The position numbers and the translations under genes are program-made. Below are positions 1 to 49,817 of a stretch of DNA of 49,817 bases, piece by piece. How positions within the stretch are numbered: the stretch's first letter is position 1; the number at the start of each line of letters is the position of its first letter. A model generated the notes under the pieces. The model made no database searches. It was not told the DNA's origin and saw only the letters and a list, made by a program, of their open reading frames with translations. The stretch comes from a virus: IMG/VR virus record IMGVR_UViG_3300043398_000437, positions 1 through 49,817 of that record. One strand, 5' to 3'.

Positions 1-208
<208 letters not shown>

Positions 209-212
<4 letters not shown>

Positions 213-517
213 CCGACAGGGAGCGAGCGCGCGCCATGAAAGAGCGGCATCGCGAATCTGGCCTTTCGATCGACATCGCTGATCTTGAGGCCGAGTTCGC
301 CGCTGTCCGCGCTGAGGAGCGGGAAAGGGTGTCACCGTACCTCTTCGGCGACGAAGAACTGGCAGAGATCCGCGCCGAGGCCCGGGCCCAGGCGCTGGAA
401 GAGGCCGCGCGGCTGTGCGACGCAAGCGACAAGCTGATGCGCCCAATCGGCTGCGAGACAGCGGGCGAACTCGCCGCCGACATCCGTGCCCTCCCCGGGG
501 CCAAGGTGACGCCGTGA
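209..517 (+). CDS. Small phage protein of unknown function
   Basis: 102 residues. I chose the ATG at 209 over an earlier in-frame ATG at 155 because it overlaps the upstream stop as ATGA and follows a GGAGG at about 6 nt. The protein is charged and mostly helical (Ala, Glu and Arg-rich from residue 5 to 75). It ends with an AAELAADIRAL-like helix of a kind often seen in small phage proteins. No catalytic motif is visible. The next gene starts inside its stop codon (GTGA), so the two are probably translationally coupled. Confidence 0.65.
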
Positions 518-735
518 CGCGCCGACGCTCAGCCGCTGCCGCGTACCGCGAGATTTACCCGCTCGCGACCGTCGAGCGACGAGACTCTGGGCACGGTCCC
601 TACTACGTCGTGCGCAGGGTACCTGCCTCGTTCGGATGGGACGGTCATGGGATTACCCGGGCAGAGGCATGGCGCGACGCGTGCCGCAATAGCGGCATCA
701 AGGGGTACGTCGGCGAGAAAAAGGTGACTCCGTGA
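514..735 (+). CDS. Small phage protein of unknown function
   Basis: 73 residues from a GTG at 514 that overlaps the previous stop by 4 nt, with AAGGTGA upstream. It contains an EIYPLATVERRDSG segment followed by an aromatic beta-like stretch (YYVVRRV) and a Trp/Arg helix. No known domain recognised. Its own stop overlaps the next GTG at 732, continuing the chain of coupled small genes that leads to queD. Confidence 0.6.
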   Translation: MTRRRSAAAAYREIYPLATVERRDSGHGPYYVVRRVPASFGWDGHGITRAEAWRDACRNSGIKGYVGEKKVTP

Positions 736-1079
736 GCCGGGTCGTCGCCGAGTCATTCGATATCGCCTACTCGTACGGGGGCATCTACTACGCGGCGTGG
801 ATCCACATCGGCCTCGTCACCGAGGGTGCGACGACTCCATGGGCGTGGGCAACGCTGCCTGGGCTTAATGCGCGGACCTTCACGTGGAACGGGTTGGCCG
901 CGTGGTGGCGAACGTGGGACAGGGCACACTCCGCGCGAGGAGATGTTTTGCTGGGGATCACCAGCGAGCGGCGCGACAACGTCCCAATGTGCAGAGTGTG
1001 TGAGTGCTCGCTGTACAGCCCAGCGCGCAAGCTGAGTTGCCGGTCCCACGTGCGTCGGCGCGAGGAGGTGGGGATATGA
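732..1079 (+). CDS. Small protein with C-terminal Cys cluster
   Basis: 115 residues, GTG start overlapping the previous stop (GTGA). The N-terminal 80 residues are Trp- and aromatic-rich without a recognisable motif. The last 30 residues contain CRVCECSLYSPARKLSC, a possible zinc-binding knuckle. The stop TGA at 1077-1079 overlaps the ATG at 1076 of the zinc-ribbon/QueD gene, and a strong GAGGAGGT precedes that ATG. Function unknown. Confidence 0.6.
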   Translation: MSRVVAESFDIAYSYGGIYYAAWIHIGLVTEGATTPWAWATLPGLNARTFTWNGLAAWWRTWDRAHSARGDVLLGITSERRDNVPMCRVCECSLYSPARKLSCRSHVRRREEVGI

Positions 1080-1549
1080 GGCCGGCCAAGCGAGGGCGAG
1101 CGGTGAGCGCGTGCGCGACATGCGGTGGCGCGATGGCCAGTCCAGGAGACGAATGCCAGTGGTGCGCGAGGAGGACGAAGATGATCGTGTTCAAGGAGTT
1201 CCGCTTCGAGGCCGCCCACTGGCTGCCCGGGGTCCCGCCACAGCACAAGTGCAGCCGGATGCACGGGCACTCGTACCTGGTGCGCGTCGAGGTGTCCGGC
1301 GACGTCGACGGCACGACGGGTATGGTCATCGACTACGACATCATCCGCGCGCTGTTTGACCAGCTCGTGCACTCGCAACTCGATCACCGCGTGCTGAACG
1401 AGATCGAAGGCCTCGAGAACAGCACGAGCGAGAACCTCGCGATGTGGATCTTCAGGCGTCTCGACCTGGCGACTCCTCCGTACGTGCACCTGCGCGCCGT
1501 CGAGGTTCGCGAGACGCATACTGCCGGGGCGCGGGTCGAGCGACCGTGA
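1076..1549 (+). CDS. queD: QueD-like 6-carboxytetrahydropterin synthase with N-terminal zinc knuckle
   Basis: 157 residues if started at ATG 1076. The core from residue 36 (ATG 1181) is a T-fold 6-pyruvoyl/6-carboxytetrahydropterin synthase. It has FEAAHWL, then CSRMHGHSY (the family Cys-x3-His-x-His, with the catalytic Cys and zinc-binding His residues), DYDIIR, LDHRVLNE, and a C-terminal VEVRETHTAG. In the family this enzyme converts dihydroneopterin triphosphate to 6-carboxytetrahydropterin on the path to preQ0. The first 35 residues hold CATCGG...CQWC, a four-Cys knuckle. Both ATG 1076 (GAGGAGGT) and ATG 1181 (GAGGAGG) have good ribosome sites, so one or two products are possible. It lies directly upstream of a DpdA-like gene, supporting DNA 7-deazaguanine modification. 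No queC, queE or folE is in the window. Confidence 0.9.
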   Translation: MRPAKRGRAVSACATCGGAMASPGDECQWCARRTKMIVFKEFRFEAAHWLPGVPPQHKCSRMHGHSYLVRVEVSGDVDGTTGMVIDYDIIRALFDQLVHSQLDHRVLNEIEGLENSTSENLAMWIFRRLDLATPPYVHLRAVEVRETHTAGARVERP

Positions 1550-2232
1550 TGGTGATGGTGTCAAACCAGACCGGCGTCGAGGTTGGTCTGCTGGCTGGGA
1601 AACACCCAGGCCTCGTAGGGCACCTGTTCAGCCCCACCGCTCAGCGCGGGCCATGGCGCGAGATCCCGTACGCGCTCGACAACGGCGCGTGGCCGGCTCA
1701 CCTAAGCGGCGAGGAGTGGAACGTCGACGAGTGGCGTCATCTCCTGCGATGGGCAGCGCTATGCGGAGTTCCACCGTTGTGGGCCGTGGTCCCTGACGTC
1801 GTCGGCAACCGCGCCGAGACACTCGCTCGCTGGCCTCAGTACGTGGAAGAGGTGCGCGCGCTCGGATTCCGCCCGGCGTTCGCGGTTCAGGACGGGATGG
1901 CATTCGAGGACGTACCCGACCACGAGTGCATGCTGTTCATCGGAGGCAGCGACGCGTTCAAGGACGCCGCGATCGACCCGTGGTGCACTAGGTTCCCGGG
2001 TCGAGTCCACGTCGCGCGGGTCAACGGCTGGGACAGGCTCACAAGGTGCTGGAAAGCCGGCGCGGTGAGCGTAGACGGCACGGGATGGTTCAACAAGGGA
2101 CGCGGCGGATACAGCCAGCACGCCGACCTGCGCAAGTTCCTCCGCGAGACGGATCGACTTGCCGTGGTGATGGAGCAGGCCACTGCGTCGGTCTTGGCCC
2201 GTAGGACGGCGCGATCGCGTGGTGGGAAATGA
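1549..2232 (+). CDS. dpdA: DpdA-like DNA-guanine transglycosylase (TGT superfamily)
   Basis: 227 residues from ATG 1549, overlapping the queD stop (TGATG); ATG 1555 is an alternative. Landmarks fit a short phage TGT-fold protein: YALDNGAW near residue 40, VVPDVVGN near 80 (the Asp is the expected nucleophile), FAVQDGM near 110, FIGGSDAFK, HVARVNG, and SVDGTGWF near 180 (second conserved Asp). The Cys/His zinc site of bacterial tRNA transglycosylases is absent, as in phage DpdA-like proteins. The family replaces guanine in DNA with a 7-deazaguanine such as preQ0, protecting phage DNA from host restriction. The adjacent QueD would help supply precursor. Which base is made, and the exact DpdA subfamily, cannot be told from sequence. 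Confidence 0.75.
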   Translation: MVMVSNQTGVEVGLLAGKHPGLVGHLFSPTAQRGPWREIPYALDNGAWPAHLSGEEWNVDEWRHLLRWAALCGVPPLWAVVPDVVGNRAETLARWPQYVEEVRALGFRPAFAVQDGMAFEDVPDHECMLFIGGSDAFKDAAIDPWCTRFPGRVHVARVNGWDRLTRCWKAGAVSVDGTGWFNKGRGGYSQHADLRKFLRETDRLAVVMEQATASVLARRTARSRGGK

Positions 2233-2245
2233 GCGAGGGAGAGCG

Positions 2246-3196
2246 GTGAGGATCGGCTCGCTCTTTAGCGGCATAGGTGGACTGGAAATGGGCCTTGAAC
2301 GCGCCGGGCTCGGCCACACGGTGTGGCAGGTCGAGCGCGACGAGTACTGCCGCCGCGTCTTGGCACGCCACTGGCCCGACGCAGAAAGGTTCGATGATGT
2401 CTGCACGTTCCACCCGCCAACTGGAGTTGACGTGGTCTGCGGAGGATTCCCCTGCCAGCCCTGGAGCGTCGCCGGAAAGCGCCGAGAGCACGAGGACGAG
2501 CGACATCTCTGGCCCGAGTTCGCGCGCATCGTCGAAGAAGCGCGGCCGGCCATCGTCGTTGGGGAGAACGTGCCAGGGCTGCGAGCTCGTGGCCTGCGAA
2601 TCGTGCTGGCCGACCTTGCCCGCCTCGGGTTCGATGTGGAGTGGACGTGTCTCAGCGCAGCCGATGTCGGCGCGCCCCACCTTCGACGTCGGCTCTTCAT
2701 CGTTGCTACCCACCCAGAGCGCATCAAGCTACGGGTCGAATCAGGGCGGCTCAGCAGGACGAACGGGTCCAGTGCGCCACTCGCTGCAGAGCATGGCCGC
2801 AAAGGCGCTGTGGCCGACTCCGACGGTCAAGGGCAACTACAACAAGGCTGGCTTGAGCGCGCGATCGGGCGATGGGCTTGCGACTGCCGTGAATCGCTGG
2901 CCAACCCCCACGGCGAGACTCGGCGATCCGAAGCGCGGGATGCCGTCGGAGGCGACGGCCGCGAAGAGGTACGCGCAGGGCAGGAGGAACCTGGACGACG
3001 CGGTGACGCTCTTGCCGTTGAACGAGGTGGTTCATCGTGGCACGCCTGGGCCACTGAACCCGACGTGGGTAGAGTGGCTCATGGGGTTCCCGCTAGAGTG
3101 GACCGCCTGCGCGCCCTCGGCAACGCGGTCGTCCCGCAAGTCTCCGAGGTCATCGGCCGCGCCGTCGTCGCGGCTACTGAGGAGGTGAGGACGTGA
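2246..3196 (+). CDS. C5-cytosine DNA methyltransferase
   Basis: 316 residues. GTG 2246 is preferred (GAGGGAGA upstream; the protein begins VRIGSLFSGIGG), though GTG 2219 is in frame. Class I C5-MTase motifs are in order: FSGIGGLEMG (AdoMet binding), GGFPCQPWS (catalytic Cys, about residue 70), VGENVPG, HLRRRLFIVA, a variable 130-residue target-recognition stretch, and RALGNAVVPQ (motif X). It methylates cytosine in DNA, probably for protection or regulation, and sits directly after DpdA. I see no partner restriction enzyme. The variable region is overlaid by a second protein-like frame (see 2277-3188). Confidence 0.9.
   Translation: MRIGSLFSGIGGLEMGLERAGLGHTVWQVERDEYCRRVLARHWPDAERFDDVCTFHPPTGVDVVCGGFPCQPWSVAGKRREHEDERHLWPEFARIVEEARPAIVVGENVPGLRARGLRIVLADLARLGFDVEWTCLSAADVGAPHLRRRLFIVATHPERIKLRVESGRLSRTNGSSAPLAAEHGRKGAVADSDGQGQLQQGWLERAIGRWACDCRESLANPHGETRRSEARDAVGGDGREEVRAGQEEPGRRGDALAVERGGSSWHAWATEPDVGRVAHGVPARVDRLRALGNAVVPQVSEVIGRAVVAATEEVRT
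2277..3188 (+). CDS. Possible overprinted ORF inside the cytosine methyltransferase gene
   Basis: A +1-frame ORF of up to 303 codons (GTG 2277; true start unknown) lies entirely within the methyltransferase gene. Its second half does not look like a random shadow. It has LLPTQSASSYGSNQGG, ALWPTPTVKGNYNKAG, RWPTPTARLGDPKRG and LNPTWVEWLMGFPLEWT. As I recall them, WPTPT repeats and a closing WVEWLMGFP are hallmarks of a family of phage proteins usually filed beside DNA methylases. The other frame stays a canonical MTase over the same bases, so a sequencing frameshift does not explain both. Its stop (3186-3188) falls in the ribosome site of the next gene. Whether it is translated is unknown. Confidence 0.4.
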   Translation: MDWKWALNAPGSATRCGRSSATSTAAASWHATGPTQKGSMMSARSTRQLELTWSAEDSPASPGASPESAESTRTSDISGPSSRASSKKRGRPSSLGRTCQGCELVACESCWPTLPASGSMWSGRVSAQPMSARPTFDVGSSSLLPTQSASSYGSNQGGSAGRTGPVRHSLQSMAAKALWPTPTVKGNYNKAGLSARSGDGLATAVNRWPTPTARLGDPKRGMPSEATAAKRYAQGRRNLDDAVTLLPLNEVVHRGTPGPLNPTWVEWLMGFPLEWTACAPSATRSSRKSPRSSAAPSSRLLRR

Positions 3197-3531
3197 GCCT
3201 GTACCACTTCACGTGTGGACACTCTGCGCGGAAGATCGGCCGCAGCGGAGTCCTGCTCCCATACGGGACCCTGCCAGGGTGCCCGCCGCTCGTCTGGCTC
3301 ACCGACCTGCGCGAGCCGGACCGCGATGCGCTGGGCCTCACTAGCCACACTCTAACGTGCGACAGGACCGAGCGCCGCTACGTGGTCCGTGGAGACTGCG
3401 ACGCCATCCCATGGCTGTCGTGGGTCGCGTCTCCTCGGCATGATGAAGTGCGTGGCCTGCTTGAGCGCGACGGAGCCAGGCCAGAGCACTGGTGGGTGAC
3501 TCCAAGTCGGGTGTGGGTGAGGCGCGCGTGA
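3193..3531 (+). CDS. Phage protein of unknown function
   Basis: 112 residues from GTG 3193, overlapping the MTase stop (GTGA), with GGAGGTGAGG upstream. It begins LYHFTCGHSARKIGRSG and continues with a Pro-rich turn, VWLTDL and LTSHTLTCDRTERRYVVRG. This pattern recurs in small phage proteins and vaguely recalls the start of ADP-ribosyl/2'-phosphotransferase folds, but I cannot assign catalytic residues. Last intact gene but one of the rightward cluster. Confidence 0.6.
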   Translation: MSLYHFTCGHSARKIGRSGVLLPYGTLPGCPPLVWLTDLREPDRDALGLTSHTLTCDRTERRYVVRGDCDAIPWLSWVASPRHDEVRGLLERDGARPEHWWVTPSRVWVRRA

Positions 3532-3818
3532 GCGACGTCGACCTGCTCGGCGCCATCCTCGAAGAGTTGCGCGCGCTCCGCAGGGAGCGGTTTGGAGGTA
3601 TGACGTGCGGATGCCAGCGCCACCATCAGGACCACGAGCCACCGGACCCTACCTGCGTCGACGGCCAGGATGCTCAGACCTCTGGATCCTCACCATCCAC
3701 GGGCCCGACGGCCGAAGAGCTGATGCTTCGTATCCCTACGCCGGCCGCCGCCACCTCTTGCGCCCGTCGGCGAGCATCGCCATGGCCTCGGCCTCGCTCA
3801 CGCCCTCGGGGCCGATGA
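3528..3818 (+). CDS. Small His/Cys-containing protein at the end of the rightward cluster
   Basis: 96 residues from GTG 3528 (GTGA overlap with the previous gene). An amphipathic helix (residues 1-22) is followed by MTCGCQRHHQDHEPPDPTC, a likely metal-binding patch, and a low-complexity tail. The last 83 nt run antisense into the 3' end of the leftward lysis gene, so the C-terminal 27 residues may be read-through of no value. No obvious terminator separates the convergent genes. Function unknown. Confidence 0.4.
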   Translation: MSDVDLLGAILEELRALRRERFGGMTCGCQRHHQDHEPPDPTCVDGQDAQTSGSSPSTGPTAEELMLRIPTPAAATSCARRRASPWPRPRSRPRGR

Positions 3819-4587
3819 GCGCGAGAACCCAGGGGTCGATGACCACCTCGCCGAGCGCGTCCACGAGCGGCCCGACCCAGCGCCGGCCGCTGGCGTAGCG
3901 GCGCGCCATGACGACCTCGGGCGGCGGGTTCCTCTCGGCCTTCTTCAGGTCGCCCTTCTTCACCGCGGCGACGTGGATCAGGTGCTGGGTGTCGTTGTCG
4001 GTCCACTGCGAGGCCTGGCCGGCGAGGATGGGCGGCTCCCCGGCCTCTGCGCGCGCCAGGAGCAGTTCGGCGCACCGGACGTGCCGTCGGCTGGGCTGCT
4101 GCCGGGTCGAGGCCCAGCGGCCACCCTGGGAGCCGAAGCGGCCTGTGAGCGCAGGCCGCGAGTCGCCCACGCACCGGCGCACGATCGCGTCCTGGAGCGT
4201 GCTGAGGGGAGGCGGCTGCGCGTACGCAGCGTTAAGACATGCCTCGCCGATGGCCCACGCGTACTGCCATGGATGGCGGGGCGATGCCTCGCTGGCGAGC
4301 AGGACCGCGAGCACGCCCACGGCCGGCTCGAGCCCGGCCCGGGCGCACCACTCGCGCGCGGAGATCACGCTGTAGCCCGCCGCGTCCCGATCGATGGGCG
4401 GCAGGACCGGGCCCGAGGGCGAGCTCCGCACGTCGGCAAGCAGGGCGTTCAGCCGGCCGAGGCCCCGGGGCGGGCTCCAGGCCGGCGGCGGGGTCGGGTC
4501 CGAGGCCAGGGCTCCGGCCACGAACGAGCGGAGGCTGGCGAGCAGGCCACGGGGGCGCTCGCCGTCGCGGAGGGGGTCGCTCAGCAC
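3736..4587 (-). CDS. Putative cell-wall hydrolase / endolysin
   Basis: 283 residues from GTG 4587, which overlaps the upstream stop and has GAGGTGACA before it; a longer ATG form at 4629 lacks this. The centre has LAVLLASEASPRHPWQYAWAIGEACLNAA, resembling the active-site helix (Glu) of SleB/transglycosylase-like wall hydrolases. It is followed by RWASTRQQPSRRHVRCAELL and, near the C-terminus, RRWVGPL. Its position at the 3' end of the late operon, after holin-like and spanin genes, supports a role in cutting peptidoglycan. The first 75 residues look linker-like. The assignment rests on weak motif similarity and context. Confidence 0.5.
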   Translation of the reverse strand: MLSDPLRDGERPRGLLASLRSFVAGALASDPTPPPAWSPPRGLGRLNALLADVRSSPSGPVLPPIDRDAAGYSVISAREWCARAGLEPAVGVLAVLLASEASPRHPWQYAWAIGEACLNAAYAQPPPLSTLQDAIVRRCVGDSRPALTGRFGSQGGRWASTRQQPSRRHVRCAELLLARAEAGEPPILAGQASQWTDNDTQHLIHVAAVKKGDLKKAERNPPPEVVMARRYASGRRWVGPLVDALGEVVIDPWVLALIGPEGVSEAEAMAMLADGRKRWRRPA

Positions 4588-4904
4588 GTTGTCACCTCGC
4601 CGTCCGTGATGAAGCCGTGCCACCCGCACGAATCCGAGCCCATGCGCAGGATGCTCGGCCGCAGCGTCAACGTCTCGAAGGTGTCGCCGGTGCGCTGCCA
4701 GCCCCGCTCGCCGTAGCCGCCCGGCGTACCGTCCAGGGCCACAGCGAAAGGCACGTAGAGCCGGTGCTCCTCGTCATGGTTGCCACACGGGCAGTCCAGG
4801 GCGATGGCCGCTCCGCGCTGGAGTGGCGCCGGAGACCCGTCGGCCCTCGTGACGCCCTCGCCGCCCGAGTCGAGCCACTGCGGGTTCAAGTCGACGAGCC
4901 TCAT
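4581..4904 (-). CDS. Small phage protein with CGWHGFI motif (DUF6527-like)
   Basis: 107 residues from ATG 4904, whose first bases overlap the stop of the 31-residue TM gene (ATGA). Features are LDCPCGNHDEEHRL (possible metal-binding Cys pair and His), a WQRTGDTFETLTLRPSI strand region and a closing CGWHGFITDGEV. Short phage proteins ending in CGWHGF...GE are widespread and often sit near lysis or tail genes; their role is not known to me. It is coupled to the downstream putative endolysin. Confidence 0.6.
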   Translation of the reverse strand: MRLVDLNPQWLDSGGEGVTRADGSPAPLQRGAAIALDCPCGNHDEEHRLYVPFAVALDGTPGGYGERGWQRTGDTFETLTLRPSILRMGSDSCGWHGFITDGEVTTC

Positions 4905-4996
4905 CGCGCCCACCACAGACCCAGGGCCAGCGCCCCAATGACGACCAGGACCAGCGCCGCGGCCGTCCGCAACGTGTCGTAGGCGAAGTCCTTCAC
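4901..4996 (-). CDS. 31-residue single-TM protein
   Basis: GTG 4996 overlaps the Rz1-like stop (GTGA) and the TGA overlaps the next ATG (ATGA), so it fits the gap exactly. The product has a short charged start (VKDFAYDTLR) and one hydrophobic helix (AAALVLVVIGALALGLWW) ending in Ala-Arg. A lysis-cassette location suggests a small holin or antiholin accessory, but that is context only. Confidence 0.55.
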   Translation of the reverse strand: MKDFAYDTLRTAAALVLVVIGALALGLWWAR

Positions 4997-5427
4997 GGCT
5001 CACCCCGCGAAGACGAGGCGCTTGCGGCACGGCCCGGGCGCGATGGTCGCGAGCCCGAGGCCGGGCCCGACGCGCGACCGGCCGAGCTCGCCGGACTTGC
5101 ACCACGCGAACTTGGACCGCCCGAATTCGACGGGACGGCCGCAGGATGGGCAGCGCCGCACCTTGACTGCGCCTCGGCGATCCACGCCTCCATCGCCCTC
5201 ACGTTTCTCGCGAGTACGTTCGCGCCGTGCGGGCTCAGGCACGCGACGTAGGACGGCGGGCAATCAGCCTCTCCCCCGAACGTCGCCTCGACCATCTCCC
5301 AGGCCGGCGGCGGATCCAGCCTGCAGGCCAGCGCCGGCGGCTGAGGCAGCGGGACCGGGTCCCGACGCGGCGCCACGGAGCAGGCCGCGAAGACGATCGC
5401 GCACCACAGCAGGGTCCTCACACGCAT
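4993..5427 (-). CDS. Rz1-like outer-membrane spanin lipoprotein
   Basis: 144 residues starting at 5427 inside the Rz gene in another frame, the classical overlapping Rz/Rz1 layout. The N-terminus is a lipoprotein signal (MRVRTLLWCAIVFAACS; lipobox Phe-Ala-Ala-Cys near residue 16) followed by a Pro-rich stretch (PVPLPQPPAL, LDPPPAW) typical of Rz1. A helix (NVRAMEAWIAEAQSRC) ends the credible part. The last 50 residues are Ser/Gly/Ala low complexity and are overlaid by a better-looking zinc-ribbon frame (5000-5161). With Rz it would fuse inner and outer membranes at lysis, implying a Gram-negative host. Confidence 0.7.
   Translation of the reverse strand: MRVRTLLWCAIVFAACSVAPRRDPVPLPQPPALACRLDPPPAWEMVEATFGGEADCPPSYVACLSPHGANVLARNVRAMEAWIAEAQSRCGAAHPAAVPSNSGGPSSRGASPASSAGRASGPASGSRPSRPGRAASASSSRGEP
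5000..5161 (-). CDS. Possible small zinc-ribbon protein overlapping the Rz1 3' end
   Basis: 53 residues from GTG 5161: RRCPSCGRPVEFGRSKFAWC, then a basic Gly-rich segment and APGPCRKRLVFAG. The Cys-x2-Cys...Cys...Cys spacing is that of a zinc knuckle. It lies in a different frame over the low-complexity tail of the Rz1-like gene, so at most one of the two can be under strong selection here. Reading frame quality favours this one over the Rz1 tail, but there is no strong ribosome site. Confidence 0.35.
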   Translation of the reverse strand: MRRCPSCGRPVEFGRSKFAWCKSGELGRSRVGPGLGLATIAPGPCRKRLVFAG

Positions 5428-5686
5428 CGAGATCCTCCTCGAGTTTGGCGATGCCGGTCTTCTGCGCCGCGATCACGGCATCGAGCCGGGCGACGTCGTC
5501 CACGTGGCGCACCGACTCAGCGCCGAGGTCGCGCACGGCCTGGGCGTGCATCTCCAGCGCCCTGTCGCGCCCGGCCTCCGCCTTGGTGCGCGACGACTTC
5601 TCGCGGCCGAGTTCGATCCCGAGCGCGGCGACGGCGCCGGCGAGCCCCACGGCCACGCCGGCGAACGCGACGACCGCCCAGATCAC
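5264..5686 (-). CDS. Rz-like inner-membrane spanin
   Basis: 140 residues from GTG 5686, overlapping the holin-like stop (GTGA). An N-terminal membrane anchor (VVAFAGVAVGLAGAVAALGIEL) is followed by a periplasmic helical region of about 80 residues with charged heptads (KSSRTKAEAGRDRALEMHAQ, VDDVARLDAVIAAQKTGIAKLEEDL). This is the expected i-spanin architecture. The o-spanin (Rz1) gene starts inside its 3' half. The Gly/Ala-rich C-terminus is the stretch shared with the overlapping gene. Confidence 0.75.
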   Translation of the reverse strand: MIWAVVAFAGVAVGLAGAVAALGIELGREKSSRTKAEAGRDRALEMHAQAVRDLGAESVRHVDDVARLDAVIAAQKTGIAKLEEDLDACEDPAVVRDRLRGLLRGAASGPGPAASAAGAGLQAGSAAGLGDGRGDVRGRG

Positions 5687-6177
5687 GCGAGCGCCTTCGC
5701 CAGCGCCTCCCAGCCGATCTCATCGGCCACCCACCGCAGCGCCGGCTTCAACAGCTTCCGCCAGCACACCGAATAGCCGCCCATCGCGAGCACGGCGATC
5801 GTGAACGATGCCTTCGTCATTCCCCAGCCGAGCGGTGCGCCTGTACTGAGCGCCGTGATCAGGCCGGCCAGGAACGAGCTGAGCAACGCGGTGGCCGCGC
5901 CGGCGAGGTCGCTGGCGAACAGCCGCGGCTCCACCTTGCGCACCAGGACGAGCGCGACGAGCAGCAGGCTGGCCACGCCGAGCGCGTAGTGACCGGCGCC
6001 GAATGCCGCCCAGGCGTCGCCGATGTTCGGATCGGCCACGGTCGGGACGCTGGGAGACGTGCCGATGCCGGTCGTGACCACTGGTCCCGCGTCGAGCGGC
6101 GCGGCGTGCACGAGAGTTGGCGCCAGGAAGGCGCACAGCGCGGCGAAGAGGACGAGGGCGGCGAGCAGCTTCTTCAT
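5683..6177 (-). CDS. Putative holin / membrane protein
   Basis: 164 residues from ATG 6177. A cleavable-looking signal peptide (MKKLLAALVLFAALCAFLAP...VHA) is followed by three hydrophobic segments: YALGVASLLLVALVLV, GAATALLSSFLAGLITAL, and TIAVLAMGGYSVCW. An amphipathic C-terminus follows. It is first in the lysis cassette, directly upstream of the spanins, and therefore a good holin candidate. Its start is preceded, 10 nt upstream, by a copy of the 18-nt element (6188-6204) instead of a clear Shine-Dalgarno. Confidence 0.5.
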   Translation of the reverse strand: MKKLLAALVLFAALCAFLAPTLVHAAPLDAGPVVTTGIGTSPSVPTVADPNIGDAWAAFGAGHYALGVASLLLVALVLVRKVEPRLFASDLAGAATALLSSFLAGLITALSTGAPLGWGMTKASFTIAVLAMGGYSVCWRKLLKPALRWVADEIGWEALAKALA

Positions 6178-6187
6178 GCCGCCACCC

Positions 6188-6204
6188 TGCGCCGTGACCC
6201 TGCC
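6188..6204 (-). repeat. 18-nt intergenic element, copy 1
   Basis: Gene-strand GGCAGGGTCACGGCGCA. It touches the TAG of the 162-residue virion gene and ends 10 nt before the ATG of the holin-like gene. It differs from consensus at one internal base and lacks the first G. Confidence 0.8.
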
Positions 6205-6692
6205 TAGGGCGCGAAGTCGGCGATCTTCGTGCGCTGGTAGGCGACCTCGATCCGGCCGCGCAGGAGCGTGCGCACCGTGCCGTCGGAGAATTGCGCCCGC
6301 ACGTCGTAGTACATGCGCGAGCCGAGCATCGCCCCGAGCGCCGCCTCGTCGCCGGTCGACCAGGTGACCGCGTACCAGCCCTTGCCGGTGTCGGTCGCCG
6401 TGTCCTCGGTCGCCTGGTCCGCGTCGGGCGTGATCTGGTAAACGCTCGGCACGAGCTCGTCGAGCAGGTCGATCGACCGTCGCTGCAGCACGAGGTCCGC
6501 GTCGAGTAGCGAGTCCTTGCGCCGCACGCTGAGCACGATCACCGCGCCGTCAAGCGATAGCGCGTCGTCGCCGCGCCGCGCCTGGAAGCGCCACTCCGCC
6601 GATTCGCCAGGCACGAGCAGGTCGATCCCCGCGCTCGTGAGGCCCTGCGAGGTGAGGTCGAACGCGTAGGGATCCGAGATCTCGATCGACAT
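6204..6692 (-). CDS. Tail/baseplate accessory protein, fibre-like N-domain
   Basis: 162 residues. The pattern VPGESAEWRFQARRGDDALSLDGAVIVLSVRRKDS followed by a C-terminal MYYDVRAQFSDGTVRTLLRGRIEV matches the beta-sandwich proteins found beside phage tail fibre genes (BppU-like N-domain type). It probably decorates or attaches tail fibres. It lies immediately upstream of the lysis cassette, at the 3' end of the tail-fibre module. I do not recognise a specific family. Confidence 0.5.
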   Translation of the reverse strand: MSIEISDPYAFDLTSQGLTSAGIDLLVPGESAEWRFQARRGDDALSLDGAVIVLSVRRKDSLLDADLVLQRRSIDLLDELVPSVYQITPDADQATEDTATDTGKGWYAVTWSTGDEAALGAMLGSRMYYDVRAQFSDGTVRTLLRGRIEVAYQRTKIADFAP

Positions 6693-6695
6693 CGT

Positions 6696-7076
6696 CTACC
6701 TCACCGTTCCAAGGCGAGCCTGCACCCGTGCCCCGACGCGCAGCGGCGCCAGTCGCGCCGACGCCTCGAGGCCCTTCGCGTACCGCGCGGCGCCGCGCCG
6801 GGACGAGAACGCGGCGCGCATCCTTACCGGCAGCGTCGTGGTGGACGAACTGGCGTCGTAGGCGAAGACGACCACGGGAGCTGGTCCGTCCGCGTCGGTG
6901 ACGTTAGCGACGATGCACTCTGCGTCGAACGCGACCGCGACCACATCCGCCATCTCCGCGTCGACAACAGCCTCTCCGAAGAGGATGTCCGTCGACGTGT
7001 CGACGATCGCCACGGGTATGGCGCCGACCTGAGCGATCGGCTTGCCTGCCATGGCGTCGGAGAGGTACAGCGTCAC
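6696..7076 (-). CDS. Virion-associated protein of unknown function
   Basis: 126 residues from GTG 7076. Beta-rich sequence (GAIPVAIVDTSTDILFGEAVVD, APVVVFAYDASSSTTTLPVRM) with a basic C-terminus (ARLAPLRVGARVQARLG). No recognised motif. Its location in the tail-fibre module suggests a structural role. Confidence 0.45.
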   Translation of the reverse strand: MTLYLSDAMAGKPIAQVGAIPVAIVDTSTDILFGEAVVDAEMADVVAVAFDAECIVANVTDADGPAPVVVFAYDASSSTTTLPVRMRAAFSSRRGAARYAKGLEASARLAPLRVGARVQARLGTVR

Positions 7077-7079
7077 GCG

Positions 7080-7502
7080 CTACCCCTGAGCCAGCCTGAT
7101 GATTCCGCTCGCCGACCAGACGAGCGTGTAGTCGGTACCGTTGGCTGCGAGCGTCGGCGAGATGTCGACGCACGCGATGAGCGGCGAGTCCGCGTCGTTC
7201 GTGATCTGCTTGAACAACACCGCCCTGGTCGGAGTGCTCGTGCCCAACGCCGTCCACACGACGTCGGCGGCGTCGAGCACGACGCGGTCGCTCGCATCGT
7301 CGAGCGTCGCCGTCTTGCTCGCCAGTGCCTTGCGCACGTAGTTCGTCGCGGACACCTCGCCCGTCACGGAGTCGACGAAGTCGCTGTCTGGATCCGGCGT
7401 GTAGCTCGAGGTCACGAGCAGCACGCGGATGTCGGCGGACTCCCAGTTCAGCGCCCCGCTCGCGAGGAGCAGCAGCGCACGGTTGTACACCGTGGTGGCC
7501 AT
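7080..7502 (-). CDS. Virion structural protein, tail-fibre region
   Basis: 140 residues from ATG 7502. Begins MATTVYNRALLLLASGALNW, then DIRVLLVTSSYTPDPDSDFV, a conserved-looking ATNYVRKALA, and LDASDVVW-like strands ending in ISPTLAANGTDYTLVWSASGI. Proteins with this order (nascent strand, SYTPDxDxDFV, YxRxxL, DxDVVW) are common in tail modules of phages from GC-rich hosts and are annotated as virion proteins. Biochemical role unknown. Confidence 0.6.
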   Translation of the reverse strand: MATTVYNRALLLLASGALNWESADIRVLLVTSSYTPDPDSDFVDSVTGEVSATNYVRKALASKTATLDDASDRVVLDAADVVWTALGTSTPTRAVLFKQITNDADSPLIACVDISPTLAANGTDYTLVWSASGIIRLAQG

Positions 7503-7503
7503 G

Positions 7504-7701
7504 CTAAGCCCCCCTCATCAGCAGCGCCGCCGCCGCGAGCGCGTCGCCCTTCTCGGCCGCTGCGCGCAGGAGCGCGTTCACGGCGTCCACCATGGCGGGC
7601 GACTCCGTCGGTTCGCCGGCTGCGTCGCTGACTGCCTGCACGCGCTCGTGATGCGCCTCGAGCTGCTTGCCATGATGCCGCCGGATCTGCCGCTTACGCA
7701 T
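7504..7701 (-). CDS. Small basic/helical protein after the tailspike
   Basis: 65 residues from ATG 7701, which overlaps the tailspike stop by 8 nt (ATGCGTAA). The start is basic (MRKRQIRRHHGKQLEAHHERVQ), the rest a helix rich in Ala (ALLRAAAEKGDALAAAALLM). Could be a tailspike chaperone or simply a small hypothetical protein. Confidence 0.5.
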   Translation of the reverse strand: MRKRQIRRHHGKQLEAHHERVQAVSDAAGEPTESPAMVDAVNALLRAAAEKGDALAAAALLMRGA

Positions 7702-10150
7702 TGGCGACACCCCATGCGAACTTCGCACCCGCGCTCGCCGCCGAGTGCTGGACCAGGTACCCGACTCCTGTGACCACGTCGGTCTGATCGCAGGCCAGAC
7801 CGGTGAGTGCGCGGCCCGTCGAGTTCACGCCGCCGCCGAACAGGAGCGGACGGAACGGGCTGGCTGCTCGCGAGAAGACGAATGTCCGGTCGGCGGCCGA
7901 ACGACCGCCGACGAAGGCGGCCTGCAGCACCACGCCGCACGACTTCGACGCCGTGTTGACGACGAGCGTCGCCGAGTTGCCGGCGGTGCCAGCGGTGTTC
8001 ATGGCGATCTGCACGTACCCGTAACTCGCCTGCCCGTCGAAGTCGGTGGCGGTGAGGTACGCACCGAGGGCCGTGTTGATCTCGGCGATCAGCTGAGCCT
8101 TGGTCCCGAACACGGCCCCGCCGGAGACGTACGTGACCTTCAGGCCCGGGTAGTCTGCGGGGTAGCCGTTCAGCACGGTCACGGTCGTGTCGAAGGTGTT
8201 CGCGTACGTGAACGTAGCCGAGTGGCCGGCGCCGTCGTCCACAACCACCGTATCTCCCGGGTACCAGATCAGGGGCCGAGCCTGCACCGTGGTCCACTTG
8301 CTCACGCCGCCGACGTCTGGATTGCCGAACCACAGCAGGTTGCGCGCCTTGCCATCACCACACGTGGCCACGCCACCGAGTCCGTGCATGCTCTCGATCA
8401 GCTTGGTGTTTGACACCAGGTCCACGCCTGGGTTGATGCCGATCAGCGGGAAGCAGTCGGTCACGTCCATCCTGCGCCCGGGTGTGTCCTGCGTCGCCGG
8501 TGTCGCGACGAACTTGTTACCGCGGTGCTCTGAAGGCGTGTCCTTCCCGCCGCACGAGATCGACAGGTACGCGTAGGGCGTGTTCCCCGTCGGGTTGACC
8601 CACCCGTGAACCCGGTTGTCGTAGGAGCGCAGGTCGGGACAGTGCGTGTAGCTGTACGAGACCTCGGCGTCGCGCACGTAGTTGTCAGAGACGTCCACTG
8701 GTCCCGGGCACTCGGCGATCAGGATTCCGGTGTCGAGCTTGCTCAGGTACGACGTGACGGCCTGCGATACCGTGATCGCCGAGCCGACGGTCACCGACAG
8801 AGTGTAGGTGGCGAACCCGTCGATCACGATCACCTGCGGGGTGATGTCGCTCGCCTCGATCTGCACGTCGGTCGCCTTCGCGAGAACGGGATTCATCTGG
8901 ATCTCGTAGCCGTACCCAGTCCGCCCGCGGATGGCATCGGCGAGCCTCGACGTGCAGCCGGCCGCAGTGGAGCTCGGCGTGTCGCGACTCACCTGGTACG
9001 GATTGCCGACGGACCCCACGCCTGTGTAGGCCGGATCTCCGGCGACGAACTGGTAGTACTTCGACCCGACAAGCACGGTGTCACCGACGGCAGGCTGCGA
9101 CGCCACGGTCAGCTCGCCGACGAAGTGTGCTTCGTTGACGACCTGGTTGCGCGCGACAAATACGCCACCCGTCGAGCTCGTGGCGCCAGCCGAACCGATG
9201 CCGGAGCTCTTGATCTGGAAGCCCTTGCAGTCGCTTCTGGTGTTGCGCCGCGTGAGCAGGCACGTGTTGTCGGTCACGTACACCATCTCGGCGCCGTAGA
9301 TCTCGAGCACCATGTCGCAGTCGGTCGCGTGGCAGTTCGTCATCACGACCTGTCGATGCGGCACCTCGGCGTCCGAGCCGGCTTCGAGCAGCGCGTGGCA
9401 GTTCACGGCCACGCACCCGTCGACGACGATCTTCGACTTGCGCTCGAGGTTGCCCGTATTACCCTTCCACTTGATCGAGTGCTCGTTGCAGTTCTCGAAC
9501 GACGTGCCTCCGCCAATCCACAGCCCCTCGGTGCGTCCGAACGGATAGACGAAGTGGCTGTGCGAGGCCAGGACCGACGTGCGCTTGAACTGCACGCCGT
9601 CGATGCGCGAGTAGCTGGGCGGTACGAGGGCGTTGGGACAGTCATCGACGATGCCGCCGGTGAAGTTCAGCCCGCGCTGCAAGACGTTCGAGATGATCGA
9701 GATCGGCGCGCCGCAGTACTTGAAGTCGACGCGATCGACGTCGATGTCGTAGGTCGCACCGCGCAGGTAGATCGCGGGGCGGTTGTTGGTGAGGTAGTCA
9801 TCGTCGGTGGTCGTACCGGTGAACGAGATGCCTGGACCAAAGCGAACCTTCGAGCTGGCGTTCAGCATGAACGCTGCGCACGGATTGGCCGCGGCCGTGC
9901 TGCCGTTGTACGTGAACTGCACGCACCCGCCACCCATGACCTCGAACTTCAGGCGCGAGACGGCATCGACGAGCACGGCGTACTCGACGCCGGTCCCGTA
10001 CGTGCCCACCTTGGTCAGCGGGATCACGCCCGGTGCCAGGAAGATCGTTTGCCACTGCCCGCCCGATGCGGCCTTGACGCGCGCGATCGCGGCGATGAGC
10101 GACGTCTGGTCGTAGGCGATCGACCAGTCGATCTCGGCGGGGTAGCTCAC
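7694..10150 (-). CDS. Tailspike protein with right-handed beta-helix
   Basis: 818 residues from GTG 10150. After an N-terminal region (residues 1-60, probable attachment) come many short repeating turns rich in Asn, Gly, Val and Cys (GGGCVQFTYNGST, KVRFGPGISFTGT, IDVDRVDFKYCG, LNFTGGIVDDCPNA, SKIVVDGCVAVNCHA, VVMTNCHATDCDM, MVYVTDNTCLL). This is the signature of parallel beta-helix polysaccharide-binding or depolymerase tailspikes. The C-terminal 250 residues look like Ig-like or trimerisation domains. It likely recognises and may cleave host surface glycan; no catalytic Asp/Glu pair can be named with confidence. Confidence 0.7.
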   Translation of the reverse strand: MSYPAEIDWSIAYDQTSLIAAIARVKAASGGQWQTIFLAPGVIPLTKVGTYGTGVEYAVLVDAVSRLKFEVMGGGCVQFTYNGSTAAANPCAAFMLNASSKVRFGPGISFTGTTTDDDYLTNNRPAIYLRGATYDIDVDRVDFKYCGAPISIISNVLQRGLNFTGGIVDDCPNALVPPSYSRIDGVQFKRTSVLASHSHFVYPFGRTEGLWIGGGTSFENCNEHSIKWKGNTGNLERKSKIVVDGCVAVNCHALLEAGSDAEVPHRQVVMTNCHATDCDMVLEIYGAEMVYVTDNTCLLTRRNTRSDCKGFQIKSSGIGSAGATSSTGGVFVARNQVVNEAHFVGELTVASQPAVGDTVLVGSKYYQFVAGDPAYTGVGSVGNPYQVSRDTPSSTAAGCTSRLADAIRGRTGYGYEIQMNPVLAKATDVQIEASDITPQVIVIDGFATYTLSVTVGSAITVSQAVTSYLSKLDTGILIAECPGPVDVSDNYVRDAEVSYSYTHCPDLRSYDNRVHGWVNPTGNTPYAYLSISCGGKDTPSEHRGNKFVATPATQDTPGRRMDVTDCFPLIGINPGVDLVSNTKLIESMHGLGGVATCGDGKARNLLWFGNPDVGGVSKWTTVQARPLIWYPGDTVVVDDGAGHSATFTYANTFDTTVTVLNGYPADYPGLKVTYVSGGAVFGTKAQLIAEINTALGAYLTATDFDGQASYGYVQIAMNTAGTAGNSATLVVNTASKSCGVVLQAAFVGGRSAADRTFVFSRAASPFRPLLFGGGVNSTGRALTGLACDQTDVVTGVGYLVQHSAASAGAKFAWGVANA

Positions 10151-10978
10151 CTAGGTGGTCCCCGTGAGCTCGACGGTGAACGCCATGTCGTGGGTGCTCG
10201 TCCACGACGCGCCTGTGACCGCCTCGACCGAGATGCGGTCTCCGGCGGCGAACGACACGCCATTGCCGGTCACCGACGCGAATCGGTTGGTGCCTGCCGT
10301 GAGTTGTAGCGTCAGCGTCCCGTCAACAGAGTTGTTTTTGCGCACCTTGAGCGTGATCGTGTCGGCCGGGTTTGCACCCATCGCGATGGACAGACCCGTG
10401 AGCGTACACGCGCGCGGCAGCACGACGAACGGGTAGTTGGAGTCGGCGTTGAACCAGCCGACGATCGCCGTGGTGGCGTTCGCCGGGACGTTGGGGAACT
10501 GCCCGAAGAGCAGCGTGCGCCACAGCGGAGCATGCACGTGGTCGTCCTTCGACGCGCTCGAGCCCGAGCCGGCCGCGGCGGTGCCAGGCGACTGCGGGGT
10601 GGCGCTGCTGAGCGGCGTGTTCGTCGCGCTCGCCGCGACGCCATCGAGCTTCGCCTTGTCGGCACCGCTCATGAACCCTGCCGCGCCCGAGGCCACGGCC
10701 ACGGCGTGCATGTTGCCGTCGCTGCTCTGGTTGCCGTGGGCGTGGACGTGGTCGCTCTTCGACGCCGCGGTGCCCGATCCCGCCGCCGCCGTCCCGACCG
10801 CCGCCGGCGTGCTCGAGGAAAGCTGCAGGCCCGCGTGCGTGTGGTCTGCGCGGGAAGCGTCGGCCGACGCGCCGGCGGATCCGGCAGCCCCGATGGCCGT
10901 CGGCGTCGCGTCGCTGAGCGCCGGACCAGAGCCTCCGGGTCCGCTGGTGCCTGGGCCTCGCGAGAGGTTGCGCTCCAC
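10151..10978 (-). CDS. Tail fibre with repeated Asp-His-x-His metal sites
   Basis: 275 residues from GTG 10978. The first 150 residues hold repeats of the form ASxxDHxHA (ADHTHAGL, SDHVHAHG, DDHVHAPL, plus NMHAVA), separated by Ala/Gly/Thr-rich linkers. In phage fibre shafts such HxH motifs co-ordinate metal along the trimer axis. The C-terminal 125 residues form a beta-rich knob-like domain (LWRTLLFGQFPNVPANATT...VTGNGVSFAAGDRISVEA). Its stop abuts the tailspike start, so the two are probably co-assembled. Confidence 0.7.
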   Translation of the reverse strand: MERNLSRGPGTSGPGGSGPALSDATPTAIGAAGSAGASADASRADHTHAGLQLSSSTPAAVGTAAAGSGTAASKSDHVHAHGNQSSDGNMHAVAVASGAAGFMSGADKAKLDGVAASATNTPLSSATPQSPGTAAAGSGSSASKDDHVHAPLWRTLLFGQFPNVPANATTAIVGWFNADSNYPFVVLPRACTLTGLSIAMGANPADTITLKVRKNNSVDGTLTLQLTAGTNRFASVTGNGVSFAAGDRISVEAVTGASWTSTHDMAFTVELTGTT

Positions 10979-10980
10979 GA

Positions 10981-11331
10981 CTACGCCCCCTCGTAGATCT
11001 CGTCGGTCTTGTAGACCGACACCGTCCCGCTGCTCGAGACGCGCGTCCAGATCAGGTAGCCGTCGCTCTTGTCGTCGGCGACGCAGAAGTGGAGCTCTGT
11101 GTCGGCCGGCAGGCGTCGCCCCTTCGTGCCCAGCGTGCCCGCGCTCGGCGGCGTGCCGGAGACGACCTCGGTGGTCTGGAGGAACCGGATCGCGACCGTT
11201 GCCTCGATCACGTACCAGCCAGGCTCGAGCTGGGTCGAGTTCGTCTGCACGGTGTTGTCCACCGTGGCGGCCTCGATCACGGCCGGGCCTACCTTGCCCT
11301 CGTAGAGGCGGTGGAGATTTGCCTGCGACAT
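10981..11331 (-). CDS. Fibre-region virion protein
   Basis: 116 residues from ATG 11331. Beta-rich (LEPGWYVIEATVAIRFLQTT, ELHFCVADDKSDGYLIWTRVSSSGTVSVYKTDEI). No SD-like sequence precedes the ATG; instead a copy of the 18-nt element ends 10 nt upstream. Probably a fibre-associated or capping protein. Family unknown. Confidence 0.5.
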   Translation of the reverse strand: MSQANLHRLYEGKVGPAVIEAATVDNTVQTNSTQLEPGWYVIEATVAIRFLQTTEVVSGTPPSAGTLGTKGRRLPADTELHFCVADDKSDGYLIWTRVSSSGTVSVYKTDEIYEGA

Positions 11332-11341
11332 GCCGCGACGA

Positions 11342-11359
11342 TGCGTCGCGACCCTGCCC
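11342..11359 (-). repeat. 18-nt intergenic element, copy 2
   Basis: Perfect consensus on the gene strand (GGGCAGGGTCGCGACGCA). It lies 10 nt before ATG 11331 and just after the stop of the TM/coiled-coil gene. Confidence 0.85.
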
Positions 11360-11360
11360 G

Positions 11361-11705
11361 CTACGGCGGCGGAGGAGGCACGCTGGTGGCGCCGGTCTTC
11401 TGCGCTACCTGGTACAGCGCGCCCTTGATCCAATCGAGCGTCGTCTCGGTGCGCGTCACGCGGTCGCGCAGGCTGGACACCTCGGCCTGCACCGCGACCA
11501 CGGCGCTCGTAGCCGCGGCGCGGTCGCGCGCGGCGTCGTCGCGGTCCGGGTGCGACGCGTCCCAGCGCAGCGCGGCGGCGCCGGCCAGGAAGATCGCCAC
11601 GGCCACGCCGAGGATCACCTTCCAGTCGGCGATCCGCTTGGCGATGTCGCCGGCGTCCGGCGGCGGCACCGTCGGTGCTGCCGTGTGGCGAGGAGGCGGG
11701 CTCAT
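11361..11705 (-). CDS. Single-TM protein with coiled coil
   Basis: 114 residues from ATG 11705, overlapping the fibre gene stop (ATGA). A Pro-rich cytosolic start (residues 1-18) and a TM helix (WKVILGVAVAIFLAGAAAL, about 28-46) are followed by an alpha-helical heptad region (SAVVAVQAEVSSLRDRVTRTETTLDWIKGALYQV) and a Pro tail. Layout resembles small holin-like or i-spanin-like proteins placed in tail regions of Mu-like phages. Function not assigned. Confidence 0.55.
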   Translation of the reverse strand: MSPPPRHTAAPTVPPPDAGDIAKRIADWKVILGVAVAIFLAGAAALRWDASHPDRDDAARDRAAATSAVVAVQAEVSSLRDRVTRTETTLDWIKGALYQVAQKTGATSVPPPPP

Positions 11706-12826
11706 GTGAGCGACAACTCCCACTGGATGAGTCCGATCCTGTCGCCGCTCGCGCCGGACTCGATCCAGATGGCGATCATCTCGTTGTCGTTGCCGTCCTC
11801 GGGTCCGCCGGAGCTTCCGCGCCCCCACAAGGGGCCGAGTAGGGTGTCGCCGCCGATGCGACCATCGGCGTCGATGAGGTCGGTGACCGTATCGGCCCCG
11901 CCCGTGTCGCCGTAATCCTTGATGAGCGTGGCGGTGCCACCCGTCGTCGTGATGCCCGTGAGCCGGTACAGCCTGATGTAGCCGCCGGAGCTGATCTTGG
12001 CGCGCACCTTGAGCCGGGTCACTCGCGCACCGTATGGGCACACCGGTAGATGTGCGACCATGAGCTGGGTGGCCGCGGAAGACGCGATGTAATAGCCACC
12101 GTTGTCGGTCGACCATGCACCCAGGAATCCATTCGTCCCCGAGTTCTTCGAGGCCAACTCGCTAGGGATGATGACTCCGACCATGTAGCCGCCGAGCGGC
12201 GTCGTCCATGCGCGCAGGTCGCTCAACGCGAAGACGCCGGCGTGAGCGGCCCTGATCAGCAAGGCCCCCCACTTCACGTAGCCAGCCGGCACCGATGGCT
12301 CGACGGCCGTTCCCGGGGTCGCGTTCGATCCCTTGACCACCTGCTTCGTCAGCGTGACACTGCGGCGCTTGTCGAGCGTCTCGCTCGAGAGCAGTCCGGT
12401 GGTCGCGTCCTTGAAGTCGCGCGACTCTGAAGCGCCATCGACCTGCTCGAGCTTGATGCAGACGATGTCCCACCGGTCGAGCGTCGCGTGCGCGGCGTCG
12501 TGCGTGGTCGCGATCTCGTCTTCGGCGACGTGGTAGAAGAGGACCGTCGGGTCATCGCCATCGACGGCTCCGGTGTCCACCAGTTGCCCGACGACGCCCT
12601 TGCCGTTTCCGGATCGCAGCGCCGTTCCAGTAACGGTGAGGTACGCCCCGGCACCGACGACGAAGCAGTGGGTCGCAGAGTTGTCGAGCGAGAATTCACG
12701 CCGCAGCAGTCGGTAGCGCCAGAAGACGTCGAACATCTGCGCCTGCATGGCGCGCTGGGCGTCGTTCAAATCATCGCTGGACAAGCCCTCGCCGGAATTG
12801 AACAAAACTGTCTTCACGGCCGACAT
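11702..12826 (-). CDS. Tail fibre / receptor-region protein
   Basis: 374 residues from ATG 12826. The N-terminus (VLFNSGEGLSSDDLNDAQRAMQAQMFDVFW) is of the type that begins many fibre proteins attached to baseplates. The middle is beta-rich with a DRWDIVCIKLEQ strand, then VPAGYVKWGALLIR. The C-terminal 150 residues form a probable lectin-like domain (GGYIRLYRLTGITTTGG, ...MIAIWIESGASGDRIGLIQWELS). The start has no SD; an 18-nt element ends 11 nt upstream. Likely host binding. Confidence 0.55.
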   Translation of the reverse strand: MSAVKTVLFNSGEGLSSDDLNDAQRAMQAQMFDVFWRYRLLRREFSLDNSATHCFVVGAGAYLTVTGTALRSGNGKGVVGQLVDTGAVDGDDPTVLFYHVAEDEIATTHDAAHATLDRWDIVCIKLEQVDGASESRDFKDATTGLLSSETLDKRRSVTLTKQVVKGSNATPGTAVEPSVPAGYVKWGALLIRAAHAGVFALSDLRAWTTPLGGYMVGVIIPSELASKNSGTNGFLGAWSTDNGGYYIASSAATQLMVAHLPVCPYGARVTRLKVRAKISSGGYIRLYRLTGITTTGGTATLIKDYGDTGGADTVTDLIDADGRIGGDTLLGPLWGRGSSGGPEDGNDNEMIAIWIESGASGDRIGLIQWELSLT

Positions 12827-12837
12827 GGTCTACACCC

Positions 12838-12855
12838 TGCGCCGCGACCCTGCCC
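12838..12855 (-). repeat. 18-nt intergenic element, copy 3
   Basis: Perfect consensus (GGGCAGGGTCGCGGCGCA), 11 nt before ATG 12826 and 2 nt after the stop of the oxygenase gene. Confidence 0.85.
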
Positions 12856-12857
12856 CG

Positions 12858-13310
12858 CTACCGCCCACGGTTCACCGCCCGGCCCACCGACCAGATCAGC
12901 CGCTCGCCCGTGACTGGAGTCACCTCATGCACCTGCTCGGACGGCCGGAACACCACTGCATCACCGGCCTCGAGCCAGACCTCCTCGCCAGCGACCACGA
13001 GGCGACCAGCCCAGGGCGGAATGAGGCATGCGTTCAGCCGCACCCCGCTCCGCGGGTCAACGTGCGGAGGTGCCCGGTCGCCGTTGCGGTAGTGCAGGTA
13101 GAAGCTGTCCGTGTACCTCCATGCCGGCTCGGATGGCAGCTCGGCGAGCGCGCGCGCCATGAGGTCGGGCGGCGGCGCCGCGGGCGTGAACCGGTAGGCC
13201 TGGCGCTGTGCGCGCACCACGTGCCATCCGCCGGCCGATGTCGCCCGCCAGGCGGTGATGAGGCGGTCGATGTCCCACGGGCCCAGGAAGCCGCGCAGGA
13301 CGCGCGTCAC
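12858..13310 (-). CDS. Fe(II)/2-oxoglutarate-dependent oxygenase
   Basis: 150 residues from GTG 13310 (GTGA overlap with the upstream tail gene). The double-stranded beta-helix core shows HVDPRSGVRLNACLIPPW (His-x-Asp iron ligands, about residue 80), then EAGDAVVFRPSEQVHEVTPVTGERLIWSVG. The last contains the distal His ligand and the Arg that binds 2-oxoglutarate. Related phage enzymes are prolyl-hydroxylase-like. Its place between baseplate and fibre genes suggests it hydroxylates a virion protein (for example a Pro-rich fibre region) rather than DNA, but the substrate is unknown. Confidence 0.75.
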   Translation of the reverse strand: MTRVLRGFLGPWDIDRLITAWRATSAGGWHVVRAQRQAYRFTPAAPPPDLMARALAELPSEPAWRYTDSFYLHYRNGDRAPPHVDPRSGVRLNACLIPPWAGRLVVAGEEVWLEAGDAVVFRPSEQVHEVTPVTGERLIWSVGRAVNRGR

Positions 13311-14149
13311 GGGTTGATGCGGCGCTCGGTGATGTGCGGCACGCCAGCCGCCTTGCGGAGCCGCAGGGCCTCGTGGATGGCCAGCCGGAGCGCCTCGGAC
13401 ACCCCGTAGGGCGTGATCGCGACGATCCCGGCCGCCCTGCCATCGCTGGACATCCGGTAGCCTCGGCTCAGGTAGGCCACCTTGCGCCCGGTGCCGATCG
13501 ACCACGTGCCGGGGAACGGCTCCGGCCCGCCGTTGATGTTGAAGTACCTGAGCCCCGTGCTGCCGTCGAACCCGGTGATCACGTAGTCGCCGTCGTTGTC
13601 GCTGGCGTACGACCCCGAGATCGTCAGTGTCTGGCCGAGCATCCACGGTGCCCACGGCGCCGAGGCGACGTAGAGCGTCGTCGAGTCGACCGTCTGCACG
13701 AAGTAGTCGTCCGGGTCGATGCCGGTCCCGGTGGCCGGCACGTTCGTGTTGAAGAACGCCCGATCCTTGCGCAGCTCGACGATCCCGTAGCCGTCCACGG
13801 TGAGCGCCTCGGCGGCGAGCATGTCGGCGATGAGTAGGAGCAGCGCCGGCACCGTGACCGCGTCCTCGCGGTTGCGCAGGCGAGCTCGCAGTGCGTCGTC
13901 CGTCTCGCCGTCCTGTCGCTCCGTCCCGCGCTCGCGCGCGTGCTGCCCGAGCCAGTCCGGCTGCCCGCCGATCGAGCCGTTCGCCATGCCGATGAACGTC
14001 GTCGACGCCCAGTAGACGATCTGCTGCCGCGCCCGGTCGAAGATCTTGATGAGCGCACCCATCTCCTCTTCGGAGCGCGCGCGCGCGAACAGCCACCTAG
14101 GCACCGACGCCTTGGCGAACGAGTAGAGAATCTCCTCCTCGTCGGTCAT
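13307..14149 (-). CDS. Baseplate-to-fibre protein (positional gpI / Mu gp48 analogue)
   Basis: 280 residues from ATG 14149, overlapping the baseplate J stop. N-terminal helical segment (FAKASVPRWLFARARSEEEMGALIKIFDRARQQIVYW), then GQHARERGTERQDGETDDALRARLRNREDAVTVPALL, and a beta-rich C-terminal half (LYVASAPW, LTISGSYASDNDGDYVITG, GVPHITERRINP). In contractile phages the gene after gpJ encodes the baseplate protein that carries the fibres. I assign it mainly by order. Confidence 0.55.
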   Translation of the reverse strand: MTDEEEILYSFAKASVPRWLFARARSEEEMGALIKIFDRARQQIVYWASTTFIGMANGSIGGQPDWLGQHARERGTERQDGETDDALRARLRNREDAVTVPALLLLIADMLAAEALTVDGYGIVELRKDRAFFNTNVPATGTGIDPDDYFVQTVDSTTLYVASAPWAPWMLGQTLTISGSYASDNDGDYVITGFDGSTGLRYFNINGGPEPFPGTWSIGTGRKVAYLSRGYRMSSDGRAAGIVAITPYGVSEALRLAIHEALRLRKAAGVPHITERRINP

Positions 14150-15222
14150 CCGATGGTCACCGATCCGGCGCGGATCACCTGGTTCGCCGACGGTGCCGTG
14201 TTCGCCAGCGGCGTCGCGAAGTCGACGTCGAGGATCTGGTCCGGCGCGACCGCGATGATCGCCGCCTTGAGCGCGCTGAGGTACAGCGTCTCGCCGATCC
14301 GCAGCTTCGCCATGCGGTTGGTCACGGCCGCCTGGATCAGCGTCACCTGCGCCGCCACGTCGTAGCCGGCGCGCACCGTGAGCGTCGCCTCGACGTCGAT
14401 CTCGTAGACCACGCCGCCGGTGACTTGCACGACCACGCCGGCCGCGCGCCAGTTCTCGATCTCGACGGCCACGAGCGACTGGAGCTCGGTGTTGGAGTTG
14501 CCCGAGGCATCGGCCACGTAGAGCGTGACCAGACCCGTCGCGCCTTCCACGGCCGTCGCCACCGCGACGCCGGCCACCGTCTTCGCGCCGTACTCGAGCG
14601 CCGCCAGCGTGCCGCGGCGAAGCGTCGACGGGAACGCGCGCACGCGCTCGCGCAGCGCCTCGTCGCCCTCCTCGGCCGCGCCGCCGGTGAGGCGCTGGGC
14701 GTTCGTCACCTCCACCGTCGAGTCGAAGATCGTGCTCACGATGGACACGAGCGTGTCGGCGGCGACGTTGCCGTCCGTGCCGGTCGTCGTGCACGTCACG
14801 GCCACGGTCTTGTCGGCGACGTCGAGCGCGCCGAACGACACGCCGGCGTTCGTCGTCACCTGGATCCGCTGCCCGAGCGCGTTCACCTCGGTCGCAATGA
14901 CCGTCCCGGCCGGGATGGTGCCCGCCCCCGCCGCGGCCGTCGCGCGCGAGAACGTGACCTGGCCAACGGCGGCCGCGGCCGCGGTGCGGATGATCCCCCA
15001 GTGGTCGTCGGCGAGGATGGTGAGGTCGGCGCCGGTCGCGGTGTCGAGGAACGTCGACGCGAACAGCCGTGCCGAGGTCGCTTCGTTCTTATCCGCCATG
15101 GCCGCGGCGATGGCGATGAGCAGGTCGGTGACGTCGCCCGTGTTGACGTCGAGGTCCGGCCGGCGCAGCTGCAGCTCGGCGAGACCCAGGGCGACGAAGT
15201 CGTCGTAGCTCGCTGCGATCAC
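14146..15222 (-). CDS. Baseplate J / gp47 family protein
   Basis: 358 residues from GTG 15222, overlapping the gp25-like stop (GTGA). Features of the family: DLDVNTGDVTDLLIAIAAAMADKN near the start, then ATAAAGAGTIPAGTVIAT, and LTGGAAEEGDEALRERVRAFPSTLRRGTLAALEYGAKTVAGV. The last is a highly typical stretch of Mu gp47/P2 gpJ proteins. The C-terminus reads GETLYLSALKAAIIAVAPDQILDVDF. It forms the baseplate wedge at the tail tip. Full length for the family. Confidence 0.85.
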   Translation of the reverse strand: MIAASYDDFVALGLAELQLRRPDLDVNTGDVTDLLIAIAAAMADKNEATSARLFASTFLDTATGADLTILADDHWGIIRTAAAAAVGQVTFSRATAAAGAGTIPAGTVIATEVNALGQRIQVTTNAGVSFGALDVADKTVAVTCTTTGTDGNVAADTLVSIVSTIFDSTVEVTNAQRLTGGAAEEGDEALRERVRAFPSTLRRGTLAALEYGAKTVAGVAVATAVEGATGLVTLYVADASGNSNTELQSLVAVEIENWRAAGVVVQVTGGVVYEIDVEATLTVRAGYDVAAQVTLIQAAVTNRMAKLRIGETLYLSALKAAIIAVAPDQILDVDFATPLANTAPSANQVIRAGSVTIG

Positions 15223-15653
15223 GTGGAGACTCCGTCCTGCGTGAACGCGAACGGACGCAGGGTGAGCGCCTGTCCGCGCACGACGATGGTGATGGACACG
15301 GTGAGCCCGTTGCCGTCGTCGAAGGCATCGACAACCGCGCTGGCGCTCTGAATCCGCTTGTCGCGCTGGAGGTTCGTCTTGATGCGCGTGGTGAGCTCGG
15401 CCTGGCGCGACTCCGTGAGCTCCTCCTTCAGGAAGTCCTCGACGCCCACGCCGAAATCGGGGCGCGCCGCGTACTCGCCGGGCGACGTGATCAGGCAGTG
15501 GTAGACCCACTGCCTGAGCGCCGCCTCGCCCTCGACCAACTGCCAGTCGTGGTTCGACGCGACGTGGAAGTCGTCGTCGAAGAGGATGTCACGGCCGCGC
15601 CGGCGCGCGCGCTCGTCGCCGGACGGACGGTTGCTCGACGGGTACGCGCTCAC
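15219..15653 (-). CDS. Baseplate wedge gp25 / gpW-like protein
   Basis: 144 residues from GTG 15653. VEGEAALRQWVYHCLITSPGEYAARPDFGVGVEDFLKEELT is the characteristic core of gp25-like wedge proteins (a turn of the form ARPDFGxG). The C-terminal strand segment is LTVSITIVVRGQALTLRPF. It is a component of the sheath-initiating baseplate wedge and precedes gpJ as expected. Confidence 0.8.
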   Translation of the reverse strand: MSAYPSSNRPSGDERARRRGRDILFDDDFHVASNHDWQLVEGEAALRQWVYHCLITSPGEYAARPDFGVGVEDFLKEELTESRQAELTTRIKTNLQRDKRIQSASAVVDAFDDGNGLTVSITIVVRGQALTLRPFAFTQDGVST

Positions 15654-16192
15654 TTCGACCTCAGCGCCTGCGTGCCGTCGCCGTCAACGAACGGCCCCGG
15701 CGGAGTGAGCTTCGTCGGCCCCACCGGAGAGCCCGTGCCCGCCGTGGTATGCGTGTGGTTCTCGAAGTCGGCCCAGGTCACGAGCTTCACGGCGTCGTCC
15801 GCGGCGCCGTCGTGCACCACGAGCTCGCCGCCGGCGGGCACCTGGATCACGAACGTCGACCCGTCCAGCCCGTCCGGCGCCTGATCGGTGCGCGCGACGA
15901 CCACTGGCCCCATCTCGACCTCGCCGTCCGGCACGAGCACGGCGACCTCGGCGCCCACCGGCGGGATCGCGTACAGCCCCATCCCGCCCAGGCGCGCGGT
16001 GCACGCGATGCCCGACGGCTGGAGCTCGAGGTGAACCAGGACGCCGTACTCGTCGATCTCGAAGTGCGAGCCGTCCTCGAGCACCACCAGCGCCAGCGAG
16101 GCGTGCACCTTCCCGTCGGCGAGCGCCTCGCGGAGCGCGGCCGGGTCCCACCGGCGCGTCGCCTTGGCGAGCTTCGGGCGCTTGATCTTCAC
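15650..16192 (-). CDS. Baseplate spike (gpV/gp45-like), HxH apex
   Basis: 180 residues from GTG 16192. A likely OB-fold (LVHLELQPSGIACTARLGGMGLYAIPPVGAEVAVLVPDGE) is followed by a beta stretch (GSTFVIQVPAGGELVVHDGAADDAVKLVTW). The C-terminal DFENHTHTTAGTGSPVGPT has the His-x-His metal-binding signature at the tip of membrane-piercing spikes. Expected to be a trimer under the hub. The start has no SD; an 18-nt element ends 10 nt upstream. Confidence 0.75.
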   Translation of the reverse strand: MKIKRPKLAKATRRWDPAALREALADGKVHASLALVVLEDGSHFEIDEYGVLVHLELQPSGIACTARLGGMGLYAIPPVGAEVAVLVPDGEVEMGPVVVARTDQAPDGLDGSTFVIQVPAGGELVVHDGAADDAVKLVTWADFENHTHTTAGTGSPVGPTKLTPPGPFVDGDGTQALRSK

Positions 16193-16202
16193 CGCGCCAC
16201 GT

Positions 16203-16220
16203 TGCGCCGCGACCCTGCCC
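16203..16220 (-). repeat. 18-nt intergenic element, copy 4
   Basis: Perfect consensus (GGCGCA ending). It abuts the TAG of the hub gene and ends 10 nt before GTG 16192. Confidence 0.85.
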
Positions 16221-17654
16221 CTATTCGGTGGGCACCTGGACGTATTCCTGCAACTCGGCCTCGACGGACACGCCCTCGGTGGAGTAGTCGATCGTGACCT
16301 CCTTGACGCGCCACGGGCCGCGCAAGGTGTCGACCACGTCGTAGTTGCGCGCCACGTACTGGGCCACCGACTCGGGGAAGCCTGCGGCCTCCAGGCGGGC
16401 GCGCCGCGTCCCTTCGGGCAGCCTGGCGAGCTCCTCGTCGTTGTACACGTCGACGTCGAGGAGCGCGGCGTCGCCGGCGCGCATCTCGAGCACGTCGGCG
16501 CCGCCCAGGTCGACGAGGTCGCTCGTGCCCATGGCCACCGTCTGCTCGCTCTTGGCGATGAGCTCGTAGACCGTGCGCGCGATCTTGCGCAGCGTCGTCT
16601 CGCTCGAGATCCCAGGCATCTGGTAGACCTGGACCTGCTCGCGCTCCGTGCCCACGCCGGTGGCCGCGCTCTCGCCGCGCAGCGGGTAGCGACCGGTGAT
16701 CGTCTGCCGCGTCCGGTCGTCGTAGCTGCGCACCTCGATCACGGGCGTGCGCTCCTTGCCGAGGTGGCGCTGCATCTCGAGCGACTCGAGGTTCCGGCCC
16801 CAGGCGAAGCGGTAGATCGGCCGCTCGGGCCGGCTCTTCGGTAGCAGCCCGGCGCGGTGCTGGTGCAGGACGTGCGGCTGCGTGAGCACGACGTCGAGGC
16901 CGTCGACGAAGAGGATCCACCCTTCCTGCTGCGCCATCCGATACATGACGTCCCACCACGAGCTCTTCTCCGCCACGGGCTTGCCCTTTTTGCTGGTGCG
17001 GCGGTAGGCCGCGCCCACGATGGGCAGGTCGTCGCGCAGGCTCTCGGGCTCGACGCGCAGGCGCATCACGCCGCCGGTGTCGCCCTCGCGGAGCATCTGC
17101 TCGAGCTGCAGGTCGAGGCGGAGCCCGGCCGGCGATCGCCGCTGCGGCGACTTCTTGGTGCTCCACTCCTTCTCGCTGAAGAGCGCCGTGTAATCCTGCC
17201 CGTCGAGCGTGACCACGTGCCCGCCGTCGTCCATCCGACTCGTGACGTCGTCCACGAGCCCGACGATCACGGGGCGCAGGGTCGGGCTCCCATTCGCGTC
17301 GCGCGGCACGGGCGCGCCGAGGTAGGGAGCGTTCCAGACGTACACCTCGACCGCGCAGGCCCGCAGCTGCTTCGGCGTGAGCGGCAGCGCGCGCGCGTCG
17401 AACTCGACGTGGTAGGAGTCCGGCTTCTGGTAGCTGTTGCGCACGACGCGAACCGCCGTCGGGCGCGCGGCCACCATGATTGTGTCGGCGATGCGTCGCG
17501 CCGCGCCGCCGTAGCGGGCGTGGGTCTCGAACCCCTCGAGCGGGCGCATCGTCTCCATGGTCCCGGTGATCGCGACGAGCGCCTGCGGGTAGTAGACCTT
17601 CCCCGGCGCCCGGATCGAGGCACGGCGGGCCTGGTCGGCGAGGTTCGAGGCCAT
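16221..17654 (-). CDS. Baseplate hub protein (gpD / Mu gp44-like)
   Basis: 477 residues from ATG 17654, overlapping the upstream stop (TGATG). Beta-rich N-domain (KVYYPQALVAITGTMETMRPLEGF, VEVYVWNAPYLG, VIVGLVDDVTSRMDDGGHVVTLDGQDYTALF) followed by a mixed domain (WWDVMYRMAQQEGWILFVDGLDVVL). The C-terminal part ends WRVKEVTIDYSTEGVSVEAELQEYVQVPTE, a typical hub ending. Context (between the LysM protein and the spike) fits late-control/hub proteins that carry the spike. Confidence 0.7.
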   Translation of the reverse strand: MASNLADQARRASIRAPGKVYYPQALVAITGTMETMRPLEGFETHARYGGAARRIADTIMVAARPTAVRVVRNSYQKPDSYHVEFDARALPLTPKQLRACAVEVYVWNAPYLGAPVPRDANGSPTLRPVIVGLVDDVTSRMDDGGHVVTLDGQDYTALFSEKEWSTKKSPQRRSPAGLRLDLQLEQMLREGDTGGVMRLRVEPESLRDDLPIVGAAYRRTSKKGKPVAEKSSWWDVMYRMAQQEGWILFVDGLDVVLTQPHVLHQHRAGLLPKSRPERPIYRFAWGRNLESLEMQRHLGKERTPVIEVRSYDDRTRQTITGRYPLRGESAATGVGTEREQVQVYQMPGISSETTLRKIARTVYELIAKSEQTVAMGTSDLVDLGGADVLEMRAGDAALLDVDVYNDEELARLPEGTRRARLEAAGFPESVAQYVARNYDVVDTLRGPWRVKEVTIDYSTEGVSVEAELQEYVQVPTE

Positions 17655-18850
17655 CAGCCGCCCTCGCCGATGCCGCCGGCGCCGTTCGCCGTCGTCCCGC
17701 CGCTGTCCGTCCCGGTCCCGCGCCCAGATCCGTTCGCGCCGTTGAGCGTCGACCCGCTCGCCGCGCTGGCACCCACGCCGTCGCGGTCCGTCACGGCGCC
17801 GGCGGCTGGGATGACGAGGAGCTCGTCGCCGCTCAGGGTGGGCGACACGAGGCCGTTGCGCTGCGCGATCATGCGCCACTGCGACGTCGACCCATAGAAC
17901 CGCCGCGAGATCGAGTAGAGGTGCTCGCCCTGGAATGGCCGGTAGAAGCAGCGCACGTCGGCCTCGGCGCGGCTCGCGACCTCGTCGGAGGCATCGGAGG
18001 CGTGCAGGCTCAGCAGTCGCAACTGGAAGCCGAGCTCACGGCACCAGGCCTCGAAGTTGAGGACGTCCGAGGCGGTCTGGTAGCCGAGCTCGGTGTCCGC
18101 GCGGAGGGTGATGAGCGTGTTCAGCGCCGTGCCGACGACGTTACGCATCGACGCGAAGAGCGCCCCGACGCGCAGGACGTCGAGCTTCGCCTCCTCGGCT
18201 GGCTGCACGATCCGCTGGTTCAGCGCCGCATCCAGGTCCGCGAAGGCCGCCTCGAGGTCGTCGAGCAGGCCGCCAACGTCGCTCGCCACGGTCCCGCTCA
18301 GCGCCGCGGTCGGGGCCAGCGCGCGCAACTCGCGCACCCGATCCACGTCCGTGCTCAGGCTGTCGGTGAGCGCCGACGCGGACATCGCGCGCGTGGCGTT
18401 GCTCGCCGGGCGCAGCGGGTCAGCCTCCTCGGCCACCTGCGGCGAGAGCGTGAAGCGGTAGCCGATGCGGCTGTCGTAGTCGAGCGGGTATTCCGCCTCG
18501 GTGATCAGGCCGACGAACGCGATCCCGGAGTACTCGATCCGCACGAGGTTCGCGCGGCGCACCATCGTGTCGAAGGCCAGGCGCGTCGCGCGCGCGTAGC
18601 CGGCGCCGTTCCAGCGGTCGTCCCAGGTGCCCTCGAGCACCTGGTCCTTGCTGTTTGGCCCGAGCACCTGGTGCGCCGGCTCGTCGCCGCCGGGGTAGTC
18701 GGTCCGCTTGTTCCGCACGGCGGTGCCGATGGTCCACGGCCGGCGCGGCATCGAGCGCAGCTCCGCCGACCACTCGAACCGCGCGGCGCCGCCGACGACC
18801 ACTGCGCCGTCGCGAAGGAGCTCGGTCACGATGAACTGGCCGCCGGTCAT
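17654..18850 (-). CDS. Baseplate/tail protein with C-terminal LysM domain
   Basis: 398 residues from ATG 18850. N-terminal beta domain (residues 1-140), a helical middle (LLDDLEAAFADLDAALNQRIVQ) and a LysM-like module near residues 295-350 (FYRPFQGEHLYSISRRFYGSTSQWRMIAQRNGL...LVIP). The last 45 residues are Gly/Ser/Thr linker. It occupies the position of Mu gp43/DNA-circularisation-like and T4 gp53-type baseplate proteins. LysM may bind peptidoglycan or join tape measure and hub. Confidence 0.7.
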   Translation of the reverse strand: MTGGQFIVTELLRDGAVVVGGAARFEWSAELRSMPRRPWTIGTAVRNKRTDYPGGDEPAHQVLGPNSKDQVLEGTWDDRWNGAGYARATRLAFDTMVRRANLVRIEYSGIAFVGLITEAEYPLDYDSRIGYRFTLSPQVAEEADPLRPASNATRAMSASALTDSLSTDVDRVRELRALAPTAALSGTVASDVGGLLDDLEAAFADLDAALNQRIVQPAEEAKLDVLRVGALFASMRNVVGTALNTLITLRADTELGYQTASDVLNFEAWCRELGFQLRLLSLHASDASDEVASRAEADVRCFYRPFQGEHLYSISRRFYGSTSQWRMIAQRNGLVSPTLSGDELLVIPAAGAVTDRDGVGASAASGSTLNGANGSGRGTGTDSGGTTANGAGGIGEGG

Positions 18851-20598
18851 GCGCCCTCACGGAAGACGTGGCGCGAGCCGCGCGGGTTCTTCAGGTAGTC
18901 GACGGCCACCGAGGTCATCGCGACCGCGAAGCGGTCCGGGTCGTCGGTCATGACCATCACCTCGTTGTGCTGGCTGACGTTGACGTTCTGCTTCGGTGGC
19001 TTCGAGGCGTCGTCCTTGCTGTTGGCGTTCGGCAGCGCCTTGAGCCCCTTGATGAACAGCCCGGCCGGGTCCATCAACGCGCGCGCCGCCGCCGGCACGA
19101 GCGACGGGATCTGCTGGAGCCCGGCGTTGAACGAGCCGATCGCCTTGGCCGCGGTCGCCCACGCCGCGTGATCGAGGAGTCGGTTCAGTGTGCTGATGTA
19201 GCCCTGGATCTCCGGGACCATAATGCCGGCCTGGCTTCCGGTCTTGAAGATCGCGTTCTCGTCGACCTTCCCACCACGGATGTAGCCTTCGGCGCGCGCG
19301 GTCGCGAGCACGCGCGCCGCAATGCGCGACTGTGCCGCCTCGGTCCCGGCCGTGGCGGCGAACGCCGCATCCCGGCCGGAGAACCGGTCGCCGCCGAACA
19401 TCCCGCCGAACTGCGCCATGCCCAGCTCGCCCATGCTCCGGCGCGCCGTGCCCCAGTTCGCCTGCGAGTCGATCCGGCGGGTCTGCATATCGTCGGCGTG
19501 GTCGGCGAGCAGCGTGGCCGTCGCGGCGACGCCGGCGAGCAGCGTGGACACGCCGCCGATGCTCCTGGCGAACCCCGCCAGGGACCCCAGCCCGCCCCCG
19601 TTGAGCTGCGCCAGCGAGCCGACGACGCCCTGCACGCTTCCCGTGACCAGCCCGACGCCCTTGCCGACGAGGTATGCCTTCGCCAGCGTCATCAGCAAGT
19701 CGCGGTGCTCGACGATGAACCCGGCGATCTTCTTGACCATGTCGAACCCGGTCTTGAGCGCCGACGTGAAGTCGGCCGCCCACTGCTTGATCTTCTCCGG
19801 GTGCTTCTCGATCCAGGTGTTCCACTTCGCGATCTCGGCCGTGATGCTCTTGAACAGCGGCAGGCCGATCTTGCCGAGCGCGATGGAGAGGTTGTCCTTC
19901 AGCGTCGAGGTCACGCCAGCGAAGGACTCGCCCATCGCCTTCGCCGCCGACTTGAGCGCCGGGTCGTTCAGCGCGCGCATCGTGATCTTGGCGCGGTCGG
20001 CGGCGCTCGAGCGGTTGAATCGCTCCTGGGAGATGCCCTGCGAGGCCAGGAAGATCTGCGCGGTGCGGTCGCGCGCGCCCACGGTGCCGGCGAGCATCTG
20101 CTTCACGTCGAGCGCGACCATGTCCGCGCGTTCGCCGAGCGCGGCCGCCGCGATCGTCGCGCCGACGGTCATCTCCTTGAGCTGCTTCATCCCCAGGCCA
20201 GCCTGCATCGCCGACGAGGCGATCATCTGGTGCATCTCGAGGAAGTCCTTCGTCTCGCCGACGGAGTTCTTGGCGACCTGCTGGTAGTCCTGGAAGAGGC
20301 CGGTCGCGTGCGACATCGCCGTGTCCCACCTGCCACCGAGGAGCATCTTCTCCTGCGCGGCGAGCGAGATGGTCGACTGCTCGATGCTCGAGTTGAAGTC
20401 GATGAACATCGACTTCCCGAGGCGGAAGGCGCCGTAGCCGGCCAGCGCCGCGCCGACGCCCCTGAGCGCCGAGACCAGCCCGCCGGTCGACTTCGAGGCG
20501 CGCTCGGCGCCCTGGCCGATCTTGTCGAGGCCGCCGGACGCGGAATCGCGAGTCTTATAGAGTACTTCGATGGCGTACGTCGTGGTCGTACCGCTCAT
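18847..20598 (-). CDS. Tail tape measure protein
   Basis: 583 residues from ATG 20598. Opens TYAIEVLYKTRDSASGGLDKIGQGAERASKSTGGLVSALRGVGAALAGYGAFRLG, the usual tape-measure start. It is followed by long helices, a hydrophobic mid-section (LLMTLAKAYLVGKGVGLVTGSVQGVVG) and a C-terminal NVSQHNEVMVMTDDPDRFAVAM. It sets tail length; at about 0.15 nm per residue it would predict a tail of roughly 85-90 nm (inference). An HNH gene separates it from the chaperone genes. Confidence 0.85.
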   Translation of the reverse strand: MSGTTTTYAIEVLYKTRDSASGGLDKIGQGAERASKSTGGLVSALRGVGAALAGYGAFRLGKSMFIDFNSSIEQSTISLAAQEKMLLGGRWDTAMSHATGLFQDYQQVAKNSVGETKDFLEMHQMIASSAMQAGLGMKQLKEMTVGATIAAAALGERADMVALDVKQMLAGTVGARDRTAQIFLASQGISQERFNRSSAADRAKITMRALNDPALKSAAKAMGESFAGVTSTLKDNLSIALGKIGLPLFKSITAEIAKWNTWIEKHPEKIKQWAADFTSALKTGFDMVKKIAGFIVEHRDLLMTLAKAYLVGKGVGLVTGSVQGVVGSLAQLNGGGLGSLAGFARSIGGVSTLLAGVAATATLLADHADDMQTRRIDSQANWGTARRSMGELGMAQFGGMFGGDRFSGRDAAFAATAGTEAAQSRIAARVLATARAEGYIRGGKVDENAIFKTGSQAGIMVPEIQGYISTLNRLLDHAAWATAAKAIGSFNAGLQQIPSLVPAAARALMDPAGLFIKGLKALPNANSKDDASKPPKQNVNVSQHNEVMVMTDDPDRFAVAMTSVAVDYLKNPRGSRHVFREGA

Positions 20599-21107
20599 CG
20601 ACGTGCCTTATCTTCAAGGTGCCGCCACGTGCGTCGGTTGGCGATCTTGCTGATCGCACCATGGTTGACACCGAAGGCGGCCGCGAGCTCCATCAGTGTC
20701 TCTCCGGCAGCTCGCCGAGCTCGAATCGCGAGCACGTCGGCCTCGACCAGCTTCGCGCGACCGTGTGCCTCTCCGCGGGTCTTGTCGGCGTGGCGCGGCC
20801 CACGCGACTGGCGACCCTTCGAGACCATGTCGTCCGCGTTGTCCTGGACCGAACCGAGGAATAGGTGCCCCGGACGCACGCACCGCGGGTTGTCGCAGCG
20901 GTGGCACACGAAGATCCCATGAGGAATCGGGCCGTTCGCCATCTCCCATGAGAGGCGATGCGCGTAGTCCTGGCGGCCGCCGCTCCGGCGGCTCCCGCCG
21001 ACGCCGATCACGCCGTAGCCGCGCCCGGCCTTGGCCCCGGTCCACTCCCAGCAGCCGTCGCCGATGCGGACCTTCGACCAGAAGCGGTCCTCGACGCTGA
21101 TGCCCAC
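20595..21107 (-). CDS. HNH endonuclease 1 (type A)
   Basis: 170 residues from GTG 21107. Zinc/HNH core CWEWTGAKAGRGYG...RLSWEMANGPIPHGIFVCHRCDNPRCVRPGHLFLG...ADDMVSKGR, followed by a C-terminal HTH (LIEADVLAIRARRAAGETLMELAAAFGVNHGAISKIANRRTW). This is the usual free-standing phage homing layout. It is inserted between the chaperone and tape measure genes and overlaps the tape start by 4 nt. DNA stretches near 20880 and 21045 are close copies of those in HNH 2. Confidence 0.9.
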   Translation of the reverse strand: MGISVEDRFWSKVRIGDGCWEWTGAKAGRGYGVIGVGGSRRSGGRQDYAHRLSWEMANGPIPHGIFVCHRCDNPRCVRPGHLFLGSVQDNADDMVSKGRQSRGPRHADKTRGEAHGRAKLVEADVLAIRARRAAGETLMELAAAFGVNHGAISKIANRRTWRHLEDKARR

Positions 21108-21117
21108 GAAGGCAGAT

Positions 21118-21135
21118 TGCGCCGCGACCCTGCCC
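21118..21135 (-). repeat. 18-nt intergenic element, copy 5
   Basis: Perfect consensus. It abuts the stop of the T-frame of the tail chaperone and ends 10 nt before GTG 21107 of HNH 1. Confidence 0.85.
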
Positions 21136-21387
21136 CTATTCGTCGTGGTTCATCTCGGCGCCAGCGCCGTAGATCGCTTCCAGGTAGGCCCGCACCGACT
21201 TGTGCAGGTGCCAGCGGTCGTGCATCGAAAGCGCTCGGTACTGGTCCCAGGTCATCCCCTGTCGGCCGACCATCACCCACTGCCCGAGCAGCTGGCGACG
21301 CACCCACCGATAGTGCGCGTAGGGCTGGCCCTCTACGGGCTGGTCGCCGTCGACTTCGTCTTCGTGTCGACGGCCACGCCTTCCCCC
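21136..21387 (-). CDS. Tail assembly chaperone, T-frame extension (by -1 frameshift)
   Basis: The frame ending at 21136 has no good start of its own. It continues the G-frame ORF when shifted by -1 at GGGGGAA (21387-21381). The extension of about 83 residues contains VEGQPYAHYRWVRRQLLGQWVMVGRQGMTWDQYRALSMHDRWHLHKSVRAYLEA, plausible folded protein. In most tailed phages the gene pair between tube and tape measure makes a short G and a longer G-T protein this way, and both chaperone the tape measure. The fused product would be about 195 residues. Confidence 0.65.
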   Translation of the reverse strand, partial: GGRRGRRHEDEVDGDQPVEGQPYAHYRWVRRQLLGQWVMVGRQGMTWDQYRALSMHDRWHLHKSVRAYLEAIYGAGAEMNHDE

Positions 21388-21722
21388 AGCTCTTCGGCCT
21401 CGGCCACCGCGTTCAGCTTGGCGAAGGCGCGCAGCGCGAACTCCTTCGAGCGCGTCGGCCAGACGTCGAAGCTGGCGAAGGGCTGCGCCACCTGCACCTC
21501 CTGCCCCGAGAGCACGATGGACACCACGCCCTCCTTGAACAGCTCGAGCTGGAAGTTGCCCTTCTTGCCGGCGCCGTCGGCCGCGCGCGCCGCGTTCTCC
21601 TCGTCCACGCCGTCGGTCTCGCGCACGACGATCGACTCGAGCGCCTTGCCGCGCCCGTCGTGGCAGCCCTTCGGGAACTTGAACCGCATGTGGAGCAGGT
21701 GCGGATTCCGGTCGTGACTCAT
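21333..21722 (-). CDS. Tail assembly chaperone (G-type)
   Basis: 129 residues from ATG 21722, with leader GGAGGGCAC upstream (21740-21732). Sequence runs FKFPKGCHDGRGKALESIVVRETDGVDE, a Lys/Asp-rich middle, KGNFQLELFKEGVVSIVLSGQEV, FDVWPTRSKEFALRAFAKLNAVAEAEELGEG, and stops soon after the slip site. Position between the tube and the tape measure and the overlap with the T-frame give the assignment. Confidence 0.7.
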   Translation of the reverse strand: MSHDRNPHLLHMRFKFPKGCHDGRGKALESIVVRETDGVDEENAARAADGAGKKGNFQLELFKEGVVSIVLSGQEVQVAQPFASFDVWPTRSKEFALRAFAKLNAVAEAEELGEGVAVDTKTKSTATSP

Positions 21723-21741
21723 GGTGCCCTTGTGCCCTCCT

Positions 21742-21763
21742 CAACTGGCCGTTCGGCCAGTTG
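21742..21763. promoter_or_regulatory. Inverted repeat CAACTGGCC/GGCCAGTTG
   Basis: Perfect 9-bp arms with a 4-nt loop, between the stop of HNH 2 and the GGAGGGCAC leader of the chaperone gene. No U-run follows, so a classic terminator is doubtful. A second copy with 5-nt loop is inside the ParB-like gene (48332-48354), raising the possibility of a protein-binding site. Confidence 0.5.
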
Positions 21764-21764
21764 G

Positions 21765-22286
21765 CTACTGCGTCACATGTGCCCAAGTACGGCGGAGCAC
21801 GATGCTGGTGATGGTCGGCGGGCTAACGCCAAATCGGCGCGCCAGCCTCTTCTTCGGCTCCCCTGCGGCGTGGAGGTCGCGGATCTCGCGCACGCGCATC
21901 TCGTCGAGCACCGCCATCCCGTGCGACTCGCCTCGCGGCATAAGCTCACGGTGCAGCCGCGCTCCGTTTGCATCCGCGCGCGGGCGAGGGTGCCTCGACT
22001 GGCGCCCCTTAGCCCTCATGTCGGCCATGTTGTCCTTGTGCGTCCCGAGGAACAGGTGCGACGGGCGCACGCACGCCGGGTTGTCGCAGCGGTGGCACAC
22101 GAAGATCCCATTGCCGATCGGGCCATTGGCAATTTCCCATGCGACGCCATGCGCCAATCGAACCCGGCCGGATTCCCAAAAGGCTCCGTACCCCGCCGAA
22201 GTGCGGGCTGCAGTCCACTCCCAGCACCCGTCGCCGATGCGGACCCTCGACCAGAATCGGTCTTCTTTGCTACTGCGACAGGACAT
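21765..22286 (-). CDS. HNH endonuclease 2 (type A)
   Basis: 173 residues from ATG 22286, overlapping the tail-tube stop by 17 nt. Same plan as HNH 1: CWEWTAARTSAGYG, ...NGIFVCHRCDNPACVRPSHLFLGTHKDNMADMRAKGRQ, then an HTH tail (EMRVREIRDLHAAGEPKKRLARRFGVSPPTITSIVLRRTW). It separates tube from chaperone. Invasion by a mobile endonuclease is the simplest reading. Confidence 0.9.
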   Translation of the reverse strand: MSCRSSKEDRFWSRVRIGDGCWEWTAARTSAGYGAFWESGRVRLAHGVAWEIANGPIGNGIFVCHRCDNPACVRPSHLFLGTHKDNMADMRAKGRQSRHPRPRADANGARLHRELMPRGESHGMAVLDEMRVREIRDLHAAGEPKKRLARRFGVSPPTITSIVLRRTWAHVTQ

Positions 22287-22710
22287 CCGCTTCCGCAGGG
22301 CTGAACCCTTTAAAAGAATTCGTGATGTTCTCCTTGCGGCCGCTGTTCGCGCGCGTGCCCGGCGACAGCGTGACGTCGGAGTAGGCGAGGATCCGCGAGC
22401 CCACGCCGGCCTTGCGGTACTTCGTCTTGACCTTCACGGTCGCGCGCGGCGGCGCCAGGCCCGCGCGCTCGCGCGACATGAGCAGCTGGCGCAGCTCGAT
22501 GGCCTGAGCGTCGTCCTCGTCGCACGAGAACGAGAAGTTCACGCCGTTGAACTGCGGGTTGGCCTGCGACGTGCGCTGGCCGATGTAGTCGTCCATCTTG
22601 AGGTCGAAGTCGGGCTCCTCCGACCAGTCCTTGGTGAGCAGCGTGAAGCGCCGCCCGTCCACCGCGAGGAAGAGGGTTGCTTCGCTGCCACGAACCGCTG
22701 CGCTCGACAT
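22270..22710 (-). CDS. Tail tube protein
   Basis: 146 residues from ATG 22710. Compact beta-rich protein (ATLFLAVDGRRFTLLTKDWSEEPDFDLKMDDYIGQRTSQANPQFNGVNFSFSCDEDDAQ ... YSDVTLSPGTRA ... ITNSFKGF). Length and position directly after the sheath gene are as in Mu-like and P2-like contractile phages, where the tube follows the sheath. Confidence 0.75.
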   Translation of the reverse strand: MSSAAVRGSEATLFLAVDGRRFTLLTKDWSEEPDFDLKMDDYIGQRTSQANPQFNGVNFSFSCDEDDAQAIELRQLLMSRERAGLAPPRATVKVKTKYRKAGVGSRILAYSDVTLSPGTRANSGRKENITNSFKGFSPAEADVLSQ

Positions 22711-22738
22711 CTTCGTCTGCCTTTCCGCGCTCGCGCGC

Positions 22739-24298
22739 CTACGCCGCGGCGTCCGTGGCGACCGTCACCCCGGTGCCCATGTTCGTGCGGAGCACGAGGC
22801 CCAGGATGTGGCCGTAGAGCTTCACGTTGGTCTGGATGACCTCGACGCCCTGGGCGCGAGCCTCCTCGGTGTTCACCTCGGGGCCCTGCTCGACGCTGAA
22901 GTCCTTCACGATCTGCTTCGCCCGCTTGAAGCCGGAGAGGAAGGCGACGACCTCGCCGCCGATCTCGGCCTGCACGTCCTCGGTGTTCTCCTCCTTGACG
23001 AAGTCCTGGAGGGCCTCGGACATGCTCAGCTGCAGGTAGTCGACCTCGCGGCGGCGCGCGATCTGCGACCGCTGCGAGGTGAGGTCGGTGGTCACGCCGG
23101 AGACGAACACGAAGCCGGGGTTGCCGCCGGCGGTGCGCTCGAGCGCGCAGATCCCGGCGGCGCGCAGGTCCTTGTAGTCGTCGCCGGTGAGGGTTTCGTA
23201 GGTGAGACCCTTGATGCCGGCGTTGTACGCCTTCGTCCGGTTCGAGCCGACGTGCTGGTTCACAGCGGTCTGCGAGAAGCACGACGCCATCGCGTGGTGC
23301 GGCGGGACCTGGATCTGCGCGCCCGTCTGCGGATCCAGCATGTAGGGCGAGTTGAAGCAGTAGACGACCCGGTCGCTCGCCGTGAGCCCGGCGACGTCGC
23401 TGATGACGTCGGTGGCCTCGTCGGCGTGGTTGCCGCTCCAGATCGCGAACATGCGGTCCGTGGCGGTCGCGGCGGCGGTGATGATGGCGCCGTTGATGGT
23501 CGAGCCGGCGCGCTCGGCGACGAGCGCCAGCGCGACGCCGGGGTAGGCCGCGATCTGGTCGATCGCGCGCCCCGTGGCGGTGTAGTCGGTGTCGGCGATC
23601 GTACCGTCCGTGCCGGCGACGGACGTGAACGACGCCACCGTCTCGCCGAGGTTGATGTACCCGTCGCTGTCGAGCCCGGACATGGCCGCCGTGAGCGGCG
23701 TCCCGCTCGCGAGCTTCGTGAGGACGATCCAGTTGGCCTCGTCGTCGCCGATCACGTTGAGCGTGTTGTCCTGGCCGGTGGTGATGTCGAGGTTCTCGTA
23801 GAGCTTCGTCTGGCCGAGGTAGCTCACGCGCAGGTTGAAGTGCGTGGCGTCGCCATCGGTGGCTGCCTCGACCTTCACCTTCACGTCGTTGCCCCACGTG
23901 CCTGGGCTCGACGCGTCGACCTTGAGCACCGCCGTGCCGGAGCCGTTGGCCGCCGTCTCGAGCGTGAACGACGCGGCCACGGCCGCCGCGGCGCACGCGC
24001 GCACGCACACGAGGCGGCCGAAGGGCTTGCCGAGCAGGGCCTTGTGGATCTCGCCGAGGTAGGTGCCACCCGTGCCGTCAGCGGTCTTGTCGCGCCCGCC
24101 GAAGACCTCGAGGAAGCGCGCCTTGCTGGTGATGACGACGGGGGTGTCGACGGGGCCGCGCACGCACGCGCCAGCGATGGCGACGGTGTTCCTGGAGATC
24201 CCCTGCACGAAGCCCGGGCCTGCCAGCTCTGTCACGTATACGCGCTCGAGCGCCGTGTACTCGGCGGGATTGCTCGTGAAAAGGATACTCGGAGACAT
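22739..24298 (-). CDS. Tail sheath protein
   Basis: 519 residues from ATG 24298. Typical sheath landmarks: GFVQGISRNTVAIAGACVRGPVDTPVVITSKARFLEVFGG near the start, then GTYLGEIHKALL and ASSPGTWGNDVKVKVEA. A central domain follows (YPGVALALVAER), with GLTYETLTGDDYKDLRAAGICALER and the C-terminal polymerisation domain (RRREVDYLQLSMSEALQDFVKEENT...LYGHILGLVLRTNMG). It forms the contractile outer tail and therefore defines the phage as a myovirus. Confidence 0.92.
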   Translation of the reverse strand: MSPSILFTSNPAEYTALERVYVTELAGPGFVQGISRNTVAIAGACVRGPVDTPVVITSKARFLEVFGGRDKTADGTGGTYLGEIHKALLGKPFGRLVCVRACAAAAVAASFTLETAANGSGTAVLKVDASSPGTWGNDVKVKVEAATDGDATHFNLRVSYLGQTKLYENLDITTGQDNTLNVIGDDEANWIVLTKLASGTPLTAAMSGLDSDGYINLGETVASFTSVAGTDGTIADTDYTATGRAIDQIAAYPGVALALVAERAGSTINGAIITAAATATDRMFAIWSGNHADEATDVISDVAGLTASDRVVYCFNSPYMLDPQTGAQIQVPPHHAMASCFSQTAVNQHVGSNRTKAYNAGIKGLTYETLTGDDYKDLRAAGICALERTAGGNPGFVFVSGVTTDLTSQRSQIARRREVDYLQLSMSEALQDFVKEENTEDVQAEIGGEVVAFLSGFKRAKQIVKDFSVEQGPEVNTEEARAQGVEVIQTNVKLYGHILGLVLRTNMGTGVTVATDAAA

Positions 24299-24301
24299 TG
24301 C

Positions 24302-24775
24302 TTAGCTCCTCTGCCTTGCGCGCGCCTTTGAGGCGGCTGCAGCGGCAATGACGCACGTGCGGCAGGCGCGGCCAAGTCGGCCGTTGCGCTTGGACTGCAC
24401 GTACGTGTTCTCGGGCGTGAACTCGTGCCCACGCTTGCAGTGGGTCTTCTCGGCGTTGGCACGCGCCAGCGTGTGGCCGCGCAGGATGTTCACACGCGCC
24501 GTCACCGGTTCCAGGTGGTCCGGGTTAACGCAGCACGTCGTCCTGCACTTGTGGTCGATCTGGAGCGCTTCGGGGATGGCGCCGCGCAGCATCTCGTAGA
24601 CGACGCGATGCGCCTTCTGCATGCGCATGCGGCCTGCAGGGTCACGTCGCGAACCGATCCCGACAGAGCCGTATCCGCCACGCTTCGCGACGGCGCCCAT
24701 CCAGATCCAGCAGCCCGAGTTCGGCTCGGGCAGGATCTTCGACTGCAGGCGCTCTGGCAGATCGAGCAGGTTCAC
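24302..24775 (-). CDS. HNH endonuclease 3 (type B)
   Basis: 157 residues from GTG 24775; a 161-residue form from ATG 24787 is possible. I prefer 24775 because the product then begins VNLLDLPERL like HNH 4 (MNLLDLPDRL), and because it puts the 18-nt element 11 nt upstream as at other genes. HNH core: NSGCWIWMGA...GYGSVG...LQIDHKCRTTCCVNPDHLEPV, then CKRGHEFTPENT. The last 80 coding-strand bases at the 5' end differ from HNH 4 at only three or so positions: a recent duplication. It lies between the sheath and the tail terminator genes. Confidence 0.85.
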   Translation of the reverse strand: MNLLDLPERLQSKILPEPNSGCWIWMGAVAKRGGYGSVGIGSRRDPAGRMRMQKAHRVVYEMLRGAIPEALQIDHKCRTTCCVNPDHLEPVTARVNILRGHTLARANAEKTHCKRGHEFTPENTYVQSKRNGRLGRACRTCVIAAAAASKARARQRS

Positions 24776-24786
24776 GTTCAGCACCA

Positions 24787-24804
24787 TGCGTCGCGACCCT
24801 GCCC
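24787..24804 (-). repeat. 18-nt intergenic element, copy 6
   Basis: Perfect consensus (GACGCA form). It abuts the TAG of the tail-terminator-like gene; its last base would be the A of ATG 24787. Confidence 0.85.
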
Positions 24805-25413
24805 CTAAACCACGACCTGACTCAGCGTCCCGTCCTCGTTGACCTCAACGGTCTCGACGAGAGCGGGCGGCGGATCGGTGCTGGTGAGGTCGGCACCAAC
24901 GACGAGCCGTAGGTGCTCGATCTTGTAGGTCGTGGTCCGCACGAGCGCCGGCAGGAACCCGGTGACCGTGAGCGTGCTGAACCACTTCTGCTCGAAGGCC
25001 ATCTCGTCGGCCCAGCCCTCGTCGTCGAGCTCCCATGCGGCCACGGTGTCGTGGCACTCGGGCAGAGCGGTGACGAGGACGCCGGGGCGGTAGCCGCTGC
25101 CCAGGAAGGCGCCCAGGAGCTTCTCGCCGAGGTCGGTGCGCTGGCGGTGCGTCGGCGCGCCGAGCCGGAACTGCACGAGCGCCTCGAAGTGCCCGACGTC
25201 GTAGACCGTGTCGCCGCCGACGCGCGTCACCTTGCGCCGGTCGTAGGCCTTGAACGGCGCGCGCACGACCCGGATGCCGAGCTTCGGCCACTTGATCTGC
25301 TCGTCGCGGTCGGCCTCGGGCGTGATGCGCTTGGCGAGCTCAGGGCATGCCGCCTCGAGCGCCGCCACGAGGCGCGCCAGCGCGTGCGTGCGCACCGCCA
25401 CCGTGCCACTCAT
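24805..25413 (-). CDS. Tail terminator / neck-type protein
   Basis: 202 residues from ATG 25413, overlapping the upstream stop. Begins VAVRTHALARLVAALEAACPELAKRI, then beta strands (LGIRVVRAPFKAYDRRKVTRVGGDTVYDVGHFEALVQFRLGAPT), LGAFLGSGYRPGVLVTAL, and FEQKWFSTLTVTGFLPALVRTTTYKIEHLRLVVG. Order (head-tail completion, then this, then the sheath) fits a tail terminator. No direct motif evidence. Confidence 0.5.
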   Translation of the reverse strand: MSGTVAVRTHALARLVAALEAACPELAKRITPEADRDEQIKWPKLGIRVVRAPFKAYDRRKVTRVGGDTVYDVGHFEALVQFRLGAPTHRQRTDLGEKLLGAFLGSGYRPGVLVTALPECHDTVAAWELDDEGWADEMAFEQKWFSTLTVTGFLPALVRTTTYKIEHLRLVVGADLTSTDPPPALVETVEVNEDGTLSQVVV

Positions 25414-25937
25414 CGGCGGGTTCCCTTCGGCGGGTTCTCGATGGTCTTCTTGAGCTCGCGGTCGAGCTCGTCCTCGGCGAACTTGAGGAGCGTCGGGATC
25501 TCGGCGCGCACGAAGAACGTCGGCGCCTGTCCACGCTGGCGGATGCGCCACGCGATGGCCATGGCGATCCGCTTCGCCTCGACGGGGTCGACGCCGAGCT
25601 TGCGGCGTGCCCACTCCGTGAGCGCTTCGATGCCCTCGGGGCTCACACGGTGCGGCCGCGCGCCCTGCTCGACAATGCCGGCGTGGGGCGCGTCGTTGAA
25701 GAGCCGCGGGACGCCACCGGTGGATAGGAATCGGCCACGCGCGTCGCGGTCGCCGGAACGCACCTGCCACGAGTTGTGCAGCTGGCCCTGGTCGACCGGC
25801 GTCTTGCTCGGCATGTGGGCGTGGCCGCGGCGAGCTCCGCTGCGCAGGCCCTTCGTGACGGCGCGCGGCAGGCTCTTCTCCTGCGACTTGAGGACGCTGG
25901 CCAGCTGGCGCGGCGTCATCGAGATCGTCGTACTCAT
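25410..25937 (-). CDS. HK97 gp10-like / minor head-tail protein
   Basis: 175 residues from ATG 25937 (TGATG overlap). SMTPRQLASVLKSQEKSLPRAVTKGLRSGARRGHAHMPSKTPVDQGQLHNSWQV, then GRPHRVSPEGIEALTEWARRKLG-type text and TFFVRAEIPTLLKFAEDELDRELKKTIE. The basic helical start, DxGxLxxSW and a final long helix are characteristic of gp10-like neck/minor tail proteins. Confidence 0.65.
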   Translation of the reverse strand: MSTTISMTPRQLASVLKSQEKSLPRAVTKGLRSGARRGHAHMPSKTPVDQGQLHNSWQVRSGDRDARGRFLSTGGVPRLFNDAPHAGIVEQGARPHRVSPEGIEALTEWARRKLGVDPVEAKRIAMAIAWRIRQRGQAPTFFVRAEIPTLLKFAEDELDRELKKTIENPPKGTRR

Positions 25938-26419
25938 CAGAGCGCCTCGGCGTCGCTCGCGCGCGCCAGCGACACGACCCATCCGATGTCCTTGAGGCGG
26001 TCCGGGTAGAGGCCCTTCACGACGAAGTCGCGCGTGGGCTCGCCCTGGCCGTAGGCGTCCTTCAGCCGGATGAGCCACTGCTCGTGGGGCTCGAGCGTGC
26101 CGCCCTTGATCTCGGCGGCCGTGTAGGTGAGCGAGACCTCGCGCAGTCGCACGAGCCCGGCCTCATCGAGTCCGGCCGACATGAGCTTGCCACCCATCGA
26201 GTCGACGAACGACTCGACGAGCGGCTGCGGGGTGAGCTCGGTCTCGACCTCGGTGAAGGTGCCGGCACCGCGCTCGCCGCCGGACCACGACCGCAGCACC
26301 GAGTAGACGCGGTACTGGCGCAGCCCGATCTCGGGGTTGATCTCGCCGCGGATCTCGTCGAGGCAGTCGAGGAGATCGCTGTCGATCAGGTTGTCGCCGA
26401 GTACCGCGCTGCCGGGCAT
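25937..26419 (-). CDS. Head-tail connector / neck protein
   Basis: 160 residues from ATG 26419, preceded by GAGGTG. GDNLIDSDLLDCLDEIRGEINPEIGLRQYRVYSVLRSWSGGERG is followed by a beta-rich part (ELTPQPLVESFVDSMGG, RLREVSLTYTAAEIKGGTLEPHEQWLIRLKD). Belongs by position to the head-tail joining set. Family not recognised. Confidence 0.5.
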   Translation of the reverse strand: MPGSAVLGDNLIDSDLLDCLDEIRGEINPEIGLRQYRVYSVLRSWSGGERGAGTFTEVETELTPQPLVESFVDSMGGKLMSAGLDEAGLVRLREVSLTYTAAEIKGGTLEPHEQWLIRLKDAYGQGEPTRDFVVKGLYPDRLKDIGWVVSLARASDAEAL

Positions 26420-26498
26420 CCATCACCTCGAAGAAGGCACGGGCCGGCGCGCTGCGACGCCGGAGGGCACCACCCGCCACGGCGCACCGGCCCGTAGT

Positions 26499-26553
26499 TG
26501 CAGAGGCGGGGCTCGAACCCGCTCCGGCTTGGCCGGCGCCCAATGCATCTGCA
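26499..26553 (-). ncRNA. tRNA-like element (T-arm plus acceptor-like stem, no room for full cloverleaf)
   Basis: On the minus strand GCGGG-TTCGAGC-CCCGC forms a perfect TpsiC arm including the GTTCGANNC signature. Flanking TGCAGA/TCTGCA can pair like an acceptor stem. Only 24 nt separate the two, with a small CCGGC/GCCGG hairpin, so D and anticodon arms cannot both be present, and no CCA is encoded. The 143-nt gap 26420-26562 between neck genes also holds a 41-codon ORF (26423-26548), so the element could be coding. I rate it a tRNA remnant or tRNA mimic. Confidence 0.35.
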
Positions 26554-26562
26554 GGTCGAGCC

Positions 26563-26934
26563 CTACGGCCCGACGTAGTGCGAAGCGAACGCGCCCGACG
26601 ACGACGAGAAGTGGTCGGTTCCGACCGGGCATCCCAGCACCGAGGCGAGCTGGCGCACGAGCCGCCGCCCTTCGCTGCGGAGCATCTTCGTGCCGTTGTC
26701 GGCCTTCAGCCTCACCGATCCGGCCGTGTCGACCTTCGCGCACCCGAGTGCCGCCAAGATCCGCGTGTCGATGTCGGCGATCTTCGGCAGCAGCGCGACC
26801 ACAGTGGCCTCGTCATCGGGCGAGCCGGGCAGGGCGTCCATGCTCTGCTCGAGCTCGTTCGATGTCTGGTGCCACCGCGAGGGCCAGCCCATGAAGAGCC
26901 GGACCGACGCGCGCTGCGCCGAAGTGAGGGCCAT
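26563..26934 (-). CDS. Head-tail connector protein of unknown family
   Basis: 123 residues from ATG 26934. MALTSAQRASVRLFMGWPSRWHQTSNELEQSMDAL, then helices (VVALLPKIADIDTRILAALGCAKVD, KADNGTKMLRSEGRRLVRQLASVLG). All-alpha with a hydrophobic start, as in gp6-like connectors. It lies between a small head gene and the neck genes. Confidence 0.5.
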   Translation of the reverse strand: MALTSAQRASVRLFMGWPSRWHQTSNELEQSMDALPGSPDDEATVVALLPKIADIDTRILAALGCAKVDTAGSVRLKADNGTKMLRSEGRRLVRQLASVLGCPVGTDHFSSSSGAFASHYVGP

Positions 26935-26938
26935 CGCC

Positions 26939-27250
26939 TTACTCGGCGGCCTTCGCCGCCCGCCCGCCGCCGCGCTTGCCGAGGAGGGCCTCGCGCTGCT
27001 GATCGGTGAGCTCGTCGACGCGGCGCATGAAGGGCGCCATCTGCTGCAGGATGGGCAGCCCCTTGCGGCGCCCCGGCGCGCGCTCGAGGTACTCGGTGTA
27101 CCCCTCCTGCACCTTCACGATCTCGCCCGGCGCGACCTCGAACGACTGCACGCCGTCGACGCCGGTGACGATCTCGAACTTCTGCGGGCTGCCGCCGACG
27201 TTGATCACGTCGACGAAGCGAACCTCGCGAGCCTGCTTGCGCTGTGCCAT
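26939..27250 (-). CDS. Small head-region protein
   Basis: 103 residues from ATG 27250, with leader GGAGGGCAC (27261-27253). A short beta domain (VRFVDVINVGGSPQKFEIVTGVDGVQSFEVAPGEIVKVQEGYTEYL), an Arg-rich turn and a helical, Lys/Gly/Arg-rich tail (KRGGGRAAKAAE). Function unknown; the compact beta part could be a cement or neck component. Confidence 0.5.
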   Translation of the reverse strand: MAQRKQAREVRFVDVINVGGSPQKFEIVTGVDGVQSFEVAPGEIVKVQEGYTEYLERAPGRRKGLPILQQMAPFMRRVDELTDQQREALLGKRGGGRAAKAAE

Positions 27251-27278
27251 CTGTGCCCTCCGGTCCTTGGGTGGTGAA

Positions 27279-27581
27279 CTAGGCGCGCTCGCCCGAGTAC
27301 CCGGCCACCGGCGTGCCCGCCGAGTAGCTCGCGGTCTTCATGCGGAACGCCTTGCACTGGGGGATGGTCGTGTAGACGCCCACGGCCGTCTTGGACTCCC
27401 AGGTCGCGAAGGTGGTGCCGTCCCACGACACCTCCACCGCGACCGCGGTCCCGCCCGAGAGGGCGACGGTCGAGCCGAGCATCACGACCACGTTCTTGAG
27501 GTGCGACACGTCGATGGCCGCCGAGGCGTTGTTGCCCGACTGCCAGTTGCCTGCCGCCACCGATCCGTATTCGTTCGCCAT
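27279..27581 (-). CDS. Head decoration-like protein, paralogue of the C-domain of the 317-residue protein
   Basis: 100 residues from ATG 27581, leader GGAGGGCAC (27594-27586). The segment DVSHLKNVVVMLGSTVALSGG...WDGTTFATWESKTAVGVYTTIPQCKAFRMKTASYSAGTPVAGYSGE aligns by eye, end to end, with the last 90 residues of the 30042-30995 product (DIGHLNDVVVMVGG...AYTSGTVLAGYSGE). Adjacent to the capsid gene, so decoration or vertex attachment is likely. Confidence 0.6.
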   Translation of the reverse strand: MANEYGSVAAGNWQSGNNASAAIDVSHLKNVVVMLGSTVALSGGTAVAVEVSWDGTTFATWESKTAVGVYTTIPQCKAFRMKTASYSAGTPVAGYSGERA

Positions 27582-27594
27582 GGTCGTGCCCTCC

Positions 27595-28650
27595 TTACGA
27601 GGTCTTGAGGTCGACGATCTGGCCCATCGCGTTCGGCCGCTTGCACTGGAGCTGCAGGTAGCCGACGAGCTGGAACTTGATGTGGTCGCCCAGCTTCGCG
27701 AGCGGGTTCAGGCGCAGCGAGATCTTGCGCTTCGCCGGGCCGAGCTGCTCCTCGGGCGTGCCGTCGGCCATGGTGAAGCCGCGGCCGCCGTTCTGGTCGT
27801 CGCTGGTGTCGGCGACCTGCACGATGCGCAGGTGCGACGTGTTGAGGAACATCATCGTGCCCTCGGGCGCGTCGACGTCCTCGATCATCGGGATGCCGTC
27901 GAACTCGAGCAGGTTGTAGCCGGCGTCGAGCTTGATGAGCTCGCCGCGCATGCGCACCTGGTCGACCCACTGGCGCTTCTGGTCGGTGATCGTGCCGTAC
28001 TTCCGGTGCTGGAAGGCGTCGGTGATGATGAGGTCCGGCTTCTCGCCCGAGGCCTCGTAGATGTTCTGGCGCATCTGGCGCATGAGCTCGACGCTCAGCG
28101 CGCGCTCCGTGCCGCCGTTGGCGAGGCGGTTCGACGCCCACTGGGTGTACGTGCCGCGGTCGAGGCCGGCGTAGGAGCCGGTCGAGCCGAGCGCGCCGCC
28201 CGTGGAGCCGTCGGTGAGGCCCGTGATCTCCTGCGGCGACGTGCCCGTGCCGGTGTAGAGATCCTGGTTGATGAGCTTGCCGATGCGCTGCGCGCAGTCG
28301 GAGAGCTCGTCCATGAACACGTCGCGCAGGCCCGACGGGTTGTTGGTCACCCGCGAGACGGCGCGCGCGAGGCCGCCGATCATGAAGGCGTCCTGGTAGA
28401 CGCCGAAGTTCAGCGATGCCTGGACCTTGGTGTCGCTCTGGAAGTCGCCGCCGCTGAGGTCGGCGCCGTCGGCCTTCACGCTGCCGACGGCCGTGCCCAC
28501 CTTGACGTCCCAGGTGACGGCCTTGTTGGTCGCCGGCACGACGTCGATGAACGCCTGCAGCACGACGGCGCGGTTGATCTGGTTGACGACCGTGTCCTGG
28601 ACGTTGATGCCCAGGCGCGAGGCCACTCCTGCGTAATCGAGCATGGTCAT
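27595..28650 (-). CDS. Major capsid protein
   Basis: 351 residues from ATG 28650, with AAGGAG upstream (an internal ATG at 28644 is close). Abundant, evenly folded sequence (VVNQINRAVVLQAFIDVVPATNKAVTWDVKVG, GVYQDAFMIGGLARAVSRVTNNPSGLRDVFMDELSDCAQRIGKLINQDLYTG). Then come LIITDAFQHRKYGTITDQKRQWVDQ, YNLLEFDGIPMIEDVDAPEGTMMFLNTSHLRIVQ and a C-terminal KISLRLNPLAKLGDHIKFQLVGYLQLQCKRPNAMG. That end is typical of an HK97-fold capsid. It follows the scaffold gene. Confidence 0.85.
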   Translation of the reverse strand: MTMLDYAGVASRLGINVQDTVVNQINRAVVLQAFIDVVPATNKAVTWDVKVGTAVGSVKADGADLSGGDFQSDTKVQASLNFGVYQDAFMIGGLARAVSRVTNNPSGLRDVFMDELSDCAQRIGKLINQDLYTGTGTSPQEITGLTDGSTGGALGSTGSYAGLDRGTYTQWASNRLANGGTERALSVELMRQMRQNIYEASGEKPDLIITDAFQHRKYGTITDQKRQWVDQVRMRGELIKLDAGYNLLEFDGIPMIEDVDAPEGTMMFLNTSHLRIVQVADTSDDQNGGRGFTMADGTPEEQLGPAKRKISLRLNPLAKLGDHIKFQLVGYLQLQCKRPNAMGQIVDLKTS

Positions 28651-28682
28651 GGCGACCGCTCCTTCGTTCGTTCCGGTTCACC

Positions 28683-28701
28683 GACGCGGAAACGCCGCGT
28701 C
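28683..28701. promoter_or_regulatory. Hairpin upstream of the capsid gene, proximal
   Basis: GACGCGG and CCGCGTC arms with a 5-nt loop, 33 nt before the capsid ATG. Could protect the mRNA 5' end or attenuate transcription. Confidence 0.5.
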
Positions 28702-28748
28702 TGCGTTCGGCCGATGACGACGGCCACGTGGCCCTCTTCCGAGGGGAT

Positions 28749-28769
28749 CCGCTCGTTGACGACGAGCGG
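28749..28769. promoter_or_regulatory. Hairpin upstream of the capsid gene, distal
   Basis: CCGCTCGT and ACGAGCGG arms (8 bp) with a 5-nt loop, between the HNH 4 stop and the proximal hairpin. Confidence 0.5.
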
Positions 28770-28838
28770 CAGACGTGGCCCGCGTAAGCGGGGAGCGGTC
28801 GACTACGAGCCGGTCGACCAGCGGCTTAAGAGTGAGGC

Positions 28839-28856
28839 TACGCTACGACCCTGCCC
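28839..28856 (-). repeat. 18-nt intergenic element, copy 7 (degenerate, at the HNH 4 3' end)
   Basis: Gene-strand GGGCAGGGTCGTAGCGTA: the first 11 bases match perfectly and the TAG stop of HNH 4 lies inside it. Unlike other copies it is not near a start codon; the capsid ATG is 188 nt away. Confidence 0.6.
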
Positions 28857-29274
28857 GCGCCTTGAAATAGGCGGCGTCTCTCCGTCGAGCGCACTCTCGG
28901 CAGACCCTGCACTTCGTGCCAGAGCCGGCCATCGAGACGCGCGTGTTCTTGGGCGTGAACTCATGCCCGCGCTTGCAGTGCGTCTTCTCGGCGTTCTTCC
29001 GAGCCGGCGTGTTGCCGCGCATGAGGTTTTCTCGGTCGGTAACGGGCTCGAGGTGGTCGGGGTTCACGCAGCACCGCGTGCGGCACTTGTGGTCCAGCAC
29101 CATCCCATCCGGGATAGGCCCGCGCAGCGCCTCGTACGTCACGCGATGAGCGCGGGAATTCCAGTCGCGCCCGTACCCCGCTTCGCTCAGCGCGCCCATC
29201 CAGATCCAGCAGCCCGAGTTCGGCTCTGGCAGGATCTTCGACTGCAGGCGATCTGGCAGATCGAGCAGGTTCAT
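28843..29274 (-). CDS. HNH endonuclease 4 (type B)
   Basis: 143 residues from ATG 29274. MNLLDLPDRLQSKILPEPNSGCWIWMGA, RAHRVTYEALRGPIPDGMVLDHKCRTRCCVNPDHLEPV, CKRGHEFTPKNT, then CRVCRECARRR (zinc). Strongly similar to HNH 3, including near-identical DNA over the first 80 bases. It splits scaffold from capsid, two genes normally adjacent, so it is almost certainly a late insertion. Confidence 0.9.
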   Translation of the reverse strand: MNLLDLPDRLQSKILPEPNSGCWIWMGALSEAGYGRDWNSRAHRVTYEALRGPIPDGMVLDHKCRTRCCVNPDHLEPVTDRENLMRGNTPARKNAEKTHCKRGHEFTPKNTRVSMAGSGTKCRVCRECARRRDAAYFKARAGS

Positions 29275-29276
29275 GG

Positions 29277-29990
29277 CTACTGCCCGCCGAAGTCGGGCAT
29301 CCCCGCGATGGCGGCGAGCGCGACCTCGATCTCCTGGTCCTTGCTCATGCGCTGGCCGTTGGTGCCGACGGACTGCTGGTTGCGCCCCTGCCCAGAGCCA
29401 GAGACCTGGCGCGGTGGCAGGTAGGCCCGCCCCTCGTCGGTCTTGAGCCAGGCGGCCGCGCCCTTGTCGAGCTCGAGCTCGTCGTCGCCCTGCGCCCAGC
29501 GGATGGCGCCGTCGTCCGTGCGCTTGATGGTGCCGCGCTCGCCGAGGTAGGCCACGGCGCCGGCGGCGAGCGGTTCGGGCACGCCCGCCTTGCGGAGCGC
29601 CGCGCCCAGCGCGTCACGCTCTTCCTTGCGGCGCGACTTCGCCTCGGTCTCGGCGCGCAGCTTCTCGGCCGCGTCGTACTTGTCCTGCAGCGCCTTGTTG
29701 GCCTTGGCCAGCTGGTCGATCTGCTTCTGGACCTCGGGCGGCAGCGCGCCCGGCGCCTGGCCGGACGTCTGGCCCTGGACCTTGTCGCCGCCGCTGGTCG
29801 CCTTGAGCGACTCGACCTGCTCGAGCACCGGCGCGAGTGCCTCGCCGATCATGCCCTTGAGGTCGAGCCCCTTGAGCGCCTTGCCGACCTGCTCCTTGAC
29901 GGTGCCGACGACCATGCGGCGGATCTCGTCCTGCGAGATGCCCTTGCCCTCGGTCTTGTCGTCGTCGTCCTCTTCGCTCTGCTTCGCCAT
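29277..29990 (-). CDS. Capsid scaffolding protein
   Basis: 237 residues from ATG 29990, leader GGAGGGCAC (30006-29998). Acidic start (KQSEEDDDDKTEGKG), long charged coiled coil (PEVQKQIDQLAKANKALQDKYDAAEKLRAETEAKSRRKEERDAL), an ordered segment (AVAYLGERGTIKRTDDGAIRWAQGDDELELDKGAAAWLKTDEGRAYLP), and a Gly/Gln linker ending in a short helix that may contact capsid. This is the classic scaffold composition. No protease domain is present in it. Confidence 0.75.
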   Translation of the reverse strand: MAKQSEEDDDDKTEGKGISQDEIRRMVVGTVKEQVGKALKGLDLKGMIGEALAPVLEQVESLKATSGGDKVQGQTSGQAPGALPPEVQKQIDQLAKANKALQDKYDAAEKLRAETEAKSRRKEERDALGAALRKAGVPEPLAAGAVAYLGERGTIKRTDDGAIRWAQGDDELELDKGAAAWLKTDEGRAYLPPRQVSGSGQGRNQQSVGTNGQRMSKDQEIEVALAAIAGMPDFGGQ

Positions 29991-30017
29991 GGTGCGTGTG
30001 CCCTCCAGAGGTCAAGC

Positions 30018-30034
30018 TGCGTCGCGACCCTGCC
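30018..30034 (-). repeat. 18-nt intergenic element, copy 8
   Basis: 17 of 18 consensus bases (the first G is C). It lies 11 nt upstream of the GGAGGGCAC leader and 27 nt upstream of ATG 29990, so it belongs to the second spacing class. Confidence 0.8.
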
Positions 30035-30041
30035 GCGACGA

Positions 30042-30995
30042 CTAGTGGAAATGCGGCTCGCGGTCCGTGGACAGCTCGCCCGAGTAGCCGGCGAGCACGG
30101 TGCCGCTCGTGTAGGCGGTCATCACCGGGCGGATGGCGCGGGCCTGGCGGATGGTCGCGAGGCAGCCCGGCGCCGTCTTCGCCGAGTCCCAGTCGATCCA
30201 GTTCGTGCCGTCGATGAGCACCTGGATCTTGAGGGTCGCGACGAAGGTCCCGCCGACCATCACGACGACGTCGTTGAGGTGCCCGATGTCGACCGAGTCG
30301 CCGACACCGGTCTCGTCGGTGGTGTTCGGGTCGTTGCCGTCGCCGGCCGTGCCGGTGTCGTCGAAGGTCGTGACGCCCGCGGCCAGCGTGGCGATGAGCC
30401 CCTTCGTGAGGATGGTGTCGGTGCGGTAGACGAGGTAGCCAGTCGCGCCCGTGACCGCCGTGAACGAGCCGTGCATCGGCGTCGACGAGCTCAGCGACTC
30501 GGGGCCAACGGCCGACGAGCCTTCGGTGCCGGCCACCGCCTCGCGGTCATCCACGCCGAGCGCGACGACCTTGTACTTGCGGGTTGTCGCCACGGGGAGG
30601 ATGGGAGAGACGCCGCCGGCGATGCCGGTGTCGTCGAAGGACTGCACGCCCGCGGCGACCACGCCGATGTAGCCCTGATCGGGGCCGCCCGCGGTGCGGT
30701 AGACCTCGATCGTCCCGGATCCGATGGCCGTCGGGTCGGTCCACGTGATGCGGTTGAAGTTCGACCCGTTCAGGGTCGCGTTGGCCGAGGTGGTCGTGAT
30801 GTTCGCCGTGGCGAGCGACCGCTTCGCGCCCGTCGCCGACTTCGACACTAGCTTGTAGCTGACCGTGGCCGCACCGGGCGTGCCCTGGTTGGAGATCGCC
30901 CCGCCCGACGGAGCCAGCAGCCCGGTGGCCGTGATCGTCGGCTGAGGCGACGCGAGCTTCTGGAGTACCGTGAGCGCCTGATGTTCGGTCGACAT
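30042..30995 (-). CDS. Head fibre/decoration protein with fibronectin-like repeats
   Basis: 317 residues from ATG 30995. Two beta-sandwich repeats of similar design (ATVSYKLVSKSATGAKR...GTIEVYRTAGGPDQGYIGVVAAGVQSFDDTGIAGG; RKYKVVALGVDDREAVAG...GYLVYRTDTILTKGLIATLAAGVTTFDDTGTAGD) share the GVxxFDDTG ending. The last 90 residues match the small decoration-like protein at 27279-27581. It ends in HFH. Probably on the capsid surface. No SD; the 18-nt element ends 10 nt upstream of the ATG. Confidence 0.6.
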   Translation of the reverse strand: MSTEHQALTVLQKLASPQPTITATGLLAPSGGAISNQGTPGAATVSYKLVSKSATGAKRSLATANITTTSANATLNGSNFNRITWTDPTAIGSGTIEVYRTAGGPDQGYIGVVAAGVQSFDDTGIAGGVSPILPVATTRKYKVVALGVDDREAVAGTEGSSAVGPESLSSSTPMHGSFTAVTGATGYLVYRTDTILTKGLIATLAAGVTTFDDTGTAGDGNDPNTTDETGVGDSVDIGHLNDVVVMVGGTFVATLKIQVLIDGTNWIDWDSAKTAPGCLATIRQARAIRPVMTAYTSGTVLAGYSGELSTDREPHFH

Positions 30996-31005
30996 GCGCG
31001 CAGGG

Positions 31006-31023
31006 TGCGCCGCGACCCTGCCC
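31006..31023 (-). repeat. 18-nt intergenic element, copy 9
   Basis: Perfect consensus. It abuts the TAG of the 54-residue gene and ends 10 nt before ATG 30995. Confidence 0.85.
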
Positions 31024-31188
31024 CTACTCGTCTTCGGCGCGCATCGCCTCGATGAGCTCGGTCGGGTCGTCCTGGAGCCTCAGCAGGAACTCGAAGCGCA
31101 TCGGGTCGTCGCTCGGCGTCTTGCGCTCCTCGCGCCAGTAGCGCAGCGCGGCCTCGACGTCGTTCCGCTCAATGTCCCATGGGCTCAT
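31024..31188 (-). CDS. 54-residue acidic protein between MuF and the decoration gene
   Basis: ATG 31188 overlaps the MuF stop (ATGA) and the TAG touches an 18-nt element, so the ORF fits the gap exactly. Sequence begins MSPWDIERNDVEAALRYW, then a short basic stretch and RFEFLLRLQDDPTELIEAM. Helical and acidic. Perhaps a small head assembly factor; unknown. Confidence 0.6.
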   Translation of the reverse strand: MSPWDIERNDVEAALRYWREERKTPSDDPMRFEFLLRLQDDPTELIEAMRAEDE

Positions 31189-32825
31189 CGGATCTTACCC
31201 ATCAGGTCGAGTAGCATGAACCTGGCCTTCTGGTCGTGCGGAAACACCCGCACCGAAAAGTTGGCCGCGAGGAGCTCGGGGGTGTCGCAGACGAGCGCGC
31301 CGCGCCGGCGCATCGCGAGCGAGGCCTCCTCGACCAGCGCGTAGGCCTCGGCCTGGGCGACCCCGCCAGCCCTGGACACGGCCTCGACCACGGCGTCGAC
31401 CCACGTGCCGTACGACCCGTACTTCACGGCGCGTCCGAGTAGCTTGCCCGCGGCGCGCCGGGCGGCCACCTCGGTCGTGACCTCCTCGACGAGCACGCCG
31501 ATCCCTCGGTAGGCGCTCGGCAGGATGGCGCTGCAGGCGTGGGTGGCCTCGTGGAGCAGCGCGCGCAGAGTGTCCGCGCCGGCGCCGTTGACCTGCCCGC
31601 CCCGGCCGAGCGTCTCGAGCGCCCCGCGCGCGCCATCGAACAGGTCCGGCTTGAGCCGCATCCGCCCGGTGAAGGACATGTCTCCCCACGTGCCCGCGGG
31701 CAGGTCCGGCACCCTGGCAATGGTCTTGAGCCTCGACGGCATGCCCACGTCGTTGACGTCCTCGAGCACCTTGGCCAGCATCGGAGCCGCCCGGCTCGGG
31801 TCGCTTGAGCCCATGTCGGCGGCCAGCTTCGACGCCGACCATCCCTTGCCCGACAGCCCCTCGGGCTCGACCGGCTTCGGATCGCTGAACCGCGGCGCCG
31901 GCGCGCCGATGCGCGGCGACTCGCCCCACGCCTTGTGCCACGGGGTGAGCGCGCAGCGGCAGTTCGGGTGCAGCGGAGGGTGCTTCACGCCGCGGCCGAA
32001 GTCGCCGTCCACCGGCGCGGTCTTGCCGTCGAGCTCACGGCAGAGCGGGCACAGCCGCGAGTCGTTCGCGGCGTCCCATCGCATCAGGAAGTCCGGGTCC
32101 TCGGCGACGGCCTCGACGAGCCCGTCGTGGGCGTGGGCGTTGTAGGCGTTGGTCGCCTCGGTGCGCACGATGAGCTCGGCGCGGTTGCGGATCCGCTGCG
32201 TGAGCGCGCGCGCGATGTCGTCGGCGGTCTGCCCGGCGCCCTGGACCATGCCGGCCACGTTACGGGCCGTGGGGCTCAGCCGCTGCAGCCGCTTCGTGAG
32301 CTCGTGGAACGTCTCGCCGCGCACCACTCCGACGGCGAGCTGGCGCTGGATCTCGGTGACGGCCCAGTCGCCGTATCGCGCCGCGCTCGCCTTGAACTGC
32401 CGCAGAAGCAGCCGGTCGCCGCGCGCGATGACCGCCGCCGGCGCGATCGGCAACGGGCGGATGGAGCCCTCGAAGAGCATCGAGAACCGCTCGACCTGCC
32501 GCGCGAGGTGGCCCATGGCCAGCGGGCCGGACCGCGCGTTCACGTCGCTCAGCACGTCGAACAGCGCATCGCTCGTGCCGCGCAGCCGGCGCATGGCGCC
32601 GCGCATCTGCACGAGCGCGACACGGAGCCGCTGCGCGGTGAAGCGCTCGGCGCCGTTCTCGACCGTGCGCAGCCAGCGCGCCAGGTCGCGCGAGAGCTCG
32701 GCCTCAGCCTGCTGGAACACCGCGCCCATCGCGCGCACGGCGGGCCCAGGCAGGGCATCGACCTCGGCTGCGACCTCTCGGAGCAGCCCCTCGACAACGC
32801 CGTGTGCGTGGCGTGGGCGCGCCAC
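31185..32825 (-). CDS. MuF-type head morphogenesis protein fused to an HExxH metallopeptidase-like domain
   Basis: 546 residues from 32825. The N-terminal 200 residues are helical. The MuF domain runs to about residue 300, with RTEATNAYNAHAHDGLVEAV and a Cys/His cluster (RWDAANDSRLCPLCRELDGK...HPPLHPNCRCALTPW). After a linker a second domain (about 380-546) has LRALLHEATHACS (HEATH at residues 425-429, bases 31539-31553) followed by GVLVEEVTTEVAAR, an arrangement like zincin proteases with a downstream Glu. MuF is a minor head protein that is packaged. The HExxH domain could be a head maturation protease or an injected effector; I see no other head protease. Confidence 0.8.
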   Translation of the reverse strand: MARPRHAHGVVEGLLREVAAEVDALPGPAVRAMGAVFQQAEAELSRDLARWLRTVENGAERFTAQRLRVALVQMRGAMRRLRGTSDALFDVLSDVNARSGPLAMGHLARQVERFSMLFEGSIRPLPIAPAAVIARGDRLLLRQFKASAARYGDWAVTEIQRQLAVGVVRGETFHELTKRLQRLSPTARNVAGMVQGAGQTADDIARALTQRIRNRAELIVRTEATNAYNAHAHDGLVEAVAEDPDFLMRWDAANDSRLCPLCRELDGKTAPVDGDFGRGVKHPPLHPNCRCALTPWHKAWGESPRIGAPAPRFSDPKPVEPEGLSGKGWSASKLAADMGSSDPSRAAPMLAKVLEDVNDVGMPSRLKTIARVPDLPAGTWGDMSFTGRMRLKPDLFDGARGALETLGRGGQVNGAGADTLRALLHEATHACSAILPSAYRGIGVLVEEVTTEVAARRAAGKLLGRAVKYGSYGTWVDAVVEAVSRAGGVAQAEAYALVEEASLAMRRRGALVCDTPELLAANFSVRVFPHDQKARFMLLDLMGKIR

Positions 32826-32828
32826 GTG

Positions 32829-34634
32829 CTACGAGCTCTTGAAGCTCAGCCGCCCGGGCTTCTTCGCTGCCGTGGGCGCCACGGGCTCGCCCTCGGGGTC
32901 GTCGGCGCCGTCGGCCGCGGCACTGGCCATCGCTACGCTCGCCTCGGCGTTGGCATCCTTCACCATCGTCTCCTGGGCGAAGGCGCTCTCGAGCTCCTCG
33001 TCGATCGCCTGCACCACCTCGGGCGTGGCCTTCTCGCCCAGCACCTTGATGCACACGTCCTTGGTGTGCAGGCGCTGGAACGTCGGCGACGGGATGTTGA
33101 CCGTGCCGAGCGACACGGCCTGGTCAATCACGTCGCCGAGCGAGTCGAGGTCGAAGGACTCCCACCCCTCGGCCTTCCACTCCGTCTCGGTGCTGTCGCC
33201 GCGGCCACGTTCGACGGTCTCGATGATGCGGAGCGACTGCGCGCGTAGCAGCCGGCCGAACTCCTCGAGCACGACCGTGCGATCTTCCTTGTCCTGGCCC
33301 TTCGACTCGGCGCTGCGCCCCAGCGAGGCGCCGGTGTTGTTGGTCGCCAGCGCCATCTGGTGCGTCACGCGGTGCATCTCGTCGCGCAGGTCGTGCGTCG
33401 ACGCGAGCGCCGTCGCGAATGGCGTCGAGTCCGGGCCGATGTACTCGGCCTTGTCGGTGGCGTTGCGGATCTGCACGAATCCCTGCCCGCGCGTCTGCGT
33501 CACGGCGCGGTTCGGGTCGGCCGCGTCACCAGAGTCCGTGCTGCCGGCCATGTCCTCCGGGCCGAGGAACTCGTACAGCAGCGGCAGCAGGCTCTTGTGC
33601 TCGGCCCAGTCGAGGGCGTTGCGCTTGTTGAAGTGCGCGCGCGCCGGCGACTCGAGCTTGCCCATGGCCCACAGGCCCTCGGGCAGCACGAACGGCACGA
33701 GCGGCACGCGCGGGAACGTGTGCGCGCCCTTCGCCACGAGGAACACCGGCGTGTCCGCCTCGGGCTTGCGGTCCTTCGTGTAGCGGATCTCGTACTGCTC
33801 CCATGACCTCCGGTCGTAGACGGTGAAGCGTTCGACGATCTGCCCGCGGGTCACCCGCCAGTCGCCACGCGGTACCTCGCGCGTCCATCGGATGGCCCAG
33901 AGCAGCTCGCCCGAGTCGTCGGCCTCCCAGTCGATGACCTCCTCGGGCTCGACGTGCACCAGGTACGCGTCGAGCTCGCCTCGCTTGACTTGGTCGGCGA
34001 GGTTCGCGGCCGGGGGCGCGTTCGGATCGCGCATCTCCGGCAGATCGACGAGCGTCCACACGCGGCGCGTCTGCAGCGCCGTGCGCAGCTGCTCGAGCAT
34101 GTGCTGTTCGAATGTGCAGGTCTCCCCACCCGGCTTGCTCACGTCCTCGAGGAACTCGCCCCAGTACTCGTCGGGGAGCTCGATCTCGTCGGCCGCGTCT
34201 TCATCGCCCTCGGCCTCGACGCCGACACGGATCGGATCGCTGGCGAGGCCCGACACGAACCAGTCGACGATGGCGCCAGAGTAGTTCAGGTAGAACGCGC
34301 GCCGGCACCGCTCCTCGTAGACGTTCGGCAACTCGGCGAGGTGCTTCGGGAAGACCTCGCGCATGAGGTCGCGGTTCTCAAGGAGGAACGCGCCGCCCTT
34401 GTAGAACGCGCGGCACCGGCGCCACGTGCCGGCGAGGTACTCGGGGTTGCGCTGGGAGAGTAGCCAGTAGGCCATCGACTGGCCCTTGCCGTACTCGACG
34501 CGCACCGTCGCTGGCGCGGACCGCTCGTCGAGCGGGCGCGGGTCGTAGACGCCGTCGCGCGTCAAGCCGGCCCCGGCACCGCCGGCGCCGCTGTCGTTCG
34601 GGTACTCGGGGAACGGGCCGCGGATCTCGGACAC
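32829..34634 (-). CDS. Portal protein
   Basis: 601 residues from GTG 34634. Starts with a disordered Gly-rich stretch, then YWLLSQRNPEYLAGTWRRCRAFYKGGAFLL, FYLNYSGAIVDWFVSGLASDPI, VHVEPEEVIDWEADDSGELLWAIRWTRE, FPRVPLVPFVLPEG, HFNKRNALDWAEHKSLLPLLYEF, and HRVTHQMALATNNTGASLGRSAESK (crown helix region). Order and the acidic/disordered ends are typical of DUF4055-like portal proteins. It forms the dodecamer at the packaging vertex, beside the terminase. An 18-nt element ends 10 nt before the start; no SD. Confidence 0.85.
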   Translation of the reverse strand: MSEIRGPFPEYPNDSGAGGAGAGLTRDGVYDPRPLDERSAPATVRVEYGKGQSMAYWLLSQRNPEYLAGTWRRCRAFYKGGAFLLENRDLMREVFPKHLAELPNVYEERCRRAFYLNYSGAIVDWFVSGLASDPIRVGVEAEGDEDAADEIELPDEYWGEFLEDVSKPGGETCTFEQHMLEQLRTALQTRRVWTLVDLPEMRDPNAPPAANLADQVKRGELDAYLVHVEPEEVIDWEADDSGELLWAIRWTREVPRGDWRVTRGQIVERFTVYDRRSWEQYEIRYTKDRKPEADTPVFLVAKGAHTFPRVPLVPFVLPEGLWAMGKLESPARAHFNKRNALDWAEHKSLLPLLYEFLGPEDMAGSTDSGDAADPNRAVTQTRGQGFVQIRNATDKAEYIGPDSTPFATALASTHDLRDEMHRVTHQMALATNNTGASLGRSAESKGQDKEDRTVVLEEFGRLLRAQSLRIIETVERGRGDSTETEWKAEGWESFDLDSLGDVIDQAVSLGTVNIPSPTFQRLHTKDVCIKVLGEKATPEVVQAIDEELESAFAQETMVKDANAEASVAMASAAADGADDPEGEPVAPTAAKKPGRLSFKSS

Positions 34635-34644
34635 AGAGGCAGGG

Positions 34645-34662
34645 TGCGCCGCGACCCTGCCC
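34645..34662 (-). repeat. 18-nt intergenic element, copy 10
   Basis: Perfect consensus. It overlaps the last base of the terminase stop and ends 10 nt before GTG 34634 of the portal gene. Confidence 0.85.
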
Positions 34663-36074
34663 TAGCCGAACGGCAGGAACGGCGCCGCGCGGGCGCCGCG
34701 CAACTTCGGCACCGGCACGTAGAGCGCGTCGTACCCGTGCACGCTCGCGTCTACCTGGTCGTCGTGGGCGTCGCCCTGGCCGGTGAACGCAAGGTGCTCG
34801 GCGATGTACTCGACCGCCCACGGCGCATCGTCCGGCACCCGCACACGACCGCTGTTCCATGCCGCCGACCACACCTGCGAGCGGGTGAACTTGTCGGTCG
34901 TGGGCTTCACCTCGAGCACGCGCAGACCGGGCGCGATGTCCCGGAGCATCTGCGGTACGGCCTTGAAGCCGGCGACGGACTCGGCCACGACGCCGCATCC
35001 GCGCTTCCTCGCCAGCGCCGCCACGCGCCGCACGAAGGTCGGGATCTCCTCCTGCGCGCGCACCACGTCGAGAACGTAGGCGATCGCGTCGTCGCCGTAG
35101 CCCTTCACGGCAAGCAGCACGGCCACCGAGTAGTCGGCCGACGTCTTGGCCGTGGCAGCTGGATCGACCGCCCAGATGAGCCGGTATCCGTCGAGCCGCG
35201 TCGTGGCCAGCGAGAAGCGCGCCGGCTCCTTGAACAGCGATAGGCCGCGCGGGCGCGGGCGCTGCTGGTACAGCGAGGCCCAGTTGTACTCGCCCGAGGT
35301 GCGGCGAATGGTGCGCAGTCGCTCGAGCGGAAAGCGTTCAGGCCACAACGCCACGCCATCGTCGCCGTCATCTGCCTGCCCGGTCACCGGGTTGCGGATG
35401 GCCGGCATCTCGATGACCTGCCACTCTTCGCCGGTGTCGCCGCGCTTGATGCGCCCGATGAGGTCGTCCTCATGCCAGCGAGTCGCGACCACGATCACGG
35501 ACGCGAAGTCCTCGAGCCGGTTGTAGAACGTGCCCTGGAACTGGTCCCACACCCGCTCGCGGATCACCGGGCTCTCGGCCTCGACGCGGTCCTTGTGCGG
35601 GTCGTCGATGACGAGCCACCCCTTGACGCCGAGTCCGGTGATGCGGCCCATGACGCCCGTGGCGACCAGTCCGCCGCCCTGTGGCGTGCGCCAGAGGTTC
35701 ACCGCCTTCGTGTCGTCGGCTAGTCGCAGGCCGGCGTCGGCGGCCACGTTGCGCATCCACCGCGACTGCGTCTCGGCCTGCTCGGAGCCGTACGCCACGT
35801 ACGCGTTCAGCAGCGAGGGGTTGCGCTGCATGTGCCAGATGAGCGCGCGCATGATCGTCATGCTCTTCGCGTGCCGCGGCGGCATCGACACGAGCAGGCG
35901 TACCGGCCGGTGGCCTGCGCGCTCGAGCGCCGGCAGGAGCTCCCACCCGATGTGCTCGGGCGGTGGCTCGCGCGGCGCGACGCGGCGGATGAACGCGTCC
36001 AGCGACTCGCCGCCGTACTGCGCCTCAAGCAGAGCGAGGAGCTCGAGCTCCTCAGCTTCCGTTAGGTTTTGCAC
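34662..36074 (-). CDS. terL: Terminase large subunit
   Basis: 470 residues from ATG 36074. ATPase: VRLLVSMPPRHAKSMT (Walker A, about residue 65), WLVIDDPHKD (Walker B), VVATRWHEDDLIGR (coupling motif). RNase H-like nuclease: WAVDPAATAKTSADYSVAV (first Asp), and HDDQVDASVHGYDAL (final Asp). It packages DNA into the procapsid through the portal. It overlaps terS by 23 nt. Confidence 0.93.
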   Translation of the reverse strand: MQNLTEAEELELLALLEAQYGGESLDAFIRRVAPREPPPEHIGWELLPALERAGHRPVRLLVSMPPRHAKSMTIMRALIWHMQRNPSLLNAYVAYGSEQAETQSRWMRNVAADAGLRLADDTKAVNLWRTPQGGGLVATGVMGRITGLGVKGWLVIDDPHKDRVEAESPVIRERVWDQFQGTFYNRLEDFASVIVVATRWHEDDLIGRIKRGDTGEEWQVIEMPAIRNPVTGQADDGDDGVALWPERFPLERLRTIRRTSGEYNWASLYQQRPRPRGLSLFKEPARFSLATTRLDGYRLIWAVDPAATAKTSADYSVAVLLAVKGYGDDAIAYVLDVVRAQEEIPTFVRRVAALARKRGCGVVAESVAGFKAVPQMLRDIAPGLRVLEVKPTTDKFTRSQVWSAAWNSGRVRVPDDAPWAVEYIAEHLAFTGQGDAHDDQVDASVHGYDALYVPVPKLRGARAAPFLPFG

Positions 36075-36528
36075 CGGCCTTCGCCAGCAGCTCGGCCACG
36101 CGCTCCGCGCGCTGCGCCGGCGTCATCGACTCCACCGACACTGCGCCCGAGTGCTCCACCTTCTCCGGCGCGTAGACCGCGTCGATCTTGTTCAGCATGT
36201 CGAGCGCCCCGCGCGCCGCTGCGTACGCCCCTGGCACCTCGGCTCGGTCGGCCATCGCCGCTCGCAGCAGCATCAGCACGCGCTCGCGCGCCGCACGTCG
36301 TAGCTCCGGCGTGGCCATCGGCGCCGATGCCTTCCAGTTCTCCTCGACGCGCGCGATGTAGTTCTGGATCTGGCGCCCGGTAACCTTCCACTGGTCCGCG
36401 AACACCTCGATGATCCATCCTCGACTGCGTCCAGCGAGCAGCGCCTCCTCGACCTGCGTCAAGCGCACCGCGCTCATGGCCTCGCGCTCTGCGTTGCCCT
36501 GTCCCTTTGGCCGACCCACTCCAGCCAT
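36052..36528 (-). CDS. terS: Terminase small subunit
   Basis: 158 residues from ATG 36528. Begins GRPKGQGNAEREAMSAVRLTQVEEALLAGRSRGWIIEVFADQWKVTGRQIQNYIARVEENWK, an HTH of the terS type. It is followed by helices (AARERVLMLLRAAMADRAEVPGAYAAARGALDMLNKIDAVYAPEK). The position immediately before terL and the length are as expected. It recognises the packaging site. Confidence 0.8.
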   Translation of the reverse strand: MAGVGRPKGQGNAEREAMSAVRLTQVEEALLAGRSRGWIIEVFADQWKVTGRQIQNYIARVEENWKASAPMATPELRRAARERVLMLLRAAMADRAEVPGAYAAARGALDMLNKIDAVYAPEKVEHSGAVSVESMTPAQRAERVAELLAKAGAKPNGS

Positions 36529-36538
36529 TTGAGAACTC

Positions 36539-36823
36539 CTACGAATTCAAGGGCTTGTCGCCCTCGGCCGTCGCGATGAGCTTCTGCGCCCTCTCTGCGC
36601 ACTCGAGCGCGGTGGACGCCGTCGCGACCAGTTGCCCGAGCTGGGCCACGTTGCGCGTGTCCCGGCCGATGAGGTCGAGTGCCAGGCGCGAGCACTGGCC
36701 GGCGGCGGCGATGCCGGCGAGCACGGTCATCCGCAGGTTGGCGACGATCGCCTTGCCCTGCTCGTGAGCGATCTCTTCGGGGGTTGGTTCGGGGGGAAGC
36801 GGTTCGAACTTCTCTGCGGCCAT
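36539..36823 (-). CDS. Small helical protein upstream of terS
   Basis: 94 residues from ATG 36823. Leader GGAGGGCA (36837-36830) follows an 18-nt element by 11 nt. All-helical with a Pro-rich start (FEPLPPEPTPEEIAHEQGKAIVANLRMTVLAGIAAAGQCSRLALDLI). No motif. Possibly linked to packaging by position. Confidence 0.55.
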   Translation of the reverse strand: MAAEKFEPLPPEPTPEEIAHEQGKAIVANLRMTVLAGIAAAGQCSRLALDLIGRDTRNVAQLGQLVATASTALECAERAQKLIATAEGDKPLNS

Positions 36824-36848
36824 GGTGGATGCCCTCCACCTGGCACGT

Positions 36849-36866
36849 TGCGTCGCGACCCTGCCC
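36849..36866 (-). repeat. 18-nt intergenic element, copy 11
   Basis: Perfect consensus (GACGCA form). It lies 11 nt upstream of the GGAGGGCA leader of the gene at 36539-36823, the same class as copy 8. Confidence 0.85.
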
Positions 36867-36869
36867 TGG

Positions 36870-37127
36870 CTAGGCCTTCCCCGGCTCTCCGCCGAAGCCC
36901 TCGAAATGGCCGTGCTCCTCGAAGAGGACCACGGACTCCGGCCCGGTGGCATGGTCGATGCCGATGACGTAGCGGGGCTCGGGCGCGGGTTCGTCGTCCT
37001 CGCGGTCGGCGTCCAGCCGCATGCACCACACGGCGCAGCGCGGGCAGTAGCGGGCGCGGACCGACCTCGAGCTCACGGTCTGGCGCAGGCAGGTGGGGCA
37101 GCGCCACGAGCGGTGGTCGGTGCTCAC
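36870..37127 (-). CDS. Zinc-ribbon protein
   Basis: 85 residues from GTG 37127 (GTGA overlap). WRCPTCLRQTVSSRSVRARYCPRCAVWCM gives two Cys-x2-Cys pairs, a zinc ribbon. The rest is an acidic/aromatic segment (YVIGIDHATGPESVVLFEEHGHFEGFG) that looks like a beta-hairpin. Perhaps a transcription or terminase accessory; not recognised. Confidence 0.6.
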   Translation of the reverse strand: MSTDHRSWRCPTCLRQTVSSRSVRARYCPRCAVWCMRLDADREDDEPAPEPRYVIGIDHATGPESVVLFEEHGHFEGFGGEPGKA

Positions 37128-37387
37128 AGGCCACCTCCGTGCGAGTGCCGGTTCACCGCCCGCTGGTAGTCCAGGATGTACTGCGGCGTGCCCGTGATCG
37201 GAAGCTCGTCCGGCGGCGGCACAGCGATCGGCTCGCCTCCGTCCTTCGCGTACTCGAAGTGCCGCGCGAAGTCGGCGAGGTTGAAGAACGCCCGCGCCTG
37301 GTAGCGCGTCATCTCGAGCACCGGACACATCGGCCAGTGGCCGTGGCGGAGGTTGCGCGAGCAGAAGTAGCACTCGTGGATCCTCAC
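37124..37387 (-). CDS. Cys-containing small protein
   Basis: 87 residues from GTG 37387 (GTGA). HECYFCSRNLRHGHWPMCPV (Cys/His metal site), then TRYQARAFFNLADFARHFEYAKDGG and a Pro-rich C-half. No known family. Part of the run of tiny coupled genes between the terminase and replication modules. Confidence 0.55.
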   Translation of the reverse strand: MRIHECYFCSRNLRHGHWPMCPVLEMTRYQARAFFNLADFARHFEYAKDGGEPIAVPPPDELPITGTPQYILDYQRAVNRHSHGGGL

Positions 37388-37596
37388 CGCGCCGCCCCAT
37401 CCTTCGCGTAGACCAACTCTCCCTCGGCGGTGACGCGGGCGCGCTCCTTGTCGCCGAGGTAGATGATCGACTCGTGCTTCGGCTTGCGGTCCCGCTTCGC
37501 GAGCAGCACCGCGTAGTCGAGCGTCACGCACTCCGCGTCGTTGGGGCTGCCGATGCCGAGGAACACCACGCGGTAGTGGGTCGACTGCGCCCTCAC
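37384..37596 (-). CDS. Small beta-rich phage protein
   Basis: 70 residues from GTG 37596. Sequence HYRVVFLGIGSPNDAECVTLDYAVLLAKRDRKPKHESIIYLGDKERARVTAEGELVYAK: alternating strands and turns. Not recognised. Confidence 0.55.
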   Translation of the reverse strand: MRAQSTHYRVVFLGIGSPNDAECVTLDYAVLLAKRDRKPKHESIIYLGDKERARVTAEGELVYAKDGAAR

Positions 37597-37793
37597 GACC
37601 CGTCACCGTCCAGCTGGTCGAGCCGGGGCTGCGCCCGCCGCTGCACGGCGCGCAGGGTCTCGAGCTCGTCGACCTTCCCGGCGAGCTGGGCGAGGGCGGC
37701 GAGAAGCGCGCGCACCGCCCGGCCGTACTGCTGCAGCAGCGCCGAGTCGTCGGCGAGCTCCTCCACCACGATCGTCTTACGCTGCGCGCGCAT
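37593..37793 (-). CDS. Small helical protein
   Basis: 66 residues from ATG 37793, overlapping the previous gene's 3' end by 17 nt. Mostly one long helix (LLQQYGRAVRALLAALAQLAGKVDELETLRAVQRR), probably coiled coil. Function unknown. Confidence 0.5.
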   Translation of the reverse strand: MRAQRKTIVVEELADDSALLQQYGRAVRALLAALAQLAGKVDELETLRAVQRRAQPRLDQLDGDGS

Positions 37794-38040
37794 CCTCGTC
37801 CTCCTCCGGGTCCTTCAGTTGCGTGAAGTTCGCGAGCGAGCCGCACCCATCGTGCTCGCGACGCAGGTGCGCCACGAGATCTCCGTGCCAGACGGTCTCG
37901 CTGCACGGCCGCATGCGCTTGATGGCGCCGCCGGCCGACTCCTCGAGCACATCCCTCGCGCCGCGCAGGCGCTCGAGCTTGGTCTCCACCTTCGCGATCT
38001 CCTGGTCGAGCCAGTGGACCGCCTTGTTGAATGCGCTCAT
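37777..38040 (-). CDS. Small protein with coiled coil and C2H2-like motif
   Basis: 87 residues from ATG 38040. Helix FNKAVHWLDQEIAKVETKLERLRGARDVLEES followed by MRPCSETVWHGDLVAHLRREHDGC, in which Cys and paired His residues could bind zinc. Acidic tail. Not recognised. Confidence 0.55.
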   Translation of the reverse strand: MSAFNKAVHWLDQEIAKVETKLERLRGARDVLEESAGGAIKRMRPCSETVWHGDLVAHLRREHDGCGSLANFTQLKDPEEDEDARAA

Positions 38041-38255
38041 GCCCTGCCCTCCGTGTTCCTGTACTCGGCCGGCCGCGCCGGCTCCTCGAAGACCTCGGGA
38101 TGCGCGGCCTCCCGGTGCCACTGGACGCCGCGCTGGTCGGTGAACCGCGCCCCGCACGTCGCGCAGCTCGGCGCCGGCGGAGGCGGATCGTCGTCGCGGT
38201 CGTGCCCTCGCAGCAGGAACACGATCGCGAGACCGATGACGCCGACGAGGATCAC
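38037..38255 (-). CDS. TM-anchored C2H2-like zinc finger protein
   Basis: 72 residues from GTG 38255 (GTGA). An N-terminal membrane helix (VILVGVIGLAIVFLL), a short acidic/Pro linker (RDDDPPPPAP), then CATCGARFTDQRGVQWHREAAH. That gives Cys-x2-Cys...His-x4-His spacing like a zinc finger. Membrane-tethered zinc fingers are unusual. The cytosolic domain might bind DNA or a host protein at the membrane. Confidence 0.6.
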   Translation of the reverse strand: MILVGVIGLAIVFLLRGHDRDDDPPPPAPSCATCGARFTDQRGVQWHREAAHPEVFEEPARPAEYRNTEGRA

Positions 38256-38488
38256 CGCGACCGCGCCTTGGCGACCCTGCGCAGCCGTGCGCGCTTCGGG
38301 CACTCCGCGCCCATGTTCCACCACTCGCGCCAGCGGTGCGTGCATCCCGCGGCGACGCACGTGGCGCACGGCACGATCGGGTCGCCAGGCTTCCAGCGCT
38401 TCTCGCGCGGCGGCATCCGGGACCCGCAGCACTCGCACTTCACCATCGCCGTATGGCTTGCGGCGAACGCCGTGAACGGTCGACTCAT
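38252..38488 (-). CDS. Cys-rich zinc-binding protein
   Basis: 78 residues from ATG 38488. KCECCGSRMPPREKRWKPGDPIVPCATCVAAGCTHRW carries seven Cys and a His; a basic tail follows. It is likely a two-zinc ribbon, perhaps nucleic-acid binding. The 4-nt overlaps on both sides are consistent with the gene run. Confidence 0.6.
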   Translation of the reverse strand: MSRPFTAFAASHTAMVKCECCGSRMPPREKRWKPGDPIVPCATCVAAGCTHRWREWWNMGAECPKRARLRRVAKARSR

Positions 38489-38973
38489 GCGTGCCTCGCC
38501 GCGCGGCGCGACTTCCGAAACGCCAATTCAAGCTGCTGCACCGGTGCCCTCCGTTGCTTGTCCAATCTGCGCCGCGACCCTGCCCGCTCCTCGTCGACGA
38601 ACGCCGGCTCGAGGTACACGTCGAGGCTCGGCAGCGCGAGCTGCATCCATCCCTCGAGGGCCATCTGCGCGGCGGCGAGCGAGAGCATGGCCACGCCCGT
38701 TCCGCCCGTCTCCGCCTGCCAGCCCTCGACCTGCTCTCGCCGCAGGCGACCGCGCTCCTCGAGCCGCTTGGCTGCCTTGCGCAGCGTGCGGTACTGCAGG
38801 CCGGTCTCCAGCATCAGCGCGTCGTTGGTGGCCGACCCGCCGAGCGACCGGATCGCTCCCACGAGGGCCCGCTCCGAGTCGCCCACGCCGTCGAGCGCCA
38901 TGCACGTGTCGCACGCCTCGACGCCGACCCGCTTCGCCTTCCCGCACTCGCAAACGGCCGACCGCTTCGACAC
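38485..38973 (-). CDS. Zinc knuckle plus winged-HTH protein
   Basis: 162 residues from GTG 38973. CECGKAKRVGVEACDTC (zinc), then a wHTH (ERALVGAIRSLGGSATNDALMLETGLQYRTLRKAAKRLEERGRLRREQ) and a helical/hydrophobic C-domain. The 18-nt element (38568-38585) is translated in frame near residues 130-136 and a GGAGGGCAC leader with GTG follows it. The last 18 residues may therefore be a separate mini-ORF and the ancestral stop may have been lost. A DNA-binding regulator is likely. Confidence 0.6.
   Translation of the reverse strand: MSKRSAVCECGKAKRVGVEACDTCMALDGVGDSERALVGAIRSLGGSATNDALMLETGLQYRTLRKAAKRLEERGRLRREQVEGWQAETGGTGVAMLSLAAAQMALEGWMQLALPSLDVYLEPAFVDEERAGSRRRLDKQRRAPVQQLELAFRKSRRAARHA
38568..38585 (-). 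repeat. 18-nt intergenic element, copy 12 (inside an ORF)
   Basis: Perfect consensus but translated in the wHTH gene. It is followed after 15 nt by GGAGGGCAC (38552-38544), as in copies 8 and 11. Confidence 0.8.
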
Positions 38974-38976
38974 GGA

Positions 38977-39153
38977 TCACCTCCCCGTCATGAGTCGCTC
39001 GACCACCGCCTTCACGCCGAGCGTCCACCCGCGCACGAAGCCGATCCGCATGCCCGTCGTCCCGATGAGCACCATGAGCAGCGCGAAGCGCCCCGGCGAG
39101 ATGTCCCACTGCGCCGCGAGCGCCACGGCGACCGCCATCGCCACGACGTTCAC
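38977..39153 (-). CDS. 58-residue membrane protein
   Basis: GTG 39153 overlaps the upstream stop (GTGA); the stop TGA is 3 nt before the next GTG, with GGGGAGG ahead. Sequence: VNVVAMAVAVALAAQWDISPGRFALLMVLIGTTGMRIGFVRG..., i.e. two hydrophobic helices and a short basic tail. It could be a holin-like or superinfection membrane protein. Unassigned. Confidence 0.55.
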   Translation of the reverse strand: MNVVAMAVAVALAAQWDISPGRFALLMVLIGTTGMRIGFVRGWTLGVKAVVERLMTGR

Positions 39154-39395
39154 GGCTGCTCCTCACCGTTCAGCAGGCGCTCGGCGAGCGCTACGAGCCG
39201 CGCCACCTCTGCCTCGCCCATCCCGCACCGGCCGGTGTTGGCGAACCTGGGCAGCGCGATCCCCATCATGCGGAGCCGCTGGGCGCGCGAGACCGCGCTC
39301 ATGTACGTGAGGCCGGTCCGCTCGGCCACTTCGCCCATCGTGTCGCTGGCGTAGTAGGCCCGAATGAACTGCTCGTTCGTGCACTTGCGCGTCAC
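39150..39395 (-). CDS. Small HTH protein
   Basis: 81 residues from GTG 39395. TNEQFIRAYYASDTMGEVAERTGLTYMSAVSRAQRLRMMGIALPRF is a helix-turn-helix with a recognition helix at MSAVSRAQRLR. It resembles small phage DNA-binding proteins. Coupled to the helicase-loader gene. Confidence 0.6.
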   Translation of the reverse strand: MTRKCTNEQFIRAYYASDTMGEVAERTGLTYMSAVSRAQRLRMMGIALPRFANTGRCGMGEAEVARLVALAERLLNGEEQP

Positions 39396-39928
39396 TTCGC
39401 ACCTCCCTTGCCCAGGAGCCCGGCGACGAGGTCGGCGCCGGCCAGCTGCCCACGCCGCTCGACGTGGGCCTCGAGCGCGCCCGAGTTGGCCTCACGCCGC
39501 TGGCCGTCGAGGTAGCCCTTCAGGTACCGCTCGAACTGCGCCCGCAGCGTTGGCAGGTCCGTCTCGAGCGTGTGGCAGATGGTTCGCCAGCCGAGCGCGT
39601 CGACCGCGTGCGCGACTGCCGGATGCGACCACGGCGGCGAGCGGTTGTAGCCGTAGTTCCGGATCGCGCGCTGCACCTCGCCCCATGCCGCCCCGGCGTC
39701 GATCGCGTCCACCCGCGCCTCGGCAACCCGCCGGCGGATGTCCGAGATGCACGGCGGGTGAGGCGGCCCCTCAGCGAGGTACGCGCGGAGGGCGCGCATG
39801 GCTTCGCTGGCGGGCAGATCTTCGAGCATGGCTGTCCAGAGCCGCAACATGCTTTCCGTAGCCACCACGCGCCCGGGAAAGGCATCCACGATGTTCCCGA
39901 GCAGCTTCGTCGTCTCCGCGATGTTCAT
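39392..39928 (-). CDS. Helicase loader/inhibitor-like replication protein
   Basis: 178 residues from ATG 39928. NIAETTKLLGNIVDAFPGRVVATESMLRLWTAMLEDLPASEAMRALRAYLAEGPPHPPCISDIRRRVAEARVD has the layout of phage G39P-type helicase loaders (N-domain with the HPPxIxDI turn). The C-terminal helix-rich part would contact the helicase. It overlaps the initiator by 4 nt. Confidence 0.65.
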   Translation of the reverse strand: MNIAETTKLLGNIVDAFPGRVVATESMLRLWTAMLEDLPASEAMRALRAYLAEGPPHPPCISDIRRRVAEARVDAIDAGAAWGEVQRAIRNYGYNRSPPWSHPAVAHAVDALGWRTICHTLETDLPTLRAQFERYLKGYLDGQRREANSGALEAHVERRGQLAGADLVAGLLGKGGAK

Positions 39929-40908
39929 TGGCCGACTCCTCTCCGCTCCATCTCGGCTGCGAGGGCGCGCAGGTCGTCACCGGTCGGAGCGGCGGATCCG
40001 GTCCCGAGGCCGATGCGCGCCGGCGCCGCGAGCTTGTCGAAGTGCTGGCGCAACGTGCCAATGTCCGGCGTGGCCCCAGCAAGGAACCGCGGCGGCGCGT
40101 CGAAGAGCACGTCGATCCGCCGGCACACCTCGTCGGCGCCGACCGCGCCGATCAGCGGGTACAGCAGCCCGAATGCCTTGCCGTCCCAGAACGGATTCGA
40201 GCCGGTGCGCTCAGCGTAGCGAGAATTCCAGTGGTCGGTCGTCCGCCGGCGAGCCGCAGTTACGGCGTCGTCCTGCTTCGGCGCGCGCACGCGCGGAGTG
40301 CTCTTACCTACGGTCTCTGAGATCTTCTCCGGATCCGGACCCAGAGAAAGACTCAGACTCTGAGATTGACTTAGAGGATGGGTGAGGCCACCCATGGCAT
40401 TACCGGTGGCGGCATGGATGCCGCCACCCATGGCGCCATCAGTCGATGACTTGAGAATCTCGACACTTCCGAATGTCTCGTCCCACGCCCGCTGAACCAG
40501 ATCAGAGGGCTCATTGGGAAGGGAGCATCGGAGCGACTCGATGTGCTCGAACTTCAGCGCCGAGTCCGGCATCGAGCGCCACCGACGCCACCAGACCCGG
40601 AGCACTTGGTGGTTCGGTCGATGGCAGTAGCGCGGCGCGTTCTGCACGCGGAGCACGCGGTGCGCCTTGTCGTACTGCGCGAAGCCGGCGGGGAGCTGGG
40701 CCCATAGTTCCGCGAGCCGCTCTGGGGTCACTTCGATCTCCTCGGCGATGGCGGCCCACCCGATGACGCAGCACCCCGGCAGGCCCGCGTTGTGCCGGCC
40801 AGTGACCAGGAAGACCCCGAGCACCTTCACCTCGGCCGACTTGCCGCGGAAGGCATCCCAAAAACGCGGCACGATAACGCCGGTGTGCTCGAATTCCTGA
40901 GCGCTCAT
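39925..40908 (-). CDS. Phage replication initiator (O-like)
   Basis: 327 residues from ATG 40908. N-terminal winged-helix DNA-binding region (IVPRFWDAFRGKSAEVKVLGVFLVTGRHNAGLPGCCVIGWAAIAEEIEVTPERLAELWAQL). A low-complexity stretch from about residue 165 (MGGGIHAATGNAMGGLTHP, then SQSQSLSLSL) is encoded by repeat-rich DNA (candidate origin, 40328-40434). A C-terminal domain may recruit the loader. The pattern (initiator carrying its origin, loader next door) parallels lambda O-P. Confidence 0.7.
   Translation of the reverse strand: MSAQEFEHTGVIVPRFWDAFRGKSAEVKVLGVFLVTGRHNAGLPGCCVIGWAAIAEEIEVTPERLAELWAQLPAGFAQYDKAHRVLRVQNAPRYCHRPNHQVLRVWWRRWRSMPDSALKFEHIESLRCSLPNEPSDLVQRAWDETFGSVEILKSSTDGAMGGGIHAATGNAMGGLTHPLSQSQSLSLSLGPDPEKISETVGKSTPRVRAPKQDDAVTAARRRTTDHWNSRYAERTGSNPFWDGKAFGLLYPLIGAVGADEVCRRIDVLFDAPPRFLAGATPDIGTLRQHFDKLAAPARIGLGTGSAAPTGDDLRALAAEMERRGVGQ
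40328..40434. other. Candidate replication origin inside the initiator gene
   Basis: Within 107 bp: the palindrome TCCGGATCCGGA (40328-40339); CTCAG-ACT-CTGAG (40352-40364); two direct 12-bp repeats GCCACCCATGGC (40387-40398 and 40423-40434); and between them an inverted repeat with 11-bp arms GGTGGCGGCAT/ATGCCGCCACC (40405-40428). The neighbouring 40340-40380 is relatively AT-rich for this genome. Iterons inside an initiator gene next to a low-GC stretch are the lambda-type origin design. Inference only. Confidence 0.5.
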
Positions 40909-41153
40909 CGACCAAGCCTCCGCGCGCGCTCGCCGATCTGGCGCATCTTGGCGTCGACGTCGGAGCCGACGCGATGACCCTCGAGCCACCCGTCGTGCCA
41001 CTCGCGGCGGCGCACCTGGGCCACTCGCAGGTACACCTCGGCGACGAACCTGGCGAGCGCCCTCCACATCCACCAGAACCAGGACGCGACCGCCGCCAGG
41101 AGCCCGCAGACTCCCAGCGCGGTGATGATCCCGAACACGAGAGCGCGAGTCAT
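40905..41153 (-). CDS. Small single-TM protein
   Basis: 82 residues from ATG 41153. One membrane helix (VFGIITALGVCGLLAAVASWFWWMW) then a basic helical cytosolic domain (RALARFVAEVYLRVAQVRRREWHDGWLEG). It may anchor phage replication machinery to membrane; unknown. Confidence 0.55.
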   Translation of the reverse strand: MTRALVFGIITALGVCGLLAAVASWFWWMWRALARFVAEVYLRVAQVRRREWHDGWLEGHRVGSDVDAKMRQIGERARRLGR

Positions 41154-41368
41154 GGCGGACCTCCTGCGCGGTTCCAGGGCGGCGTCCACCCCGGGTCGGT
41201 CTGCTGCTCTTCGGTCGGGACGTCGCGGGTCACGGTCACGGTGGCGAGCGTTCCGGCACACCATGGGTCGGCGCCGACGGCTCCGCCGAGCTCGACGGCC
41301 GGCCGCCATCCCTTGGCCTCCCACGCGGGAAGGTCGGCGAGAAGGACACGGTGAAACTCGCGGGTCAT
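41150..41368 (-). CDS. Small phage protein of unknown function
   Basis: 72 residues from ATG 41368. MTREFHRVLLADLPAWEAKGWRPAVELGGA then a strand (TLATVTVTRDVPTEEQQ) and a Pro/Trp tail. It resembles small phage proteins of the type RVxxxDLPxWExKGWRP. Function unknown. Confidence 0.6.
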   Translation of the reverse strand: MTREFHRVLLADLPAWEAKGWRPAVELGGAVGADPWCAGTLATVTVTRDVPTEEQQTDPGWTPPWNRAGGPP

Positions 41369-41946
41369 CGACGGGCCCCGCAGATCGAGAAGTAGACCTT
41401 CTTGGAGTGCGCTCCGATGGACTCGTGCGCCACCTTGCCGGCAGGCTCGAGCTTGCGCAGGTGGCGCAGCACGGTGCGCGTCGACATGCTCGCGCGCTCG
41501 GCGAGCTGATAGAGGTCCATCGCCCCGTGGATGGCGAGCGTCTCGATCAGTCGGTCGCGGTTGTCCGCACGGAGCTCGCCACGGAGCCGCCGCTGCGTCC
41601 GGGCGTGCTGCCTACGCCGCTTCTCCAGGCATGGCCCGCATGAGGCCTTCCCTGGCGCAGCGGCCCGGTCGGTGCGCTTGCAGGTCACGCACGTGCCGTT
41701 TCGCTGTGCCCTTCGAACGGCGCGAGCATTGAGCTTCCGCTGGTGATCCCGACAAGGGACGCACGTGCGCATCCCATCGTCGGCCTCGGCCTTGCGGCAG
41801 ATCGAGCACACCCCATCGGCCTGTACCTCGGCCAGGATGGCGGCGGCGCGCTTCCGCTCGATCAGGCGACACGCCAGGCAGAGCAGGTACTTGGGGCTCG
41901 TGTGTGTTCGACCGCATCGAGTGCAGTCGTGGGCCAGTCGCGGCAT
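41365..41946 (-). CDS. Multi-zinc-finger plus winged-HTH regulator
   Basis: 193 residues from ATG 41946. Four pairs of Cys-x2-Cys: CTRCGRTHTSPKYLLCLAC, CSICRKAEADDGMRTCVPC, CVTCKRTDRAAAPGKASCGPC, plus basic linkers. A C-terminal wHTH follows (DRLIETLAIHGAMDLYQLAERASMSTRTVLRHLRKLEPAG). A DNA-binding regulator or replication accessory is likely. The tandem knuckles look like repeats of one unit. Confidence 0.65.
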   Translation of the reverse strand: MPRLAHDCTRCGRTHTSPKYLLCLACRLIERKRAAAILAEVQADGVCSICRKAEADDGMRTCVPCRDHQRKLNARAVRRAQRNGTCVTCKRTDRAAAPGKASCGPCLEKRRRQHARTQRRLRGELRADNRDRLIETLAIHGAMDLYQLAERASMSTRTVLRHLRKLEPAGKVAHESIGAHSKKVYFSICGARR

Positions 41947-41948
41947 GG

Positions 41949-42272
41949 CTACGCTGCCTCCGTCGACACCGGCACGCGTTCGCAGGAGAACGCCGCTCGG
42001 CTGAAGTAGGCCCACAGCTGCTTTCCGCCGGCGAAGTTGGGCGGCGGCGGATTGCGGCGCACGTGCGCCATCGCCGCGAGCCGCTGCTCCTCGGTGAGCG
42101 ACAGCCACCAGGCCTTGGCCTCGGCCGCGTCGGCATCCCTGGCCTCGCGCGCCCGGCGGCGGTCGCGCGCCATCGCGCACTGGGCGGTGCAGGTCTTCCG
42201 CGGCCGGCAGGCGCGGTCCTGCTCGATGCGCGCCCCGCACTCGGAGCAGGCGCCCACTCGACGCGCGCTCAC
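41949..42272 (-). CDS. Zinc-finger protein
   Basis: 107 residues from GTG 42272 (GTGA). CSECGARIEQDRACRPRKTCTAQC followed by an Arg/Ala helix (ARDRRRAREARDADAAEAKAWWLSLTEEQRLAAMAHVRRN) and a Gly/Pro turn. The start resembles the N-terminal Cys motifs common in phage proteins that interact with RNA polymerase or DNA. Not assigned. Confidence 0.55.
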   Translation of the reverse strand: MSARRVGACSECGARIEQDRACRPRKTCTAQCAMARDRRRAREARDADAAEAKAWWLSLTEEQRLAAMAHVRRNPPPPNFAGGKQLWAYFSRAAFSCERVPVSTEAA

Positions 42273-42853
42273 CGGACCACCTGCGGCAGCGCCTTGGGCA
42301 CGCGCTTCATGACCTGCTCGGCGGTGTCGAAGATCACCTGCATCAGCAGGTAGCCGCCAGGCGGAAGCGAGTCGAGCAGCAGCCGGAACAGCCGCGCGAG
42401 CTCGGGCGCGATCGCCTCGCGAACCGCCGCGGCGCTGCCCATGCCCCGGATTCCCTGCGAGGACTTCAGGATGACGTGCGAGATGCGTCCGTTGATCGCG
42501 CACGCCGCCTGGGGCAGCGGCAGGTCAAGTCGGTAGTCTGCCGGGTTCTCGAGCGCCTCCCAGATCAGCACCCCGGCGTCGAGCCGCAGCTTCGTGGCCA
42601 GCTGCAGCGCATAGATCCCGACGTCGGCGATGGCGTCCAGGATCTCGTCGTTGGTCTTCGCCTCCGCGAGTTCCCCGAGTTCCTCGGAGATGCCGAGCGT
42701 TGGCTTGGTCTCGTCCTGGTAGCCGAACGAGGTCACCTCCCAGCGGTACAGCCGGAGCTGAAGCGCGCTGATCGGGTCGGCCGGCAGGTCCGGCGCGTTG
42801 AGCGCGCAGTACGTGTCACTCGCCGCCTTCGCGCGCTGAGCAAGGGTGTTCAT
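42269..42853 (-). CDS. MazG-like nucleoside triphosphate pyrophosphohydrolase
   Basis: 194 residues from ATG 42853. Core ISEELGELAEAKTNDEILDAIADVGIYALQLATKL contains the Glu-x-x-Glu...Glu-x-x-Asp magnesium ligands of all-alpha NTP pyrophosphatases. The C-terminal half is a Pro/Leu-rich helical tail unlike MazG. Phage members are thought to adjust host nucleotide or alarmone pools. Here it could also remove non-canonical dNTPs. Confidence 0.75.
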   Translation of the reverse strand: MNTLAQRAKAASDTYCALNAPDLPADPISALQLRLYRWEVTSFGYQDETKPTLGISEELGELAEAKTNDEILDAIADVGIYALQLATKLRLDAGVLIWEALENPADYRLDLPLPQAACAINGRISHVILKSSQGIRGMGSAAAVREAIAPELARLFRLLLDSLPPGGYLLMQVIFDTAEQVMKRVPKALPQVVR

Positions 42854-43047
42854 CGCTTCACCTCCCTCCGGTTCTTCGCAGCCTCTCCCTCGTAGACCTC
42901 GGCCAGCTCGACGCCGCCGATGCCCAGCTTCCGCAGGGCCACCGTGAGCGCCGCGACTCGACGCCGTGCCACCGAAGCCACCTCGCGGCGGCACGCGTTG
43001 CGCTCGACCATCTCGGCGATGGCGGCGGGCATGGTGCGGGCGCTCAC
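42850..43047 (-). CDS. Small basic helical protein
   Basis: 65 residues from GTG 43047. ARTMPAAIAEMVERNACRREVASVARRRVAALTVALRKLGIGGVELAEVY. One or two helices, Arg-rich; no motif. Between MazG-like and MTase genes with 4-nt overlaps. Confidence 0.5.
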   Translation of the reverse strand: MSARTMPAAIAEMVERNACRREVASVARRRVAALTVALRKLGIGGVELAEVYEGEAAKNRREVKR

Positions 43048-43982
43048 CGCGCGCCCCCGAACAGCGAGCCCTGCCGCTCCACGCTCGCCTCTGCGAGATT
43101 CTTCACGGCCTGGCGGTAGTAGCTGGCCTTGAGTTCGGCGCCGACGAACCGCCGTCCCTCCTGCAGCGCGACGTAGCCCTCGGAGCCGATGCCGGTGAAC
43201 GGTGAAAGCACCACGTCACCGGGGTTGCTCCACAGCCGGATCCCGCGTCGGATGACCTCGAGTTGCAGCGGGCAGATGTGCCGTTCGTCGTCGTTCTCTC
43301 GCGCGCTCCGGTACTGCAGCGTCTCAGACGGGTTGATGTCCTGCGTGCACTTCGCGAACCCCTCATCGTCAACGCCGGCATCCGTCGTCACCCATACCGG
43401 CGACGCGTACCGCTGCCACGTCTCGACCTTCGCTAGCGCGTCCTCGGCGTGCGTGACCGGCTCGTCGTTCGCGCCCGGCTTCCGCACCGTGATGAGGTAG
43501 TCCGGGATCCCCTGCCGCGACATAGACGAGTCCTTGCGGATGGTCTTGTGCAGCAGTCCCAGCGCCTTCGTGCGCTGCATCGCCGTGACCGGGTCCTTCC
43601 AGATGCAGACCTTGGAGTGGTAGATGAACCCCTCAGCCTCGAACGCCCGCAGCAGGTCGCCGGGGAAGTCGCGCAGCCCGATGTGGCCGTGCCGCTCCTT
43701 CGAGGTCGGCAGGTCCATGCAGTGGAACGAGATGAGCCGGCCCGGCTTCATCACGCGGAAGAGCTCGCGCACCAGCCAGGAGAAGTGCGCCATGAACTCG
43801 GCGCTGCTGCGCACGTTGCCCATGTCGCGCGGCGAGTTGCTATAGACGTAGAGCGACTCGAACGGCGGGCTGAAGATGCTGTAGTGCATCGACGACGCGG
43901 GCAGGCCGCGCAGCGCCTCGACGCAATCAGCGTTGTAGACGGCGAACTTCTCAGTGACGTGCTGATCGACCACCTTGCTCAT
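43044..43982 (-). CDS. Beta-class DNA methyltransferase (N4-cytosine or N6-adenine)
   Basis: 312 residues from ATG 43982, overlapping the helicase stop. Motif IV SPPF appears first (HYSIFSPPFESLYVYS, about residue 40), the AdoMet motif last (VVLSPFTGIGSEGYVALQEGRRFVGAEL). This is the beta-class permutation. SPPF rather than DPPY allows either N4-mC or N6-mA. Middle: FHCMDLPTSKERHGHIGLRDFPGDLLRAFEAEGF, WKDPVTAMQRTKALGLLHKT. With the C5 MTase it gives a second methylation activity. No cognate nuclease seen, so an orphan protective role is likely. Confidence 0.85.
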   Translation of the reverse strand: MSKVVDQHVTEKFAVYNADCVEALRGLPASSMHYSIFSPPFESLYVYSNSPRDMGNVRSSAEFMAHFSWLVRELFRVMKPGRLISFHCMDLPTSKERHGHIGLRDFPGDLLRAFEAEGFIYHSKVCIWKDPVTAMQRTKALGLLHKTIRKDSSMSRQGIPDYLITVRKPGANDEPVTHAEDALAKVETWQRYASPVWVTTDAGVDDEGFAKCTQDINPSETLQYRSARENDDERHICPLQLEVIRRGIRLWSNPGDVVLSPFTGIGSEGYVALQEGRRFVGAELKASYYRQAVKNLAEASVERQGSLFGGAR

Positions 43983-45373
43983 GCGCCCTCCTGAATCCAC
44001 GCCGGCACTCGTTGCCGGACCTTCGCCTGGTAGCTGTTGGTGGTGCGCGACTGCCCGCGCACCGCGTCACGCACGACGTCCCGCGTCTCCGCGGCGAGCT
44101 CCTCGGCCATGGCCAAGGCGTCGCGCTCCTTCCTCTCGAGGTTCCGCACCACCGCGCCCTCCACCTCGGACGCGAAGATGTGGACATTGACCGGCTTGCG
44201 CTGGCCGAACCGCCAGCACCGACGCACGGCCTGGTAGTAGGACTCCCACGAGTCCGTCACGCCCACGAAAGCCATCGAGGCGCAGTGCTGCCAGTTCAGC
44301 CCGAACCCAGCGATCGACGCCTTGGTGACGATCACTCGGTACTTTCCAGTCGCAAACCCGACGAGCGCCGCCTCCTTCGCGTCGGCATCCATCGAGCCGC
44401 GCACCTCGACTGCGCCGTCGATGGCCGCCGAGAGCGCCTCGGACTCGGCGTTGAGGTCGCACCACACGACCCACGCGCCCGGCGTCGAGTTGACCAGGGC
44501 GGCGCAGTCGCGCACGCGCTGCTCGACGCTAGCCTTACGCGCCGCTCGGCGCTCCATGAGATCGGTCGCCTCGACCGCGAACAGCATCCCTCTCGCCCGC
44601 ACCGTCGCCACGTCGGCGGGTGCGATGTGCTGGTGCACCTGCAGTGGCGGCAGCGCGTAGCCCCCGTCCTCGTAGCCCAGGTCGCTCGGCCGGCGCATCA
44701 GCGCGGCCCACGACGCCACCCACCGCCAGAAGATGGCCCGGGCGTGGCCCTTGAGCCGCCAGACCTGCGTCTCTCCGCCGTCGTGGCAGAAGTACTCGGC
44801 GAGCATCTCGGGGCGCGTGCAGATGCCCAGGAACTCGGCGTGCGTACCGAGCTCCGTGTAGTCGTTCGGCGCCGGCGTTGCGGTGGCCGCGAGTCTGAAC
44901 GGGATCGACTCGCTGAACGCGAGCAGCGTCTTCAGCGTCTCGGCGGTGTGATGCTTGATTATGGACGACTCGTCGAGGACGATGCCGCCGAGCCCATCGG
45001 GTAAGAACCGGTGGATCCGATCGTAGTTGGTGATGTTCACGCCGTTGCGCATGTCCGAGGCGTCGCGGCACAGGGTGACATCGACGCCCATGACCACGCC
45101 CTCGGCGACCGTCTGCGCCGCCACGGCGAGCGGGGCCAGAATCAGGACGCGCTGCCCGGTGTAGGCGGCGACGTGCCGCGCCCACTCGAGCTGCATCCGG
45201 CTCTTGCCGAGCCCGGTGTCGGCGAAGATGGCGGCGCGTCCGCGGCGCAGCGCCCACGCGACGAGATCTTGCTGGAACGGGAACAGGTCGTCATGGAGCT
45301 TAGGCACCTCACCGATGCCCGTCGGCACGTGGCGCGACAGCTTGCCGGCCACGAAGTCCTCGTAGGTCGTCAC
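43979..45373 (-). CDS. SNF2/DEAD-type helicase
   Basis: 464 residues from GTG 45373. Motif I ADTGLGKS (about residue 52), Ia LILAPLAVAAQ, II VLDESSII (Asp-Glu-Ser-Ser instead of DEAH), III ATATPAPNDYTELGTHAEFL, V/VI region RVIVTKASIAGFGLNWQHCASMAFVGVTDSWESYYQAVRRCWRFGQRKPVNVHIF. The last contains the Arg fingers. Typical phage SNF2-family ATPase, often next to MTases. Probably replication or recombination related. Confidence 0.88.
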   Translation of the reverse strand: MTTYEDFVAGKLSRHVPTGIGEVPKLHDDLFPFQQDLVAWALRRGRAAIFADTGLGKSRMQLEWARHVAAYTGQRVLILAPLAVAAQTVAEGVVMGVDVTLCRDASDMRNGVNITNYDRIHRFLPDGLGGIVLDESSIIKHHTAETLKTLLAFSESIPFRLAATATPAPNDYTELGTHAEFLGICTRPEMLAEYFCHDGGETQVWRLKGHARAIFWRWVASWAALMRRPSDLGYEDGGYALPPLQVHQHIAPADVATVRARGMLFAVEATDLMERRAARKASVEQRVRDCAALVNSTPGAWVVWCDLNAESEALSAAIDGAVEVRGSMDADAKEAALVGFATGKYRVIVTKASIAGFGLNWQHCASMAFVGVTDSWESYYQAVRRCWRFGQRKPVNVHIFASEVEGAVVRNLERKERDALAMAEELAAETRDVVRDAVRGQSRTTNSYQAKVRQRVPAWIQEGA

Positions 45374-45651
45374 TTCGTCCCTCCTCCCACGGCGGCCACC
45401 GAGCGGAGCTCAGCGACGTGCGTGCAGGTCGTTGCATGGTTGCGAAACCGTCGACCGGTGCAGTCCGCGGGCGCGGGCACAGCGAACGTCCGGCTCGGGT
45501 CGTCCAGGTCGATCTCCAGCGCCAACTCGCCGCCGGCGTCCTCGGCGATGTCGAGCGCGACCCGGCCGCCACTCGGCGTCGGGTACACCGAAATGATGGC
45601 GCCGCACTGACGGCATGGCCGCGAGGCGCCGAGGCGCTCGGGCGCCTTCAC
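45370..45651 (-). CDS. Small zinc-knuckle protein
   Basis: 93 residues; GTG 45651 (GTGA overlap) is preferred, with GTG 45654 also in frame. RPCRQCGAIISVYPTPSGGRVALDIAEDAGGELALEIDLDDPSRTFAV ... CTGRRFRNHATTCTHV. One CxxC plus a C-terminal His/Cys pair would complete a zinc site. This sequence pattern is frequent in phages of GC-rich hosts; role unknown. Confidence 0.55.
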   Translation of the reverse strand: MKAPERLGASRPCRQCGAIISVYPTPSGGRVALDIAEDAGGELALEIDLDDPSRTFAVPAPADCTGRRFRNHATTCTHVAELRSVAAVGGGTK

Positions 45652-46034
45652 CACGGCACCTCCTCGTCGGCCGCGAGTGCGGCGGCAAGGCCAACCTTCC
45701 GCTGCGTGTCGGCGATGGCGCGAGCCGCGAACTCGCGGCGATGCTCCTTCGACCACCCGGAGAAGATTCCGGCGCAGTCGTGCCACTGGCGATGGTGCGC
45801 CGCGCAGAGCGGGATGGTCTCGCGGTCCGAGCATTTCTGGCCCAGCCCTCGCTCGCCGGCGTGGTGCGCCTCGACGGCACCATCGCAGGCGCGCGTCTGC
45901 TGGAGCTCCTCGACGCAGCATCGCAGCCAGCGCACGCGCTCCATGTACGCGCCGTCCCTCACGCGGCCGCGCCGCGGCGTCGACCGCCGGGCCTTGAGCC
46001 TGGCCTTCCGCTGCAGAGGCGCCGACCTACGCAT
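45648..46034 (-). CDS. HNH/Ref-type recombination nuclease
   Basis: 128 residues from ATG 46034, overlapping the upstream stop by 8 nt (ATGCGTAG). A basic start is followed by CDGAVEAHHAGERGLGQKCSDRETIPLCAAHHRQWHDCAGIF, an HNH-like site with His-His...Cys...His-His. The C-terminal is SKEHRREFAARAIADTQRK. The closest remembered family is the RecA-dependent nuclease Ref/NinG-like group. It sits beside a RusA-like resolvase, forming a recombination pair. Confidence 0.65.
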   Translation of the reverse strand: MRRSAPLQRKARLKARRSTPRRGRVRDGAYMERVRWLRCCVEELQQTRACDGAVEAHHAGERGLGQKCSDRETIPLCAAHHRQWHDCAGIFSGWSKEHRREFAARAIADTQRKVGLAAALAADEEVPW

Positions 46035-46248
46035 GGCCCCACGCATCCACGTCGACAAGACGGTCGAGGCCGAGGCCGACCCGGGCGTGCTCGGCGACGC
46101 TGATGACCTGGCGCGGATCGAGGGCGCCCGATGCCGCCTGGATGTGGAACAGCAGCCAGGTGAGCCGCGTCGCGCACTCCTGGCGCTTCTTCTCGAGCTC
46201 GGACCAGTTCGTCCGGGCGTCGATCGCCTCGCGCGACCAGCCGCTCAC
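46027..46248 (-). CDS. Small helical protein
   Basis: 73 residues from GTG 46248. SGWSREAIDARTNWSELEKKRQECATRLTWLLFHIQAASGALDPRQVISVAEHARVGLGLDRL. Helical, no motif. Perhaps a partner of the neighbouring recombination nucleases. Confidence 0.5.
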   Translation of the reverse strand: MSGWSREAIDARTNWSELEKKRQECATRLTWLLFHIQAASGALDPRQVISVAEHARVGLGLDRLVDVDAWGHA

Positions 46249-46667
46249 GAGTCACCTCGAGGCTTGATGGCGATCTCGACCGCGTACTCGCCGACGCCGC
46301 CTCGCCTGTGCTCGCAGCGCCAGGTCACGCGCGGGTCGCGGTCGTCGATGCCGAGCAGCGACGCCACGGCGTCCCGCACACCCTTGGCCGAGCCGACCAG
46401 GTTGTCGTCGTCGAGCGCGCGCGGCGCGATGCGCGTGATGAACACGGCCAGCGGCAGCGCCGGCTGGCGCGCGAACCGAGCTACCTGCTTGACCTTCCCG
46501 CCGGCCTTCTTCGGGGCGACCTGCACGACGTGGATCGGCTCGCCGGAGTCCACAAACGCCGCGGTCACGGCCTCGCGCTGCTCCTTGACGCGCCCGGCGC
46601 GCGTGCCCCAATGGTCGCGCCGGTTGGCTTCGCTCTCGAGTCGGATCGGAACTCGGACGCTCATCAT
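46245..46667 (-). CDS. RusA-like Holliday-junction resolvase
   Basis: 140 residues from ATG 46667 (ATGATG; overlaps the upstream TGA as ATGA; ATG 46664 also possible). VRVPIRLESEANRRDHWGTRAGRVKEQREAV, then FITRIAPRALDDDNLVGSAKGVRDAVASLLGIDDRDPRVTWRCE. The acidic cluster DDDN, the Lys three residues after the loop and the GIDDxDPRV block match RusA-fold enzymes. It cuts four-way junctions during replication or packaging. Confidence 0.7.
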   Translation of the reverse strand: MMSVRVPIRLESEANRRDHWGTRAGRVKEQREAVTAAFVDSGEPIHVVQVAPKKAGGKVKQVARFARQPALPLAVFITRIAPRALDDDNLVGSAKGVRDAVASLLGIDDRDPRVTWRCEHRRGGVGEYAVEIAIKPRGDS

Positions 46668-46807
46668 GCCGCACGCCCCTTCTGCGCCACCGCCATCTCG
46701 GCGATCAGCGCGTCCGTCGCCTTCCACCGGTTCGCGGCCAGCTGGTCGATCGCTCGCCGCGCCTGCTCGAACGTCACGTCCGGGTTGAGCCCGGCGCGCG
46801 CGAGCAC
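46664..46807 (-). pseudogene. Orphan C-terminal fragment downstream of the truncated helicase
   Basis: Up to 47 codons from GTG 46807. VLARAGLNPDVTFEQARRAIDQLAANRWKATDALIAEM is well-formed helical protein in a different frame from the truncated helicase that ends within it (46774). It may be the last part of the helicase left after an internal deletion, or a separate mini-gene; the stop overlaps the RusA start. Confidence 0.4.
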
Positions 46808-47175
46808 CTGATGACGAGCCCGAACGCGCCGGGCCCGAACACCTCGCGCCGGCTCGCCCGCGACATCGTCTGCACCGTCGCGACGACCACGTCGGGCATG
46901 AACATCGGGCTCACCCGGTGCTCGCCCATCTCGAGGCCGACGTTCAGCCCGAAGCTCGCCAGCCGCTCGCGGGCCTGGAAGATCAGCTCCTCGCGGTGCG
47001 CGATGACCAGCACCCGACCGCGGCGCGCCTCGAGCCAGCGCCGCGCCGTCGCGGAAAAAACCGTAGTCTTTCCGACCCCTGTCGGCAAGACGAGCAGCGT
47101 CGAGCGCACCTTTTCGAACTCGCCGAAGATGGCCTCGACAGCCTCGACCTGATAGGGCCGCAAGATCTGACTCAT
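46774..47175 (-). pseudogene. Truncated DEAD/SF2 helicase
   Basis: 133 residues from ATG 47175. LRPYQVEAVEAIFGEFEKVRSTLLVLPTGVGKTTVFSATARRWLEARRGRVLVIAHREELIFQARERL contains the Q-like motif, Walker A (PTGVGKT) and motif Ia. It continues to VVATVQTMSRASRREVFGPGAFGLVI, exactly where VxDEAH should follow, then ends out of frame 13 residues later. Motifs II-VI are missing. A deletion of several hundred residues is likely. It may still bind ATP but cannot be an active helicase alone. Confidence 0.7.
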
Positions 47176-47699
47176 GCGACGTGCCCCCAGGTCTCGCGGC
47201 GGACGATGTAGCCGATGTTCTGCCTGGTCACTTCGAACGCGCGCGCAAGCGACCGCTGGGTTTCCCCGGCGGCGTGGCGCTGGCGAATCTCCAGCACCGC
47301 GGCCGCGCCAAGCTTCGCGAGCCCATTGCGCTCACCGCGCGGCGTGGTCTCAGGGCGCGTGTGGCGCGCGTTTCTCTTGCCGTACGCACGGCCTCCTGGC
47401 GCCCGGCCCTTGCGGGCCATGTCGGCCATGTTCTCGGCGTGCGTCCCGAGAAAGAGGTGCGCGGGATTGACGCACCGCGGGTTGTCGCAGCGGTGGCACA
47501 CCTCCATGCCGACCGGAATGGGTCCGTGCGCCAGCGACCACGAGGCCCGGTGAGCGCCCATGCGAACGTTGCCGCGTATCCACAAGAGGCCGTATCCGTA
47601 CGTCGACCTGGACGCGGTCCACACCCAGCAAACGCCCGAGCGGTCAACCTTCGACCAAAACCGCTTGCGCAGCCGGTCATCGAAGGCCACGTCGCTCAC
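47172..47699 (-). CDS. HNH endonuclease 5 (type A)
   Basis: 175 residues from GTG 47699 (GTGA overlap with ParB-like). CWVWTASRSTYGYGLLW, RASWSLAHGPIPVGMEVCHRCDNPRCVNPAHLFLGTHAENMADMARKGR, and a C-terminal HTH (AAAVLEIRQRHAAGETQRSLARAFEVTRQNIGYIVRRETW). The only HNH in the early region. Similar in protein to HNH 1 and 2, with shorter stretches of shared DNA. Confidence 0.9.
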   Translation of the reverse strand: MSDVAFDDRLRKRFWSKVDRSGVCWVWTASRSTYGYGLLWIRGNVRMGAHRASWSLAHGPIPVGMEVCHRCDNPRCVNPAHLFLGTHAENMADMARKGRAPGGRAYGKRNARHTRPETTPRGERNGLAKLGAAAVLEIRQRHAAGETQRSLARAFEVTRQNIGYIVRRETWGHVA

Positions 47700-48802
47700 C
47701 GGTGCACCGTCACGCCGACCGCATCGAGCCGCTCGTCGACCCGCTCGCGCTCGCGCCAGGCCACCCGCGAGAACCACCCGAGCTGGCCGCACCGCTCGCA
47801 CCCGCGCCCCTCGCACGGCCTGCAGACCACGTGCGGCACCAGCCTGCGGATCGCCGCCTGCACCGCGTGCACCCGGCCGGCCGGGCCGAAGTCGTTGTCG
47901 ATCGTGCCGTGCTCGCGCGTCGGCCAGTGGCGGTCCGAGCCGGTCTTCCGCACCGCCGCGAGCATCCGATCGGCGAGCGTCGACCAGTGCCGCGCCGCCT
48001 CCGCGAGCGCCCGGTCGACCACCGGCGGCATCGACGAGAGGAAGGCCCACTGATCGAGCAGGTGTGCCGGGACGTCGTAGCCCGTCGCGTCCACCGGCCC
48101 CGGCGGCGCAGTGGCGGGCCCGTCTTCGACCGGGGACTCGTCGTGGACGGGGTCGACGACCGTGAACGTCTCCTCGGCCTCGATCTCCGGCACGTCGTCC
48201 GGCGGCAGTTCGTCGACCGCCTCGCGCGTCACTCGCGGCGCCGCGGCGCGCTTCGCCTCCGCGCGCTCGCGGTTCGACTCGGCGATGGCCGACACGTCGC
48301 GGGTCTTTCCATCCGCGGACTTACGCGGCTCCAACTGGCCGTTCCGGCCAGTTGAGGCACGGACGGCCGCGACGAGTTCTCGGCTCACGTGGCAGTGCTC
48401 GGCAATGGCGCGATCGCTCCACTCGCGCCACTCGGGGTCGTCCATGAGCATCGCCACGGCCCGGCGCTTGTCGTCGTTGGACCTCCGCAAGCCGTGCTGC
48501 GCGTTCGCGCCTGCTGCGTAGAGGCGCGCCGCGCGCTGGTCGCCGACGTGCTGCTCCACGTCAAGCGTCTTCGCGCCGATGCGCGCGTGAGCCTCGACGC
48601 GGTGGAAGCCGTCGGCGAGCCACAGCGTGCCCTTCTCGTCCTTGAAGACCACCGGGGGCGGCAGCGACTTGCCAGCCCGGAGCGCCTCGGTGTACTCGGC
48701 GACCGCGTCCTCGTTGTTGCCGACGCGCGCCTGCGTGCCGCCGGTCCGGTCGATCTTCGCCAGTGGAACCCGCGCGATTACTGCCCTCTTCGCCTTCGCC
48801 AT
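47696..48802 (-). CDS. ParB-like protein
   Basis: 368 residues from ATG 48802, preceded by GGAGGAGAGGCAG. N-terminal ParB domain: VPLAKIDRTGGTQARVGNNEDAVAEYTEALRAG..LPPPVVFKDEKGTLWLADGFHRVEAHARIG (the GxHR nucleotide-binding motif is GFHR). An HTH-like stretch follows (WSDRAIAEHCHVSRELVAAVRAS). The C-terminal third has a Cys cluster (CRPCEGRGCERCG). As the first leftward early gene it could be a regulator or segregation protein. It contains one copy of the CAACTGGCC inverted repeat. Confidence 0.8.
   Translation of the reverse strand: MAKAKRAVIARVPLAKIDRTGGTQARVGNNEDAVAEYTEALRAGKSLPPPVVFKDEKGTLWLADGFHRVEAHARIGAKTLDVEQHVGDQRAARLYAAGANAQHGLRRSNDDKRRAVAMLMDDPEWREWSDRAIAEHCHVSRELVAAVRASTGRNGQLEPRKSADGKTRDVSAIAESNRERAEAKRAAAPRVTREAVDELPPDDVPEIEAEETFTVVDPVHDESPVEDGPATAPPGPVDATGYDVPAHLLDQWAFLSSMPPVVDRALAEAARHWSTLADRMLAAVRKTGSDRHWPTREHGTIDNDFGPAGRVHAVQAAIRRLVPHVVCRPCEGRGCERCGQLGWFSRVAWRERERVDERLDAVGVTVHR
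48332..48354. promoter_or_regulatory. Inverted repeat CAACTGGCC/GGCCAGTTG, second copy
   Basis: 9-bp arms with a 5-nt loop inside the ParB-like gene. Arms identical to 21742-21763. Confidence 0.5.
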
Positions 48803-49000
48803 CTGCCTCTCCTCCGTGCGCTGGGCGCACCTCGGGCCCCGGCGCGCGCACGCGCCATCGGCCGTCACCTCGTTGCGGCCGCGCGCACTCGGCGCGGCGG
48901 CGGAATGCCTTAAAGAGCGATCCGGACGCGCTGTTTCATGCGCCGACGACCACGGGCGGTGCGCGGGCTCTCCCCGGCCACCATGGCGACGTCCCGCAAG
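48803..49000. other. 198-nt gap between repressor and ParB-like gene
   Basis: Contains the ribosome site of the ParB-like gene and a possible 24-codon leftward ORF (48910-48984, ATG start, ends MKQRVRIAL). It has no convincing ribosome site and I see no hairpin. Probably a leader of the leftward operon. Confidence 0.35.
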
Positions 49001-49213
49001 TTACGCTGCCTCCGGCGCTTCCAGTCCAAGCACCTGCGTCGTCGACAGACCGAGCGCCTTGGCCAGCTTAGGGGCGTTCGTGAGCCCGATGCTGATCTCG
49101 CGGCGCAGGTATCTCCCAATCAGCCCGCCATGGATACCCGAGCGCCTCGCCAGCTCCGCACGCGAGACGTTCTGCTCCTCCATGGCTCTCTCGACCAATG
49201 AGATGTTGTCCAC
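49001..49213 (-). CDS. Cro/CI-type repressor, HTH only
   Basis: 70 residues from GTG 49213. SLVERAMEEQNVSRAELARRSGIHGGLIGRYLRREISIGLTNAPKLAKALGLSTTQVLGL is a complete HTH_3 fold (recognition helix around GGLIGRYLRR). There is no C-terminal dimerisation domain, so it is Cro-sized. It is divergent from the gene at 49373. Palindromic boxes ACGTGCATGCACGT lie 12 nt upstream of its start and near 49742-49782, suggesting autoregulation and control of rightward promoters. Confidence 0.85.
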   Translation of the reverse strand: MDNISLVERAMEEQNVSRAELARRSGIHGGLIGRYLRREISIGLTNAPKLAKALGLSTTQVLGLEAPEAA

Positions 49214-49225
49214 GAATCACAAAAT

Positions 49226-49239
49226 ACGTGCATGCACGT
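49226..49239. promoter_or_regulatory. Operator box 1 (ACGTGCATGCACGT)
   Basis: Perfect 14-bp palindrome 12 nt upstream of the repressor GTG; probable repressor-binding site overlapping its promoter. Confidence 0.7.
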
Positions 49240-49348
49240 CCGCCGTCAAGCATGTCGTGCATGAATGTTCGCGCGCGCCGGATGCGGCGACATCTTTTGT
49301 GGATGCAGGCTCCCAATGCGCACGTACCATCCCAAGCAGCGGGGGTTG

Positions 49349-49356
49349 TGCATGCA
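49349..49356. promoter_or_regulatory. Degenerate operator half (TGCATGCA core)
   Basis: 8-bp palindromic core of the operator, 16 nt upstream of GTG 49373; could place the rightward gene under repressor control. Confidence 0.45.
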
Positions 49357-49372
49357 TGGTAGATTGCGACTC

Positions 49373-49666
49373 GTGAGCGCGAAGGCGGAGCATCGGCAGG
49401 CCCAGCACCCGGCGCCTGGCCCGGAGACACCATCGAAGCGCGCGGCGCGCCAGCTCGCCGACCTGATGAGGCGACACGCCGAGTTCTTCAAGGAAACCTA
49501 CGAGTCCGCGTTCCCGGAGCCGTCGCTCGAAGGCGCACCGTCGATCGTAGTCGACGGCCACCGACTCACGCTCTCGTCGCCGGACAACCGCCCCATCAGC
49601 CCTTCGCTCGTCGAGCGCATCCAGCGCGCGATCGAAGAGTTTTCGGCCAGTTCCAACCGTAAGTAG
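49373..49666 (+). CDS. Small protein divergent from the repressor
   Basis: 97 residues from GTG 49373; in-frame ATGs at 49265 and 49352 would extend it. TPSKRAARQLADLMRRHAEFFKETYESAFPEPSLEGAPSIVVDGHRLTLSSPDNRPISPSLVERIQRAIEEFSASS: an N-terminal helix, a short beta hairpin and a final helix. No known family. Position opposite the repressor suggests an antirepressor-like or early regulator, but this is context only. Confidence 0.5.
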   Translation: MSAKAEHRQAQHPAPGPETPSKRAARQLADLMRRHAEFFKETYESAFPEPSLEGAPSIVVDGHRLTLSSPDNRPISPSLVERIQRAIEEFSASSNRK

Positions 49667-49741
49667 CTGAGACCGGGTCCAGGACACCCACCCTAAGGCG
49701 CCTCGGCGTCTGTGGCGTGCGTCACCATATTCAGAATTCGT

Positions 49742-49753
49742 ACGTGCATGCAC
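49742..49753. promoter_or_regulatory. Operator box 2 (ACGTGCATGCAC)
   Basis: 12 of the 14 operator bases, followed by TTTTT. Its centre is 27 bp from that of box 3. Confidence 0.6.
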
Positions 49754-49768
49754 TTTTTCTGTGGACGA

Positions 49769-49782
49769 ACGTGCATGCACGT
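49769..49782. promoter_or_regulatory. Operator box 3 (ACGTGCATGCACGT)
   Basis: Perfect 14-bp palindrome identical to box 1. With box 2 it probably brackets a promoter for genes beyond the right edge of the window (49667-49817 has no credible gene). Confidence 0.7.
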
Positions 49783-49817
49783 CTTAGGATAGTCTCATCA
49801 GGTCGCGATACCGAGCG

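Follow-up and report, generated by a model that had tools for sequence, protein, structure and literature searches.

The C5-cytosine methyltransferase gene analysed here, located in a 49,817-nucleotide stretch of viral DNA (IMG/VR record IMGVR_UViG_3300043398_000437; referred to at its full length as the window), very probably encodes both halves of a two-subunit enzyme of the M.EcoHK31I type in two overlapping reading frames. The +1 frame of this gene encodes a real, selected second protein, and this protein overlaps the corresponding methylase in an unchanged register at 271 of 272 related loci, whose G+C content ranges from 32 to 69%. In the proposed arrangement, the subunit read in frame 0 (alpha) would provide the AdoMet-binding, catalytic large domain with motifs I–VIII, together with motif X, its segment between motifs VIII and X serving only as a flexible linker that contains neither a target-recognition domain nor motif IX. 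The +1-frame subunit (beta), probably initiated at an internal ATG that has a ribosome-binding site of its own, would contribute the variable target-recognition region, composed of exchangeable PTPT modules, as well as motif IX. Judged from the sequences, the two chains would assemble into one active methylating enzyme, with beta setting its specificity.

Two reading frames over one methylase gene

The methylase frame is open from 2219 to 3196 on the plus strand, with GTG 2246 as its likeliest start (GTG 2219 is also possible), giving a catalytic subunit of 316 amino acids (2246..3196). The C5-cytosine methyltransferase catalytic motifs I–VIII are present in alpha, including the PCQ of motif IV with the catalytic cysteine (2450..2458, plus strand), which is invariant across the alpha alignment; motif X is also present (LGNAVVPQ, 3116..3139, plus strand), with G292, N293, and P297 likewise invariant. 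Over the same bases and on the same strand, the +1 frame is open from 2277 to 3188. Its likeliest start is ATG 2397 (alternatively, ATG 2394), and a Shine-Dalgarno-like AGAAAGG can be read from the sequence at 2383..2389, 7 nt 5′ of ATG 2397. The overprinted subunit starting there (2397..3188) would comprise 263 amino acids and has a putative recognition function. The first-pass annotation had placed both frames correctly, and the peptides that it quoted (LLPTQSASSYGSNQGG, WPTPTVKGNYNKAG, RWPTPTARLGDPKRG, and LNPTWVEWLMGFPLEWT) are all contained in the +1 frame; LNPTWVEWLMGF is a further peptide of beta. It had also described the methylase as intact with all motifs. The methylase frame is indeed intact over 2246–3196 but lacks motif IX, and the +1 frame is open throughout but probably starts at the internal ATG and not at GTG 2277.

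Alpha matches Pfam DNA_methylase (7.9e-43) over profile positions 2–167 of 324 only, as well as phrog_363 in PHROGs (2.7e-76), and neither motif IX nor the small recognition domain of monomeric enzymes was found within its chain. In the AlphaFold model of alpha, pLDDT is mostly >90 over residues 1–170, falls below 50 over most of residues 177–262, and is again confident at residues 284–315, with the methylase frame predicted to be disordered in the variable region. Foldseek aligned this model with M.HaeIII and M.HhaI (E ~1e-14) across ~170 columns, corresponding to the large domain only. The +1 translation had been suspected to represent a recurring type of phage protein, and a search against phage proteins agreed, with residues 20–292 matching PHROG 1008 (phrog_1008, 1.5e-25), which carries the name 'DNA methyltransferase' in PHROGs. 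By itself, beta was modeled poorly by AlphaFold (mean pLDDT 57.9), as might be expected if the subunit needs its partner, and a profile built from the beta alignment gave no relevant match to PDB sequences.

The +1 protein in related loci

The +1 and methylase proteins were each used as separate queries, and 180 loci were recovered using alpha alone. In the first set, all 171 loci (154 of them distinct, as the set includes duplicates of single contigs) pair the methylase with a +1 open reading frame of 465–1140 nt in a constant register; in the second set, 101 of 102 rows, one of which is the window itself, agree on the +1 register. The sole exception among the 272 loci (L191) lies on a contig interrupted by a frame break. 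Host genera of the phages concerned include Lacticaseibacillus, Paenibacillus, Escherichia, Salmonella, Bacteroides, and Synechococcus, and additional loci come from uncultured viruses and one proteobacterial MAG. No free-standing beta gene was found among the fetched loci, beta always being accompanied by the methylase. Unusually long +1 overlaps of 1275 and 1611 nt were observed at L181 and L192, respectively, and one contig (L122, 133–1952) was listed as deviating because it carries two tandem dual-coded methylase pairs, each in +1. At the E. coli EC20 prophage locus (L332, 2495–3661), alpha is open throughout and the +1 frame is also open; PGAP annotated this gene as two 'incomplete' pseudogene pieces and missed the open +1 frame.

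The +1 protein is missing from the cellular monomeric methylases used as controls, which rules it out as a trait of C5 methylases in general. Loci L312–L331, chosen because Pfam missed their middle, are mostly monomeric with motif IX in frame and served as controls; a weak beta score of 31.7 bits was obtained for L290 in the control set.

Conserved methylase motifs, combined with high G+C, might be thought to cast a productless shadow in the +1 frame. Open frames are common at 67–70% G+C, some +1 similarity in motifs IV–VIII is imposed by alpha, and even sequences permuted among synonymous codons still reach ~28 bits. These permutations (2000 shuffles preserving both the encoded methylase and its codon usage) served as the null model, against which the longest +1 run in the window, 303 codons compared to a permuted mean of 154.5, was equalled in only 8 of 2000 cases. 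Scored with profiles built without the window, its +1 frame reached 121.5 bits, as opposed to a permuted mean of 28.1 and maximum of 71.5 (z 9.1); a second, independent +1 profile gave z 9.0, and the +1 score exceeded all 20 permutations at 147 of 154 loci. The +1 frame is also present at 32–45% G+C (at L088, both frames are open at 32%), ruling out an artefact of high G+C. Moreover, the permutations, the fixation of particular codons, and selection in the variable region, where only the +1 frame is constrained (see below), rule out a shadow of conserved motifs, and a +1 frame without a product is practically untenable. Overprinting of methylase genes by a recurrent phage protein, as the first-pass annotation had proposed, is strongly supported by the permutations and the register conserved across loci.

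Selection, motif IX, and putative recognition modules

Nucleotide differences between aligned homologous loci were classed as synonymous or nonsynonymous in each frame (by a simple count with Jukes-Cantor correction, using 49 disjoint pairs), and the synonymous constraint anticipated for a dual-coded gene is present. For motifs IV–VIII, dNN/dSN is 0.19 in alpha and dNN/dNS is 0.55 in beta. In the variable region that separates motif VIII from motif X, the corresponding values are 0.84 (0.71–1.03) for alpha and 0.16 (0.13–0.18) for beta, and both frames are constrained in the C-terminal stretch (0.36 and 0.22, respectively). Counted over all pairs, substitutions in motifs IV–VIII fall at the third codon position of alpha, and those in the variable region fall mainly at the third codon position of beta (4338 vs 1931 and 1950 at its other positions). 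No such flip is seen in the monomeric cellular control methylases, for which +1 dNN/dNS is 0.82 before and 1.07 after motif VIII. This distribution indicates that the functional protein of the variable region is the one encoded in +1, the methylase frame being kept open but nearly neutral there. The earlier view that both frames are selected over the target-recognition region thus holds for the +1 frame only. Codon choice in the GRVAxG sequence of alpha carries a comparable imprint: Val is encoded by GTG in 102 of 103 cases (~28.5% elsewhere) and, likewise in 102 of 103, Arg is encoded by CGA or AGA, choices dictated by the Glu-Trp of beta.

Motif IX (e.g., RRLTPRECARLQGFP) precedes motif X in canonical C5 methylases. 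The C-terminus of beta here is a motif-IX-like LNPxWVEWLMGFPxGWT, an element missing from the methylase frame; in the window, the element is LNPTWVEWLMGFPLEWT (3054..3104, plus strand), the alpha reading of the same bases being EPDVGRVAHGVPARVD. A loosely written pattern for it, L[TN]x6L[MQ]G[FY], occurs in 248 of 272 betas vs 4 of 272 alphas, and motif IX is found in frame in 30 of 40 cellular control proteins. Scores >5 bits against a motif-IX profile were reached by 72 betas and by 2 of 816 permuted +1 frames, and by no alpha. With hhalign, the beta C-terminus aligned to canonical motif IX in the expected register, although this match was weak (probability 10% and pairwise E 0.003 over 11 columns). 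At three loci (L022, L057, and L082), alpha ends after motif VIII and the beta frame extends into motif X, three natural cases demonstrating that the variable region need not be read in the alpha frame.

The variable part of beta is a string of PTPT-headed modules, usually one to three. Those in the window, all on the plus strand, are module 1 (beginning PTQSASSYGSNQGG; 2709..2813), module 2 (PTPTVKGNYNKAGLSARSGDGLATAVNRW; 2814..2900), and module 3 (beginning PTPTARLGDPKRG; 2901..3053), the last being assigned from its sequence and from a repeat pattern as in other modules. Module 1 is 66% identical to L054.1 in beta and 18% identical in the alpha reading, which is a near-neutral linker at this position. 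Module 2 is 89% identical to L102.1 in beta and 44% identical in the alpha reading, and the catalytic domains of the window and L102 are 48% identical. For 239 module pairs, identity is 73.7% in beta, whereas the same bases translated in the alpha frame are 32.8% identical; the differences cluster at the third codon position of beta. The catalytic domains of the loci involved have a mean identity of 44.3%, the pairs having been drawn from loci with dissimilar catalytic domains. By analogy with the multispecific methylases of Bacillus phages, the natural reading of these comparisons is that recognition modules are exchanged, or shuffled, between loci. The position of the modules, the selection acting on them, and their apparent exchange all point to target recognition as their probable role.

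Synthesis and role of beta, and comparison with known systems

An ATG with a Shine-Dalgarno-like site is located just upstream of the methylase PCQ position at 103 of 269 loci (~38%), compared to 28.5 (~11%) expected by permutation, and +1 stop codons lie immediately upstream of the internal ATG in many loci, both of which argue for internal translation initiation of beta. The first-pass annotation had alternatively envisaged that the two frames exchange by frameshifting to switch specificity. Programmed frameshifting that joins alpha and beta into alternative enzymes would be consistent with a register that is identical everywhere, and a shift from alpha into +1 past motif VIII would yield a chain joining the catalytic motifs with the recognition region and motif IX of beta. 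However, beta has its own start with a Shine-Dalgarno-like site far more often than expected, the upstream stops interrupt the +1 frame in many loci, and +1 selection is evident already before motif VIII (dNN/dNS 0.55, control 0.82), such that a specificity switch of this kind is not supported and appears very unlikely.

Near the beta N-terminus, a clamp-binding-like motif, Q[LM]x[LMF][FLW] (QLxLF), occurs at 84 of 269 loci, compared to 2.1 expected, a lead that such betas may bind the sliding clamp; the N-terminus of beta in the window, QLELTW, is a poor match to the QL[SD]LF-type motif. This enrichment, along with the poor fold prediction for lone beta, could be taken to indicate a genuine overprinted phage protein that has no role in methylation, such as a sliding-clamp-binding or anti-host factor. 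However, beta never occurs apart from the methylase in the fetched loci, it holds the motif-IX-like element missing in alpha, its variable modules sit at the position of a recognition domain, and the betas of L022, L057, and L082 run into methylase motif X, rendering a function unconnected with methylation improbable. The proposal that the variable domain of the methylase doubles as another protein was therefore correct in that the second protein is real, but this protein is best interpreted as supplying the half of the enzyme that alpha lacks (target recognition and motif IX) rather than as an unrelated one.

The preferred interpretation, a two-subunit methyltransferase encoded in overlapping frames, can be compared with several known systems. 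For M.EcoHK31I, the small polypeptide was reportedly found by Lee et al. 1995 to be encoded inside the alpha gene in an alternative frame; the loci described here share this gene architecture in having a second polypeptide inside the large-subunit gene in another frame. In a review (PMC3404938), M.EcoHK31I (YGGCCR) is described as a C5 methylase that is split in nature, its separate small polypeptide carrying motif IX and its large subunit the predicted TRD. Motif IX is similarly associated with the second, smaller polypeptide here, as the pattern counts for beta suggest. In contrast, selection in the phage family assigns the variable region to the small +1 subunit, and this family further differs from M.EcoHK31I in its shuffled PTPT modules and in the QLxLF N-terminus of many members. 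As in M.AquI, catalytic and recognition parts would be on separate polypeptides. Motif X is on the small subunit of M.AquI, which L022, L057, and L082 resemble in having motif X on the second chain, whereas at most loci motif X is on alpha and beta lies wholly within the alpha gene. In the multispecific C5-methyltransferases of Bacillus phages, which are single-frame monomers, recognition modules that can be exchanged lie between motifs VIII and IX; exchangeable modules are a shared feature, but here they are read in an overlapping +1 frame.

A second protein hidden in the other frame of a phage methylase gene also has a parallel in ShiLan, with its out-of-frame HNH element, an inserted homing endonuclease in mycobacteriophage methylases (PMC11855218). 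Unlike in ShiLan, the overlap here involves the core of the enzyme itself, and an insertion of that type was ruled out, as there is no inserted DNA and the overlap spans conserved motifs. Annotated homologues of beta are the 'Mte8-like protein' ORF30 of phage K1G and PHROG 1008, nested in a C-specific methylase gene, and their annotations assign beta neither a function nor a partnership. No report of overlapping C5 methylases in phages was found among the open-access papers searched. What appears to be new is the breadth of the arrangement in phages, the evidence for reading of the recognition region in +1, the shuffling of modules, and the QLxLF motif at many beta N-termini.

A broader proposal, put forward tentatively and at slightly less than even confidence, is that, in a very large family of phage methyltransferases, the catalytic gene has all of the target-recognition machinery overprinted on it, that phages swap specificity modules as DNA cassettes constrained to remain open in two frames, and that many recognition subunits also dock on the host sliding clamp, thereby coupling methylation to phage replication. 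What an overlapping gene contributes is in most cases a small accessory protein; here, two enzyme halves appear to share bases, with the DNA-recognizing half evolving in one frame and the other frame merely kept open, in an arrangement that spans phages of many hosts. Annotation pipelines mostly record alpha alone and can call an open alpha broken, as in the E. coli prophage, so many phage methylases may be cloned or predicted without the subunit that would set their specificity. Beta modules could provide a ready-made set for relating sequence to methylation target.

Several other features of the window were observed. Upstream of the methylase are a QueD-like 6-pyruvoyl-tetrahydropterin synthase gene (1178–1546; PF01242, 6.8e-33) and, directly after it, a gene for a phrog_15826 protein (1543–2232), which we take to resemble phage DpdA-type transglycosylases; these two genes, immediately preceding the methylase, possibly form a pair for 7-deazaguanine modification of DNA. 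An N4/N6 DNA methylase gene (PF01555; 43047–45373, minus strand) adjoins a phage DNA helicase gene, giving the virus a second methyltransferase. Tail sheath, portal, and terminase genes (22739–24298 and 32829–36074, minus strand) mark the window as a fragment of a contractile-tailed phage, and four small putative HNH-endonuclease-like open reading frames (20595–21107, 21765–22286, 24302–24787, and 28843–29274, minus strand) lie amid the structural genes. The contig end (1–130) consists of a low-complexity CCG/CGC-type repeat that reads as proline-, arginine-, or alanine-rich runs.

Follow-up and report, generated by a model that had tools for sequence, protein, structure and literature searches.

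A GC-rich repeat in the structural genes of a phage without close cultured relatives is a probable late promoter set at a constant offset from start codons or Shine-Dalgarno sequences

The 49,817-nucleotide stretch of viral DNA analysed here (the window) belongs to a phage without a close cultured relative, and a short, GC-rich element is repeated through its structural genes. The repeat, a conserved T downstream of it and a constant offset to either a start codon or a Shine-Dalgarno (SD) sequence are preserved in related phages. Taken together, these features indicate that the element is most probably a phage late promoter. We infer from the sequence that transcription occurs, where it starts, that it is late, and that a redirected sigma70-type holoenzyme carries it out; the late timing is suggested by one feature, the position of the copies on the structural side.

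The repeat and its copies in the window

At up to 3 mismatches the window contains 12 copies of the repeat, against a mean of 0.96 expected from 100 dinucleotide-preserving shuffles (maximum 3), and all 12 copies listed in the initial annotation were recovered. They span 6.2-38.6 kb and lie without exception (12/12) on the minus strand, which is the gene strand; the same scan gave no copy in the early region (39-49.8 kb). The length of 18 nt assigned to the element was borne out, and it also applies to the two copies listed earlier at 17 nt, which begin with a variant first base (A in 6188-6205, C in 30018-30035). The features are given below; offsets are counted from the end of the 18-mer, and T denotes the conserved downstream base.

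38485..38973, minus strand: candidate late regulator (putative), 162 aa; gene directly before the first promoter
38564..38585, minus strand: predicted promoter copy 1 (18-mer 38568-38585, T 38564); GGAGGG at 15 nt, RTG at 26 nt
36845..36866, minus strand: predicted promoter copy 2 (18-mer 36849-36866, T 36845); GGAGGG at 11 nt, ATG at 25 nt; SD-first leader
34641..34662, minus strand: predicted promoter copy 3 (18-mer 34645-34662, T 34641); GTG 34634 at 10 nt; portal gene
31002..31023, minus strand: predicted promoter copy 4 (18-mer 31006-31023, T 31002); ATG 30995 at 10 nt
30014..30035, minus strand: predicted promoter copy 5 (18-mer 30018-30035, T 30014); GGAGGG at 11 nt, ATG at 27 nt; SD-first leader
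28835..28856, minus strand: degenerate copy, doubtful (18-mer 28839-28856); 3 mismatches, T kept
24783..24804, minus strand: predicted promoter copy 6 (18-mer 24787-24804, T 24783); GTG 24775 at 11 nt; HNH endonuclease gene
21114..21135, minus strand: predicted promoter copy 7 (18-mer 21118-21135, T 21114); GTG 21107 at 10 nt; HNH endonuclease gene
16199..16220, minus strand: predicted promoter copy 8 (18-mer 16203-16220, T 16199); GTG 16192 at 10 nt
12834..12855, minus strand: predicted promoter copy 9 (18-mer 12838-12855, T 12834); ATG 12826 at 11 nt
11338..11359, minus strand: predicted promoter copy 10 (18-mer 11342-11359, T 11338); ATG 11331 at 10 nt
6184..6205, minus strand: predicted promoter copy 11 (18-mer 6188-6205, T 6184); ATG 6177 at 10 nt

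Copy 1 sits inside the 3' end of the open reading frame 38485-38973, and the RTG 26 nt past it, an in-frame internal codon of that frame, is a doubtful start. About 190 nt separate the degenerate copy from the major head gene (27595-28650) downstream of it; neither an RTG nor an SD stands at the usual offset past this copy, and its score is 12.6 bits, against a best score of 11.9 in three shuffles. The gene behind copy 5 is scaffold-like.

A shared offset to RTG or SD, and a conserved T

Eight of the 12 window copies end 10 nt (six copies) or 11 nt (two copies) ahead of the start codons first proposed for them, and their spacers are indeed free of GGAGG. The offset was analysed over 31 non-redundant sites from the window and related phages, with an inclusion cut-off of about 13.8 bits that was chosen after the list was seen. 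Dropped beforehand were the two sites of L044, which duplicate those of L033, four sites of L029 that repeat sites of L025, the degenerate copy of the window and six low hits of 8-12.4 bits (window +31518; L142 -10229 and -9216; L143 +5121; L144 -11142 and -2817).

An RTG was found 10-12 nt past the 18-mer at 20 of the 31 sites. At eight others an SD stands in its place, seven times at exactly 11 nt and once at 15 nt, and the RTG follows at 22-27 nt. The remaining three sites have neither at the usual offset and carry their codon at 32-39 nt; an SD lies at 22 nt in two of these, L144 8002 and L025 7431, which are orthologous to each other, and is missing from L029 7600. By comparison, randomly chosen positions on those strands had an RTG at 10-12 nt in 8.4% and an SD at 9-15 nt in 3.4% of cases. 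What lies at a constant offset of about 11 nt is the beginning of either an RTG or a GGAGG/GAGG, not the codon itself. The fixed distance between element and codon claimed in the initial annotation, which had overlooked the replacement of the start codon by an SD at the identical offset, does not hold across these three groups of sites. Two of the 31 sites, L144 3829 and L025 3418, score weakly and fall within an open frame; without them the counts are T 28/29, RTG 18, SD 8 and neither 3.

The earlier observation that start codons at 10-12 nt lack an SD was upheld: an SD match of at least 5 nt was present in none of 14 genes preceded by the element at 8-13 nt, and in 8 of 9 genes preceded by it at 14-40 nt. 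It was also present in 17 of the 44 genes classed as having no element and a gap of more than 5 nt, a class into which no fewer than four element genes were wrongly placed (window 24302-24787, whose start is misplaced, and three duplicates from L029). Since element-free genes with such gaps often have no 5-nt SD match, weak SDs alone are not diagnostic.

A T occupies the fourth nucleotide past the 18-mer in 30 of the 31 sites (p ~1e-23 against base composition), including all 11 full copies in the window, where it had gone unnoticed. The sites were picked on the 18-mer alone, and this T played no part in their selection. The last base of the 18-mer, A18, is kept in 31/31 sites, and the columns between the T and the presumed RNA start are unconserved. 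The recognised part can be written as GGCAGGGTCNCGRYG and then CA-NNN-T; the latter is a -10-like hexamer whose A would fall at -11 and whose T would fall at -7. This hexamer fits the sigma70-type -10 element in its A-11 and T-7, and an RTG or SD begins 6-8 nt past the T, at the presumed RNA start, in 27 of the 31 sites (the 20 with RTG at 10-12 nt and seven with SD at 11 nt). Position 17 of the element is C in 31/31 sites, so that the T at -12 of a TANNNT hexamer is lacking. Upstream of the 18-mer, the 31 sites showed no comparable conservation of a -35 hexamer; the only notable column (-3, T) is explained by TAG stop codons.

Probable late promoter and competing explanations

According to the proposed mechanism, a phage factor would redirect a sigma70-type holoenzyme to an element whose recognised part extends from about -28 to -7, with no conserved -35 hexamer, and transcription would start 6-8 nt past the T, about 11 nt past the 18-mer. 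At most sites this position would coincide with an ATG or GTG, giving a leaderless or almost leaderless mRNA; in a minority of cases an SD would stand there, and the mRNA would carry its own ribosome-binding site at the very 5' end. Such a promoter would be fitted into the gap between the stop of one gene and the start of the next, and several structural genes and inserted endonuclease genes would thereby gain their own transcription start late in infection. If transcripts have a fixed 5' end, an RTG or GGAGG/GAGG should begin near 11 nt, as is seen; a promoter is further favoured by the conserved A and T, whose spacing is -10-like. Several points stand against this reading: the distance from element to RTG ranges over 2 nt (10-12), three of the 31 sites have neither RTG nor SD in the expected place and two others are weak, and neither a sigma factor nor an activator was identified in the records, which may be fragments. 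As regards a sigma70-type enzyme, the C instead of T at -12 and the GC-rich interior of the hexamer are unusual for sigma70-type melting.

A promoter read by a phage-encoded RNA polymerase, single-subunit or otherwise, in place of a sigma70-type holoenzyme is unlikely. In its favour, the element is long, contiguous, highly conserved and of one orientation, and no sigma factor was found in the window or in seven other records, which are possibly fragments (PF08281, 0/8 over the cut-off; PF04542, 0/8). One sub-threshold PF08281 hit (E 0.0019) fell inside an endonuclease-like frame of G003. T7-type promoters are conserved between their upstream part and the start, whereas here the positions between T and start are free. 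The T7-type polymerase family matched none of five records, which argues weakly against this reading, since the search control was also silent in 14/14 genomes.

No activator of the element was identified in the records, all of which may be fragments. The candidate late regulator encoded at 38485-38973 has four Cys in an N-terminal knuckle and a winged-helix-like region, and a counterpart occupies the same relative place in L029. It gave no Pfam family match and one weak PHROG match. The structure model was poor for the full 162 aa (pLDDT 47.7) and better for the first 92 aa (pLDDT 75.1). Foldseek returned 0 matches at E <=0.001 in either library; the best matches were TFE-alpha, MarR-like and other winged-helix proteins (E 0.14 to ~1), and the model weakly suggests that the protein may have a DNA-binding fold. 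A more far-reaching proposal, which we consider conceivable though doubtful, is that the element represents a new class of 22-bp GC-rich promoter (-28 to -7, no -35), that host RNA polymerase would be redirected to it by a small phage protein, possibly this zinc-knuckle winged-helix product encoded before the first copy, and that every late mRNA would start exactly on a start codon or SD.

On account of the apparently constant codon distance, the initial annotation had preferred a translation-initiation signal, that is, an RNA element recruiting the ribosome or a phage protein instead of an SD, and had kept a promoter giving near-leaderless mRNA as the alternative. The start codons at 10-12 nt (20/31 sites), the lack of SD matches in the 14 genes at that offset and the occurrence of copies at non-overlapping genes are what such a signal would produce. 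However, the codon distance is not fixed, because 8/31 sites carry an SD there and their codon at 22-27 nt, and the A18 and T conserved at -10-like spacing with free positions between them also speak against it. Pairing with 16S rRNA, which had been suggested as a check, was no better than for shuffled elements: 70% and 93.5% of shuffles bound as well or better for the two variants, with E. coli 16S rRNA as the target. A translation signal is consequently quite improbable, and the promoter alternative gains from the fixed RTG/SD offset and the -10-like A and T.

It is still less probable that the repeat is an operator or stoperator-like site bound by a phage repressor or by some other protein that binds DNA. 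It is asymmetric, oriented with transcription and placed in short gaps, and cluster A stoperators are described as likewise asymmetric and oriented (PMC4351075). Such a site would need neither a fixed RTG/SD offset nor a separate conserved T.

Sigma54 promoters have a TGGCA...TGCA consensus with a required GG-N10-GC spacing. The ends of the element resemble this consensus and the presumed start lies about 11 nt past GCA, as for a promoter with GG and GC motifs and a start about 11 nt downstream; but 12 nt instead of 10 separate the terminal GG and GC of the element consensus, and a conserved T at -7 is foreign to that class, which makes a sigma54-type promoter highly improbable. The same holds for an RNA processing site or recombination boundary lying between genes by chance, which would suit the copies flanking inserted endonuclease genes at two loci and accounts for neither the conserved T nor the shared RTG/SD offset.

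Related phages and known systems

A relaxed-pattern search of IMG/VR gave 30 stretches, six of which are related phages with several copies, many of them at corresponding gene boundaries. The other 24, whose gene context was judged from flanks only, were not recognised as relatives, had one or two matches each and are taken as chance matches. At two loci the endonuclease-bearing phages have the RTG of the endonuclease at 10-12 nt (window and L144; window and L143), and L033, which is without the homing endonuclease gene, has GAGGAG or GAGGG at 11 nt. One copy in L143 lies on the opposite strand, 11 nt ahead of the ATG of a reading frame that runs the other way. L142, the non-structural part of G003, gave no copy of meaningful score; two hits (12.3 and 8.7 bits) had no nearby start.

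The element was present in 4 of 28 sheath-relative loci, all at 64-65% sheath identity, and did not appear in the relatives whose sheath identity was 51% or lower. Among the other loci, 23 had no hit above 12 bits and L022 had none at <=4 mismatches. A search for repeated upstream 16-mers of other motif classes in 86 contigs of distant relatives found none in 69. A sheath profile search of genome contigs gave seven loci with 24-30% identity in unrelated phyla. In the phage collection the sheath had no match, the portal matched one record (30.5%) and TerL reached 35.9% at best; a host could not be named from the sheath, portal or TerL matches.

The promoters of Thermus phages phiYS40 and P23-45 are sigmaA -10-like and AT-rich. 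Most middle and late mRNAs of phiYS40 are reported to be leaderless (review PMC3594737) and P23-45 has extended -10 middle/late promoters (PMC7403470). The likeness is that late phage genes are served by promoters with a -10-like element and leaderless mRNAs; the present element differs in being GC-rich and ~22 bp long, with a conserved block from -28 to -13 and some SD-first copies. Middle/late promoters of phiEco32 also have one conserved element, no -35 and a start 6-8 bp downstream (PMC8948821), comparable to the 6-8 nt presumed here, but their consensus is tAATGTAtA and they use a phage-encoded sigma, whereas no sigma factor was found in the eight records searched here; the cited part of that paper does not mention leaderless mRNA.

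The SAS/ESAS of cluster K mycobacteriophages are short oriented repeats a few nt before many start codons, with similar repeats in Microbacterium phages (EC, EF, EG, EI; PMC3203893, PMC7302621), and ESAS were later proposed to hold SigA-like promoters (PMC11373665). The 13-bp SAS (GGGATAGGAGCCC) has an SD-like core, lies 3-9 bp from the codon and occurs mostly outside the structural module. In contrast, the present element is an 18-mer without GGAG or other SD core, at least 10-12 nt from the codon, on the structural side, and spaced to RTG or SD alike. Finally, the Deinococcus-Thermus TANNNT -10 motif adjoins ORFs, and mycobacteria have leaderless genes (PMC12340547, PMC4633059); there too a -10 element a few nt before an RTG yields leaderless mRNAs, although those are cellular genes read with host sigma, and in the present element CANNNT adjoins an upstream block that is phage-specific. 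The GC-rich element itself was not found in the literature, but the statement that it has no described counterpart was too broad, as published descriptions exist both of start-associated repeats and of leaderless mRNAs from late phage genes.

If the late-promoter reading is correct, phage repeats found at a set distance from start codons can act as promoters and define where the mRNA begins, and the spacing of such repeats should be measured to the transcript start and not to the codon. It would also provide a sequence rule for predicting the starts of transcripts, the start codons and the leaderless genes of phages never brought into culture, and the exchange of SD and start codon at one promoter position would allow leaderless initiation to be compared with leadered initiation in a natural setting.

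Distribution of the element in the window and in related phages

The window, a linear 49.8-kb virus record with about 70% GC, encodes a terminase, a portal protein, proteins of the head, contractile sheath and baseplate, and several HNH endonucleases, and almost all of its genes are on the minus strand. The consensus GGGCAGGGTCGCGRCGCA has 12 matches at three or fewer mismatches, every one on the minus strand, against a chance expectation of 0.96 matches (mean of 100 dinucleotide shuffles of the window). These copies range over the structural side (6.2-38.6 kb), and the same search found none in the 39-49.8 kb region, which contains helicase-loader-like, helicase, methylase and ParB-like genes. 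The spacing of 10 or 11 nt between element and start codon given in the initial annotation was confirmed for 8 of the 12 copies. A copy directly precedes two of the following four genes, each of these two being the first gene behind it:

Window 20595-21107, HNH endonuclease gene
Window 24302-24787, HNH endonuclease gene
Window 28843-29274, HNH endonuclease gene
Window 47172-48050, HNH endonuclease gene

The exact pattern of the element was found in five IMG/VR stretches and the relaxed pattern GGCAGGGTCRCGRCGCA in 30. Among the latter, L011, L013, L025, L029, L033 and L044 belong to related phages: all six have several copies and encode homologues of the window structural proteins. Element sites are identical within the pairs L025/L029 and L033/L044. 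The sheath search yielded a seventh related record, L152. Among the 28 loci of this search, the element was present in the four with 64-65% sheath identity and was not detected, at the thresholds used, in the other 24 (51% identity or less); it therefore marks a single phage lineage.

Other features of these genomes were also observed. The window helicase appears to be split (43979-47175, minus strand): about 1.4 kb of small ORFs lies between its DEAD/ResIII part (46774-47175) and its Helicase_C part (43979-45373), and an HNH gene adjoins it; this may reflect an insertion or an assembly error. Gaps of about 190-250 nt precede the major head gene in the window (28651-28842), L025 (8210-8456) and L144 (8832-9070), their sequences being clearly similar in L025 and L144 and less so in the window. 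L063 (IMGVR_UViG_3300037487_002729; 51% GC), a distant relative by terminase (46%), contains TTGAC boxes with GATAGT or TAGACT-like hexamers about 17 nt later, a few nt before ATGAGC/ATGAAC starts (for example 549 and 853 on the plus strand, and 6378, 6670 and 6963 on the minus strand); these are predicted to be short-leader or leaderless sigma70-type promoters.

The conserved unit and the position of downstream signals

Sites were collected with the 18-mer alone, for which the best score among three mononucleotide shuffles was 11.9 bits. The aligned set comprises 31 non-redundant sites of 13.9 bits or more, a cut-off picked after the list had been inspected. A T is the fourth base after the 18-mer, and hence outside it, in 30 of them (p about 1e-23), which extends the conserved unit to GGCAGGGTCNCGRYGCA-NNN-T. 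The A and T of its CA-NNN-T end are four positions apart, a spacing like that of A-11 and T-7 in the bacterial -10 element. Upstream of the 18-mer, the 31 aligned sites share no conserved -35 hexamer. A T at position -3 derives from TAG stop codons, and a stop triplet in any frame lies at most 8 nt upstream of the element in 25 of the 31 sites. Before the seven window genes that were called 8-13 nt downstream of the element, the whole intergenic gap is only 26-31 nt, so that a promoter would fill it.

In 20 of the 31 sites (8/11 in the window, 12/20 in relatives) the 18-mer is followed at 10-12 nt by an ATG or GTG (RTG). In eight sites a Shine-Dalgarno (SD)-like GGAGG, GAGGG or GAGGA starts there instead (exactly 11 nt in seven, 15 nt in one), with the RTG at 22-27 nt; the other three have neither at the usual offset. 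At random places on the same strands the corresponding frequencies are 8.4% for RTG and 3.4% for SD. An independent gene call gave SD matches of at least 5 nt in none of 14 genes starting 8-13 nt after the element, as the initial annotation had claimed for such starts, in 8/9 genes starting 14-40 nt after it, and in 17/44 genes with a gap over 5 nt assigned as lacking it, at least four of which are misassigned element genes. The claimed fixed distance to the codon gave way to two modes, 10-12 and 22-27 nt, and the shorter one recurs in relatives but is not universal. Thus, codon distance is bimodal; the position where RTG or SD begins is constant, as expected if it is the mRNA 5' end. Weaker orthologous copies within an open frame (L144 3829, L025 3418) have an in-frame ATG at 10 nt, possibly the internal start of a shorter product.

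Two loci can be compared directly. In L033 the sheath gene is preceded by the element, 11 nt, GAGGAG and then its ATG. The window and L144 have an endonuclease gene between element and sheath gene, with its GTG 11 nt after the element; GAGGAG for the window sheath start is supplied within the end of the endonuclease gene. Upstream of the homologue of 18847-20598, L033 has the element, 11 nt, GAGGG and ATG, and at this locus an endonuclease start follows the element in the window (GTG at 10 nt) and in the related record L143 (ATG at 12 nt). Judged from these sequences, the element keeps to its locus and the occupant of the offset switches between SD and start codon. A further L143 copy is on the opposite strand, where it is followed at 11 nt by the ATG of a frame with the N-terminal sequence MKTCRICLQPG; on visual inspection, the product resembles an endonuclease VII/HNH-type protein.

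A putative promoter and its candidate factor

We propose that the element is a promoter whose -10-like part comprises A-11 and T-7 and whose specific block covers -28 to -13; RNA would start about 11 nt downstream, on the RTG (leaderless) or on the SD. All of the evidence is sequence-based, and we infer from it the timing, transcription start points and recognition factor. Most middle/late mRNAs of phiYS40 are leaderless (PMC3594737), middle/late promoters of P23-45 belong to the extended -10 class (PMC7403470), and phiEco32 has a single-element late promoter, used by a phage sigma, with RNA start 6-8 bp downstream (PMC8948821). Cluster K SAS/ESAS and Microbacterium phage repeats are described as oriented, near start codons and of undetermined role (PMC3203893, PMC7302621), ESAS later being interpreted as SigA-like promoters (PMC11373665). 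The element has its logic in common with all these but differs in sequence. No description of it was found in open-access papers, the literature covered; two papers among those listed there contain a 12-letter piece of it, and both deal with mycobacterial genes.

Sigma70 regions 2 and 4 gave no match over the cut-off in eight records, and T7-type polymerase none in five, in a search whose control was silent too; the records could themselves be fragmentary. The 162-aa product of 38485-38973 is proposed as a candidate factor reading the element. This product's gene, the final one ahead of the structural side, contains the first element copy in its 3' end; the L029 homologue (33% identity) has the same place, also with a copy inside the gene. 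Four cysteines of the product are conserved, and part of it is predicted to be winged-helix-like (92-aa model, pLDDT 75.1); Foldseek returned matches at E 0.14 or worse only. Behind the first putative promoter, an SD-linked GTG at 38541 (38037-38541, minus strand) shares the reading frame of the upstream ORF. ORF 38037-38531 (minus strand) has TTG as initial codon; a frameshift or an unusual start is possible for this first gene.

The phage collection contained no close isolates, and bacterial genomes gave sheath matches at 24-30% only. A 5'-end RTG is necessary and sufficient for translation in mycobacteria (PMC4633059), and ORF-adjacent -10 motifs yield leaderless mRNAs in Deinococcus (PMC12340547). 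A host of this kind would thus read the mRNAs of the element. The window also encodes DNA methylases of C5 cytosine and N6/N4 types (2219-3196, plus strand, and 43044-44000, minus strand), and DNA modification by these could matter for promoter recognition.
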